Source of the DNA: Spirochaetota bacterium
GTDB lineage: Bacteria; Spirochaetota; Spirochaetia; B11-G9
Length of the DNA: 38,484 nucleotides
NCBI GenBank assembly: GCA_024280415.1
Contig: JAJRQE010000170.1
Span: 1-38,484 of the forward strand
Direction of reading: 5' to 3'
Shown: positions 1-38,484 of the stretch, in pieces
Layout of the letters: every line of letters begins with the position of its first letter
Numbering within the stretch: position 1 is the first letter of the stretch
Position numbers and translations under genes: made by a program
The notes under the pieces: generated by a model
The model's database searches: none
Seen by the model: only the letters and a program-made list of their open reading frames with translations
What the model was told of the DNA's origin: nothing

Positions 1-76
1 CCTAAAGAGTGTTATGCAAGAAATGGATATTTAATAAGGTTGCAACAAACATGAATAGTAATAGATGGGAGTTATT

Positions 77-1093
77 ATGCAGAAATATAAAGTAATTTAT
101 CAGACCTCACTTTCAGAGGTTCATCAGGCAGCAGCTTTATCCTCTGCTCCTGAAAATCTGGATGTTGTTATACGACGGGACCCTTCCAGGGAAGAGATGA
201 TTGAACTGATCAGTGATGCTGATTTTCTTATAAGTGAGAGAGAGGGCATTATTGATAATGAGCTGATCTCCTGTGCTCCCGGTTTGAAACTGATTCAGCG
301 AATTGGAAGGAGATCATATGATATAGATCTTGAATATGCGAAAAGCAGTGGGGTTGCTGTCTGCACTCAGCCTATAGAAAAAGCATTAAATGTGGCTGAA
401 CATATGATGATGCAGATACTCACTCTCTCTAAATATACCCTTGGATCAATGAATATCATGAAGCCCGGAGCGTCCTGGGACAGAGAACCTCAAAAATGCG
501 ATGAAGACACATTTGCCATAAACTGGACCGGAATAAAGAATATACGTTCCCTCCATAACATGACAGTAGGGATCCTGGGTTTTGGTGAGGTTGGACACGA
601 GCTGGCTTTGCGCCTGAAGCCTTTCAGATCTGTGATTTTATATAACAAACGCAATAGACTTCCTGTATCTGTTGAGAAGGATCTTGGACTGCAGTATAGT
701 AACAGGGATGCTATGTTCAGGGAAAGTGATATTGTCTGTTCTCTCCTCCCTTTACTTCCTGGCATTCCAGGGTCTATTGATAAACCTACAATAGATCTTA
801 TGAAACATGGTTCCTTTTTAGTCCATTGTGGTGCCAGTTCTACAATAAATGAAAGGGATGTTGCAGAAGCATTGAAGTCAGGGCAGTTGGGAGGATTCGC
901 TGCAGACACATATGCCTGGGAACCTGTAGAACCGGATAACCCTCTTTTGGCTGTTTCCGTTAATCCAGTTATTAATATTGTATTAACCCCGCATATTGCT
1001 GTGGGCTCTGTCTCCAGACCGTGGTTTGAAAGTATATACACCAATATCATCAGTTATCTGGCTAAAGAGTCATTATCTGACCGGTTAGTGTAG
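77..1093 (+). CDS. D-2-hydroxyacid dehydrogenase family protein, catalytic Arg missing
   Basis: Cytosolic NAD(P)-dependent 2-hydroxyacid dehydrogenase fold, 338 aa, a usual family length. The dinucleotide-binding motif GFGEVG is at about residues 168-173, the family Glu lies in ADTYAWEP (about 282) and the catalytic His in TPHIA (about 306). In the segment that normally reads N-x-x-R-G this protein has HCGASS, so the substrate-binding catalytic Arg is replaced by Ala (about 253). I chose the ATG at 77 because GGGAG lies five bases upstream; an in-frame ATG at 65 lacks a ribosome site. It may be a divergent dehydrogenase or a protein that binds NAD without classical activity. Substrate unknown. 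In the 64 bases before it, two frames end in stops (32-34 and 52-54), so the tail of another gene may be present but I cannot tell which. Confidence 0.85.
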   Translation: MQKYKVIYQTSLSEVHQAAALSSAPENLDVVIRRDPSREEMIELISDADFLISEREGIIDNELISCAPGLKLIQRIGRRSYDIDLEYAKSSGVAVCTQPIEKALNVAEHMMMQILTLSKYTLGSMNIMKPGASWDREPQKCDEDTFAINWTGIKNIRSLHNMTVGILGFGEVGHELALRLKPFRSVILYNKRNRLPVSVEKDLGLQYSNRDAMFRESDIVCSLLPLLPGIPGSIDKPTIDLMKHGSFLVHCGASSTINERDVAEALKSGQLGGFAADTYAWEPVEPDNPLLAVSVNPVINIVLTPHIAVGSVSRPWFESIYTNIISYLAKESLSDRLV

Positions 1094-1118
1094 AAAGTAT
1101 TGTACAGGAGTCTATTAA

Positions 1119-1301
1119 ATGAAAGAAAAGCATGAATTGTATAATGTAAAAGTAAGTGTAATTGAAGTAAAAGAGTGCAGTGCCGGCTTGAAAGTCGGAG
1201 ATTTTTTTAGAATTAATGTCGAGAACGGATTTAAAATGAAAAGTTGTGATGACTGGTGTCCGGAAGCAGTTCATGTAATTCTTAATTGCCGACTTTTTTA
1301 A
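1119..1301 (+). CDS. Small TIGR04076-like protein, C-terminally truncated
   Basis: A 60-residue protein with a CAGGAG ribosome site (1105-1110). The pattern VKVSVIEVKECSAGLKVGD followed by CPEAVHVI resembles the TIGR04076 family of small proteins of unknown function (Cys-x-x-Gly-x-Lys-x-Gly-Asp, then CPEA-H). Members I recall run some 20-35 residues further, so this copy seems cut off just after the CPEAVH motif. Its last 20 bases overlap, tail to tail, the end of the convergent molybdenum hydroxylase gene, which suggests the truncation came from the event that joined the two genes. It follows the dehydrogenase by 25 bases and may be co-transcribed. Family assignment is from memory of the motif; it could be a non-functional remnant. 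Confidence 0.5.
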   Translation: MKEKHELYNVKVSVIEVKECSAGLKVGDFFRINVENGFKMKSCDDWCPEAVHVILNCRLF

Positions 1302-4053
1302 TCAATTTCTGATCCACAGGCAAATTGAATATCCTTACTCCTGTTGCATCAAAAATAGCATTTGTAATTGCCGGTGCTGTTGCCAGGGAAGGTGCTTCTG
1401 CCAGTCCCTTTACTCCCAGAGGACCCCATGGATGAGGAACCTCAACGACAATATTTGTGATTTCCGGGGCTTCATTTGCTCTGGGTAATCCCAGGTCTCC
1501 CTGGTTTTTAGTCACTGGCAACCCTCTTTCTGATGAGTATTTTTCTGTGAGTGCATAACCTACACCCATTACTACACCCCCTTCCTGCTGCCCTTCAACA
1601 GCTCTCTTGTTAAGAACTTTTCCAAGATCACTTACAGTTACAATTTTTTTTGTTAAGACTTTTCCACTTTCATCATCAATCTCCACCAAGGCAAGCTGTA
1701 CTCCGTATGCATAAGCCCAGTGAGTTCTTCTGCTCTCAAAATTGGGGGAATCATAATCTTTCTGAGTAATTTTTTCCGGAAAAGTTGCAGTTTGTGGTGG
1801 AAAAGCTCTGAATTCAGCTCTTAAAGGTGCTCCGAGTTCAGAAAGTTTGATTCTCTTATCTGCAGTACTGTCAATTACAGAATCTCCCTTTAACTTAAGA
1901 GCCGCAGGATTTGAGTTCCCCAGTTTTTCTGCAGCAGCTGTTAAAATATCAGAGAGAAGTTTTCTCGCCGCTCCCAGGGTCGCATTTCCTGTCATAAAAG
2001 TCTGCATAGATGCTGTTGTTGCCGTAGTAAAAGGTGTTTTCCCTGTATCAGGAAGTTTAACAGAAATTTCATCGACAGGAATCCCCAGTACTTCCGATAC
2101 TAATTTAGCCTGACCAATTGCAGCTCCCTGTCCAAATTCATGATGTGTTACCATTAATTCACATCTCCCTTCAGTTGAAAGTTCCAGAATTGCTCCGGCG
2201 CTTTCGGGGAATCCATGACCAAACCCAATGTTTTTAACTCCACATGCAACACCTATTCCATATCTTTTTCCGCCGGAATTTGGTGGAAGAGTAAATTTTT
2301 CTCTTGCTTTTTTGGCTTCCAGTAAAGCTTCGACTATTCCAGGTATTCCTGGCTCGAGAATATGATCGGTAACCGTTGGAAGGCCTGGTTTTAGTGCATT
2401 TTTCAGTCTGATATCGATTGTATCCATCCGCAGCTTTTCTGCAGCCATATTTATGAGGGACTCTATCATGAAATTGGCCTGGTTTGCGCCGAATCCACGC
2501 ATTGCCCCTCCCATTACATTATTGGTATAAACAGCTTTTCCTTTTATTGATAATTCCGGTATATAGTATGGACCCACGGCAAAAGTCATCGCATTTTCTA
2601 TAATATCATGCCCAAGGGATGCATAGGCACCTGTATCTGTTTCTATATCAACAATGAGTGATTTAAACTTACCAGATTTGTCTACACCCAGAGATGCCTC
2701 AAACTGTATTGCGTGTTTTTTCTGTACAATACGGAGAGAGTCTTCCCTGTCCAGAGTTATTTTTACGGTTCTGTTGAATTTCAGGGCAGCCGCTGCAAGA
2801 ATATGCTGGAAGAGAACATCTTCCTTGCCTCCGAATGCGCCTCCTGTTGGAAGTTGTATAACCCTTACTTTATTCTCTTCCAGACCAAGGGCTCCTGCAA
2901 CTTGTCTGCGGTCATCAAAAGCTGCCTGGGTAGGATAGTAAATTTCAACACCGCCTTTCCCGTCAGGTACAGCATAACCCGATTCAACTTCCAGGTAACC
3001 ATGAGCTATTCTGGAGGTGGAAAAGTTGCCCTGTACAATAATATCTGCTGAGTTCAGAGCCTCTGCCGGTTTGCCTCTCTTAAGAAATCCATTGTATAGA
3101 ATATTATCCTTTTTATTTTTATGTAACAGGGGTGCATTTTTATCAAGTGCCTCTTTTACACTGAAAATCCCTGGAAGCTCTTTATACTCAGCACTCACAA
3201 GAGACAGTGCTTTTTCGGCTCCCTCCCTGCTGTCTGCAAATACTGCAACTATTGGATCTGAAACGGATCTTATTCGCTCGCCGATTCCTACGAGTCCAGG
3301 CTGATCCTGCTCAACCATTCCTATTTTATTGGATCCATTTATATCATCAGCCTTTAAGAACCCTGCAAAACCTTTTATTTCGGAAATATGCTGGGTGTTT
3401 ATACTGTTAAGAATACCACTGGGAATATCAGAGAATTTGATTTTTCCAAATATTGCTCCCTCAAGCTCAATATCATCAGCATATTTTAACTGTCCTGTAA
3501 CTTTTGGCAGGGCATCCTTTCTTCTTAAAGATGCATCATCAGGAAGTCCTGTCAGTTTACTCTTTTCACCTCTTAGTACTCTGCCTGCATCTTCTACAGC
3601 ATCTACAATTTTTTGATAACCTGTGCATCTGCAGATATTTTTGGAACCAATATAATCTCTTATTACCTGCCTGGAGGGGTTCTTATTTTCGTTGAGTAAT
3701 CCTGTGGATGTTATAATCATGCCGGGAGTACAGTATCCGCACTGAAGAGCTCCTGCATTCACAAAGGCTTCCTGAACAGGATGGAGCTCACCTGACTTTG
3801 ATACTAACCCTTCTATTGTTCTTATTTCTGAGTTCTCAAGGAGATTATGATCCATTTTAATTCTGCATGATTTAATAGGTTTTCCATTGAGCAGCACTGT
3901 ACAGGATCCGCAGTGACCCTCGCTGCATCCTTTTTTGACACCTGTAAGGTGTAATTCATATCTAAGAAAATTCTGTAAAGTCTTAACAGGATCACTTTTT
4001 GTATTGATCAGTGAACCATTGACAGTAAAATTAATACCCTTATCTGCATCCAT
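1282..4053 (-). CDS. Single-chain [2Fe-2S]/molybdopterin hydroxylase (xanthine dehydrogenase/aldehyde oxidoreductase family)
   Basis: 923 aa, combining what are often two subunits. Residues 1-155 are the iron-sulfur part: plant-type cluster ligands C43, C48, C51, C63, then the second cluster C105, C108, C141, C143. From about 170 onward is the molybdopterin domain with the GGAFGGKED loop, the MRGFGANQ segment and the active-site Glu at about 886 in GVKGLAEAP. The order matches Desulfovibrio-type aldehyde oxidoreductase (Mop), which has no FAD subunit; no FAD subunit is seen here either. Such enzymes hydroxylate purines, other N-heterocycles or aldehydes in the cytoplasm; the substrate cannot be read from the sequence. 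The ATG at 4053 has a good CAGGGAG site. It is separated from the upstream RibD-like genes by a minus-strand terminator at 4121-4142, so it probably has its own promoter. Confidence 0.9.
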   Translation of the reverse strand: MDADKGINFTVNGSLINTKSDPVKTLQNFLRYELHLTGVKKGCSEGHCGSCTVLLNGKPIKSCRIKMDHNLLENSEIRTIEGLVSKSGELHPVQEAFVNAGALQCGYCTPGMIITSTGLLNENKNPSRQVIRDYIGSKNICRCTGYQKIVDAVEDAGRVLRGEKSKLTGLPDDASLRRKDALPKVTGQLKYADDIELEGAIFGKIKFSDIPSGILNSINTQHISEIKGFAGFLKADDINGSNKIGMVEQDQPGLVGIGERIRSVSDPIVAVFADSREGAEKALSLVSAEYKELPGIFSVKEALDKNAPLLHKNKKDNILYNGFLKRGKPAEALNSADIIVQGNFSTSRIAHGYLEVESGYAVPDGKGGVEIYYPTQAAFDDRRQVAGALGLEENKVRVIQLPTGGAFGGKEDVLFQHILAAAALKFNRTVKITLDREDSLRIVQKKHAIQFEASLGVDKSGKFKSLIVDIETDTGAYASLGHDIIENAMTFAVGPYYIPELSIKGKAVYTNNVMGGAMRGFGANQANFMIESLINMAAEKLRMDTIDIRLKNALKPGLPTVTDHILEPGIPGIVEALLEAKKAREKFTLPPNSGGKRYGIGVACGVKNIGFGHGFPESAGAILELSTEGRCELMVTHHEFGQGAAIGQAKLVSEVLGIPVDEISVKLPDTGKTPFTTATTASMQTFMTGNATLGAARKLLSDILTAAAEKLGNSNPAALKLKGDSVIDSTADKRIKLSELGAPLRAEFRAFPPQTATFPEKITQKDYDSPNFESRRTHWAYAYGVQLALVEIDDESGKVLTKKIVTVSDLGKVLNKRAVEGQQEGGVVMGVGYALTEKYSSERGLPVTKNQGDLGLPRANEAPEITNIVVEVPHPWGPLGVKGLAEAPSLATAPAITNAIFDATGVRIFNLPVDQKLIKKVGN

Positions 4054-4120
4054 TGTTTGCTCCCTGGAAGAAAAATATTCAAAAGAAGGTTGACTATATC
4101 ATACATTATTAATTATTTGT

Positions 4121-4142
4121 AAAAAAAAACCGGATCAGCCGG
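4121..4142 (-). terminator. Rho-independent terminator of the RibD-like operon
   Basis: Read on the minus strand, CCGG, a five-base loop (CTGAT) and CCGG are followed directly by nine T residues (A run 4121-4129 on the plus strand). The stem is short but GC-only and the T-run is uninterrupted. It lies after the two RibD-like genes and 68 bases before the hydroxylase start, so it should separate the two transcripts. Confidence 0.7.
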
Positions 4143-4354
4143 GAGGAAAAGAAATAGCTGAAGTGTGGAATCCAACCATCCTGAAGAAAGCAGGAGGGTT
4201 GGTTCTCTAAAGGGGAAAGTACAGCGTAATACTCCTGATTATCTTCCCCTGGAATATCAATTCTATAAACTTTTTCTGTTCCGCCGTAACCAGCTGCAAG
4301 CCCATCTTCTACTGCCTGGACTGCAGCCCTGTAACTACCGAACTCAGCAATGTA
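4143..4354 (-). pseudogene. Open frame without a start codon after the second RibD-like gene; possible gene remnant or readthrough extension
   Basis: This stretch of about 210 bases follows directly, and in the same frame, the TAA of the 306-residue RibD-like gene. The frame stays open for 81 codons to a TAA at 4109-4111. The first 50 residues look like real protein (AEFGSYRAAVQAVEDGLAAG, then a segment with YRIDIPGED and YYAVLSPLE). There is no in-frame ATG, GTG or TTG. The part past 4142 runs into the terminator and is unlikely to be coding. The RibD-like protein already ends where its family normally ends (RYRMEYK), so I favour a decayed separate gene. Stop readthrough giving a C-terminal extension is the alternative. 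I do not recognise the family. Apart from this I see nothing in 4054-4354 except the terminator and the upstream region of the hydroxylase. Confidence 0.35.
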
Positions 4355-5275
4355 TTATTTATACTCCATTCTGTACCGGGTATAGAAAAAGTAATCACTG
4401 TGGCTGTGAATTGAAATAACTTTACAGTGGGGGTGATTATTTAAAGTAAAAGAATCCATTCTTTTACCAAGTGACAGGGCTTCACCTCCAATAAATACTG
4501 ACGAAGTATTGAGATACAGCTCATCGAGTAATGTATCTCTCATCAGGGATACCAGAAATGTGGGACTCTCTATGAGCATGGTGTCAATTCCAAGGGATTT
4601 TAGAAATTGCAGAAGTTCTGTCAGGTTAATGCATCCGGCTTTACCCATTGATACTATACCTTTTATGTTATTTGTAAGAGCTGTAGTTGCAGCATTGTTA
4701 AAATCTATAAAACTGGATCCCAGGGATTCCTTCAATACTTTTTTCCCTTCCTCTGTAGTTACAATAAGCAGGGGAATATCAGAGTTTTGCACAATCCTGT
4801 GATCCAAAGGGAAATTTGAACCATCTCCGCTTACTATAACATGTAAAGGCACCCCGGACTTTCCTTCCTCTATTCTTGAAGTTTCCAGGTCAGAGTCATA
4901 TATATGGCCTGTAAGTGCCGGTTCTTTGGCTATTGTACTGTCTCCCATAAGTACCGCATCACAAACAGAGCGGAGCATATTGAGAATCCAGTAATCTGCA
5001 AGTGCGCCCTGGTCATCTTTTTTATTCCCTCTTGCTACGAGAGTACCGTCAGGAGATTCAGGGAAAGCAATTTTTCCGTCTATAGACTGTACAAAAGATC
5101 CAAGAGTATAGGTTCTTGTGGCTGGTAGTGCGGGGAAGGAAAAATTACCGTAAACTTCCTCTGTTTTTTTATAAGTATCTTTCTGGTGATTTATATATTT
5201 TGAATCCTTACTCTGATAAATCCTGTTTAGTTTTATTTTGTCTGCAGGGAAATCTATTTTGTATTGATTGGACAT
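4355..5275 (-). CDS. RibD C-terminal domain (dihydrofolate reductase-like) protein, 306 aa
   Basis: The reductase domain of RibD (PF01872) without the deaminase domain. Recognisable blocks are GSFVQSIDGKIA (about 58-69), MLRSVCDAVLMGDSTI (about 98-113) and LIESPTFLVSLMRDTLLDEL followed by SSVFIGG near the C-terminus, ending in the usual RY. Family members reduce the ribosyl group of a pyrimidine with NADPH (RibD) or act as general dihydrofolate-reductase-like enzymes. No other riboflavin gene is nearby, so a biosynthetic role is doubtful; a reductase in the local catabolic pathway is more likely (inference). Its ATG follows the TAA of the upstream paralogue with no base between (TAAATG), which implies translational coupling and perhaps a heteromeric enzyme. 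Residues 1-50 form an extension not typical of the domain. Confidence 0.8.
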   Translation of the reverse strand: MSNQYKIDFPADKIKLNRIYQSKDSKYINHQKDTYKKTEEVYGNFSFPALPATRTYTLGSFVQSIDGKIAFPESPDGTLVARGNKKDDQGALADYWILNMLRSVCDAVLMGDSTIAKEPALTGHIYDSDLETSRIEEGKSGVPLHVIVSGDGSNFPLDHRIVQNSDIPLLIVTTEEGKKVLKESLGSSFIDFNNAATTALTNNIKGIVSMGKAGCINLTELLQFLKSLGIDTMLIESPTFLVSLMRDTLLDELYLNTSSVFIGGEALSLGKRMDSFTLNNHPHCKVISIHSHSDYFFYTRYRMEYK

Positions 5276-6397
5276 TTACTGCTCCCCTCCGAAAGATTTG
5301 ATTTTTCTTGTATCCAGAACCACAACAGCTGCTTCATCGGGCTCATCTGAAATTATTTCTGCAACAGGAAAACTCTTCGGTATTTTACCTGTCGGGGTGT
5401 CGAAAAAATCAATAAAGCGTTCCTGGAAATTGTTCAGAACCAATTTTTTAATTCTGCTCTCAATGTCAGGATTATTTTCTACTACTTCCCTGAGAGACGG
5501 TTTCCTGGCAAATGTAAAATTGAACTGATCGATTATTCCTGCCTGGCAGAAGGCTTTCAGCACCTTTTTCCCTCCATCGTGGTTGGCAAGTATAATATTG
5601 TATTCTTTAAACAAAATACCCGGAAGTTTCGGCAGATCCAGCTTATCCGGATTATCCCTATGAGAAATGGTAATTAATATTTTGTCTATTCTGTCTCCTA
5701 GATTATATTCTTCAGCTCGTTCTTTTATCTTTTCAGCTCCTATTTGACTGGTAACTATATAGGCTTCAACAGGAGAACCATCAGGAAGCTTTTCATGGAA
5801 AACAGAAGCAGATAAAAGATCCGGATCTGTTCTTTTACCACTCTGGGTAACAACAATCTGGGCAGGATATTCTCTGTTCGAAGCATAACCCAGTTCCTGC
5901 ATAAGTTTTCTCTGTTCTTTGAAACGTTTCATCATATTTGGATCTGCAGCTTTTAAATGGGGCCACTCTGCACAGAATTGGGGCAGCCACATATAACCGG
6001 GACTGCCGTCTTTTCCAGGAACACCGTCATTAATAACTGTACTGCTTCCAACGATTACCGCATCAGTAATGGCATACTGCATCGCAAGACGGTAGCCGTC
6101 CATAACATTGCTGTTTGCAATAATTCCGCCTCCGCTAAGTCCGTCAATGTTGAAAATCCAGTGTTCAACATCGTAAATTGATAATGAACCATCTTTTCTG
6201 ACATATGGTTCTGACCATATGCTATCAGCGGGTCTTAAAATAAACATACCTATAATAGCTGTTTTCTTTGTTTTCAGAGGATCTGTTATTATTGGAAAAT
6301 TACCATCATGATGAAATTTCTTCATCCCTTCTGTAAAAGGTATTTTTACCTTAATTCGGTTTTCATCATGGAATATTCCGGAATGTTTCAGCTTCAT
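5276..6397 (-). CDS. RibD C-terminal domain (dihydrofolate reductase-like) protein, 373 aa
   Basis: A longer, diverged paralogue of the gene that follows it. The TDAVIVGSSTVINDG block matches the nucleotide-binding region of PF01872 (the paralogue has CDAVLMGDSTIAKEP). Near the C-terminus, ILANHDGGKKVLKAF-type and AGIIDQFNFTFARKPSL segments match the family's 'EGG...L...gLvDEl' region, though the usual ESG motif is altered. An insertion between these blocks (WLPQFCAEWPHLKAADPNMM and beyond) lengthens it. I set the start at 6397 because AGGAGG lies just before that ATG; the frame reaches an ATG at 6424 that has no ribosome site. It heads the RibD-like pair and is divergent from the importer operon across a 128-base region containing the HutC-type operator, so both directions could share control. 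Confidence 0.7.
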   Translation of the reverse strand: MKLKHSGIFHDENRIKVKIPFTEGMKKFHHDGNFPIITDPLKTKKTAIIGMFILRPADSIWSEPYVRKDGSLSIYDVEHWIFNIDGLSGGGIIANSNVMDGYRLAMQYAITDAVIVGSSTVINDGVPGKDGSPGYMWLPQFCAEWPHLKAADPNMMKRFKEQRKLMQELGYASNREYPAQIVVTQSGKRTDPDLLSASVFHEKLPDGSPVEAYIVTSQIGAEKIKERAEEYNLGDRIDKILITISHRDNPDKLDLPKLPGILFKEYNIILANHDGGKKVLKAFCQAGIIDQFNFTFARKPSLREVVENNPDIESRIKKLVLNNFQERFIDFFDTPTGKIPKSFPVAEIISDEPDEAAVVVLDTRKIKSFGGEQ

Positions 6398-6440
6398 ACC
6401 AACCTCCTGTAAAATAATAGTCAAAAAATGAATATAATTC

Positions 6441-6480
6441 TTGACAACTTAAATATTCTATCATAAAGTTGTCTATACAT
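6441..6480 (+). promoter_or_regulatory. Promoter of the importer operon with a HutC-type operator at the start of transcription
   Basis: TTGACA (6441-6446), 17-base spacer, TAAAGT (6464-6469). Immediately downstream TTGTCTATACAT (6469-6480) contains GTCTATAC (6471-6478), an exact match to the known HutC-subfamily operator core GT-N-TA-N-AC. The 13 bases AGTTGTCTATACA (6467-6479) recur before the nucleotidase gene at 18743-18755. In addition GACAACTT (6443-6450) and AAGTTGTC (6466-6473) form a perfect 8-base inverted repeat spanning the promoter. A repressor bound here would cover the -10 and +1. That the HutC-type protein at 17955-18686 is the repressor is inference. Confidence 0.75.
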
Positions 6481-6525
6481 CTATATGAGTAAGCAGATAT
6501 TTTAAAATTTTCAGGAGGAGATCAG

Positions 6526-7833
6526 ATGAAGAAGAGTTATGCACTGACAGTGCTAGTAGTTTTACTGTTAGTACCTGCATTTGCATTTGCAGGCGGTAAG
6601 ACCGAAGAACCGGGAGAGATGGGTCCTGTAATAGTCTGGAGTGAAATTAATATAAAAGCTCCCCAGACAAATCTGGATGAGAACTTTGCAAAGGCTGTTG
6701 AAGGAATTGAAGATGCAATGGGGACAGAGCTTATTATAGTTACTACTCCCTATAAGGAGATTAGTGCGAAGGTCAACCTTGCTGTTCAGGCAGGTGGAGA
6801 TGTTCCTGATATTGCACAGCTGAAAGTATCTAAACTTGCTTTTCATGTAGATAACGGTACTTTGATGGATATTACAAAATATGTTGAAGCTTCTCCATGG
6901 TATGCAGGAATGAATAAATCTGCTTTGGATGCAGGACGAGGTGCTGATGGTAAGATCTATGCTGTTCCTTTTAATACAAGATCTACACTTACATATTCAT
7001 ATACTGATGCGTTCCCCGATGGACCGCCATTAACAACCGATGATATTCTTGCTGCCGGGCCTGGTTTAAAAGAAAAAGGGATGTTTACAATAACAGGAAA
7101 GGCTTCTGAACAGCAGGGTGTACAGGTATGGTGGTGGCCACTGATCAGAACTTTTGGGGGTCATTTTGCAGACTCAGATGGTAAAGTAGCATGGGCTAAC
7201 GATGCGACTGTTAAAGCCATAGAATTTACAAGGGAACTTATTTCAAAAGGATATGCACCTGAAGTAATCCTTTCTCCTGGTTTTGATGATGAAATCCCGT
7301 TTATGAATGGTGATGTAGGAGCTTTCAATGCTGGTTCCTGGTCCTATGTATGGTTAAATCCCCTTACCACTCCCTCTGGTGTAAAGTATGATAATAAATC
7401 AGCTTCAGTGGAAGAGGCGATAAAAGCAGGTGACCTTGTTCTTTCCCCTCAAATTTCTGCTCCCGGCAGTAAACATGTTACTCCGCTGGATGGAATCCTA
7501 TGGGCAATTCCTGTTGGATCAAAAAATGTAGAAGGTGCTCAGGCTTTTATCGATTTTATGATGCAGACAAAAGTGAATACTGATGTGGCTTATGCCTGGG
7601 GTGGTGTTCCAACCATCGATGCAGGTAAAAATGATCCCAGATATGCAGATAGTGTGTATTGGAGCAAGGTTACTGAATTTATGAGTAAATATGCTGAAGC
7701 AATGGAACCAGTAGCTAATTATGATGAAGCAACATTAAAATTTGCTGATATTGCTATAGCCCTTATACATAACACTGGAAAGGATATTATGCCTGTTCTT
7801 AAACAGGCACAGGATGAACTAAACGCAGAGTAA
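6526..7833 (+). CDS. ABC importer extracellular substrate-binding protein (family 1, MalE-like)
   Basis: 435 aa with a clear signal peptide: KK at residues 3-4, a hydrophobic stretch to about 22, and likely signal peptidase I cleavage after AFA before GGKTEE. There is no lipobox Cys, so the protein is periplasmic. The body has the layout of carbohydrate-binding solute-binding proteins, for example a Trp-rich WWWPLIRTFGG segment, AFNAGSWSYVWLNP and DGILWAIPVGSKN near the hinge. A strong AGGAGG ribosome site precedes the ATG. It is the first gene of the plus-strand operon, behind the operator-bearing promoter, and is followed by a stem-loop and two permease genes. The MalEFG-type family suggests a sugar, polyol or glycoside ligand; which one cannot be told. 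Confidence 0.9.
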   Translation: MKKSYALTVLVVLLLVPAFAFAGGKTEEPGEMGPVIVWSEINIKAPQTNLDENFAKAVEGIEDAMGTELIIVTTPYKEISAKVNLAVQAGGDVPDIAQLKVSKLAFHVDNGTLMDITKYVEASPWYAGMNKSALDAGRGADGKIYAVPFNTRSTLTYSYTDAFPDGPPLTTDDILAAGPGLKEKGMFTITGKASEQQGVQVWWWPLIRTFGGHFADSDGKVAWANDATVKAIEFTRELISKGYAPEVILSPGFDDEIPFMNGDVGAFNAGSWSYVWLNPLTTPSGVKYDNKSASVEEAIKAGDLVLSPQISAPGSKHVTPLDGILWAIPVGSKNVEGAQAFIDFMMQTKVNTDVAYAWGGVPTIDAGKNDPRYADSVYWSKVTEFMSKYAEAMEPVANYDEATLKFADIAIALIHNTGKDIMPVLKQAQDELNAE

Positions 7834-7849
7834 TATCATATTACTTACC

Positions 7850-7871
7850 GGGCTGGATATAATTCCAGCCC
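7850..7871 (+). terminator. Intercistronic stem-loop after the binding-protein gene
   Basis: GGGCTGGA and TCCAGCCC form a perfect 8-base stem with a six-base loop (TATAAT), followed by ATTTT. It lies between the binding-protein stop and the permease ribosome site. Such hairpins in this position usually protect the upstream mRNA or cause partial termination, giving more binding protein than permease. The T-run is weak, so full termination is unlikely. Confidence 0.7.
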
Positions 7872-7895
7872 ATTTTGATATTAGCAGGAGTAGAT

Positions 7896-8759
7896 ATGCA
7901 GGTTTCCAATATTTTAATGAATAGGAAGAGTTTTATATGGTTAGTAAGCCCTTCTATTATTTTTTTACTTATTATACAAATCTATCCTTCTCTGTATTCT
8001 TTTTATCTGAGTTTTGGAAAAATTAAGGGAGGACAATATTCTTTTACCGGATTGAAAAATTTTACAAGGCTTCTCAATAATTCTGATTTTTATGAGTCAC
8101 TGGCCAGAACCGGGATTTTTACTTTTTCATTTCTCCTGGCATGTATAGGGATTGGTTTAATTCTGGCTCTTTTATTAAGTCGCTGTACTAAATTTACTAC
8201 GCTGTATATGACAATCATCTTTGTCCCAATGGTTCTGTCCGAGGTAGTCGGCGGAACTATGTGGAGATGGATGTTCCAGCAGTCATTTGGATTGGTACAA
8301 GCCTTTCTTAATCCCTTTATTAATAACGTATCAATCCTCTCCAAACCATGGGGTGCCATGGCTATAGTAATAGCTGCTTCTGTGTGGAAACAGCTGGCAT
8401 TTACAGCCCTTCTTTTTCTTGGTGCTTTGCAGACAGTTCCAAAAGAGCTTTTTGAACCTGCTGCTCTTGATGGTGCTACCAGAAGTGATATGTTCTGGAA
8501 AATAACATGGGTTATTATCAGACCCACAGTACTTCTTGCATCTATTATGACAACTATACGAGGTATAAATGCATTAGGTCTCATACTGGCGACAACTCAG
8601 GGTGGACCTGGTGCTTCCACAATGACAGAAGCTGTTCTTCTATATAGAACTGCCTGGCAGTTTGGCCGGTTTGGTGATGCTGCAGCTCTTTCAGTAGTAA
8701 TGTTTCTAATAAATATAACCCTTGGGATAGTATATATACGTCTCATGAGGGAATCTTAG
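7896..8759 (+). CDS. ABC importer permease, MalF/UgpA-like
   Basis: 287-residue inner-membrane permease with about six hydrophobic segments. The cytoplasmic EAA loop is visible as ELFEPAALDGATRSDMFWKITW, close to the family form EAA---G---------I-LP, and couples to the ATPase. The ATG at 7896 is chosen because GCAGGAG lies five bases upstream; a TTG at 7875 is in frame but lacks a site. It forms the transmembrane channel with the next gene. No ATPase gene is encoded in the operon or elsewhere in the window, so the pump presumably uses an ATPase encoded elsewhere, as shared MsiK-type ATPases do in other bacteria. Confidence 0.9.
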   Translation: MQVSNILMNRKSFIWLVSPSIIFLLIIQIYPSLYSFYLSFGKIKGGQYSFTGLKNFTRLLNNSDFYESLARTGIFTFSFLLACIGIGLILALLLSRCTKFTTLYMTIIFVPMVLSEVVGGTMWRWMFQQSFGLVQAFLNPFINNVSILSKPWGAMAIVIAASVWKQLAFTALLFLGALQTVPKELFEPAALDGATRSDMFWKITWVIIRPTVLLASIMTTIRGINALGLILATTQGGPGASTMTEAVLLYRTAWQFGRFGDAAALSVVMFLINITLGIVYIRLMRES

Positions 8760-8777
8760 GTTAAGGGTGTATCTACC

Positions 8778-9623
8778 ATGTTAATTCGATCCAGACGACA
8801 GATAATTATTGATAATATAGTAACTCATGGACTCCTTATTTTTTTCTGTCTTATAATGATATTTCCTGTTGCTTTATCGCTGATGACATCTTTTAAAACA
8901 AAAACTGATGTGATGATTCTTCCACCAAGATTTTTTCCTCCGGAGTGGACTCTTGAAGGTTATATTAAGGTTTTCCAGAGTGATCTTATTCCTATTTATA
9001 TGCCCAATTCTGCTATTAATGCGTTAACGGCAACTATTTTAACAGTAATTCTTGCAGCTTTTGCAGCATATGGGTTTTCCAGATTTAAATTTAAGGGCAG
9101 CAGGGCTCTTCAATTGGGAATTCTTGGGTTGATGATGATCCCGGGTATAACTAATCTTGTTTCGTACTACAAACTTGTAAGTCAACTGGGTATTCTAAGT
9201 ACACATCTCATAATGATACTGGTTTATACTGGTTTCGAATTGCCTTTTGGTCTTTTAATCCTAAAGAATTTTTTCGATGCAATACCAATTGATCTGGAAG
9301 AAGCTGCAAAAATTGATGGATGCAGTACCACTCAAGTATTATGGCATATTATTATTCCATTATCACTACCGGGGCTTTTTGTTGCATTTTTGCTTATCCT
9401 TGTCTACCTGTGGAATGAATTCCTTTTTGCTGTGACTTTGCTTTCGGCTAACGAAGCGAGAACAGCAATGGTTGGTCTGTATGATTTCCAAACATCATTT
9501 GAGGTTGCTTATCATGCACTTTCTGCAGCAAGTATCATTGTTTTACTCCCGATGCTTATTATTTTCATTCTTGGAAGAAAAACTTTTTTTCGGGCAATGA
9601 TGGAAGGCGCATTGAAGGGATAA
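8778..9623 (+). CDS. ABC importer permease, MalG/UgpE-like
   Basis: 281-residue partner permease with about six membrane segments. The EAA loop is clear: DLEEAAKIDGCSTTQVLWHIIIPLS. The family's conserved PP-W-EGY stretch is present near residue 55 (PPEWTLEGYIKVF). The start ATG has only a weak upstream site (AAGGG), 18 bases after the previous stop, so translation may depend on coupling. Function and substrate follow those of the binding protein and first permease. Confidence 0.9.
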   Translation: MLIRSRRQIIIDNIVTHGLLIFFCLIMIFPVALSLMTSFKTKTDVMILPPRFFPPEWTLEGYIKVFQSDLIPIYMPNSAINALTATILTVILAAFAAYGFSRFKFKGSRALQLGILGLMMIPGITNLVSYYKLVSQLGILSTHLIMILVYTGFELPFGLLILKNFFDAIPIDLEEAAKIDGCSTTQVLWHIIIPLSLPGLFVAFLLILVYLWNEFLFAVTLLSANEARTAMVGLYDFQTSFEVAYHALSAASIIVLLPMLIIFILGRKTFFRAMMEGALKG

Positions 9624-9752
9624 GGAATATTAGTCGCTTAAGAAAGGAAGGCTGTTAGGCTGAAGGCTTTTAGGGAAGATAGTTAAGAGAAAGACAACCC
9701 TGATAGTCTACAGCCCGTCTACCTGAATATCTATAAAAAAATTGGAGAAATT
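9624..9752 (+). repeat. Gap with nested inverted repeats between permease and aldolase genes
   Basis: This 129-base gap holds no gene. Two nested inverted repeats are present: GGCTGT (9650-9655) with ACAGCC (9710-9715), and TTAGGG (9670-9675) with CCCTGA (9698-9703, one G-T pair). Together they could fold into a long imperfect hairpin. No T-run follows, so it is not a clear terminator; it could be a processing or mRNA-stability element separating the transport and enzyme parts of the operon. I see no convincing promoter here. Confidence 0.35.
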
Positions 9753-10535
9753 ATGGGAAAAACAAGACGATTAAATAAAATATTGGCAAAAGATGGAAGG
9801 TCTTTTGTTGTCGCTATGGATCATGGTACAAACGGAGGATCTGTTCCCGGTCTTGAACAACCTTCAAAGGTTATTGAGCAGGTTGTGGAGGGCGGAGCAG
9901 ATGCAATAATCGCGAATGTAGGTTTTGCCAAAAAATTTGCAAGGGAGATGGCTGGAATAGGGTTAATCCTTAGAATGGATATTCCTCCCACAATGTCAGG
10001 GGACAAAAATGATCATGAAAGTCGTTTGGTTTTTGATGTTGATATTGCTCTTAAGTTAGGAGCTGATGCTGTAATTGTAAACGGTGGCCCAGGTGCCGGG
10101 GAAAAAGATTCTCTTGCTGCTATTGCGTCTGTAGTCAGAGCTTGTGAGGGTACAGGTATGCCTGTAGTCGGCGAGGTTGTTCCAGGCGGTTTTGATGCAG
10201 ATCCGCAATATAAGAATTTGGAAAACCTTATTCTTGGAGCAAGGATTGTAAGTGAACTTGGAGTGGATCTTATTAAAATTGGATATAAACCTGGTTTTGA
10301 GAAAGTAGTTGAGGGGGCTTTTTGTCCTGTCTTAGTTCTTGGTGGTTCTAAATCAAATAATCCTGCAGACTTTCTATCATCTATTAAAGATGCATTTAAT
10401 TCAGGAGCAAGTGGTGTTGCCATTGGACGGAACGTATGGGGTGCTGATGATCCTGTAAATATGACAAAAGCATTAGCAGCCATAATTCATATGAATGTTG
10501 CAATCGAAGAAGCAGTTGCTATTTTAAAAGGATAA
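9753..10535 (+). CDS. Class I aldolase, DhnA/FbaB/LsrF-type (DeoC/LacD superfamily)
   Basis: 260-residue TIM-barrel aldolase. AMDHG (21-25) is the conserved first strand of the DhnA family, DLIKIGY carries the likely Schiff-base Lys (K175), and GASGVAIGRNVWG at the C-terminal end is the phosphate-binding segment shared with archaeal-type fructose-bisphosphate aldolase and LsrF. These enzymes cleave or form ketose phosphates without a metal. Placed with an importer, a polyol-type dehydrogenase and a sugar kinase, it most likely splits the phosphorylated ketose made by its neighbours into three-carbon units (inference). Ribosome site TTGGAGAAATT precedes the ATG. The next gene starts two bases after its stop. 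Confidence 0.85.
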   Translation: MGKTRRLNKILAKDGRSFVVAMDHGTNGGSVPGLEQPSKVIEQVVEGGADAIIANVGFAKKFAREMAGIGLILRMDIPPTMSGDKNDHESRLVFDVDIALKLGADAVIVNGGPGAGEKDSLAAIASVVRACEGTGMPVVGEVVPGGFDADPQYKNLENLILGARIVSELGVDLIKIGYKPGFEKVVEGAFCPVLVLGGSKSNNPADFLSSIKDAFNSGASGVAIGRNVWGADDPVNMTKALAAIIHMNVAIEEAVAILKG

Positions 10536-10537
10536 AT

Positions 10538-11569
10538 ATGAAAATTGCAGTAATGACCGATCCGGGAAAGCTGGAAATCAGAGAGATGGAAATTCCTGGA
10601 TTTAGAAAAACAGAGGTGCTTGTAAAAATTTCGGCAGTTGGCCTTTGTACCTGGGAACAAAAATTCTACAAAGGAATCCCAGGTTCCTATCCGTTTTTAG
10701 GTGGGCATGAAATTTCAGGTGTTGTTGAAGCTGTTGGAAAAGAAGTAGCTCAGGATATCAAAAAAGGTGATCATGTCGTGGTTGCCAGTCTGACCAGGTG
10801 TGGTGAATGCTATTACTGCCGCAGGGGACTTGATAATCTTTGTGAGAACACAGGTATAGAGTCCAAGCCGGAACCTGGTGATTTATGGGGACCAGGTGGT
10901 TTCTCTGAATACTTTGTTGCCAAAGGATATGAGGTTTATAAAATTTCCAGTGATATTGAGCTTTCAATTGGAACTCTTGCTGAACCTCTGGCCTGTGTTA
11001 TCCGCAGTATAGACAGAAGCCGGATTGAGTTCGGCGATACAGCAGTTGTTCTTGGTGGTGGTGTAATGGGGATGATCCATGTTCTTCTTGCAAAATATAG
11101 AGGCGCAACAGTTATTGTCAGCGAGCCTGATAGCAGCAGGAGAAAAAAGGCCTTGTCTTTGGGTGCTGATTATGCTGTCGATCCATTAAATATTGATCTG
11201 GTTGAATTTGTAAAGCACAGGACCAAAGGACGGGGAGCGGAAGCTGTTCTGTTTACTGCAGGTGGGAAAGCTGCTATTGAAGGTGGAATAAAGTGTCTTG
11301 TTCAGAACGGAACTATGGTAATATACGGTGGTACTGGTTCAAAAGATATTATTTCTATCGATCCGAAATTATTCCACTATGATGAAGTCTGTATAACCGG
11401 TGTTACTAAACACACTAAGGATACTTTTAGAAGGGCAGCGGAATTGATTTCCCATGGAAAACTTCCATTAAATGAGTTGATTAGCGAAGAATATCCATTT
11501 GATAAAATAGTGGAAGCTTTTGAAAGAGCGGGAGCAATGGATACTTTCAGAGTTATTGTTAAGATGTAG
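10538..11569 (+). CDS. Zinc-dependent alcohol/polyol dehydrogenase (MDR superfamily)
   Basis: 343-residue medium-chain dehydrogenase. Catalytic-zinc residues are C37 and H57-E58 (GGHE). The structural-zinc cysteines are C88, C91, C94 and C102 in the GECYYCRRGLDNLC segment. The Rossmann motif is VLGGGVMGM, followed by an acidic SEPD, which favours NAD over NADP. This is the architecture of sorbitol, threonine and related dehydrogenases. In this operon it probably oxidises a secondary alcohol of the imported compound or of a sugar derivative before or after phosphorylation (inference). Its ribosome site AAAGGA overlaps the end of the aldolase gene, so the two are likely coupled. Confidence 0.88.
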   Translation: MKIAVMTDPGKLEIREMEIPGFRKTEVLVKISAVGLCTWEQKFYKGIPGSYPFLGGHEISGVVEAVGKEVAQDIKKGDHVVVASLTRCGECYYCRRGLDNLCENTGIESKPEPGDLWGPGGFSEYFVAKGYEVYKISSDIELSIGTLAEPLACVIRSIDRSRIEFGDTAVVLGGGVMGMIHVLLAKYRGATVIVSEPDSSRRKKALSLGADYAVDPLNIDLVEFVKHRTKGRGAEAVLFTAGGKAAIEGGIKCLVQNGTMVIYGGTGSKDIISIDPKLFHYDEVCITGVTKHTKDTFRRAAELISHGKLPLNELISEEYPFDKIVEAFERAGAMDTFRVIVKM

Positions 11570-11578
11570 GTGATTTTT

Positions 11579-13027
11579 GTGAACACTTATCTTATTGGTT
11601 TTGATTTGGGCTCTCACTCAACAAAGGGAGTCCTTATTAGTGAGGATGGGATCTCCCTGGCTTCCAGGAGCCTTGAACATTATACGAATATGCCAGAACC
11701 AGGATGGCAGGAACAGGATCCTGACAGGTGGTGGGAAGAGTTTAAAGAAATATCTAAAACACTTTTATCTGAGAGCAATGTAAATCCGGATCAGGTTAAA
11801 GCTGTAGGAATTACAGGTTTTGTTCCGGGTATGGTCATGCTGGATAAGGATGACAGATCTATACGTCCTGCCCTTATGCATACCGATACAAGGGCAGGTT
11901 CACAGCTCAAATATATTAATGGAATTCTCGAATCGCCTATTAGCCATGGATTTCTACTTCCCAAACTTATGTGGGTAATGGACAATGAGAAGAAAAATTA
12001 CAGCAGGATATCAAAAATTCTTGTCCCCCACAGCTTTATAGTTCAGCGTCTTACAGGTAGATACAGTTGTGATACAGATACCGCTACAATATTCGGAGGA
12101 GTATATAATGGCTCCGGTAAAGAATGGTCCTGGCAGATTTGTACTAAGCTGGGAATAGAAAAGAATATCCTGCCGGATATTTATAATGCTGATTCAATAG
12201 TAGGGACTATAAGTCAAAATGCAGCTGTTCTAACCGGGCTGGCTGAAGGTACCCCGGTAATTGCCGGCACCGGTGATACCTTTGCGGCTTTACTTGGCTG
12301 CGGTGCTGTACTGCATGGAGATATGATGGTCTATCTGGGAACATCAGGTACTCAGTTGTTTATTGATGGAGAACTAAGGGATTTTATCCACGGACCTCAT
12401 TTTGGATCCGGGAGGGCTGAATTTACAGGACGTATTATATCCTGTGGTGATTCAATGCAGCATTACAGAGAAATTCTGGGATTTAGGGACTGGGCAATCC
12501 CTGATAAAGAGGCTCTTGGAATAAACCCGGGTTCAGATGGACTCTTTGCTTTTCCCCATTTGAAACAAAAGAGGGACACCGAATTATCAGAGGGAGACAG
12601 GGAAACCATTTTCGGCCTGGAACGCAGCCACACTCCATGGCACATATACAGAGCTGTTATGGAGGGTATTGCGTATAATCTTAAAACATCTTTTTTAGAT
12701 TATGAATCCAAAGTTAAGAGACTGATTCTTTCCGGAGGAGGAGCCAGGAGCAGGGTCTTTCGCGAAATTATAGGCGGAATACTGGATACAACGGTTTATT
12801 TCAATCAATCAGGTAATGGTGCAATTGGTGTTGCATTGCTTGCAGGTTATGGTTCCTCAGAGGCTGGACTGAAGGAAAAATCTCTAAAAATTTCAGACAG
12901 AGCTGTTATAACGACTCCCAATAAAGATACTGTACTGGAATATAAAAAGTATTACAAGAAATATCTAAAATTACGTGAAGTTATAGAAGATTTATATGAA
13001 GAACAGGAGATAGAGGAAGATGAATAA
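11579..13027 (+). CDS. FGGY-family carbohydrate kinase
   Basis: 482-residue sugar kinase of the xylulokinase/gluconokinase group. The N-terminal phosphate-1 loop IGFDLGSHSTKG is intact. PVIAGTGDTFAALLGCG carries the usual catalytic Asp, and ILSGGGARSRVFREI is the C-terminal adenosine-binding segment. It phosphorylates a sugar or polyol in the cytoplasm, trapping it for the aldolase. I place the start at the GTG at 11579, which has AGGTGA six bases upstream; the frame also has a GTG at 11570, directly after the previous stop. Its end overlaps the following dehydrogenase gene by eight bases. Confidence 0.88.
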   Translation: MNTYLIGFDLGSHSTKGVLISEDGISLASRSLEHYTNMPEPGWQEQDPDRWWEEFKEISKTLLSESNVNPDQVKAVGITGFVPGMVMLDKDDRSIRPALMHTDTRAGSQLKYINGILESPISHGFLLPKLMWVMDNEKKNYSRISKILVPHSFIVQRLTGRYSCDTDTATIFGGVYNGSGKEWSWQICTKLGIEKNILPDIYNADSIVGTISQNAAVLTGLAEGTPVIAGTGDTFAALLGCGAVLHGDMMVYLGTSGTQLFIDGELRDFIHGPHFGSGRAEFTGRIISCGDSMQHYREILGFRDWAIPDKEALGINPGSDGLFAFPHLKQKRDTELSEGDRETIFGLERSHTPWHIYRAVMEGIAYNLKTSFLDYESKVKRLILSGGGARSRVFREIIGGILDTTVYFNQSGNGAIGVALLAGYGSSEAGLKEKSLKISDRAVITTPNKDTVLEYKKYYKKYLKLREVIEDLYEEQEIEEDE

Positions 13028-13799
13028 ACGGTTTGAAAAGAATGTTGTACTAATAACCGGATCTGCAACTGGCCTGGGCGAGGCATGCGCTGTTAGATTT
13101 GCAGAAGAGGGTGCTGATATTGTATGTGTGGATATAAATGAGAGAGAAAATATAAAAACAGTTGAAGACTGTAAAAAACTTGGAGTAAGGTCAGTTTCTT
13201 TTATAAGGAATGTTACAGATCGGTCAGGAGCTGATGAGATTATCTCTTCTGTAATTAAAGAATTTGGAAAGATAGATACACTTATATGTTCTGCCGGACT
13301 GTATACCGGATCTTCCATTGAAGAGGTTACCATTGAACAATGGGAAACAATTATTGATATAAATCTTACCGGAACATTTCTTTACAACAGAGCAGTAGCT
13401 CCTATTATGAAATCCCAAAAGACTGGCAGTATAATTAATATATCGTCTATGGCAGGAAAAACAAGCTGGGAGGCCTCTTTCGAATACTCTGCTTCAAAAA
13501 GTGGCGTCATCGGACTTACCCGATCTATGGCGATGGAACTGGCACCTTACGGGGCAACAGTAAATGCTCTGTGCCCTGGTAATACTCTGACAGCAATGGT
13601 AAAGAGTGTTGCCAGACAAATTGGCGACAGAGACGGTATGACAGCTCAGGAGTGGCTGGATATGAGGGCTAACGACTGTCCAATGAAAAGACTGGCAGAA
13701 CCCTGGGAAATGGCTGGGATTACAGCATTCCTTGCATCAAATGATTCACGATATATAACCGGACAATCCTTATCCGCAGATGGGGGAATGGTCCTGTAA
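13020..13799 (+). CDS. Short-chain dehydrogenase/reductase
   Basis: 259-residue classical SDR. The cofactor loop TGSATGLG (about 14-20) and an Asp at the end of the second strand (CVDIN) suggest NAD. The catalytic set is Ser142/143, Tyr156 and Lys160 (YSASK), and the C-terminus has the common form YITGQSLSADGGMVL. It probably oxidises or reduces a hydroxyl on a pathway intermediate. Its ATG lies inside the end of the kinase gene, with AGGAG upstream, and the MFS gene follows after 11 bases, so it is co-transcribed. The exact substrate is unknown. Confidence 0.88.
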   Translation: MNKRFEKNVVLITGSATGLGEACAVRFAEEGADIVCVDINERENIKTVEDCKKLGVRSVSFIRNVTDRSGADEIISSVIKEFGKIDTLICSAGLYTGSSIEEVTIEQWETIIDINLTGTFLYNRAVAPIMKSQKTGSIINISSMAGKTSWEASFEYSASKSGVIGLTRSMAMELAPYGATVNALCPGNTLTAMVKSVARQIGDRDGMTAQEWLDMRANDCPMKRLAEPWEMAGITAFLASNDSRYITGQSLSADGGMVL

Positions 13800-13810
13800 A
13801 AAGGATAAAA

Positions 13811-14983
13811 ATGAATAATAAAACTGAAAATCTGGTATACTCAAAACGGGAGATAATAACTATATATACCTCCAGTTTTATGATTTTGATCAACCTCATG
13901 CTATCTCTTACACTGTTTCCTCTGTATGTAAAATACAGAGGGGGGAGTGATTTTATCGTCGGCCTTCAAACTGGAATCTTTACCCTGGCCTCTGTAGTAT
14001 TCAGGTTGTATTTCGGTCCACTAGCCGATTCTATGGGTAGAAGGTTCCCTCTGTTATTGGGGTCATTCATATTTGCTACAGCACCAATTATGGTTTGGTT
14101 ATCACCAAATTTTTTTATTATGTCTTTGGCAAGGCTTTATCAGGCAATTGGAATGGCTACTTTTTTATCAGCGGTTGGTGCCTCAATATCAGATATGGTA
14201 TCTGTGAAAAAAAGGAGTTCAGCAATTGGTTTATATCGGGCAATGGCAGCTTCTACCTTCCTCGTAGGCTCATATATTGGTTTTTATCTGATTAACAATT
14301 ATGGATTTCCTTCCTTCTTTATTGCACTGGCAGGATCATCAATTTTTGGGATGCTAATACTATTTACTATCAGAATACCTGAAGGCGAAATGAAAACATC
14401 AGGAGGTTCTGTTAAGCCTGGTGACTTGCTTGCATTGATTAAAAATAAAGACCTTAGAGCCTGTTATACTGGAATAATTCTTTCAGCGGCATCTTCTGCA
14501 GCTCTTTTGACATATATTGCAGTCTATTTCATGACTTTGAAAAATAGTATCTCAACGCCGTTGTTTTTTTCTATATACGGGATTTCAGGGATAATAGGTT
14601 CTACATTCATAGGATATTTATCCGGGCGAATTAAACGTATCAATTTGGTTTTACCATTAACTTTAATCTTTGGAACTGGTCTGATAATACTTGGTTTGAA
14701 CAGATTTGCTGGTACTGCGGTATTTTTAGCTGTTCCAGTACTAATTGCTTTTGGTTATTCCGGAAGCATTACTAATTACTCTACATGGATAGTAGACAGT
14801 GCACCAGGTAATTTAAGGGCTTCTGCTCTTTCTTTTCAGGAAAGTTCAATGGATATTGGGACTACCCTGGGAAGTTTCTTTTTCGGAATACTTGCGGCAA
14901 ATTTTTATTATGCTCCTTTATTTATAGGTTTAGGTTTGTTAACCTTTTCTTTCCCATTGGCAGTAAAGATAGCATGGCGATAA
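13811..14983 (+). CDS. Major facilitator superfamily transporter
   Basis: 390 residues with about 12 hydrophobic segments. The signature between helices 2 and 3 is visible as FGPLADSMGRRFPLL (family form G-x-x-x-D-x-x-G-R-R), with a second diluted copy after helix 8 (GYLSGRIKRINL). It is an inner-membrane single-polypeptide carrier. With an ABC importer in the same operon, it may export a product such as the unused aglycone, or take up a related substrate; the sequence does not say which. Ribosome site AAAAGGA is seven bases before the ATG. A gap of 57 bases without a clear promoter separates it from the hydroxylase genes. Confidence 0.85.
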   Translation: MNNKTENLVYSKREIITIYTSSFMILINLMLSLTLFPLYVKYRGGSDFIVGLQTGIFTLASVVFRLYFGPLADSMGRRFPLLLGSFIFATAPIMVWLSPNFFIMSLARLYQAIGMATFLSAVGASISDMVSVKKRSSAIGLYRAMAASTFLVGSYIGFYLINNYGFPSFFIALAGSSIFGMLILFTIRIPEGEMKTSGGSVKPGDLLALIKNKDLRACYTGIILSAASSAALLTYIAVYFMTLKNSISTPLFFSIYGISGIIGSTFIGYLSGRIKRINLVLPLTLIFGTGLIILGLNRFAGTAVFLAVPVLIAFGYSGSITNYSTWIVDSAPGNLRASALSFQESSMDIGTTLGSFFFGILAANFYYAPLFIGLGLLTFSFPLAVKIAWR

Positions 14984-15040
14984 TTATGTTTTAGTTAAAA
15001 ACAATAGATTTATACACATAGGGATATAGGTGGTTTGAAA

Positions 15041-15529
15041 ATGGATAATGAAATTTTATTTGTGGAATTAAATATAAATGGTGAGCTTAAATATCTGCAT
15101 ATAAATAAAAAATGGACCCTCCTTCATGTGTTGAGAGAGGTATTGAATATGACAGGTACAAAGTATGGGTGCGGAACCAATGATTGTGGTGCCTGTAGAG
15201 TACTTATTAATGGAGAAGCAAAGAATTCCTGTGTTATTCCTGCTAAAAACCTGGAGGGGAAAGAGATTATAACTATTGAGGGACTTCAGGATAATGGTAG
15301 TCTGAATACTATCCAGAAATCCTTTGTAGATGCAGGAGCTATTCAATGCGGATTTTGTACCCCAGGAATGATTATCTCAACAAGCGCATTATTGAAAAAA
15401 AATCCCAGACCTTCAGAAAATGAGATAAGAGAGGGTTTAAAAGATAATTTATGCAGGTGTACAGGATATGTAAAAATAGTTGAAGCAGTAAAGCTTTCAT
15501 CAGTCAGATTAGAGGGGAGCATAGGATGA
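15041..15529 (+). CDS. [2Fe-2S] subunit of a molybdenum hydroxylase (XdhC/CoxS/NdhS-type)
   Basis: 162-residue iron-sulfur subunit. The ferredoxin-type cluster ligands are C44, C49, C52, C64 and the second, helical cluster ligands are C103, C106, C138, C140. It carries electrons from the molybdopterin site of the partner subunit. I set the start at the ATG at 15041, which has AGGTGG seven bases upstream; a TTG six bases earlier is in frame. Its stop overlaps the start of the large subunit in an ATGA, so the two are made together. No medium FAD subunit is nearby, so the final electron acceptor is probably not NAD through the usual flavin subunit. Confidence 0.92.
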   Translation: MDNEILFVELNINGELKYLHINKKWTLLHVLREVLNMTGTKYGCGTNDCGACRVLINGEAKNSCVIPAKNLEGKEIITIEGLQDNGSLNTIQKSFVDAGAIQCGFCTPGMIISTSALLKKNPRPSENEIREGLKDNLCRCTGYVKIVEAVKLSSVRLEGSIG

Positions 15530-17916
15530 GTGATCGTTATACAGATATCAAGAATCTGGAAAAGTCTTTCAGGGATAAAGGCTTAAAATATGTAGGTAAA
15601 AGAATTTTTAATCGTGAATCGGAAATGAAAGCTGCAGGTGAGACCATCTATATTGATGATATGAGAATAAAAGGGATGATATATGGTAAAATTCTTTTTT
15701 CTCCCCATGCCCATGCAAAAATTATAAAAATTGATACTAAAAAGGCTGAAGCCCTGCCAGGAGTTCATGCTGTAATTCACTACTTTAACAGTCCTCATGT
15801 TGTTTATAATGGAGCAGCCAGATTTTATATGGATTCAAGTCCAATGGATATGCCAAGAACAGAATATATTTTTGATGAAACAGTGAAGTATGTAGGTGAC
15901 AGAGTAGCTGCTGTTTCTGCAGATACACAGAAAATTGCAGAACAGGCAGTTAAGCTTATCGAAGTAGAGTATCAGGATTTACCCTCATCAATAGATTTTA
16001 ATAAAGCGGTTGTGAATGGTTCTCCTCAGGCAAACCCAAATGGTAAAGATGGTTCTAATATATGTGGTGAATGGCTTGCATACGGGAATGCAACCGAGGA
16101 GGAAACAAAAGAAAGTATTGAATCTGCAGAGTTCACTTTTAAGGATACTTTTAGAACTCCCAGAGTTCATCATGGCTATATGGAGCCAGTATGTCATATA
16201 GCCGATTATACCAGAGAAGGAAAGTTAACGATCTGGTCATCCTGTCAGAATGTATTCTGTTTCAGGGATGTAATTGCCCGGGCTCTGGAGTTGTCTCAAA
16301 GTAAAGTCAGAGTTATAAAAACAGTTAGTGGAGGTGCTTTTGGTGGTAAGCTGGAGGTTATGCATGAAGTAGTTGCTGGTTTATTATCAATGCGTTCCCG
16401 CAGACCTGTTAAATTACTCCTAAATAGAAAGGAGACTTTTATCTCCACTAGAAGCAGACATGAGGCAATTCTTACTGTCTCAACCGGATTAAACAGAGAT
16501 GGTAAAATTCTTGCTCAGCATGTAGAGTCGCGACTGAATACCGGTGCATATGCGGGAGCGGGTCCAAATACTGTGGGTGCACAGTCAGAGAAAATGTTTG
16601 TACTGTACAATGGTGATAAAATGTTTTACCGGGGAGCTTCTTTTTATTCAAATACACCTCCTGCAGGAGCCATGCGGGGCTATGGATCTCCCCAGATACA
16701 TGCAGCCCGGGAAACACATATGGATCGGATTGCAGTGGCATTGGGTATTGACCCTGTAGAACTGAGAAAGCTAAATGTAGTACTTCCCTACAAAAATAAC
16801 AGCCTCGGTAACAATATGCATAATGCACTTATTAAAGAATGTATTGAAACAGGGGAAAAAGAGTTCAATTGGGCAAAGAGGCGAAAAAATGCCGGGGAGA
16901 ATCAGTCCGGGAGATATAGAAGGGGAGTTGGTATGGATATTGCCGTCCATGGAAATGGATGGTTTCCTGTTTACCAGGATCTGAGTACAGTGACCATAAA
17001 GATGAACAATGATGGTACAGCAGTACTTCTTACAGGTACTCATGACCTTGGTACAGGGTCAAGAACAATTTTTAGTCAGATTGCAGGAGAGGTTCTCGAT
17101 ATGTCTCCCGATTTAATTGAAATAATTGAAGCTGATACAGATATAACACCTCTTGATCTGGGAGCACAGGCTTCCCGAACAACTTACATTGGTGGTAATG
17201 CTACCATTCTTGCAGCAGCAAATCTTCGGACACAGTTATTGAAAGAGGCTTCAGCGATTCTAAAGCTTGATGATTCGGAACTTATTATCAAAGATAGAAT
17301 TATAAGTTCACGGAACGATCCACAGATTTCCTGTTCGTATACAGAAATAGTAGCTTCTGCCCAGGCTGGTAAATATGGAGTTCAAAGAGATTTAACTGCT
17401 ACAGAGTCATTTGAATCTGTAAATTCTGTTGATAGTTATGTAGCAGTATTTACAGAGCTTGAAGTAGATATAAATACCGGTAAAGTAAGAGTTATTGAAG
17501 TTCTTCCTGTTCATAATTCAGGTAAGGTTATAAATCCCCTATTATTCGAGGGGCAGGTAAATGGTGGTGTCCATATGGGTCTTGGATATGCACTGTCCGA
17601 GGAGATGCTTATTGATTCTGAAACAGGTCGTATCAAAAACCCTTCATTTGGAAAATACAAGATGTTCAGAGCGGATCAAATGCCTAAAATCACAATTAGA
17701 ACAGTAGAAAGTCCTGAGGAGGCTGGTCCCTTCGGTGCTAAAAGTATTGGTGAATGTGCAACTGATGGAGTTGCCGGAGCTATAGTAAATGCTGTAAGTC
17801 ATGCATTGGGGAATGTGAAGCTGGACAGGATCCCCTTAACTGAGGAATATCTCAAGTCTGTTATAATCGCGAAAGTGGCGGCAGATATAGTAATAGAGGA
17901 GAACGAATGCGAGTGA
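15526..17916 (+). CDS. Molybdopterin-binding subunit of a molybdenum hydroxylase (xanthine dehydrogenase family)
   Basis: 796-residue catalytic subunit. A short N-terminal aldehyde-oxidase domain (about 30-150) is followed by the Mo-cofactor domain with GGAFGGK (about 270), MRGYGSPQ (about 385) and the active-site Glu at about 743 in GAKSIGE. The residues that set substrate type in xanthine dehydrogenase cannot be assigned by eye, so purine, other N-heterocycle or aldehyde are all possible. With the small subunit and the single-chain enzyme at 1282-4053, this gives two distinct hydroxylases in one island. It is the last gene of the plus-strand set and converges on the HutC-type regulator, with a hairpin between them. 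Confidence 0.92.
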   Translation: MSDRYTDIKNLEKSFRDKGLKYVGKRIFNRESEMKAAGETIYIDDMRIKGMIYGKILFSPHAHAKIIKIDTKKAEALPGVHAVIHYFNSPHVVYNGAARFYMDSSPMDMPRTEYIFDETVKYVGDRVAAVSADTQKIAEQAVKLIEVEYQDLPSSIDFNKAVVNGSPQANPNGKDGSNICGEWLAYGNATEEETKESIESAEFTFKDTFRTPRVHHGYMEPVCHIADYTREGKLTIWSSCQNVFCFRDVIARALELSQSKVRVIKTVSGGAFGGKLEVMHEVVAGLLSMRSRRPVKLLLNRKETFISTRSRHEAILTVSTGLNRDGKILAQHVESRLNTGAYAGAGPNTVGAQSEKMFVLYNGDKMFYRGASFYSNTPPAGAMRGYGSPQIHAARETHMDRIAVALGIDPVELRKLNVVLPYKNNSLGNNMHNALIKECIETGEKEFNWAKRRKNAGENQSGRYRRGVGMDIAVHGNGWFPVYQDLSTVTIKMNNDGTAVLLTGTHDLGTGSRTIFSQIAGEVLDMSPDLIEIIEADTDITPLDLGAQASRTTYIGGNATILAAANLRTQLLKEASAILKLDDSELIIKDRIISSRNDPQISCSYTEIVASAQAGKYGVQRDLTATESFESVNSVDSYVAVFTELEVDINTGKVRVIEVLPVHNSGKVINPLLFEGQVNGGVHMGLGYALSEEMLIDSETGRIKNPSFGKYKMFRADQMPKITIRTVESPEEAGPFGAKSIGECATDGVAGAIVNAVSHALGNVKLDRIPLTEEYLKSVIIAKVAADIVIEENECE

Positions 17917-17925
17917 CAGGGTAAA

Positions 17926-17950
17926 GGAAATTAGGATTTTTTTAATTTCC
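17926..17950. terminator. Hairpin between convergent hydroxylase and regulator genes
   Basis: GGAAATTA (17926-17933) and TAATTTCC (17943-17950) form an 8-base perfect inverted repeat with a nine-base loop. It sits in the 38-base gap between convergent genes, where a shared terminator is expected. The stem is AT-rich and no T-run follows on either strand, so strength is doubtful. Confidence 0.5.
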
Positions 17951-17954
17951 AAAT

Positions 17955-18686
17955 TTACTGCCTCTTTAGATGAACATCAAAAATATATCTATCCCCTCTA
18001 TACCAGCTCCTACTGTACTCGAAGGGAATGTTGTCCTCTATGAAAGAAATTCTTTGTATACACAAAATAGGGTCACCGTTTTTGATACCAAGGAAAGAAG
18101 CTGTTTCTGCATCTGCAGAAATTGCCTCCAGGTGTTCAGTAGCGTTTAATATCATTCTATTATAACTGTTACTGCATACTGAATATAAAGATTCCTTTTC
18201 GAAATTGAAATGAAGAAGTCCCGGGCAAAAAGCTGAAGGAATATAATCTTCGTGTATTACAATTGGTTCTTTATTTGCAAACCGCAGACGTTTTACTTTA
18301 AAGACTCTGTCTTCACTGGTCAGTTCCATGGGGATTTGCATGAATTCCGGAGCAATTATTTCTTCTGCTTCTAAAACCCTGGAGCTGACTTTAAAACCTC
18401 TTTCTTCCATATCATACTTAAAGCCTTTAAAATTTTCCTGACTGTTTTCAATTCTGGGTTTTTGAACAAAGGTTCCATAACCCTGCTTTCTAACCAGATA
18501 TCCTTCGTTCACCAGTTCAGTAACTGCACTTCTTGCAGTCAATCTACTAACACCATATTTATCTTTTAGCTGAGGTTCTGAGAGAATTTTTTCACCAGGT
18601 TTAATCTTTCCGTTAATTATTTCATTTAATATATCTTCTTTAATTTGCCAGTAAACAGGTACGTGACTTTTCCGATCTATTATCAA
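17955..18686 (-). CDS. GntR-family transcriptional regulator, HutC subfamily
   Basis: 243 residues. A GntR winged helix (about 8-76: PVYWQIKEDILNEII, then SEPQLKDKYGVSRLTARSAV and a wing with RKQGYGTFV) is followed by a UTRA ligand-binding domain (about 95-240). The start is a TTG with AAGGA upstream on the minus strand; no ATG fits better. HutC-type repressors bind GT-N-TA-N-AC sites and release on binding a small effector, often a pathway intermediate or sugar phosphate. Two such sites lie in this window, at 6471 and, 61 bases from this start codon, at 18747. It is therefore the best candidate for the local regulator and may also control itself (inference). Confidence 0.88.
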   Translation of the reverse strand: MIIDRKSHVPVYWQIKEDILNEIINGKIKPGEKILSEPQLKDKYGVSRLTARSAVTELVNEGYLVRKQGYGTFVQKPRIENSQENFKGFKYDMEERGFKVSSRVLEAEEIIAPEFMQIPMELTSEDRVFKVKRLRFANKEPIVIHEDYIPSAFCPGLLHFNFEKESLYSVCSNSYNRMILNATEHLEAISADAETASFLGIKNGDPILCIQRISFIEDNIPFEYSRSWYRGDRYIFDVHLKRQ

Positions 18687-18713
18687 AATATCTTCCTTAA
18701 GATTTTGTAATTA

Positions 18714-18756
18714 TTGACAACAATTATTGCACAGGATAGTATAGTTGTCTATACAA
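18714..18756 (+). promoter_or_regulatory. Promoter of the nucleotidase-like gene with a HutC-type operator
   Basis: TTGACA (18714-18719), 17-base spacer, TAGTAT (18737-18742), then TTGTCTATACAA (18745-18756), a 12-base near-palindrome (10 of 12 positions symmetric) with the core GTCTATAC (18747-18754). The layout copies that of the importer promoter at 6441. GACAAC (18716-18721) and GTTGTC (18744-18749) are also inverted repeats. The site lies in the 125-base region between the divergent HutC gene and the nucleotidase-like gene and could serve both. Confidence 0.75.
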
Positions 18757-18811
18757 TTAAACACTAAGATAATAATGAAATTGAGTTAGATTGATTTGAG
18801 AGGATAAGATA

Positions 18812-20533
18812 TTGGGAATAATAGAATTTAGAAGGTCAGAAAACACTTTATGTGGTCAAAATCGTGTATTTGGAATTGATTGGTCCTTTTCAAAATCAGA
18901 TGCTGCAGAACTTCCGGAAAGAAGGTTTGACCTTGAAGTGAATCCTTTTTTTCTTAAAATATTTCATATTAACGATCTCCATGGCAATATATATAGTTTT
19001 AATAGCTCTGGCACAGCTATTCCTGTGTTTACAAAAATAGTTGATCAGGTGGAGAAGGAACGGATTGCTGTAGAAAAGCTGGATAACAGTGGAGTTCTTT
19101 TTCTTTCTGCCGGAGATGACAGTATTGGTACATCCCTGGATTACCTGACAGGTTATGATGGGAAAGGTTTTATCACCCATCCGGTCTACTCGGCTTTTAG
19201 TCTTGCAGGTGTTGATGCTACTGTACTGGGGAACCATGATCTGGATACCGGTATGAGCACTCTAAAGCTTTCAGTTTCTGAAAATTCAGAATTTCCTGTG
19301 TTATCTGCGAACCTGGATCATAAGGGAGAACTTGACGGTTTTGTTTATCCAGGTGCAATAGTTGTTGTAAAAGGGATAAGGATAGGAATTATCGGTCTGA
19401 CAACACCCGGACAGGTTCGTACCAGGCCAGGTTCTGAATATACAGTCCGGGATCCCTATGAAGCTGTCACACAGCTTTACGATGTTTTAACTCCTCTCTG
19501 TGATTCAATTATAATACTCAGCCATCTGGGATACAAACTTGGTTCTACTTTTGCTACTGTAAAAATGACTGGAGATGTTGAATTGGCATCCAGGCTGGGG
19601 GATTATAAAATTGATACAATTGTTGGCGGTCATACGCATGATTTTCTGAATATCCAGGGGCTGGAGGCTAAAAATCTCGTTAATGGAATTCCTGTTCTCC
19701 AGGCAGGTTATAATGGTTTGTTCTATGGGAAGGGAACTCTAAAGATCTCCGATAAAAATAAAATTATGAATAGTTCTATTTTTCCTACAGGAACCCTGTC
19801 CGGAAGTAGTCATTTTGATACAGCCTTTTCTTCCTCAACAGCAGGGCAGCATATGAAAGATCTACAGATTCCTCTCGGCGTAATGAACCTTCAGGGGAAA
19901 TTCAGCAACAATGAATGTGAAATTAATAATAACGGTGCTGAAAGTCCTATAGCAAATTTTATTACCAGTGCTTTAGCATCTGAAGTCAGGCAAAGAGGTA
20001 GAGTAGTTGATCTGGCCGCAATAGACAGTTCAAATATGGTATCTGTTTTTAATTTTAGAAAAAAATCAGTAAATATTATAGATCTATACCGCCTGATGCC
20101 ATATGCTGATACTATTGTGGCTTTTTCACTTACTGGAAAAGATCTTGAAAAAATTCTTACTTCCAATGCTCTGCGTCTGGATAGTGATTATATTTCGAAC
20201 ATCACAAGAGGGTTTATTCATTTTAGCAGGGAGCTTAGGTATACTATTAACAAAACAGACAGAACTATTTCTAATATTACGATAAACAATATTCCTATTG
20301 AAGATTGCTATGAAAGATTGTTTATCATAGCTGCACCGAATTTTGTTCAGGGTCTTGGGGCTAACTGGGAAAAATCAAAAGAGATGCATAATATAGTTCT
20401 TCACAGTATGAGTGCCTTTAAAAAAGAGGATACCGGTCTATATGTACGAAATGAATTACTTAATTATATTAAAAAACATGGAGTAACAGAAAATAGTGGT
20501 TTTCTTACTGACAGCAGGATCAAAATTATTTAG
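18812..20533 (+). CDS. 5'-nucleotidase/2',3'-cyclic phosphodiesterase family metallophosphatase without a signal peptide
   Basis: 573 residues. The calcineurin-like domain has the binuclear metal ligands in order: DLH (D55, H57), GDD (D102), GNHD (N141-H142), SHLG (H238) and GGHTH (H274, H276). The 5_nucleotid_C domain follows from about 350. Relatives such as UshA are exported and strip phosphate from nucleotides outside the cell. This one starts at a TTG (18812) with GAGAGG upstream and has a roughly 47-residue polar N-terminus with no hydrophobic signal, so it should act in the cytoplasm. Its promoter carries the same operator as the importer, which ties it to the pathway, perhaps as a phosphatase for a nucleotide-like or sugar-phosphate intermediate (inference). 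Confidence 0.88.
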   Translation: MGIIEFRRSENTLCGQNRVFGIDWSFSKSDAAELPERRFDLEVNPFFLKIFHINDLHGNIYSFNSSGTAIPVFTKIVDQVEKERIAVEKLDNSGVLFLSAGDDSIGTSLDYLTGYDGKGFITHPVYSAFSLAGVDATVLGNHDLDTGMSTLKLSVSENSEFPVLSANLDHKGELDGFVYPGAIVVVKGIRIGIIGLTTPGQVRTRPGSEYTVRDPYEAVTQLYDVLTPLCDSIIILSHLGYKLGSTFATVKMTGDVELASRLGDYKIDTIVGGHTHDFLNIQGLEAKNLVNGIPVLQAGYNGLFYGKGTLKISDKNKIMNSSIFPTGTLSGSSHFDTAFSSSTAGQHMKDLQIPLGVMNLQGKFSNNECEINNNGAESPIANFITSALASEVRQRGRVVDLAAIDSSNMVSVFNFRKKSVNIIDLYRLMPYADTIVAFSLTGKDLEKILTSNALRLDSDYISNITRGFIHFSRELRYTINKTDRTISNITINNIPIEDCYERLFIIAAPNFVQGLGANWEKSKEMHNIVLHSMSAFKKEDTGLYVRNELLNYIKKHGVTENSGFLTDSRIKII

Positions 20534-20581
20534 AATTTACTAGAGCTAAAGCCACCACCTTTGAAGATGGTTGTTAATTCT

Positions 20582-20613
20582 CGGATCTGATATGTTCCGA
20601 ATCAACCGATCCG
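20582..20613. terminator. Weak inverted repeat between convergent genes
   Basis: CGGATC (20582-20587) and GATCCG (20608-20613) are a perfect 6-base inverted repeat with a 20-base loop, in the 97-base gap between the convergent nucleotidase-like and GntR genes. There is no T-run; the assignment rests mainly on position. Confidence 0.25.
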
Positions 20614-20630
20614 GATAAATCTGTCTGTAG

Positions 20631-21353
20631 TCAGAAACTTAGCTTCATTGCTAGATCCATAATTTCAGGATTAAAAAATATCTCAACATATCCAATTTTA
20701 TAATCACTTAAATCATAATAAATTTCATCCCATATCAGCAATGGTGTATTTATTTCAATACCGAATTTCTCAGATATTTCAGGAGCAATTCCTGCTCTCT
20801 GCCATGCTGTAGAGTAGGCTGAATCCACATTACAGTATTTTTTAAGGGAATCTGTAATAATTTCGGAATAAACACCTTTTTCGGGTTTACGTCTTATATA
20901 TTTATTTAATAGTTCAACACGTACAAGAATCGCAACCCGGTCGTCTGCAAAGAACTGCAGTTCATAGGATAAAATATCTTCGCTTGCCGCTTCCGGGATT
21001 CTAAAGAGCATTTGACTGCTGGGATCTTTAATACAGGACTCCGAACGTACTGTTTTAACCTTATAACCTGCGTTTCTAAGAATTCTCCGGAAATCAGAAT
21101 TTATATCAACCCTCATGACAAGATTACTTACTGCCGGATGGCCAAAGTTACCCTTACCGTGCCATCTTGTTATGACTCCCTCCTGTATAAGAATTGACAT
21201 TGCCTTTCGAACAGTTTCACGGCTCATGGAGAGCTTCTTAGAGAGAAGATTCTCAGGTTCAAGCTGATTATCTCCGGGATCCATATTTTGAATCTGTTTA
21301 AGGAGGTATTCTTTCATTTGCAGGTATAGTGGTTTAGTAATTTTGTATTTCAC
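20631..21353 (-). CDS. GntR-family transcriptional regulator with UTRA-like effector domain
   Basis: 240 residues. The winged helix spans about 5-75 (PLYLQMKEYLLKQIQ, then EPENLLSKKLSMSRETVRKAM and a wing with RWHGKGNFG). A diverged UTRA domain occupies about 80-235. The start is a GTG with a weak AGAG site. It differs clearly from the HutC-type regulator 2 kb away, so the region has two separate GntR inputs. Its own promoter lacks the GTCTATAC core, so it probably answers a different signal. Targets cannot be named from the sequence. Confidence 0.82.
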   Translation of the reverse strand: MKYKITKPLYLQMKEYLLKQIQNMDPGDNQLEPENLLSKKLSMSRETVRKAMSILIQEGVITRWHGKGNFGHPAVSNLVMRVDINSDFRRILRNAGYKVKTVRSESCIKDPSSQMLFRIPEAASEDILSYELQFFADDRVAILVRVELLNKYIRRKPEKGVYSEIITDSLKKYCNVDSAYSTAWQRAGIAPEISEKFGIEINTPLLIWDEIYYDLSDYKIGYVEIFFNPEIMDLAMKLSF

Positions 21354-21384
21354 ATTTTCTCTTTTAAAATAAAGATATATAAAT

Positions 21385-21413
21385 AAAATAGGTTATTGGA
21401 GTTGAGTTGTCAA
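21385..21413 (-). promoter_or_regulatory. Promoter of the second GntR gene
   Basis: On the minus strand TTGACA (21413-21408), a 17-base spacer and TATTTT (21390-21385) lie 32 bases before the GTG. The -35 is extended as TTGACAACTC, like the -35 regions at 6441, 18714 and 36611. It is squeezed into the 68 bases between this gene and the end of the helicase gene. Confidence 0.6.
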
Positions 21414-21421
21414 TATTCCCG

Positions 21422-23422
21422 CTACTTAAATTTACTCTTCATATCTTTAAAGAAATCTACTGCTTCTTCCCCTTTTACCTCTGTTTCCGGGGTATGAAAC
21501 TCGATAAGTTCTTTTGGGATTTCCTCTAGAAAGGGAGAAGGGCCGGTATCAACTATCTCATAACGGACTTTTCTTGTTTTGCAGCTTGTCATAAAAAGTT
21601 TTTGTTTTGCCCTGGTTATTGCTACATAGAAGAGCCGTCGTTCTTCTTCAATATTTTCCGGATTTTCCTCGATAGCTCTGGCATGAGGTATAATATTATT
21701 CTCAACCCCTGCAAGAAAAACATATTCAAATTCCAGTCCCTTCGAGGCATGTATTGTCATAAGGTTCACCTGACCATTATCACCATCATCATCATCATCT
21801 CTTGTCAGAAGGGTAATTCTGTTGAGGTAGGTTCCCAGTGCCTTTCCTTTGTTATCAGGATTTCGTTCCCATTTCTCAAAAAGTTCCATAAAAATACCAA
21901 TATTTTTGTACTTCCACTTTGCCAGTTTCTCATTCTTCTGATGTTCGACAACCAGGTATCCCCAGTAATTTATTTTTTCGATTAAATTCCGGATAACTTT
22001 AGATTTTTTTTCCTCTTCATCCTTTAAGAGTTCCTTGTATTCTTCAATCATATCTATAAATTCCTGCAGACTGCTTTGAATATTGTCTGACAGAGGTGAA
22101 TCACCATCCCACCTGAGTTCGGCTGCTCCTGCATATAAACTGCACTCTTTCTTTTGGGCAATTTCCCTTATTTTCAACAAGGTTGCTTTTCCAAGACCTC
22201 TGCGGGGTGTATTCAAAATTCGAAGGAAATTGACGTCATCATCTGGATTATCCAGAACCCGTAGATATGCAACAATGTCTTTTATCTCTTTCCTTTGGAA
22301 AAAACTCTGTCCCCCGGAGACTTTGTAGGGAATATTTTCTGCTAAAAATGAGTTTTCAATTAGGGTACTCAGATTATTTGTTCTAATAAGTACGCCGAAA
22401 TCATGATATTTAAGTTTCTCTCTTAAATGGAAACTCTTTATCATTTCTGATATAAAATCAGCCTCTTTCATCTCATTTTCAGGATAGTAGATCTCTATGG
22501 ATTTTCCATGTCCTATTCCTGTCCAGAGTTCTTTTTCCTTTCTGTTAGTATTGTTGGATATTAAACTGTTTGCGGCTGCCAGGATATTTTCTGTCGACCT
22601 GTAGTTCTGTTCCAGTTTTATCTCGGTAAGTTCCGGAAAATCTGTTTCAAAATTTACTATATTCTGATAGTTTGCACCTCTCCATGAATAGATAGACTGG
22701 TCATCATCCCCAACAACACAGATATTTCTATTTTTTTGGGCAAGCTCTTTAATAAGACGGTACTGGGCTATACTTGTATCCTGAAATTCATCCACCATAA
22801 TGTATTGATACTTTAACTGATAGGCTTTAAGAATATCAGAAAATTCTGTAAAAAGTTTTACCGGAAGAATAATCAGATCATCGAAATCTACAGAATTATG
22901 GTTAAAGAGGTATTCCTGGTATTCTATATACAGGGGCTTAAAACTGTTATTGGTATCTGTCCATTTTATCCTGCCCGTTTTAATTGATGAGAAAAGATTT
23001 GCTACTTCATAAATATCCAGAACATCCGGAGAGATATTTAGTTCCCTCGCGGCCTCTTTTATTGCAGAGATTTTATCAGTTTGATCATAGATGCTGAAAT
23101 TATCATTGTAACCCAACTGGGATATGCTCTCTTTGAGAATTTTAACTCCAAAGGCATGAAAGGTTGAAACTGTCAGGTTTGTGAGTTTTTTACTTGTCAG
23201 AGTTTTAACACGTTCTTCCATCTCTCTTGCAGCTTTGTTTGTAAATGTCAAAGCAAGAATATTAGATTGATGGATCCCTTTTTCAAGCATGTGGGCTATT
23301 CGGAAGGTGATCATTCTGGTTTTACCGGATCCGGCTCCTGCAATTATAAGCAGGGGGCCGTTTAGTTGTTCCGCAGCCAGATATTGCTTGTCGTTGAGTT
23401 CTTTTTTTAGGTTAATTGCCAA
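21422..23422 (-). CDS. pcrA: UvrD/PcrA/Rep-type 3'-5' DNA helicase
   Basis: 666-residue superfamily 1A helicase. The motifs appear in order: Walker A AGAGSGKT (28-35), motif Ia ALTFTNKAAREM, Walker B VDEFQDT, motif III GDDDQSIYSWRGA, motif IV QNYRST, motif V TIHASKGLEFEYVF and motif VI EERRLFYVAITRAK. It unwinds DNA during repair and replication. It starts at a TTG with CAGGA upstream. A run of Asp (DDDDDGD) precedes motif V. It is the last gene of a four-gene minus-strand run, 15 bases after the COG2426 gene. The choice between PcrA, UvrD and Rep is by general similarity only; at 666 residues it is slightly short for UvrD. Confidence 0.88.
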   Translation of the reverse strand: MAINLKKELNDKQYLAAEQLNGPLLIIAGAGSGKTRMITFRIAHMLEKGIHQSNILALTFTNKAAREMEERVKTLTSKKLTNLTVSTFHAFGVKILKESISQLGYNDNFSIYDQTDKISAIKEAARELNISPDVLDIYEVANLFSSIKTGRIKWTDTNNSFKPLYIEYQEYLFNHNSVDFDDLIILPVKLFTEFSDILKAYQLKYQYIMVDEFQDTSIAQYRLIKELAQKNRNICVVGDDDQSIYSWRGANYQNIVNFETDFPELTEIKLEQNYRSTENILAAANSLISNNTNRKEKELWTGIGHGKSIEIYYPENEMKEADFISEMIKSFHLREKLKYHDFGVLIRTNNLSTLIENSFLAENIPYKVSGGQSFFQRKEIKDIVAYLRVLDNPDDDVNFLRILNTPRRGLGKATLLKIREIAQKKECSLYAGAAELRWDGDSPLSDNIQSSLQEFIDMIEEYKELLKDEEEKKSKVIRNLIEKINYWGYLVVEHQKNEKLAKWKYKNIGIFMELFEKWERNPDNKGKALGTYLNRITLLTRDDDDDGDNGQVNLMTIHASKGLEFEYVFLAGVENNIIPHARAIEENPENIEEERRLFYVAITRAKQKLFMTSCKTRKVRYEIVDTGPSPFLEEIPKELIEFHTPETEVKGEEAVDFFKDMKSKFK

Positions 23423-23437
23423 TATTAAAATCCTGAT

Positions 23438-23914
23438 TTAAAGGGCTATTTCTTTAGTAAAAAACGAAAAAGTTTCAATGCCGAAATATGTTATGGAAAG
23501 TACAATTGTTCCGGAAATAACTACTCCGATTAAAACACTTAAAAAGGTTTTTTTAGGATCCAGTCCAAGAATCCATGCTCCCAGTGTTCCTGTATATGCT
23601 CCTGTAATAGGAAGAGGGACTGCAACAAACAGTACTATCCCAAAGTATCCATATTTTTTTACCTTATTCTCAAGTTTATGTCTTGCTTTTTCAACAAATC
23701 TTTCAAAAAGAGTTTCGTACCAGATAAACTTAACAAGGAGTCGATGAAATGTTGAGAGGAAAATATAGACCAGAGGCCCTACAGTAGCATTTAGGGCTAC
23801 ACAGTAGATCCAGACAAAACCAGGGGATAATCCGTTTGTTAAAGCGTAGGGGATTGCTCCTCTAAGTTCTGAAATAGGAAGGAGAGCAAGAAAAGCTGTT
23901 ATTACATATACCAT
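23438..23914 (-). CDS. COG2426 / Sm_multidrug_ex family small membrane protein
   Basis: 158 residues with four or five hydrophobic segments. The N-terminal PISELRGAIPYAL motif and the central PLPITGAYTGTLGAWILGL motif mark PF06695, annotated as putative small multidrug export proteins although function is hardly tested. It lies between the DUF362 gene (5-base gap) and the helicase. AAGG is eight bases before the ATG. The assigned transport role should be read as family labelling only. Confidence 0.8.
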   Translation of the reverse strand: MVYVITAFLALLPISELRGAIPYALTNGLSPGFVWIYCVALNATVGPLVYIFLSTFHRLLVKFIWYETLFERFVEKARHKLENKVKKYGYFGIVLFVAVPLPITGAYTGTLGAWILGLDPKKTFLSVLIGVVISGTIVLSITYFGIETFSFFTKEIAL

Positions 23915-23919
23915 CTAAA

Positions 23920-25038
23920 TTACCTTATCTCTATTGCGTCAACCGGACAGACTTCATGACAGCAGTAGCACCTTATACATTTATTATAATCTACAGCAAC
24001 AAACTTTCCATTTGCTCCCTGTTCGAACCAGTTTGCGTTTGAAGCACATATTTTAATACATTCACCGCATTTTATGCATTTCTCTTCGATAAAATAGGGT
24101 TTCGGTTTCATTCGCTGCTGAATTTTTTCAAACATTCTAAAGTGAAACAGGTCAAAAATTATATTTTGAAAGGTTTTAGTCTTTATCAGTTTATAGTTTT
24201 CGATTTTAGCTTCTTTTAGAGAAAGACCTTCCAGAGAAATATCGGCAAAACTCTTTAGCCCCAGATCTCGTTTAAGTGCCAGTTTATTTGTTGGAATAAG
24301 GTTCGGATCATAGCCAATAATTGAAGATGCAATTACATCCACTGCTACTGCATTGCTTCCGGCTAAAATAATTTTTCCCGGTCTTGGATAACCATTTCCC
24401 GGGCCTGGTCCCTCCATGCCTATTACCCCATCCATTATTGAAAACGCAGGTTTCACTGCTTCAAGGAGATCGAGGATCATCTCTCCAAAATTATGGCGGT
24501 TAGGATAAGTTACATGGTAGGGTGAGTTACTTAGTCCAGGGATCAGTCCAAAAAGGTTCTTTACTGCACCTGTAAAGTACATAAGCTGATGAGTTTTTAA
24601 TTTTGGGAGGCTAATTATCATATCGACTTTATCTACAATTGCAGTTACTTTGAATTCCTTCTGCATTTTCCCTGTTTCGGAAGTTATTATTGTTTTTTCT
24701 GTAGTGAAATCTACCCATTTCGCTCCGGTTTCTTCTGTTACCTGTCTTATTCCACTTTTTTTACCGGAATATCCAGGTTTTTGAAACCCTGGAGAATCTC
24801 CAACATATATTTCAACAGCACCCATCTTTTTCATGTACTCAATTACCGAACGCACAAATTCTGGATGAGTTGATATTGCTTTTGCAGGATCAGAATCCTG
24901 GAGGATATTAGGTTTTAACAGAAGGTTTTTACCTTTTACGTCTATTCCTCCGGACAGTCTCATTACTTCTGCAATAGCCTTATCAAGTTCTTCTGATGCG
25001 TAGGTGTTGCATTTAACAAGTCCCACTTTTGCTTTCAC
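23920..25038 (-). CDS. DUF362 domain protein with C-terminal 2[4Fe-4S] ferredoxin domain
   Basis: 372 residues. The DUF362 domain (about 1-285) has recognisable LLKPNI, STHPEFVRSVIEYMKK and SLPKLKTHQLMYFTGAVKN segments. The ferredoxin domain at 315-372 has two complete CxxCxxCxxxC sets (C321/324/327/331 and C354/357/360/364), with an extra C359. Proteins of this kind are common in anaerobes, usually annotated as iron-sulfur proteins of unknown role. It starts at a GTG with GGGAG upstream, two bases after the stop of the mannosyltransferase-like gene, so those two are tightly coupled. Confidence 0.85.
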   Translation of the reverse strand: MKAKVGLVKCNTYASEELDKAIAEVMRLSGGIDVKGKNLLLKPNILQDSDPAKAISTHPEFVRSVIEYMKKMGAVEIYVGDSPGFQKPGYSGKKSGIRQVTEETGAKWVDFTTEKTIITSETGKMQKEFKVTAIVDKVDMIISLPKLKTHQLMYFTGAVKNLFGLIPGLSNSPYHVTYPNRHNFGEMILDLLEAVKPAFSIMDGVIGMEGPGPGNGYPRPGKIILAGSNAVAVDVIASSIIGYDPNLIPTNKLALKRDLGLKSFADISLEGLSLKEAKIENYKLIKTKTFQNIIFDLFHFRMFEKIQQRMKPKPYFIEEKCIKCGECIKICASNANWFEQGANGKFVAVDYNKCIRCYCCHEVCPVDAIEIR

Positions 25039-25040
25039 TT

Positions 25041-26147
25041 TTATTTCTCCCTGTTAACAAGTTCATCGAACAATTTATCATAGTCTTTAATTATTGTGTT
25101 CCAGCACAATTTGCTCATTCTATCTATTAATACATTTTGTTTAAAGGCTTTATCTCCTGTCAGGGTTCGTTTAAGTCTCTTTTCAAGATCATAATCATCA
25201 CTGAACAGACATTCAGAATGAAACTCCTTTGGAATAATCTCAGGGTAGGAGAGTCTGTTTGGAAGAAGTGGCCTGCAACCTGCCAGAGTTGCTTCTATAA
25301 CCGCTATTCCATAATTTTCCTGGTTTGAGGTGCTGATAACAATATTTCCCCTTTTTAAGAGATTAATATATTCATCATAGTTTTCAAGATAGCCGGTGTG
25401 TATAATCTCATCTCTTAAAATTTCTATTGCCTTTCGAAAAACAGGTGGGTATTTCTTGTATCTTTCTCCCAGAAGAGCCAGTTGGAATTTAATACCATCT
25501 TTTTTTAGATTAAAAAGAACATTAAAAAAATCTTCCGGGTTTTTATCATATTCCCAACGGTGGTTCCATATAATAACAGAATAAGGATTTACTCCATTAT
25601 TTTCGTCTGTTCTTTTCAGAGCGCTGCCATCAATTCCAGGATATAATACCAGAGATTTAAGTCTGATTCTGTTAATACTCCAGTTAGGTACACTATCCGG
25701 CATGTGTCCAATAAACAGTGGTAACTCCCTTAGAAATGTATTCATGTGAGTGTGGGAATTAAATACAACCCTTTTTGCACCAAGGGCATTTGTAAGATCT
25801 GTTAATCCGTAGTGATAATCAAGTTTTTCACCTTTATTCAATGGGTATGCAAGCTGATTTTCATGAAAGTAGAGAACAACAGGCGGACAGCTGCTTCCGA
25901 AGAATAATTTTAGATCAGAAATATTAATAAGATCGGTTGTAAATATCAGTTCATAGTCTTCAATATTTTTTACCTGCTCTGAAAAATAGAGTGCAGCTCC
26001 TTTCATCCTCCATTTCCAAAATCTGGCCGGCATGGTTAACAGATCAATTTTATATTTTGAATTCTTTACCAGTCCATCTGCAAAGGCTTTGTGGGAACCA
26101 CTGTAGAAGGATTCGAGAAATAATATCTTAAGGGGTTTCAAAAACAT
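25041..26147 (-). CDS. tRNA-queuosine mannosyltransferase-like glycosyltransferase (DUF3524, GTDC1/QTMAN homologue)
   Basis: About 368 residues. The N-terminal domain matches the distinctive DUF3524/GTDC1 blocks: ILFLESFYSGSHKAFADGL, MPARFWKWRMKGAALYFSEQ, VLYFHENQLAYPL, a QYGY-like HYGL and VVFNSHTHMNTFL. The C-terminal half is a GT4 fold with a WNHRWEYDKNPEDF nucleotide-sugar region and ISTSNQENYGIAVIEA. In animals this family adds mannose to queuosine in the anticodon of tRNA-Asp. A bacterial copy suggests a glycosylated queuosine here, but other acceptors cannot be excluded. The start is uncertain: I prefer the ATG at 26147; an in-frame TTG lies at 26180 and neither has a clear ribosome site. 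It heads the four-gene minus-strand run. Confidence 0.82.
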   Translation of the reverse strand: MFLKPLKILFLESFYSGSHKAFADGLVKNSKYKIDLLTMPARFWKWRMKGAALYFSEQVKNIEDYELIFTTDLINISDLKLFFGSSCPPVVLYFHENQLAYPLNKGEKLDYHYGLTDLTNALGAKRVVFNSHTHMNTFLRELPLFIGHMPDSVPNWSINRIRLKSLVLYPGIDGSALKRTDENNGVNPYSVIIWNHRWEYDKNPEDFFNVLFNLKKDGIKFQLALLGERYKKYPPVFRKAIEILRDEIIHTGYLENYDEYINLLKRGNIVISTSNQENYGIAVIEATLAGCRPLLPNRLSYPEIIPKEFHSECLFSDDYDLEKRLKRTLTGDKAFKQNVLIDRMSKLCWNTIIKDYDKLFDELVNREK

Positions 26148-26209
26148 AACGAATTCATAGAGATCGTAAAAGCCTCTCAATAGTTTTATTATTTTATAAA
26201 GTTATTTAA

Positions 26210-26238
26210 TTGACATCTGCTTACTGCCATACTACCAT
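26210..26238 (+). promoter_or_regulatory. Promoter of the class II aldolase operon
   Basis: TTGACA (26210-26215), a 17-base spacer and TACCAT (26233-26238), with the ATG at 26262 behind an AAAGGGGATCAA ribosome site. The layout is ordinary, with a 5' leader of roughly 17 bases, in contrast to the leaderless-type promoters further on. Confidence 0.65.
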
Positions 26239-26261
26239 CATATTTCCATAAAGGGGATCAA

Positions 26262-27143
26262 ATGTCCATTTCAAACTCAAAAGAATTATTGATAAAAGCA
26301 ACAGCAGAGAAATATGCTGTTGGTGCTTTTAATGTTACGAATATTGCTCAAATGGCTGCCGTTATAGAAACGGCTGCAGAATTAAAGGCTCCTGTGATTA
26401 TTCAGACTTCTGTGGCTCCTGTGAAACAGCTGACTCCTGAGTTATTCGCCGCAGCATTCAGGAATATTGCAGAAAGAGTTGATATCTCTGTGGCCATTCA
26501 GCTTGACCACTGTACCAGTATCGATCTTTGCAAAAGGTGTATAGATGCCGGATATACAAGTATTATGATTGATGCCTCAAAAGAGACCCTGGAAGATAAT
26601 ATTCGAATTACCAAAACTGTTGTTGATTATGCAAGGGAAAATAATGATGTTTCTATTGAAGGTGAACTTGGAACAGTAGGTGGTGTAGAAGACCAGGTAA
26701 GGGTTGTTATGAGTCAGGTGGAACTTTGTGATCCCCAAAATGCTTTGAAGTTTATAGAAGAAACAGGTCTGGATAATTTTGCTCCTGCAATTGGTACTGC
26801 ACATGGAATTTATAAATCCAATAATCCTGAAATTGATATTGACAGGTTAAAAATAATAGCTAAATTAATAAATGGAGGAAAAGTGGTTGCCCCCCTGGTG
26901 ATTCATGGTGGATCGGGATTATCCGAACAGATTGTCAGAGATCTGGTTTTTTCCGGAGGATCAAAATTTAATGTATCTACTGAGCTTAAACATGTGTGGA
27001 TTAAGGGTGCCGAAGAATATATAATAAATGCCCCTAAAGAATTTAACCCTGTTAAAATGAACAGGGTACAGATGGATTTAACGATGAAGCTTGTCCATTC
27101 CTGGATTGATCGTCTCGGAAGTTCCGGGAAAAGCGGGGTATAG
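26262..27143 (+). CDS. Class II (zinc) aldolase, fructose/tagatose-bisphosphate aldolase family
   Basis: 293 residues. Expected active-site residues are present: catalytic Asp82 and zinc ligand His83 in QLDHC, Glu134 in EGELGTVGG, zinc ligands His181 (GTAHG) and His215 (VIHGGSG), and the phosphate-binding NVSTEL segment. It cleaves a ketose bisphosphate to dihydroxyacetone phosphate and an aldehyde. FbaA, GatY/KbaY and IolJ cannot be told apart by eye. The next gene, a CbbY-like phosphatase, begins three bases after its stop, so a paired role in ketose-phosphate metabolism is likely. Confidence 0.9.
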   Translation: MSISNSKELLIKATAEKYAVGAFNVTNIAQMAAVIETAAELKAPVIIQTSVAPVKQLTPELFAAAFRNIAERVDISVAIQLDHCTSIDLCKRCIDAGYTSIMIDASKETLEDNIRITKTVVDYARENNDVSIEGELGTVGGVEDQVRVVMSQVELCDPQNALKFIEETGLDNFAPAIGTAHGIYKSNNPEIDIDRLKIIAKLINGGKVVAPLVIHGGSGLSEQIVRDLVFSGGSKFNVSTELKHVWIKGAEEYIINAPKEFNPVKMNRVQMDLTMKLVHSWIDRLGSSGKSGV

Positions 27144-27146
27144 TAA

Positions 27147-27914
27147 ATGGGTAGACTTGAGGCTGTATTCTTTGATCAGGATGGAGTAATTATAGAGACA
27201 GAAAAAGAGGGTCACAGGGCTGCATTCAATACTGCATTTAAAGAGTTTGGGCTCGGAATTGAATGGGATGAAGAGTATTACTATGAACTGCTCAAAATCG
27301 GGGGCGGTAAAGAGAGGATAAGGTATTTTCTGGAAAAGACCGGATTCAGCAGCTCTGAATACAACATGAATTCTGATAGTTTTATCAAGCAGATCCACAA
27401 TCGTAAAACAGAGCTGTTTATAGAGTTGATTAAAACAGGACAGCTTCCTCTGCGACCAGGAATTCGTAGGCTCATGGAGGAGGTTAACCGGCAGGGAATA
27501 TTTTTGGGAATATGTACAACTTCCAATGAAATGGCAGCAAGGGCAGTCGAAAAATATATGCTTCAGGGTATCTCCGTTGATCTGCTTCTGGCCGGAGATG
27601 TAGTTTTGAAGAAGAAACCTGATCCTGGAATTTATCTCATGGCACTGGAAAAATCGGGTATTGCAGCGGATAATGTTTTTGTTATTGAAGATTCGGGAAT
27701 AGGAGTTTCTTCCGGAAAGAGTGCAGGCTTATCTGTACTCGCCACGATTAATGAATATACTGAAAATGATAACCTTGACCCGGCAGATATTATTGTTGAT
27801 ACCCTTGGTGATCCTGAAGGTGTCAGATCCCATCTTATTAAAGGCAGGCTTATGGATGAATATAAAGGCTTTATCGATGTTACCCTTTTGGAAAGTTACC
27901 TTTTACAAACTTGA
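27147..27914 (+). CDS. HAD phosphatase, CbbY-like (xylulose-1,5-bisphosphate phosphatase type)
   Basis: 255 residues. The HAD nucleophile motif is FFDQDGV (D10, D12). The cap segment, with TEKEGHRAAFNTAFKEFGL and LLKIGGGKERI, is the pattern of CbbY proteins of Calvin-cycle operons, which remove phosphate from xylulose-1,5-bisphosphate, a RuBisCO inhibitor. Motif II is TTSNE, motif III KKKPDPGIY and motif IV IEDSGIGVSSGKSAG. No RuBisCO gene is in the window, and the gene is coupled to a class II aldolase, so here it more likely clears a side-product sugar bisphosphate. Beta-phosphoglucomutase is a less likely alternative. Confidence 0.82.
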   Translation: MGRLEAVFFDQDGVIIETEKEGHRAAFNTAFKEFGLGIEWDEEYYYELLKIGGGKERIRYFLEKTGFSSSEYNMNSDSFIKQIHNRKTELFIELIKTGQLPLRPGIRRLMEEVNRQGIFLGICTTSNEMAARAVEKYMLQGISVDLLLAGDVVLKKKPDPGIYLMALEKSGIAADNVFVIEDSGIGVSSGKSAGLSVLATINEYTENDNLDPADIIVDTLGDPEGVRSHLIKGRLMDEYKGFIDVTLLESYLLQT

Positions 27915-27945
27915 CATTATTGCAATACTTTTTTAGCCTGTACCA
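27911..27945 (+). promoter_or_regulatory. Promoter of the gph-like gene, apparently leaderless
   Basis: TTGACA (27911-27916), a 17-base spacer and TAGCCT (27934-27939), then only six bases (GTACCA) to the ATG at 27946. Transcription would start at or within a base or two of the A of the ATG, and there is no ribosome site. The stop codon of the upstream gene (27912-27914) lies inside the -35. TTTAGCCTGTAC also occurs in the trkA promoter. Confidence 0.6.
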
Positions 27946-28641
27946 ATGAAATATAAAGCAGTAATTTTTGATCTTGACGGTACTCTTCTATATACATTGG
28001 GAGATATTGCCCTGTCTGTGAATAGAGTATTAACTGAGCTGAATATGCCTACCCATCCGGAAGAATCATATATGAAATTTGTAGGACATGGATTAAAAGA
28101 AACTTTGAAACGAGCCTGTATAAAAGATTGCTCTGACGAGATTATTGAAAAAGGATATTCAAGGGTAATAGAAGAATATAATAAAAATCCTGTTAAAAAT
28201 ACAAAGCCTTATGAGGGAATTCCTTTTTTGCTCGACTCACTGGTAAATATGGGTGTAAAAATTGCTATTCTTTCCAACAAGGAAGATAGTCTGGTAAAAT
28301 ATATAGTTAAAATACTTCTTTCTTCCTGGACCTTTACCACTGCTCAGGGAATACTTCCGGATGTTCCCAAAAAACCGGATCCCTCTGCAGTATTTCAAAT
28401 TCTAAACGATATGAATGTAGATTCCTCTGAGACAATTTTTATAGGTGACAGCGGTGTGGATATGAGGACTGCTGTAAATAGTGGGCTTCTGGGGGTTGGA
28501 GTCGCCTGGGGGTACAGGGGTGTGATCGAGCTTACAGAATTCGGTGCAGATATTATAATTGACAAACCTGTAGAATTGTTAAGAATAGTAGAGGGAAATG
28601 TTATACAAATATGCAGTCACTCGGGGTACATTATATTATAA
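27946..28641 (+). CDS. gph: HAD phosphatase, phosphoglycolate phosphatase-like
   Basis: 231 residues. VIFDLDGTLL (D9, D11), SNK (motif II), KKPDP (motif III) and FIGDSGVDMRTAVNSG (motif IV) are the Gph-subfamily motifs. It removes phosphate from 2-phosphoglycolate or a similar small phosphate ester. The usual D-S/T-x-x-D-I segment after motif I reads YTLGDI. There is no Shine-Dalgarno sequence; the promoter sits so close that the mRNA should be leaderless. The phosphoglucomutase gene starts 56 bases downstream with its own ribosome site and is probably in the same transcript. Confidence 0.82.
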   Translation: MKYKAVIFDLDGTLLYTLGDIALSVNRVLTELNMPTHPEESYMKFVGHGLKETLKRACIKDCSDEIIEKGYSRVIEEYNKNPVKNTKPYEGIPFLLDSLVNMGVKIAILSNKEDSLVKYIVKILLSSWTFTTAQGILPDVPKKPDPSAVFQILNDMNVDSSETIFIGDSGVDMRTAVNSGLLGVGVAWGYRGVIELTEFGADIIIDKPVELLRIVEGNVIQICSHSGYIIL

Positions 28642-28697
28642 ACAGGTTGCTGAGTATTTTGCCCCGACAAAATGGATCGAAGTAACAGGGAGTTTGT

Positions 28698-30437
28698 ATG
28701 GATCAGAATGAACTGAATCAAAAAATAAGAGAATATCTGGAATTTGAAGAACATCCGTACTTTAAAGATGATTTACAAAAGATAATTGATGAGCAGAATT
28801 CCGAAGAACTGAATGACAGATTTTATATGGATCTTGAGTTTGGAACAGGAGGTCTTAGGGGTGTAATCGGAGGAGGATACAATCGTATAAATCCATATAT
28901 TATTCGAAGGTCTACGACTGGTCTGGCAAATTATATTAAAAAAACTACAGAAAATGGTTCTGTTGCAATTGCATATGACTCCCGGAATTTTGCTTCCCTT
29001 TTTGCTGAGGAAGCAGCTCTTATTCTTTGTGCCCAGGGTATTAAAGTATATTTGTTCTCCTCTTTGAGACCCACTCCGGTTGTTTCCTATACTGTAAGAA
29101 AACTTGGCTGTACAGCCGGTATTGTTATTACTGCCTCGCATAATCCGGCAGAATACAACGGTTATAAGGTATTCTGGTCTGACGGTGGACAGGTAGTCCC
29201 TCCTCATGATGTATCAATAATCAATGAAGTGAGCAAAGTCAGAGGAAAACCACTTACCATGGATAAGGAACTTGCACTGAAGAAAGGACTCCTCCTGTTG
29301 ATTGACAGGGAAATTGATGACTCCTTTGTTGCTCTTGTAAAATCCTGTAGTTTCAGACCGGAGCTAATGAGAACCCAGGGGAAGAATCTGAAGATCGTTT
29401 ATACTCCCCTTCATGGCGCGGGTACCATTCTCGTTGAGAGAACACTTGGTGAAATGGGAATAAATGTTATTACTGTACCGGAACAAAGGGATCCGGATGG
29501 CAATTTCCCGACAGTGGAATTTCCCAATCCGGAAATAGAATCTGCTATGAAACTTGGACTTGAACTTGCCAGAAAGGAGAAGGCCGAGCTATTGATGGGA
29601 ACAGATCCTGATTCTGACCGTCTTGGTATTGCTGTCCCCGACGGTGATGATTATCTTCTTGTAACCGGGAACCAGTTAGGTGTTCTCCTGGCAGATTATA
29701 TTTTTTCCTCTTTAAAGGAAGCGGGAAGACTTGATGAAAAAAGTGCTTTTGTCAAAACAATAGTAACTACTGAGCTCCAGAAACTTGTTGCAGAATCCTA
29801 CGGAATTAAATCGTATGATGTTCTGACAGGATTTAAATATATAGCAGATAAAATTCATGGATTTGAGAAAACAGGTGAGAAGTATGTTTTCGGAGGGGAA
29901 GAAAGTTATGGTTATCTGGTAACTGATGAAATCCGTGATAAAGATGCCGTATCTGCTGCATTTTTAACTGCAGAATTAACACTTTATCTTAGGTCAAAAG
30001 GTAAGAGTGTGATAGATAGAATGAAAGAGATATGGGATAAACATGGATATTTTGAGGAATTACTGATTTCACGATATTTAAAAGGGGAAAGTGGAAGAAC
30101 TAAAATGGAAGAGATGATCTCTTCAATGCGGAATATGCCTCCTGCCCAGTTCGGGGGTATACCGGTTTCATATATGAAAGATTATAAGAGTGGTGAAACC
30201 TATAATGTATCAGACGGTACAAAAGAAACGAATATTGATCTTCCATCTTCCAATGTTCTTCAGTTTTTACTACAGGACGGGAGTATGGTGACAATACGAC
30301 CTTCGGGGACTGAACCTAAAATTAAGTTTTATGCTTCCTGTAAGGGGGAAGCGGGAGCTGATCTTTTATTGTCAAAAGAAGAAGTCAAAGAAAAATTAAA
30401 AAGAATAGAAGAGGATGTCGATGAATTCCTTGGATAA
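28698..30437 (+). CDS. pgcA: Phosphoglucomutase/phosphomannomutase, PgcA/PGM2 type
   Basis: 579 residues, the length of PgcA/PGM2-type alpha-D-phosphohexomutases. The phosphorylated Ser is S147 in TASHNP, the metal loop is DPDSDR, the sugar-binding loop is GGEESYG and the C-terminal phosphate loop is RPSGTEPKIK. It interconverts glucose (or mannose) 1- and 6-phosphate. CAGGGAG precedes the ATG. Its last 17 bases overlap the start of the diguanylate cyclase gene. PGM and PMM activity cannot be distinguished from sequence by eye. Confidence 0.9.
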   Translation: MDQNELNQKIREYLEFEEHPYFKDDLQKIIDEQNSEELNDRFYMDLEFGTGGLRGVIGGGYNRINPYIIRRSTTGLANYIKKTTENGSVAIAYDSRNFASLFAEEAALILCAQGIKVYLFSSLRPTPVVSYTVRKLGCTAGIVITASHNPAEYNGYKVFWSDGGQVVPPHDVSIINEVSKVRGKPLTMDKELALKKGLLLLIDREIDDSFVALVKSCSFRPELMRTQGKNLKIVYTPLHGAGTILVERTLGEMGINVITVPEQRDPDGNFPTVEFPNPEIESAMKLGLELARKEKAELLMGTDPDSDRLGIAVPDGDDYLLVTGNQLGVLLADYIFSSLKEAGRLDEKSAFVKTIVTTELQKLVAESYGIKSYDVLTGFKYIADKIHGFEKTGEKYVFGGEESYGYLVTDEIRDKDAVSAAFLTAELTLYLRSKGKSVIDRMKEIWDKHGYFEELLISRYLKGESGRTKMEEMISSMRNMPPAQFGGIPVSYMKDYKSGETYNVSDGTKETNIDLPSSNVLQFLLQDGSMVTIRPSGTEPKIKFYASCKGEAGADLLLSKEEVKEKLKRIEEDVDEFLG

Positions 30438-31464
30438 GAGTGATATTGCAGAAAAATATGAATCCCGGATTAACGATCTGGAGTCCTTACTTGAAATAAG
30501 CAAGAGTTTGAGTTCAAATTTACACTATTCATCGGTATTGGACTCAATTCTTTTAACCTGTATGGGGAGAGCAAGAGTTTTAAAAGCCGGATTATTTATC
30601 AAATCAGATATAAACAGTAAAGAGTTCACTCTTCACAGAAACTACGAGGGATTTAATCCTGACAGGAAGATAAAGTACTCCATAAAAGAAGATTCCGGAC
30701 TGGTAAAAACACTACGAACGAATCCGGCATGTTATACCATGCCGGAATTATTGAATAAGGTAACAAATATTGCAGATATTAAGCCTTTTGCCATACTTGA
30801 ACCGACCCTGGTTGTTCCCCTGATCAACCGGGGCAACCTGCAGGGTATTATTGTTCTGGGTGAGAGAATAATAAATGAACCTTTCATTGAAGATGAAAAA
30901 GACTTTCTTTTAAATGTTGCCGGCATGGCTGCTATTGCGATCGATAACGCTTTTCTCTTTGAAGTATCAACCACAGATATGATGACTAAGCTGAAGCTGA
31001 AGCATGTACTTTTTCAGAGACTTCAGAAAGAATTTGAGAGGAATGAAGGTTCCTTATTTCTTCTAATGATGGATATTGATCATTTTAAAAAACTTAATGA
31101 CAGTTATGGTCACTCCTTCGGGGATGTTGTGCTAATAGAGGTAGCTTCTGTCTTAATTGGTTCTCTGCGCTTGCAGGATCTTGCGTCAAGATACGGGGGA
31201 GAAGAGTTTGTCATTGTTCTTAAAAATACAAATCTTAAGGATTCTTTCAGTATCGCTGAACGTATCAGGATGGAGATAGCGTCTCTGGAATTTGATTACA
31301 ATGAAGATGGGAAAAAAGATAAAGTAAAAGTATCTATTTCGACTGGTATAGCAATGTATAATCCCAACCTTGACTGCGTCCCGGAGGACTTAATAAAAAG
31401 AGCCGATTCTGCCCTATATACAGCCAAGGAAAATGGAAGAAACCGTGTGGAAGTTGCAAAGTAG
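30421..31464 (+). CDS. GAF-domain diguanylate cyclase
   Basis: 347 residues. A coiled-coil-like N-terminus (about 10-30) leads to a GAF sensor domain (about 30-175) and a GGDEF domain (about 185-345). The catalytic motif is GGEEF (259-263), an active variant. RLQD (250-253), five residues before it, is the inhibitory c-di-GMP site (RxxD). There is no membrane segment, so it should sense a cytosolic signal. I take the ATG at 30421, six bases after AGAGG, instead of the ATG at 30415. It overlaps the phosphoglucomutase gene, tying c-di-GMP synthesis to a sugar-phosphate operon. A strong terminator follows. Confidence 0.9.
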   Translation: MNSLDKSDIAEKYESRINDLESLLEISKSLSSNLHYSSVLDSILLTCMGRARVLKAGLFIKSDINSKEFTLHRNYEGFNPDRKIKYSIKEDSGLVKTLRTNPACYTMPELLNKVTNIADIKPFAILEPTLVVPLINRGNLQGIIVLGERIINEPFIEDEKDFLLNVAGMAAIAIDNAFLFEVSTTDMMTKLKLKHVLFQRLQKEFERNEGSLFLLMMDIDHFKKLNDSYGHSFGDVVLIEVASVLIGSLRLQDLASRYGGEEFVIVLKNTNLKDSFSIAERIRMEIASLEFDYNEDGKKDKVKVSISTGIAMYNPNLDCVPEDLIKRADSALYTAKENGRNRVEVAK

Positions 31465-31498
31465 AGGCACCTCATGGGATGCCTCTACCTGATTTTTT
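31461..31498 (+). terminator. Rho-independent terminator after the diguanylate cyclase gene
   Basis: GTAGAGGCA (31461-31469) and TGCCTCTAC (31480-31488) form a perfect 9-base stem with a 10-base loop. Six T residues follow at 31493-31498. The stop codon of the cyclase lies inside the stem and the T-run reaches the end of the convergent oxidoreductase gene. Confidence 0.8.
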
Positions 31499-32530
31499 AA
31501 TCGCAGATATCAATAAGACTAAGAATACGGTCTGCTTCGTGAATTCCTACATCAATCAAATCCCTCAGGATATCCTTTACACTCTGAATTTCAGAAACAA
31601 TTCCTACACTCTGACCGGCCATCAATGAGCCCTCTTTAATATCACCATCTATTACTGCTTTACGAAGGCCCCCAATCCAGAACTCTTCCAGTTTGACTCC
31701 TGCTTCCTGCCGGCTGATTGTACCCCTTTCCAGCTGGGCTAAAAGACCAAGTTGCAGTGTTGTAAAATTTTGTACGCCTTCATTTACTATTGATCGTACA
31801 GGAATTACAGGAACCCTTGGATCAAACTGGGCAGTAGGAATTGCATCCTTGCTCGCAGCCTTAATAAAAGCCTGTTTGAAGTTGATATGGGCAATAGATT
31901 CCTCTGCAACTGCAAATCTTGTCCCAAGCTGCACACCCGAAGCCCCCATCATGAGATAATGGATCATCAGGAGACCGCTTCCAATGCCTCCTGCAACAAA
32001 GACAGGTACTTCTGTAGTATGGGGCAGGATCTGTTCTGCCAGAACACTGGTAGAAACAGGGCCAATATGTCCTCCCGCCTCATGACCCTCAATGATAAGG
32101 GCATCCACACCCAGTTTAATAAGCTGCTTTGCGATCCCCACGGTAGGTGCAAAGCACATCATTTTACTACCGGTTTGCCGGACTTTGGTTATGGCATCTC
32201 TTGGAGGCAGCCCTCCTGCAAAAATTACGTAGGGGAATTCAATTTCCAGGATATGTTCAAGCTGTTTCCTGAAATTAGGAGCAATTCCTATAAGATTTAC
32301 ACCGAATGGTTTATCTGTGAGTTCTTTGGTTTTTTTATTTCATCCTTAAACATATCAATGGGCATATTTCCGCCTGCAAGTACACCAAAGCCGCCTTCAT
32401 TCGATATTGTTGATACGAGCTGTGCCTCGGAAATCCAGGACATAGCTCCTCCAAGGATGGGATAGTCCACACCCAGAAACTGCTGTCCCCGAATAAATAA
32501 TTTATCTAATAGTTTTTTTGATTTTTCCAT
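31497..32530 (-). pseudogene. NAD(P)H-dependent flavin oxidoreductase (nitronate monooxygenase/FabK family), frameshifted
   Basis: An FMN-dependent TIM-barrel oxidoreductase in two frames. The first part starts at the ATG at 32530 (GAGG upstream) and runs through PILGGAMSWISEAQLV and GGFGVLAGG to MFKDEIKK, then leaves frame. The second part, one base shifted, continues exactly as the family does: TKELTDKPFGVNLIGIAPNF, then IIEGHEAGGHIGP, VFVAGGIGSG, GTRF and SLMAGQSVGIV, to the stop at 31497. Adding one A to the A7 run (32330-32336) restores about 344 residues, full length. The codons there are ATA AAA AAA, so the run is an A AAA AAA slippery heptamer in the correct register for -1 slippage. 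It may be a real mutation, a sequencing error, or a gene decoded by slippage. Confidence 0.82.
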
Positions 32531-32596
32531 ATATATACCTCGGGGCACATTAAATCAGAATAACTGGTATTATTCAAGTTGGGAAAAAATTACTTA

Positions 32597-32632
32597 TTGA
32601 CAATCTGACTCCAGTAATTTAGCCTGTACTAT
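32597..32632 (+). promoter_or_regulatory. Promoter of trkA, apparently leaderless
   Basis: TTGACA (32597-32602), a 17-base spacer and TAGCCT (32620-32625), then seven bases (GTACTAT) to the ATG at 32633. No ribosome site exists. TTTAGCCTGTAC is shared with the gph-like promoter at 27911, with the same spacing. Confidence 0.6.
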
Positions 32633-34033
32633 ATGTATATTGTTATTCTTGGAGCCGGAAGAGTGGGCTATATGCTTGCCCGGCAATTGATTGATGAGGG
32701 TAAGGATGTTGCTCTGATAGAGTTAAATGCTGATCGGGCAAAGAATTCATCCAATAATCTGGATTGTCTAGTAGTAAATGCTTCCGGGACAAATATTGAT
32801 ACCCTGAAAAAAGCTGGTATACAGAAAGCCGATGCTTTTGTCAGTGTCACCGAATCTGACGAAATAAATATGATAGCCTGTGGTCTTGTTTCAACGGAAT
32901 TTGCAAAACCTGTAACTATTGCCAGAGTTCGCAGTATGGATTATTCCGATACGAAGCTGATTGAAAACAGCATATTAGGAATAGACCATTTTATCAATCC
33001 GGATAAAGAGGCTTCACAGGCTGTAATCAGAGCTCTTGAATATGGAGCAAGAAGCGATATTATGAAGTTTGAGAACGGCAGGATTGAAATGCGTGACCTT
33101 CCTCTGGGAAGGGATTCTGTATTTATCAATAAACCCCTGAAAAGTGTAAGAAAAGATCTTGGATTTGAGTTTTTAATTTCTGTTATTATACGGGATAACT
33201 ATTCCATAATCCCTGACGGTGAAACAATTCTCCGGGAAAACGACAGGATCTATCTCCTCTCCACAGAGGAAATATTCGAAGATATCTATACTCTTGAGAA
33301 TCTTGGGGATCAGGAAATAAAAAAGATTCTTCTCGTAGGTGGCGGTGATGTTGGAATGAATATTGCCGAAATGATTCTGGAAAATCAGGAAGTTGTTCCT
33401 AATTTAATAGGACGTCTAAAAAATATTCTTCTTAATAAAAAACGCAATAAACTTCATATAATAGACAAGGACTATGCAAGAACCAAAGTTTTATCCGAAC
33501 GCTTTCCCCAGGCATTGGTTACCTGCCAGGATATTATGGATGAAGGTGTTCTTGAAGATGAAGAGCTTCTTAAGAATGATCTGATTATATCTGCTACAGG
33601 GAATCATGAGCTGAATATTATTGCCGGCAGTTATGCAAAATCACTTGGGATCAAGAAAGCAATTTCCCTGGTTATGAAAGACAGTTATCGTCATATGGCT
33701 CATAATCTCAATCTGGATGTGACTATAAGCAGGAATACAACAGTCGTTAATTCAATTCTTAAGATACTCAGAAGGGGAAATATAAAGAATGTTTATGCCA
33801 TTTCCGGTGGTAAGCTTGAGGTGCTTGAGTTCTCTATTTCAAATAATTCAGGTCTTGTGGGCAAAAAGCTCAGTGATATTAAACTTCCAAAGAATACTCT
33901 GATAATACTGATTACCAGGGGAGAAGGGACGATAATACCATATGGAGATCTTATTGTGGAAGAAGATGACCATATTGCAATTATTACAGAAAGAGAGTCG
34001 ATTAAAAAGCTGGAAGGACTCCTGGTAGAGTGA
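32633..34033 (+). CDS. trkA: Trk potassium uptake system NAD-binding subunit TrkA
   Basis: 466 residues with the duplicated RCK layout of full-length TrkA. The first Rossmann domain has VILGAGRVGYMLA (about 3-15), with a TrkA_C domain near 145-225. A second Rossmann domain has ILLVGGGDVGMNIAEM (about 230-245), with a second TrkA_C domain near 385-466. It binds NAD/NADH or ATP and gates the TrkH potassium channel from the cytoplasmic side. The ATG has no ribosome site; the promoter indicates a leaderless mRNA. Its stop overlaps the GTG start of trkH (GTGA). Confidence 0.92.
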   Translation: MYIVILGAGRVGYMLARQLIDEGKDVALIELNADRAKNSSNNLDCLVVNASGTNIDTLKKAGIQKADAFVSVTESDEINMIACGLVSTEFAKPVTIARVRSMDYSDTKLIENSILGIDHFINPDKEASQAVIRALEYGARSDIMKFENGRIEMRDLPLGRDSVFINKPLKSVRKDLGFEFLISVIIRDNYSIIPDGETILRENDRIYLLSTEEIFEDIYTLENLGDQEIKKILLVGGGDVGMNIAEMILENQEVVPNLIGRLKNILLNKKRNKLHIIDKDYARTKVLSERFPQALVTCQDIMDEGVLEDEELLKNDLIISATGNHELNIIAGSYAKSLGIKKAISLVMKDSYRHMAHNLNLDVTISRNTTVVNSILKILRRGNIKNVYAISGGKLEVLEFSISNNSGLVGKKLSDIKLPKNTLIILITRGEGTIIPYGDLIVEEDDHIAIITERESIKKLEGLLVE

Positions 34034-35478
34034 AAGTAAAAACTGTTCTTCATGTTCTTTCAGTCCTTATGCTGATTATTTCCCTGTTTATCTTCTTATC
34101 AGCTCTGGTAGCTCTTTATTACCGTGAATTCAGTTCAGTCTTTGCATTTCTTAAAACACTGCTAATTGTAGTGCCGCTTTCTTTATTGGTTTATTTTATG
34201 ACCTGGAAATCAAAAAACGGTGTTTTAGGGACCCGGGAGGGTTTTCTTCTTGTTTCTTCAAGCTGGATTACTGCATCCCTTGCTGGTGCGCTTCCTTTCA
34301 CCTTTGACCATGAGATTCCCGGTTATACAGATGCCTTTTTTGAAACGATGTCAGGATTTACCACCACAGGTGCTTCAATCCTTACAGATATTGAGGGACT
34401 TTCCCATGGAATGCTCTTCTGGCGTTCCATGACACACTGGCTCGGAGGAATGGGGATAGTAGTTCTTACAGTTGCACTACTTCCTCTTCTTGGAATAGGT
34501 GGAACACAGCTCCTGAGAGCCGAAGCACCGGGACCCTCACTGGATAAGATAACGCCTAAAATAACACAGAATGCAAAAATACTATGGCTAATCTATGTGG
34601 GTTTTACCTTTGTGGAGATTGTTCTTCTTATGTTTGGGGGAATGTCACTTTTTGATGCCTCTACACATACCTTTGGTACTATGGCAACAGGCGGTTTTTC
34701 AACAAGAGCAGCCAGTGTAGGAGCCTTTGACTCAGCTTTTATACATATAGTTATAACTGTTTTTATGGTTCTTGCAGGGATGAATTTTAATCTCTACTAT
34801 AAAATTTTATCAGGTAACTTTCGAGGGTTTTTTCGGGATACAGAGATGAAAGTCTATATTTCCATTTTTTTAGTTGTGACTCTATTAATCAGTATTAATC
34901 TTCTTGGTACCTATGGTTCGTTTGGAAAAAGTCTACAGTATGCCGGATTTCAGGCAGCTTCAATCCTTACAACAACAGGGTATGCAACTGCAGATTATTC
35001 TCTCTGGCCGGCATTCTCCCAAAATGCACTTTTTTTTCTCATGTTTGTTGGAGGATGTTCCGGTTCAACCGGGGGCGGATTAAAAGTTATCAGAATTGTC
35101 ACTCTGTTTAAACTTGCCATTCATGAGATGAAGCAGATGATCTATCCCAGTGGTGTTTTTAGATTAAGGATGAATGGCATTGTGATGAAAAAGGATATTG
35201 TATATCCTATTGCCGGTTTCTTTTTTCTATACTTTTTACTTCTTCTGGCTGTAACTCTGAGTGTGTCCTCAGGAGGTTATTCAATAATTACTTCATTTTC
35301 TACAGCTCTTGCTACTCTTGGAAATATTGGACCTGGATTTGGCAAGATAGGTCCGGCTTTCAACTATTCATTTTTTCCCGGATATATCAAATGGATTCTC
35401 AGTGTGGCAATGATGCTGGGACGACTCGAAATTTATACAGTTCTTATACTTATTACACCCAAATTCTGGAGACCCTAG
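34030..35478 (+). CDS. trkH: Trk potassium uptake channel subunit TrkH
   Basis: 482 residues of the TrkH/KtrB/HKT superfamily, with four membrane-pore-membrane repeats. The pore loops are visible as TMSGFTTTGASIL, FGTMATGGFSTRAAS, ASILTTTGYATAD and LATLGNIGPGFG, each with the central Gly of the selectivity filter. The intramembrane loop GGCSGSTGGGLKVIR is also present. It forms the inner-membrane potassium pathway with TrkA. GTG start at 34030, overlapping the trkA stop; translation is probably coupled. Confidence 0.92.
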   Translation: MKVKTVLHVLSVLMLIISLFIFLSALVALYYREFSSVFAFLKTLLIVVPLSLLVYFMTWKSKNGVLGTREGFLLVSSSWITASLAGALPFTFDHEIPGYTDAFFETMSGFTTTGASILTDIEGLSHGMLFWRSMTHWLGGMGIVVLTVALLPLLGIGGTQLLRAEAPGPSLDKITPKITQNAKILWLIYVGFTFVEIVLLMFGGMSLFDASTHTFGTMATGGFSTRAASVGAFDSAFIHIVITVFMVLAGMNFNLYYKILSGNFRGFFRDTEMKVYISIFLVVTLLISINLLGTYGSFGKSLQYAGFQAASILTTTGYATADYSLWPAFSQNALFFLMFVGGCSGSTGGGLKVIRIVTLFKLAIHEMKQMIYPSGVFRLRMNGIVMKKDIVYPIAGFFFLYFLLLLAVTLSVSSGGYSIITSFSTALATLGNIGPGFGKIGPAFNYSFFPGYIKWILSVAMMLGRLEIYTVLILITPKFWRP

Positions 35479-35479
35479 T

Positions 35480-36262
35480 ATGAATGAAACCCTTGAGCTC
35501 ATTGGAAACAGAAAATCTGTTAGAAATTTTAAAGATAAAAAGATAAAAAGGGAAGATATAAATACCATTATAAATTCTACATTAAGAGCCCCTACTGCCG
35601 GAGGTCAGATGCTTTATTCAATAATTGAGGTGGAAGATCCGATCCTTAAGGATAAGCTGGTAGTCACATGTGATAACCAGCCTTTTATTGCAAAAGCACC
35701 CCTGGTGCTCCTGTTCCTGGCAGATTATCAGCGAACCTACGATCTATTTATCTCCTCAGGTGTTATAGAGTATGCCGGTAGAGAGGGGATTACACATCGG
35801 ACTCCTGGTCCCGGAGACTTTATGCTTGCATCCTGTGATGCATTGATAGCGGCTCAAACCAGTGTTCTGGCTGCTGAATCTCTGGGTCTTGGTTCCTGTT
35901 ATATTGGAGATATAATGGAGAACTATGAACTTCACAGGGAGATGTTTGATCTTCCTGATTATGCTTTTCCCATAACAATGCTGTGCTTCGGATATCCTGA
36001 AGGAGACTATTCGACCAGATCGGTCTCTCCGAGATATCCCGGAGAATATATATGTTTTAAAAATCAGTACAGGAGATTAGACCAGCCGGACTTTTCACAG
36101 ATGGTAAGGCCTGTTGAAGAGACCTTTTTCAAGAGTCGTAATTTTACTGGAAATTCTGAAAATATTGGACAGCATTTCTATACAAAAAAATTTACATCGG
36201 ATTTTACTCTCGAGATGAATCGATCTGTACAGAAAGCTCTCGATATCTGGTCAGGAATTTAA
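35480..36262 (+). CDS. Nitroreductase-family FMN oxidoreductase
   Basis: 260 residues. The N-terminal NRKSVRNFKDKKI and RAPTAGGQMLYSIIEV segments are the FMN-binding start of the nitroreductase fold, and AAESLGLGSCYIGDI is the second conserved block. Such enzymes reduce nitro groups, quinones or related compounds with NAD(P)H. GGAG precedes the ATG, one base after the trkH stop, so it travels with the trk genes. Its last 12 bases overlap the convergent thioredoxin-like gene. Substrate unknown. Confidence 0.88.
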   Translation: MNETLELIGNRKSVRNFKDKKIKREDINTIINSTLRAPTAGGQMLYSIIEVEDPILKDKLVVTCDNQPFIAKAPLVLLFLADYQRTYDLFISSGVIEYAGREGITHRTPGPGDFMLASCDALIAAQTSVLAAESLGLGSCYIGDIMENYELHREMFDLPDYAFPITMLCFGYPEGDYSTRSVSPRYPGEYICFKNQYRRLDQPDFSQMVRPVEETFFKSRNFTGNSENIGQHFYTKKFTSDFTLEMNRSVQKALDIWSGI

Positions 36263-36577
36263 GAGCCTGTAGTATCTTCCAATCTCATCATGTAATTCAT
36301 CTATCGATACATATCGTGCTTTACGTATTGTTTCTTTACCTTTCACAAAGATAAGTATTCCGGGGATTGTAAATATGGAAAATTTACCTGCGGCTTCAGG
36401 GAACTCATCAAGATCTATATATCTTGCTTCCATCCCTATGAACTCTTTTATAAGTTTTTCTATTTTGGGAATCAACGCAATACATACCCCGCAGGCTGGT
36501 CTGGAGAGATAGAGGAGTCTGAAATCACCTGACTCTTTAAATGTATCAATCTCTGAAATTGTTTTAATATTTTGCAT
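36251..36577 (-). CDS. Thioredoxin-like protein
   Basis: 108 residues with a thioredoxin fold. The redox pair is C29-G-V-C32 (RPACGVC, in place of WCGPC), and the cis-proline is P71 in TIPGILIFVKG. There is no signal peptide, so it is cytosolic. The absence of Trp and the CGVC active site place it among thioredoxin-family proteins of unknown partner, not classical TrxA. No ribosome site precedes the ATG; a TTGACA promoter lies so close that the mRNA should be leaderless. Confidence 0.82.
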   Translation of the reverse strand: MQNIKTISEIDTFKESGDFRLLYLSRPACGVCIALIPKIEKLIKEFIGMEARYIDLDEFPEAAGKFSIFTIPGILIFVKGKETIRKARYVSIDELHDEIGRYYRLLNS

Positions 36578-36611
36578 AGACTTTTATTTATTATTTTAAG
36601 TAAGTTGTCAA
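36578..36611 (-). promoter_or_regulatory. Promoter of the thioredoxin-like gene, apparently leaderless
   Basis: On the minus strand TTGACA (36611-36606), a 17-base spacer and AATAAA (36588-36583), then five bases to the ATG at 36577. The -35 is extended as TTGACAACTT, identical to that of the importer promoter. There is no Shine-Dalgarno sequence. Confidence 0.5.
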
Positions 36612-36805
36612 GTGATCCTTTGAGCTGGTAGTACAGTTTTATGTTTAAAATATAGAAATAGCTTTTACCAGGGTGAAAGCTGCGACTTTTGGTAGTGCTT
36701 ATCGATTTTAAAAATATAATACATTGGTATATAATATCTAAAATATCAAAAATATGTATTAAGAGGGTAGGAAATAATATAATTCCAAGAATATAAAAAA
36801 AATAC
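36612..36805 (+). other. Intergenic region with a GC-richer, possibly structured segment (36626-36694)
   Basis: No gene is visible in this AT-rich stretch. Within it AGCTTT (36660-36665) pairs perfectly with AAAGCT (36676-36681). TACCA (36666-36670), inside that loop, can pair with TGGTA at 36690-36694, giving a pseudoknot-like order, or with another TGGTA at 36626-36630. Both TGGTA copies belong to the repeat TGGTAGT-A/G-C. This could be a small RNA or regulatory RNA, but no known riboswitch consensus fits and the case rests on short stems. Confidence 0.3.
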
Positions 36806-36840
36806 TTGCAAAACCTAACATAAATACTAAAATATGTTTT
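36806..36840 (+). promoter_or_regulatory. Promoter of the PAS-GGDEF-EAL gene, apparently leaderless
   Basis: TTGCAA (36806-36811), a 16-base spacer and TAAAAT (36828-36833), then seven bases to the ATG at 36841. No ribosome site is present. Confidence 0.45.
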
Positions 36841-38484
36841 ATGACAAAAATTTATGATTTGGAAGAAGTTGAAGGTAAACTTATTACCCTTGATAGTAAA
36901 ATAGATTCTATAACGGACTACATTTCCGAATATCGTGATTTAACTAATCATAGCTATAATGTAAGAATTACAGGATTTTCAGAATCTGATTTTGTTGAGT
37001 CCCTGTTTGACGGAATGTTTCAAAGCATTGTCCAGAAATTAAATACTGAAATTATTTCTTCAAGTACAGAAGGGACAAGATTTAATCTGATTCTGGAAAA
37101 TACCTCAGATGCAGTTCTGGAGCTGGATGAGGAGGACCGAATACTCAGAGTTAATCCTGCGTCCCTCTCTATTTTCGGATACAGGGAAAAAGAGTTTCTG
37201 GAAAAAAGTATCTATGAAATAATAAGTGATTCCTATCATGACAGCTATAAAAGGCGAATTGAAAACGATACTGTTATAAGAAGAACTGCCACATCTATCA
37301 CAGAAGATGATATTCATGTATTTCGGGGAATAACAAAGTATGGAGGTGTAAAGTCGTTTGAAGCCTTCTGTACACTAATAAGAAGAGACAGGAACAATGT
37401 TCGCCTAATGATAATCAGGGATCTGACTATTAATCAGAGTCTTATAGCCGAGTTAAAGGAAAGCAAGAATAATTATGATGCTCTTTCTGAAACAATTTCT
37501 GAAGTAATTATCAGAATAAATGAACAATTTAAGATAATTTATGCAAACTATGCTGTTAAACAGGTCTTTGGTTATGACAGGAGTTTTTTACTTAATAAAG
37601 ATTTTAAAATTCTCTTTCCTGTCTCCGAATTTACACGATATGAAGATGAATTCCGAAAGTATTTCTATGTTGATTTCAAAGATAGAAATGAAATGGGGTT
37701 GAAAAAGATTATTGAAATACTGGGAAAGAATAAAAACAGGGGAATTTCTCCTATGGAGATGTCTTTCGGAAATGCAAAGGATCTCAGCGGGAGAACTCTT
37801 ACATGTATTATCAGAGATATAACCAACAGAAAAACAATTGAGAGAAAACTGAGACATCTTGCTTTTCATGATAAATTGACCAGTTTAGGTAACCGGGAAT
37901 TTTTTGATACAGATATGAAGGCATTTTTTAATGATTATGCTAAAAATAATAACCTGACTGCAGTTCTTCTTTTTCTGGATCTGGATGGTTTTAAGCAGAT
38001 AAATGACACTTTCGGGCATCAGTCTGGTGATGAACTGCTGATACAGACTGCAAAAAGACTCCGTAGAACTCTTCGGGACAGTGATTCTGTTTATCGGTTC
38101 GGTGGTGATGAGTTTGTAATACTTATACGAAATATTGGAAGAAAAACTGAAGCTGCAACTGTTGCAGGTAATGTTCTGAATGAGATACGAAAACCCTATA
38201 CCCTCATTTCTTCTCCCAATGGAAGCAGTGTTACAATAGGTGTAAGCATTGGAATTACAATGATTCCTGAAGATGGTGCTGATATAGAGAAGATAACTAA
38301 AAATGCAGATCTGGCTATGTATAAGGCTAAAGGTACCGGTAAGAACAGATATGTTTTTTTTAGTGGAGACCTGGATACTTTTGCCCATGAACGATGGCAA
38401 ATGGAGCAGGGACTTAAACTTGCAATAACAAATGGTGAAATTGATATGTATTATCAGCCTATTGTTGATATAAAAGGTAATCCA
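36841..38484 (+). CDS. PAS-PAS-GGDEF-EAL c-di-GMP signalling protein, cut by the window end
   Basis: 548 codons are open to the last base with no stop, so the gene continues outside. After about 80 residues without a recognised domain, two PAS domains follow (about 83-197, with FNLILENTSDAVLELDEEDR; and about 210-325, with SEVIIRINEQFKIIYANYA). A GGDEF domain starts at RHLAFHDKLTSLGNREFF (about 338), with the motif GGDEF at 421-425 and an inhibitory RxxD (RDSD) five residues before it. The final residues (LKLAITNGEIDMYYQPIVD) are the start of an EAL domain. It should make and/or break c-di-GMP in response to PAS signals. There is no membrane segment in the visible part. The start has no ribosome site; the promoter suggests a leaderless mRNA. 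Confidence 0.9.
   Translation, partial: MTKIYDLEEVEGKLITLDSKIDSITDYISEYRDLTNHSYNVRITGFSESDFVESLFDGMFQSIVQKLNTEIISSSTEGTRFNLILENTSDAVLELDEEDRILRVNPASLSIFGYREKEFLEKSIYEIISDSYHDSYKRRIENDTVIRRTATSITEDDIHVFRGITKYGGVKSFEAFCTLIRRDRNNVRLMIIRDLTINQSLIAELKESKNNYDALSETISEVIIRINEQFKIIYANYAVKQVFGYDRSFLLNKDFKILFPVSEFTRYEDEFRKYFYVDFKDRNEMGLKKIIEILGKNKNRGISPMEMSFGNAKDLSGRTLTCIIRDITNRKTIERKLRHLAFHDKLTSLGNREFFDTDMKAFFNDYAKNNNLTAVLLFLDLDGFKQINDTFGHQSGDELLIQTAKRLRRTLRDSDSVYRFGGDEFVILIRNIGRKTEAATVAGNVLNEIRKPYTLISSPNGSSVTIGVSIGITMIPEDGADIEKITKNADLAMYKAKGTGKNRYVFFSGDLDTFAHERWQMEQGLKLAITNGEIDMYYQPIVDIKGNP

Follow-up and report, generated by a model that had tools for sequence, protein, structure and literature searches.

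What do two molybdenum (Mo) hydroxylases, two RibD-like proteins, and the genes of a sugar pathway do side by side, and on what compound? The question arises from a stretch of 38,484 nucleotides of spirochaete DNA (the window). The original prediction was of a catabolic island. Open reading frames and Pfam matches agree with its gene list at nearly the same coordinates, except that the second "RibD" lies below Pfam and NCBIfam detection:

65..1093, + strand: D-2-hydroxyacid dehydrogenase (PF02826, E=8e-34; PF00389), on its own promoter side and of uncertain island membership
1282..4053, − strand: Mo hydroxylase 1 (PF02738, PF20256, PF01799, PF00111)
4355..5275, − strand: RibD-like protein A (PF01872, E=1e-15)
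5276..6397, − strand: RibD-like protein B, very divergent (hhalign to RibD-like family alignment A3)
6441..6480: central divergent promoter (TTGACA-17-TAAAGT, then operator candidate TTGTCTATACAT)
6526..7833, + strand: CUT1-type solute-binding protein with signal peptide (PF13416, E=3e-28)
7875..8759, + strand: ABC permease 1 (PF00528)
8778..9623, + strand: ABC permease 2 (PF00528)
9753..10535, + strand: class I DhnA-type (DeoC/DhnA) aldolase (PF01791)
10538..11569, + strand: Zn-dependent medium-chain alcohol dehydrogenase, Zn-ADH (PF08240/PF00107)
11570..13027, + strand: FGGY carbohydrate kinase, XylB-like (PF00370/PF02782)
13020..13799, + strand: short-chain dehydrogenase, SDR (PF13561)
13811..14983, + strand: MFS transporter (PF07690)
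15035..15529, + strand: Mo hydroxylase 2, 2Fe-2S subunit (PF01799/PF00111)
15526..17916, + strand: Mo hydroxylase 2, Mo subunit, XdhA-like (PF02738/PF20256/PF01315)
17955..18686, − strand: GntR-UTRA (HutC-type) regulator (PF07702, PF00392)
18714..18756: second divergent promoter (operator candidate TTGTCTATACAA)
18812..20533, + strand: UshA/5'-nucleotidase-like phosphoesterase (PF02872, PF00149)

The island is a coherent gene block, more than a set of chance neighbors, and its genes probably are jointly regulated. Spacing is near zero from the aldolase through the ADH, kinase, SDR, MFS transporter, and both subunits of Mo hydroxylase 2. On the opposite strand, the RibD-like B stop abuts the RibD-like A start (TAA-ATG); the B open frame reaches 6424, with a probable start at ATG 6397 following AGGAGG. 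Near-identical GntR-type operator candidates (TTGTCTATACAW) are present in both divergent promoters, one of which is shared by the nucleotidase-like gene and the regulator. Judged from sequence, the GntR-UTRA protein (17955..18686) is a candidate regulator of the whole island: as a repressor, it would govern both divergent promoters along with the nucleotidase-like gene. No common operator motif was found near the GntR genes of Bacillota orthologues, so support for the operator site comes from the window alone. An Rfam scan of the window, and of the surroundings of RibD-like genes in the loci scanned, revealed no riboswitch for these genes; the only matches were a T-box, a fluoride riboswitch, tRNAs, and RNase P.

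It is quite improbable that several unrelated operons simply adjoin here, in a genome with many Mo hydroxylases. The host genome (G000) does carry 11 PF02738 copies, and RibD-like genes elsewhere show no enrichment of Mo hydroxylases nearby. Against coincidence stand the near-zero spacing, the operator candidates common to both promoters, and the conservation of the sugar core together with RibD-like A in distant genomes.

In Bacillota genomes, a conserved operon encodes DhnA aldolase, Zn-ADH, FGGY kinase, and GntR-UTRA, mostly with a BMP-type ABC importer. The window holds orthologous DhnA, ADH, and FGGY genes in that order, plus a GntR-UTRA gene; it differs in placing the GntR gene at the far end, and in its CUT1-type importer. 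The GntR-UTRA orthologues (38–48% identity) head the Bacillota operons. The DhnA aldolase, kin to MJ0400 and class I FBA, has orthologues at 53–58%, and the lysine at the aligned Schiff-base position is kept in four of four. The window ADH groups (100/99) with that of the Thermoanaerobacter operon. This operon comprises importer, aldolase, ADH, kinase, and a RibD-like pair; RibD-like genes lie within the core operon in three cases (L002, L031 with L030, and L040). Aldolase orthologues occur in 12 of 399 genomes, and the RibD-like branch is present in eight of those 12 versus 0.4 expected (P=1e-10, uncorrected for relatedness). The original prediction is therefore supported in part: its pairing of a sugar or polyol part with RibD-like proteins is borne out by gene families, by the conserved operon, and by co-occurrence. 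A lack of conserved co-occurrence, which would have counted as its refutation, is not what the genomes show for the sugar core plus RibD-like protein. Mo or W aldehyde-oxidizing enzymes adjoin the core operon in four loci (L088, L090, L093, and L095). A literature search found no description of this core operon.

RibD-like A scores 58.2 bits against PF01872, above the gathering score of 24.1, but remains far below the cut-offs of the riboflavin reductase equivalogs (TIGR01508, 43 versus 186 bits; TIGR00227, 44 versus 150 bits). Its structure model (pLDDT 87) matches Methanosarcina mazei Rib7 (5xux; TM 0.84 by target length) and also Rv2671, including pterin-bound entries. Fold, domain family, and the SxDGK motif are shared with Rib7 and the RibD C-terminal reductases, whereas identity to Rib7 is only 20%. 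The glycine loop, EGG (EGGATL) in Rib7, is ESP(S/T) in the RibD-like branch, with E236 and P238 invariant; unlike Rib7, the branch also carries a carboxyl-terminal signature (HPHA...H...F.YTR) and resides in catabolic neighborhoods. The Thermoanaerobacter RibD-like proteins share a 98/98 clade with RibD-like A, which is a member of a distinct, catabolic-cluster branch of PF01872.

RibD-like B is another matter. It has no Pfam or NCBIfam match, PF01872 included, and searches of 58 relatives and 15 other genomes found no homologue. It aligns with the RibD-like family only by hhalign (family A3; probability 88.7, E=2.6e-6, residues 97–238), so kinship to RibD is likely but remote. Its structure model (pLDDT 48) was left out of the fold search. 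Of the two RibD-domain reductases originally proposed, then, one is a clear PF01872 protein and the other a distant relative; a reductase role is putative for both. No match emerged from a plasmid collection queried with both RibD-like proteins of the window, the ADH, and a further member of the RibD-like branch. L003 is only a distant RibD (25%), and the class of its genome, searched with A2, gave no match.

Both Mo hydroxylases contain the 2Fe-2S and Mo-cofactor domains characteristic of the xanthine dehydrogenase (XDH)/aldehyde oxidoreductase superfamily. In Mo hydroxylase 1, the 2Fe-2S and Mo domains are fused and no FAD domain is present, an architecture of the Se-XDH/aldehyde-oxidoreductase type; Pfam identified no FAD subunit among the window's proteins. 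Their place in a conserved combination, as first envisaged, does not hold up: the genomes with Thermoanaerobacter-type operons contain no PF02738 protein at all, and elsewhere a Mo hydroxylase lies within 10 kb of a RibD-like gene in three of 30 loci versus 2.7 expected, not above chance in genomes rich in these enzymes. The Mo hydroxylases may be incidental to the island, because they are not enriched near RibD-like genes and the host genome has so many PF02738 copies.

What, then, is the substrate? The island likely imports and degrades a compound in which a sugar-alcohol chain is joined to a nitrogen ring. The ring portion of this proposal draws on other genomes, where the RibD-like branch recurs in catabolic clusters. 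A COG0402-type amidohydrolase adjoins the RibD-like gene in 11 loci and a BMP importer in 13; methenyltetrahydromethanopterin cyclohydrolase (MCH) lies within 10 kb in six of 30 loci versus 0.8 expected; and other neighbors include FolB, ECF-type ATPases and importers, and UbiD. These neighbors indirectly support the ring-bearing substrate guessed at in the original prediction. Evidence against a heterocycle includes the absence from the window of amidohydrolase, FolB, MCH, or any ring-diagnostic enzyme; an importer of CUT1 rather than BMP type, whose binding protein has only weak PDB kin, which are sugar-binding proteins; and the lack of the RibD-like branch in four of the 12 operon genomes, from which it follows that the core works without it. 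A tetrahydromethanopterin-linked C1 pathway, raised by the MCH neighbors, was set aside since the host genome has no MCH.

Much of this evidence bears on an ordinary pathway for a free polyol or ketose, which has a real though minority chance of being correct. Here, the ADH would form a ketose, and the FGGY kinase and DhnA aldolase would yield DHAP along with a small aldehyde such as glycolaldehyde, with the RibD-like proteins and Mo hydroxylases as passengers or aldehyde detoxifiers. The core enzymes belong to sugar-type families, as does the window's importer; four core operons are in genomes lacking a RibD-like gene; and the Thermoanaerobacter operon makes do with importer, aldolase, ADH, kinase, and RibD-like pair. 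However, the core operon includes RibD-like proteins of two distinct subclades (in L002 and L040), a third adjoins a more distant FGGY-DhnA-SDR set (L053), and in genome G779 (L089) the gene after the kinase encodes a COG0402-type amidohydrolase. Moreover, the nearest solved relatives of the BMP-type importers in most core operons bind nucleosides or nucleobases; the closest, Lbp, has a structure fitted with guanosine (PMC9601137).

This last feature also suits a nucleoside or purine pathway, in which the Mo hydroxylases act as XDH types, dephosphorylation falls to the nucleotidase-like protein, and the freed pentose feeds the sugar part. XDH models score best for the Mo subunits, and the divergent promoter of the regulator also serves the nucleotidase-like gene. 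Nevertheless this pathway is unlikely. Both Mo hydroxylases fall below the XDH equivalogs (TIGR03311, the best NCBIfam model for the first, 657 versus 830 bits; NF043082 for the second, 612 versus 780 bits), and no nucleoside phosphorylase or hydrolase is among the window's Pfam matches. The nucleotidase-like open frame (18812..20533) has no signal peptide; the protein scores far below cut-off with every NCBIfam model and has no counterpart in the related operons examined.

That the island forms a single regulon through which a polyol-bearing N-heterocycle (ribityl, polyhydroxyalkyl, or nucleoside-like) is taken up and fermented is a tentative reading with nearly even chances; flavin and pterin types come first among the candidates. 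From the observed gene families, operon conservation, common RibD-like branch, and operator candidates, we infer every reaction, their order, and the substrate as follows. The CUT1 binding protein and permeases would import the substrate; no ATPase was found among the window's proteins by Pfam, and CUT1-type importers often draw theirs from elsewhere in the genome, as presumably here. The Zn-ADH would convert a chain hydroxyl to a ketone, the FGGY kinase would phosphorylate a terminal hydroxyl, and retro-aldol cleavage by the DhnA aldolase would release DHAP plus a short ring-bound aldehyde or free glycolaldehyde. A Mo hydroxylase could then oxidize the aldehyde, hydroxylate the ring, or both, with the SDR and 2-hydroxyacid dehydrogenase handling side products. 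The RibD-like pair would work on the ring or on its link to the chain; the simplest role is that of a pyridine-nucleotide reductase like Rib7, but with an altered cofactor loop.

Known systems share parts of this logic. In Clostridium scindens, anaerobic riboflavin degradation is linked to the fin neighborhood, which combines kinase, class I aldolase, ADH, and aldehyde dehydrogenase (PMC12934955). The resemblance, in an anaerobe, is one of logic. Unlike the island, fin relies on a kinase of the RibF type, an aldehyde dehydrogenase, and Grd subunits, none with Pfam matches among the window's proteins, and no RibD or FGGY protein is reported for fin. Lsr catabolism of AI-2 likewise joins an FGGY kinase (LsrK), a DhnA-type aldolase (LsrF), and an ABC importer. 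However, the island adds ADH and RibD-like proteins, has no LsrG-type gene among its Pfam matches, and scores far below the Lsr cut-offs (LsrF, 129 versus 297 bits; LsrK, 118 versus 528 bits); its kinase is below the XylB xylulokinase equivalog as well (292 versus 380 bits). Reductive uric acid degradation (XdhD, YgfK, and SsnA) employs Mo hydroxylase, reductase, and amidohydrolase (PMC12507026), resembling the amidohydrolase-type RibD-like clusters in Bacillota; the island differs in its reductase, its missing amidohydrolase, and its additional polyol module. No matching pathway turned up in literature searches on the breakdown of pterins, catabolic roles of RibD, or MCH in Firmicutes.

A more specific and bolder proposal, possible but rather doubtful, is a hitherto undescribed anaerobic route for taking apart a polyol-bearing heterocycle of cofactor type (flavin, deazaflavin, pterin, or methanopterin). 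ADH, FGGY kinase, and DhnA aldolase would carry the polyol chain to DHAP; a branch of the riboflavin-reductase fold, re-purposed and altered at its cofactor site, would act catabolically on the ring; and MCH, FolB, and amidohydrolases would be further ring enzymes in Bacillota.

How anaerobes turn over flavins, pterins, and related cofactors is almost uncharted at the level of genes; in the literature searched, one 2026 preprint on anaerobic riboflavin breakdown leaves the enzymes undefined. The conserved operon and recognizable RibD-like branch open the subject to testing, since they supply named genes, a binding protein, and relatives in thermophilic and other anaerobes. The island's core operon is common to distant anaerobes and apparently uses relatives of a vitamin B2 biosynthesis enzyme for breakdown, a biosynthetic fold seemingly recruited for catabolism.

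The island is real, coherent, and conserved in part. Each gene family named in the original prediction, which envisaged a catabolic island of two molybdenum (Mo) hydroxylases, two RibD-like reductases, and a sugar pathway, was found close to its predicted position by open frames and Pfam. The source genome (3.9 Mb) is in 338 contigs, and the window is all of contig 191 (38,484 bases). The principal features are:

1282-4053 (-), first Mo hydroxylase
4355-5275 (-), RibD-like A
5276-6397 (-), RibD-like B
6526-9623 (+), CUT1-type binding protein and permeases
9753-10535, DhnA aldolase
10538-11569, zinc alcohol dehydrogenase (ADH)
11570-13027, FGGY kinase
15035-17916 (+), second Mo hydroxylase
17955-18686 (-), GntR-UTRA regulator
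18812-20533 (+), 5'-nucleotidase-like gene

Because the gaps are only -8 to 51 bases, the genes from DhnA through the second Mo hydroxylase look like one operon. At the island's far edge lies a second GntR-type regulator (20631-21353, -), whose relatives (25-32%) adjoin several RibD-like clusters in Bacillota (loci L037, L041, L046, L052, L053, and L057). Elsewhere in the window are a bacterial protein with a tRNA-queuosine mannosyltransferase N-terminal domain (PF12038; 25041-26180, -) and a nitronate monooxygenase-like gene (31497-32162, -) that spans only profile positions 143-329 of 331, and therefore lacks its N-terminal half.

The sugar core recurs in Bacillota. A Thermoanaerobacter MAG contig (L002) carries, in a single run, GntR-UTRA (47%), a BMP-type ABC importer, DhnA aldolase (53%), ADH (57%), FGGY kinase (39%), and two RibD-like paralogues (36-39%); its entire genome contains no Mo hydroxylase. 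Genome G357 repeats this gene set, with a contig end splitting the RibD region (L030/L031), and G876 (L040) groups FGGY, ADH (52%), DhnA (56%), a RibD-like protein, and GntR-UTRA. A search by aldolase alignment (cut-off >360 bits) found aldolase orthologues in 12 of 399 genomes of the Bacillota phylum. Around them lies a more or less complete set of GntR-UTRA, FMN_red flavoproteins (one or two), BMP importer, DhnA, ADH, and FGGY; in G779 the kinase is followed by a further gene, for a COG0402-type amidohydrolase, and a variant (L093-L095) has LacI, FGGY, FMN_red, and additional ADHs, with a FolB-domain protein in L093 and L094. The refuting outcome attached to the original prediction, no conserved co-occurrence of its genes in other genomes, did not arise for the sugar core plus RibD-like branch: eight of the 12 genomes carry the branch, itself present in 14 genomes, against 0.4 expected (hypergeometric P = 1e-10, uncorrected for relatedness).

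The tree groups the window ADH with the L002/L031 pair (100/99) rather than with the spirochaete-like ADHs sampled from its own phylum. RibD-like A sits on a long branch within a clade (98/98) that also contains the L002/L030 proteins and five more. These concordant placements suggest a common history for the two sequences. Since the RibD-like branch occurs in just 1 of 296 genomes of the window's own phylum, it likely arrived by transfer, though no break is seen in base composition.

RibD-like A is a clear PF01872 member; its frame stays open for 81 codons beyond the stop (4113-4354, -) with protein-like sequence (YIAEFGSYRAAVQAVEDGL...), possibly a small gene or fused-domain remnant. RibD-like B abuts it (TAA-ATG), in an open frame of 5276-6424 with a probable start at 6397. 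Pfam and NCBIfam give no match to B, and no homologues were found in 58 relatives plus 15 further genomes; hhalign alone ties it to the family (probability 88.7, E=2.6e-6).

The branch's 32 members, alignable along their length, keep SxDGK and the Rib7 fold (structure model, pLDDT 87), but replace the EGG loop of Rib7 with ES-P, and share the tail HPHA...H...F.YTR. Top PDB matches to the model are Rib7 and Rv2671, including Rv2671 pterin complexes; NCBIfam riboflavin models all score far below cut-off. Neighbours across about 30 loci include BMP importer (13), COG0402-type amidohydrolase (11), and DhnA and FGGY (seven besides the window). Single clusters add ECF-type ATPases, a 2-oxoacid/acetoin-type dehydrogenase complex, LplA-type ligases, MCH (above the equivalog cut-off), FolB, and UbiD. 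An MCH gene was found within 10 kb of a RibD-like gene at 6 of the 30 loci, where 0.8 would be expected; three of the six are close relatives. These enzymes suggest a ring that resembles a flavin, a pterin, or a purine, without singling one out. Methenyl-H4MPT cyclohydrolase (PF02289) is present in one to seven copies, some tandem, in Bacillota genomes with the branch (G743, G876, G799, G852, and others); the copy tested exceeds the equivalog cut-off.

Both Mo hydroxylases, predicted as island parts, are probably accessory. Such enzymes lie within 10 kb of Bacillota RibD-like genes at three loci versus 2.7 expected, so physical linkage is not beyond chance. At least six copies occur in 11 of 14 RibD-like genomes versus 9 of 144 others (150-genome sample; relatedness uncorrected). 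Mo hydroxylase large-subunit domains are unusually many in G876 (24 copies), G852 (15), and the window's own genome (11 PF02738 matches). At 4 of 15 non-window loci, by simple count, the core operon has a neighbour of either the Mo hydroxylase (L090, L095) or the tungsten aldehyde oxidoreductase type (L088, L093); the preferred role is therefore that at least one of the window's two Mo hydroxylases would oxidise the aldehyde from the aldolase.

The motif TTGTCTATACAW matches the window exactly only at 6469 and 18745; with at most one mismatch there are three sites against 0.51 expected, and 2 of 100 shuffles reach three. TGTnTAnACA has just three occurrences, two of them in divergent promoters (the central one and that between GntR and nucleotidase) and one within the GntR gene. 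The two intergenic operator candidates overlap or follow a promoter-like pair starting TTGACA. GTnTAnAC is the operator type of HutC-subfamily GntR regulators. NagR sites are related to it (PMC4333415). The GntR-UTRA product is the obvious candidate regulator of the island; the motif is absent near GntR genes of the Bacillota orthologues.

Established aldol chemistry, applied here to this island, yields a scheme. Assuming a ribityl-like chain, oxidation at C4' and then phosphorylation at C5', followed by retro-aldol cleavage between C2' and C3', would yield DHAP and a ring-bound acetaldehyde. The fin neighbourhood, induced in anaerobic riboflavin breakdown, offers a parallel: it encodes a kinase, a class I aldolase, ADH, and aldehyde dehydrogenase, and known breakdown products include hydroxyethylflavin and formylmethylflavin (PMC12934955). 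In the uric acid pathway, an amidohydrolase-coupled reductase opens the ring (PMC12507026), a possible analogy for the Bacillota RibD-like and amidohydrolase pairs. A free-polyol pathway is a serious alternative: the window's importer is of CUT1 type, and the window contains no ring-opening hydrolase. Breakdown of a glycosylated or ribityl-bearing heterocycle, the original prediction's central proposal, is plausible and supported in part, with both Mo hydroxylases probably accessory to it.

Follow-up and report, generated by a model that had tools for sequence, protein, structure and literature searches.

A bacterial QTMAN-family glycosyltransferase predicted to act on queuosine in tRNA and its association with TGT in Chloroflexota

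The window, a 38,484-nucleotide stretch of DNA from a Spirochaetota bacterium that was analysed here, carried on its minus strand (25041..26147) a gene for a 368-aa protein with an N-terminal QTMAN_N domain and a C-terminal GT4 domain. The product is likely to be a QTMAN-family enzyme, of the retaining GT-B/GT4 type, that glycosylates Q34 of tRNA, homology pointing to GDP-mannose as the donor and tRNA-Asp as the target. The gene, which was single-copy in the source genome (3.9 Mb assembly, 98% complete), started with ATG at 26147 and ended with a TAA stop codon at 25041. The three N-terminal blocks of DUF3524/GTDC1 named in the original prediction (FYSGSHK, FWKWRMKGAALYF, and YFHENQLAYP) were all found in the protein, and the claimed homology with QTMAN/GTDC1 proved firm: Pfam QTMAN_N (PF12038) matched residues 7–172 over the full length of the profile (positions 1–168 of 168) with 196 bits and an E value of 4e-58, the curated cut-off of Pfam being 25 bits. 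Glycos_transf_1 (PF00534) matched residues 189–310 with 41.8 bits (cut-off 26.4), the catalytic EX7E motif was intact (QENYGIAVIE), and the C-terminal GT4 domain contained a WNHRWE-DK motif. No NCBIfam model matched the protein at its own cut-off. Judged by its sequence, the gene is a member of a known, already named Pfam family, whose occurrence in bacteria follows from Pfam searches.

Relatives of the protein were encoded in at least 565 stretches of the genome collection, and the 80 relatives listed came from Desulfobacterales, Spirochaetales, Planctomycetota, Bacteroidota, Chloroflexota, KSB1, and others; the genome records with a QTMAN-family gene included those of Desulfonema magnum, Desulfatibacillum alkenivorans, and Desulfosarcina alkanivorans. 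There was no relative in the phage, plasmid, and viral-contig collections, and the family was likewise absent from 14 well-known control genomes. In the open-access literature, with most subscription papers outside the scope of the search, there was no report of bacterial manQ or of an active bacterial QTMAN. Alignments of 33 members and of 110 members from many phyla showed that the GSH, W-[KR]-W-R-M, HENQxxYP, FNS, WNxRWE-x-DK, and E-x7-E elements were kept. The first position of the EX7E motif was glutamate in 101 and aspartate in 9 of the 110 aligned members, and the second was glutamate in 109 of them.

The AlphaFold model of the protein had a GT-B fold (pLDDT 91.1, pTM 0.89), and its best Foldseek matches in the PDB were retaining GT-B enzymes of the GT4 type, with E values down to 6e-14. 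These matches included PimA with GDP-mannose (PDB 2gej), at 12% identity in the structural alignment. A sequence search of the PDB retrieved no QTMAN chain and general GT4 domains only. Since the nearest proteins beyond the family, by sequence and by fold, are GT4 enzymes of polysaccharide, lipid, or small-molecule metabolism, the protein might itself be an ordinary enzyme of this kind, its likeness to QTMAN reflecting ancestry and not a shared function. We regard this explanation as improbable. The QTMAN-specific N-terminal domain was as strongly conserved as the catalytic domain, which argues against it, and the gene neighbourhood and the distribution of TGT, both described below, also bear on it.

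The QTMAN-family gene was the first of a same-strand run on the minus strand, followed by a gene for a DUF362 protein with 4Fe-4S ferredoxin domains (23920..25038; Pfam PF04015, 189 bits), a gene for a small Sm_multidrug_ex (PF06695) membrane protein (23438..23914), and a gene for a UvrD/PcrA-like helicase (21422..23422), which ended the run. Coupling to a DUF362 iron-sulfur protein had been claimed from the start, and it could be read directly from the DNA: the DUF362 gene began with GTG at 25038, 2 bp downstream of the QTMAN-family gene, and in a genome of the same genus the two genes overlapped by GTGA. The gap and the overlap together indicated that the DUF362 gene is probably translationally coupled to the QTMAN-family gene, and the Sm_multidrug_ex gene is probably part of the same operon. 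In the survey, however, DUF362 was adjacent only in the window and in the same-genus genome, and in a third locus (L034) it lay no more than five genes away, so that the coupling appeared lineage-specific and confined to close relatives; this local link says little about function. The Sm_multidrug_ex and helicase genes recurred in 4 and 5 survey loci, respectively.

On the divergent side, a phospho-sugar mutase of the PGM/PMM superfamily was encoded at 28698..30437 on the plus strand (Pfam PGM_PMM I–IV), and such a mutase lay near the QTMAN-family gene in 11 distinct loci of spirochaetes, counting the one in the window. This recurrence would suit an ordinary GT4 enzyme, although no polysaccharide cluster was prominent among the recurrent neighbours of the QTMAN-family gene. 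The mutase might be tied to sugar supply, and shared descent accounts for its recurrence as well as function does. Gene neighbourhood was also considered and rejected as evidence for a link with Q, because no tgt, queA, or queH gene lay near the QTMAN-family gene in 97 survey loci (1.43 Mb), a few of which were duplicates; this absence, too, would be in keeping with an ordinary GT4 enzyme. Elsewhere in the window, two large subunits of xanthine dehydrogenase-type molybdenum hydroxylases were encoded (1282–4053, minus strand, and 15526–17916, plus strand), in a stretch that also held genes for an extracellular solute-binding protein, an FGGY kinase, an MFS transporter, and GntR regulators. An ORF of 382 aa at 5276–6424 (minus strand) directly adjoined a RibD_C protein and had no Pfam match at E 0.001.

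Apart from its neighbourhood, the source genome encoded TGT (G000:C128:4746-5837, 485 bits), QueA (C132:9880-10890, 426 bits), and QueH (C281:388-894, 189 bits). A search of the genome for tgt, queA, and queG had been proposed as a check of the original prediction; the first two were found, and QueG had no match in the source genome, QueH standing in its place. The absence of a tgt/queuosine pathway, which would have spoken against mannosyl-queuosine or a relative of it, was thus not observed. The TGT of this genome had the motif GGLSVGE, with the valine gate of enzymes that insert preQ1. A ManC-like mannose-1-phosphate guanylyltransferase was encoded at C124:305-1369; it spanned the first 350 of the 467 positions of the bifunctional model, being without the isomerase half, and its 293 bits fell below that model's cut-off of 373 bits. 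From these four genes, the source cell should hold Q-tRNA and probably also GDP-mannose. In the predicted pathway, TGT, QueA, and QueH would first build Q at position 34 of the tRNA, to which the QTMAN-family enzyme would then add a sugar. The animal member of the family acts on Q-tRNA, and the prediction of mannose and tRNA-Asp derives from it (PMC12518689). By homology to the animal enzyme, the donor would be GDP-mannose, the sugar would be placed on the cyclopentenediol of Q, at its allylic hydroxyl, and tRNA-Asp would be the likeliest target.

In the Spirochaetia, the QTMAN family was patchy, being present in 68 of 297 genomes, 65 of which also had QueA (p = 1). This overlap was discarded as support because QueA was near-universal in the class (281/297) and the co-occurrence therefore carried no weight; the three carriers without QueA were genomes of 76–90% completeness. 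Among 27 spirochaete carriers that were checked, TGT was found in 26. A QueG-like protein above 100 bits was present in 22 of the 27 (12 of them above the curated cut-off) and QueH in 4, with no overlap at this score level, so that only G281, a 76% complete genome, had neither. These carriers should therefore complete Q and not stop at epoxyqueuosine. A match to ManC was found in 15 of 18 spirochaete carriers, one of the 3 without it being a single-contig assembly, which suggested that the donor may differ among carriers.

The last result bears on a second explanation, in which the enzyme does glycosylate Q-tRNA and uses another sugar, another tRNA, or epoxyqueuosine, so that the product is not mannosyl-Q-tRNA-Asp. 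Besides the carriers lacking a ManC match, it is favoured by the range of donors among GT4 enzymes sharing the GT-B fold (UDP-glucose, UDP-GlcNAc, and GDP-mannose) and by positions in the conserved blocks that vary by subfamily, with WNHRWE replaced by WN[AS]RWE in the Chloroflexota. We nevertheless judge this explanation unlikely: the source genome carries the ManC-like gene, and the distribution of QueG-like proteins and QueH makes Q, not epoxyqueuosine, the expected end product in all the checked spirochaete carriers except the one incomplete genome.

The glycosylation of Q-tRNA predicted for the family was also addressed in the Chloroflexota, in which QueA was patchy, being present in 145 of 221 genomes, and the QTMAN family was present in 21. 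QueA occurred in 7 of the 21 carriers, compared with 138 of 200 non-carriers, a negative association (p = 0.003) that first looked like a refutation of the link with Q, an impression that did not last once TGT had been checked in the carriers. All 21 had a bacterial TGT scoring above 440 bits. Three of the QueA-minus carriers (G418, G434, and G466) have a contig near whole genome size, which indicated that the loss of QueA there was not an assembly gap. Among QueA-minus Chloroflexota, TGT was found in 14 of 14 carriers and in 7 of 17 non-carriers, the latter taken in list order from 62 genomes lacking both QueA and the QTMAN family (p = 0.0005); this value overstates the evidence because only two or three independent Chloroflexota lineages are represented, the TGTs of the 14 carriers falling into two groups (12 and 2) and their glycosyltransferases into two or three. 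The QTMAN family thus tracked TGT and not queuosine synthesis in the Chloroflexota. Occurrence of the family with TGT, where Q is built from preQ1 or, as predicted, salvaged, fits a modifier of Q-tRNA, and an enzyme of polysaccharide metabolism would have no reason to follow TGT in genomes without QueA. This association in a second phylum, predicted queuine salvagers included, supports Q-tRNA as the acceptor, and together with the intact catalytic site it argues for a Q-tRNA glycosyltransferase.

The predicted salvage in QueA-minus carriers was suggested by the gate region of their TGTs. All 14 had IGGSLG, and the QueA-plus carriers had GGL[AS]VG. When the sequences were read by eye without gaps, the glycine of GGSLG replaced the gate valine, at a place where the automatic alignment was gapped. 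Queuine-salvaging TGTs have the signature GG[LS][AS]G, and valine has been named as the barrier to queuine in TGTs of the preQ1 type (PMC10723273). GGSLG matches this published signature except at the fourth residue, and the QueA-minus Chloroflexota carriers are accordingly predicted to insert whole queuine, like animals. An association of the QTMAN family with TGT in bacteria predicted to salvage queuine may be new. Qng1 was considered as a general salvage route and rejected, as just two of the 14 carriers without QueA (G388 and G428) had it. It supports a salvage route in these two genomes; in G428, Qng1 (PF10343) lay directly upstream of the GGSLG-type TGT (L131:7492-9530, corresponding to G428:C19:39491-41529).

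This adjacency, and the predicted queuine salvagers among the carriers, would also fit a third explanation, in which the substrate is free queuine or queuosine, glycosylated for storage, export, or scavenging, and not tRNA. To this we give very little credence, considering how few of the QueA-minus carriers had Qng1 and that the animal member of the family uses Q-tRNA (PMC12518689). Glycosylation of Q within tRNA is the reading that we retain.

Other TGT variants were seen in the same collection. Four Chloroflexota genomes that lacked both QueA and the QTMAN family (G331, G349, G358, and G367) had TGTs with GGLAGDE in a GGLNIGGLAGDE-like context (loci L173, L175, L176, and L177), with glycine at the gate, and are predicted to be queuine users without a QTMAN glycosyltransferase. 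A second, divergent TGT, scoring about 270–316 bits to TIGR00430, was present in 9 of 21 Chloroflexota carriers versus 0 of 23 non-carriers, counts that are uncorrected for relatedness. It was found in G418 (C1:3804627-3805703; L138), G466 (L139), G386 (L140), G436 (L143), and G444 (L142), in all five of which, on examination, GGWPLD replaced GGLAVGE, and also in G352, G394, G498, and G506; the spirochaete G147 has a second TGT of similar score. Related proteins of about 271 aa were encoded near the divergent TGT in L138, L139, L140, and L143, in three of them as the next gene, and the L143 copy (L143:8204-9019) is an FmrO-type ribosomal RNA methyltransferase (PF07091, 180 bits).

Animal tRNA is known to contain the modified nucleosides manQ and galQ, whose enzymes were identified only recently. 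The present results suggest that the decoration of queuosine with sugars extends beyond animals. With somewhat less confidence than for the spirochaete enzyme, we lean towards the broader view that glycosylated Q is made by many bacteria in several phyla, comprising organisms that make Q and queuine-salvaging Chloroflexota with a glycine-gate TGT, the latter being a bacterial counterpart of the animal scheme of salvage plus QTMAN. If this is true, a bacterial enzyme would offer a simple genetic system for the effect of a sugar on Q34 in decoding and might reveal the origin of the animal gene. The association with TGT makes the function of the bacterial family testable, directly in the carriers named above.

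Of the closest known systems, the animal tRNA-queuosine alpha-mannosyltransferase QTMAN (GTDC1) has in common with the spirochaete protein a whole QTMAN_N domain followed by GT4, a catalytic EX7E motif, Q within reach of the cell, and the predicted reaction on Q34 of tRNA; it differs in that the spirochaete is predicted to make Q de novo with TGT, QueA, and QueH, whereas animals salvage queuine. PimA (2gej) shares the GT-B fold, the retaining GT4 catalytic motif, and possibly the GDP-mannose donor, but it has a lipid acceptor and is without the QTMAN_N domain. A known bacterial decorator of Q on tRNA-Asp is the glutamyl-queuosine tRNA(Asp) synthetase GluQ-RS (YadB), which is unrelated to the QTMAN-family protein and adds glutamate instead of a sugar.
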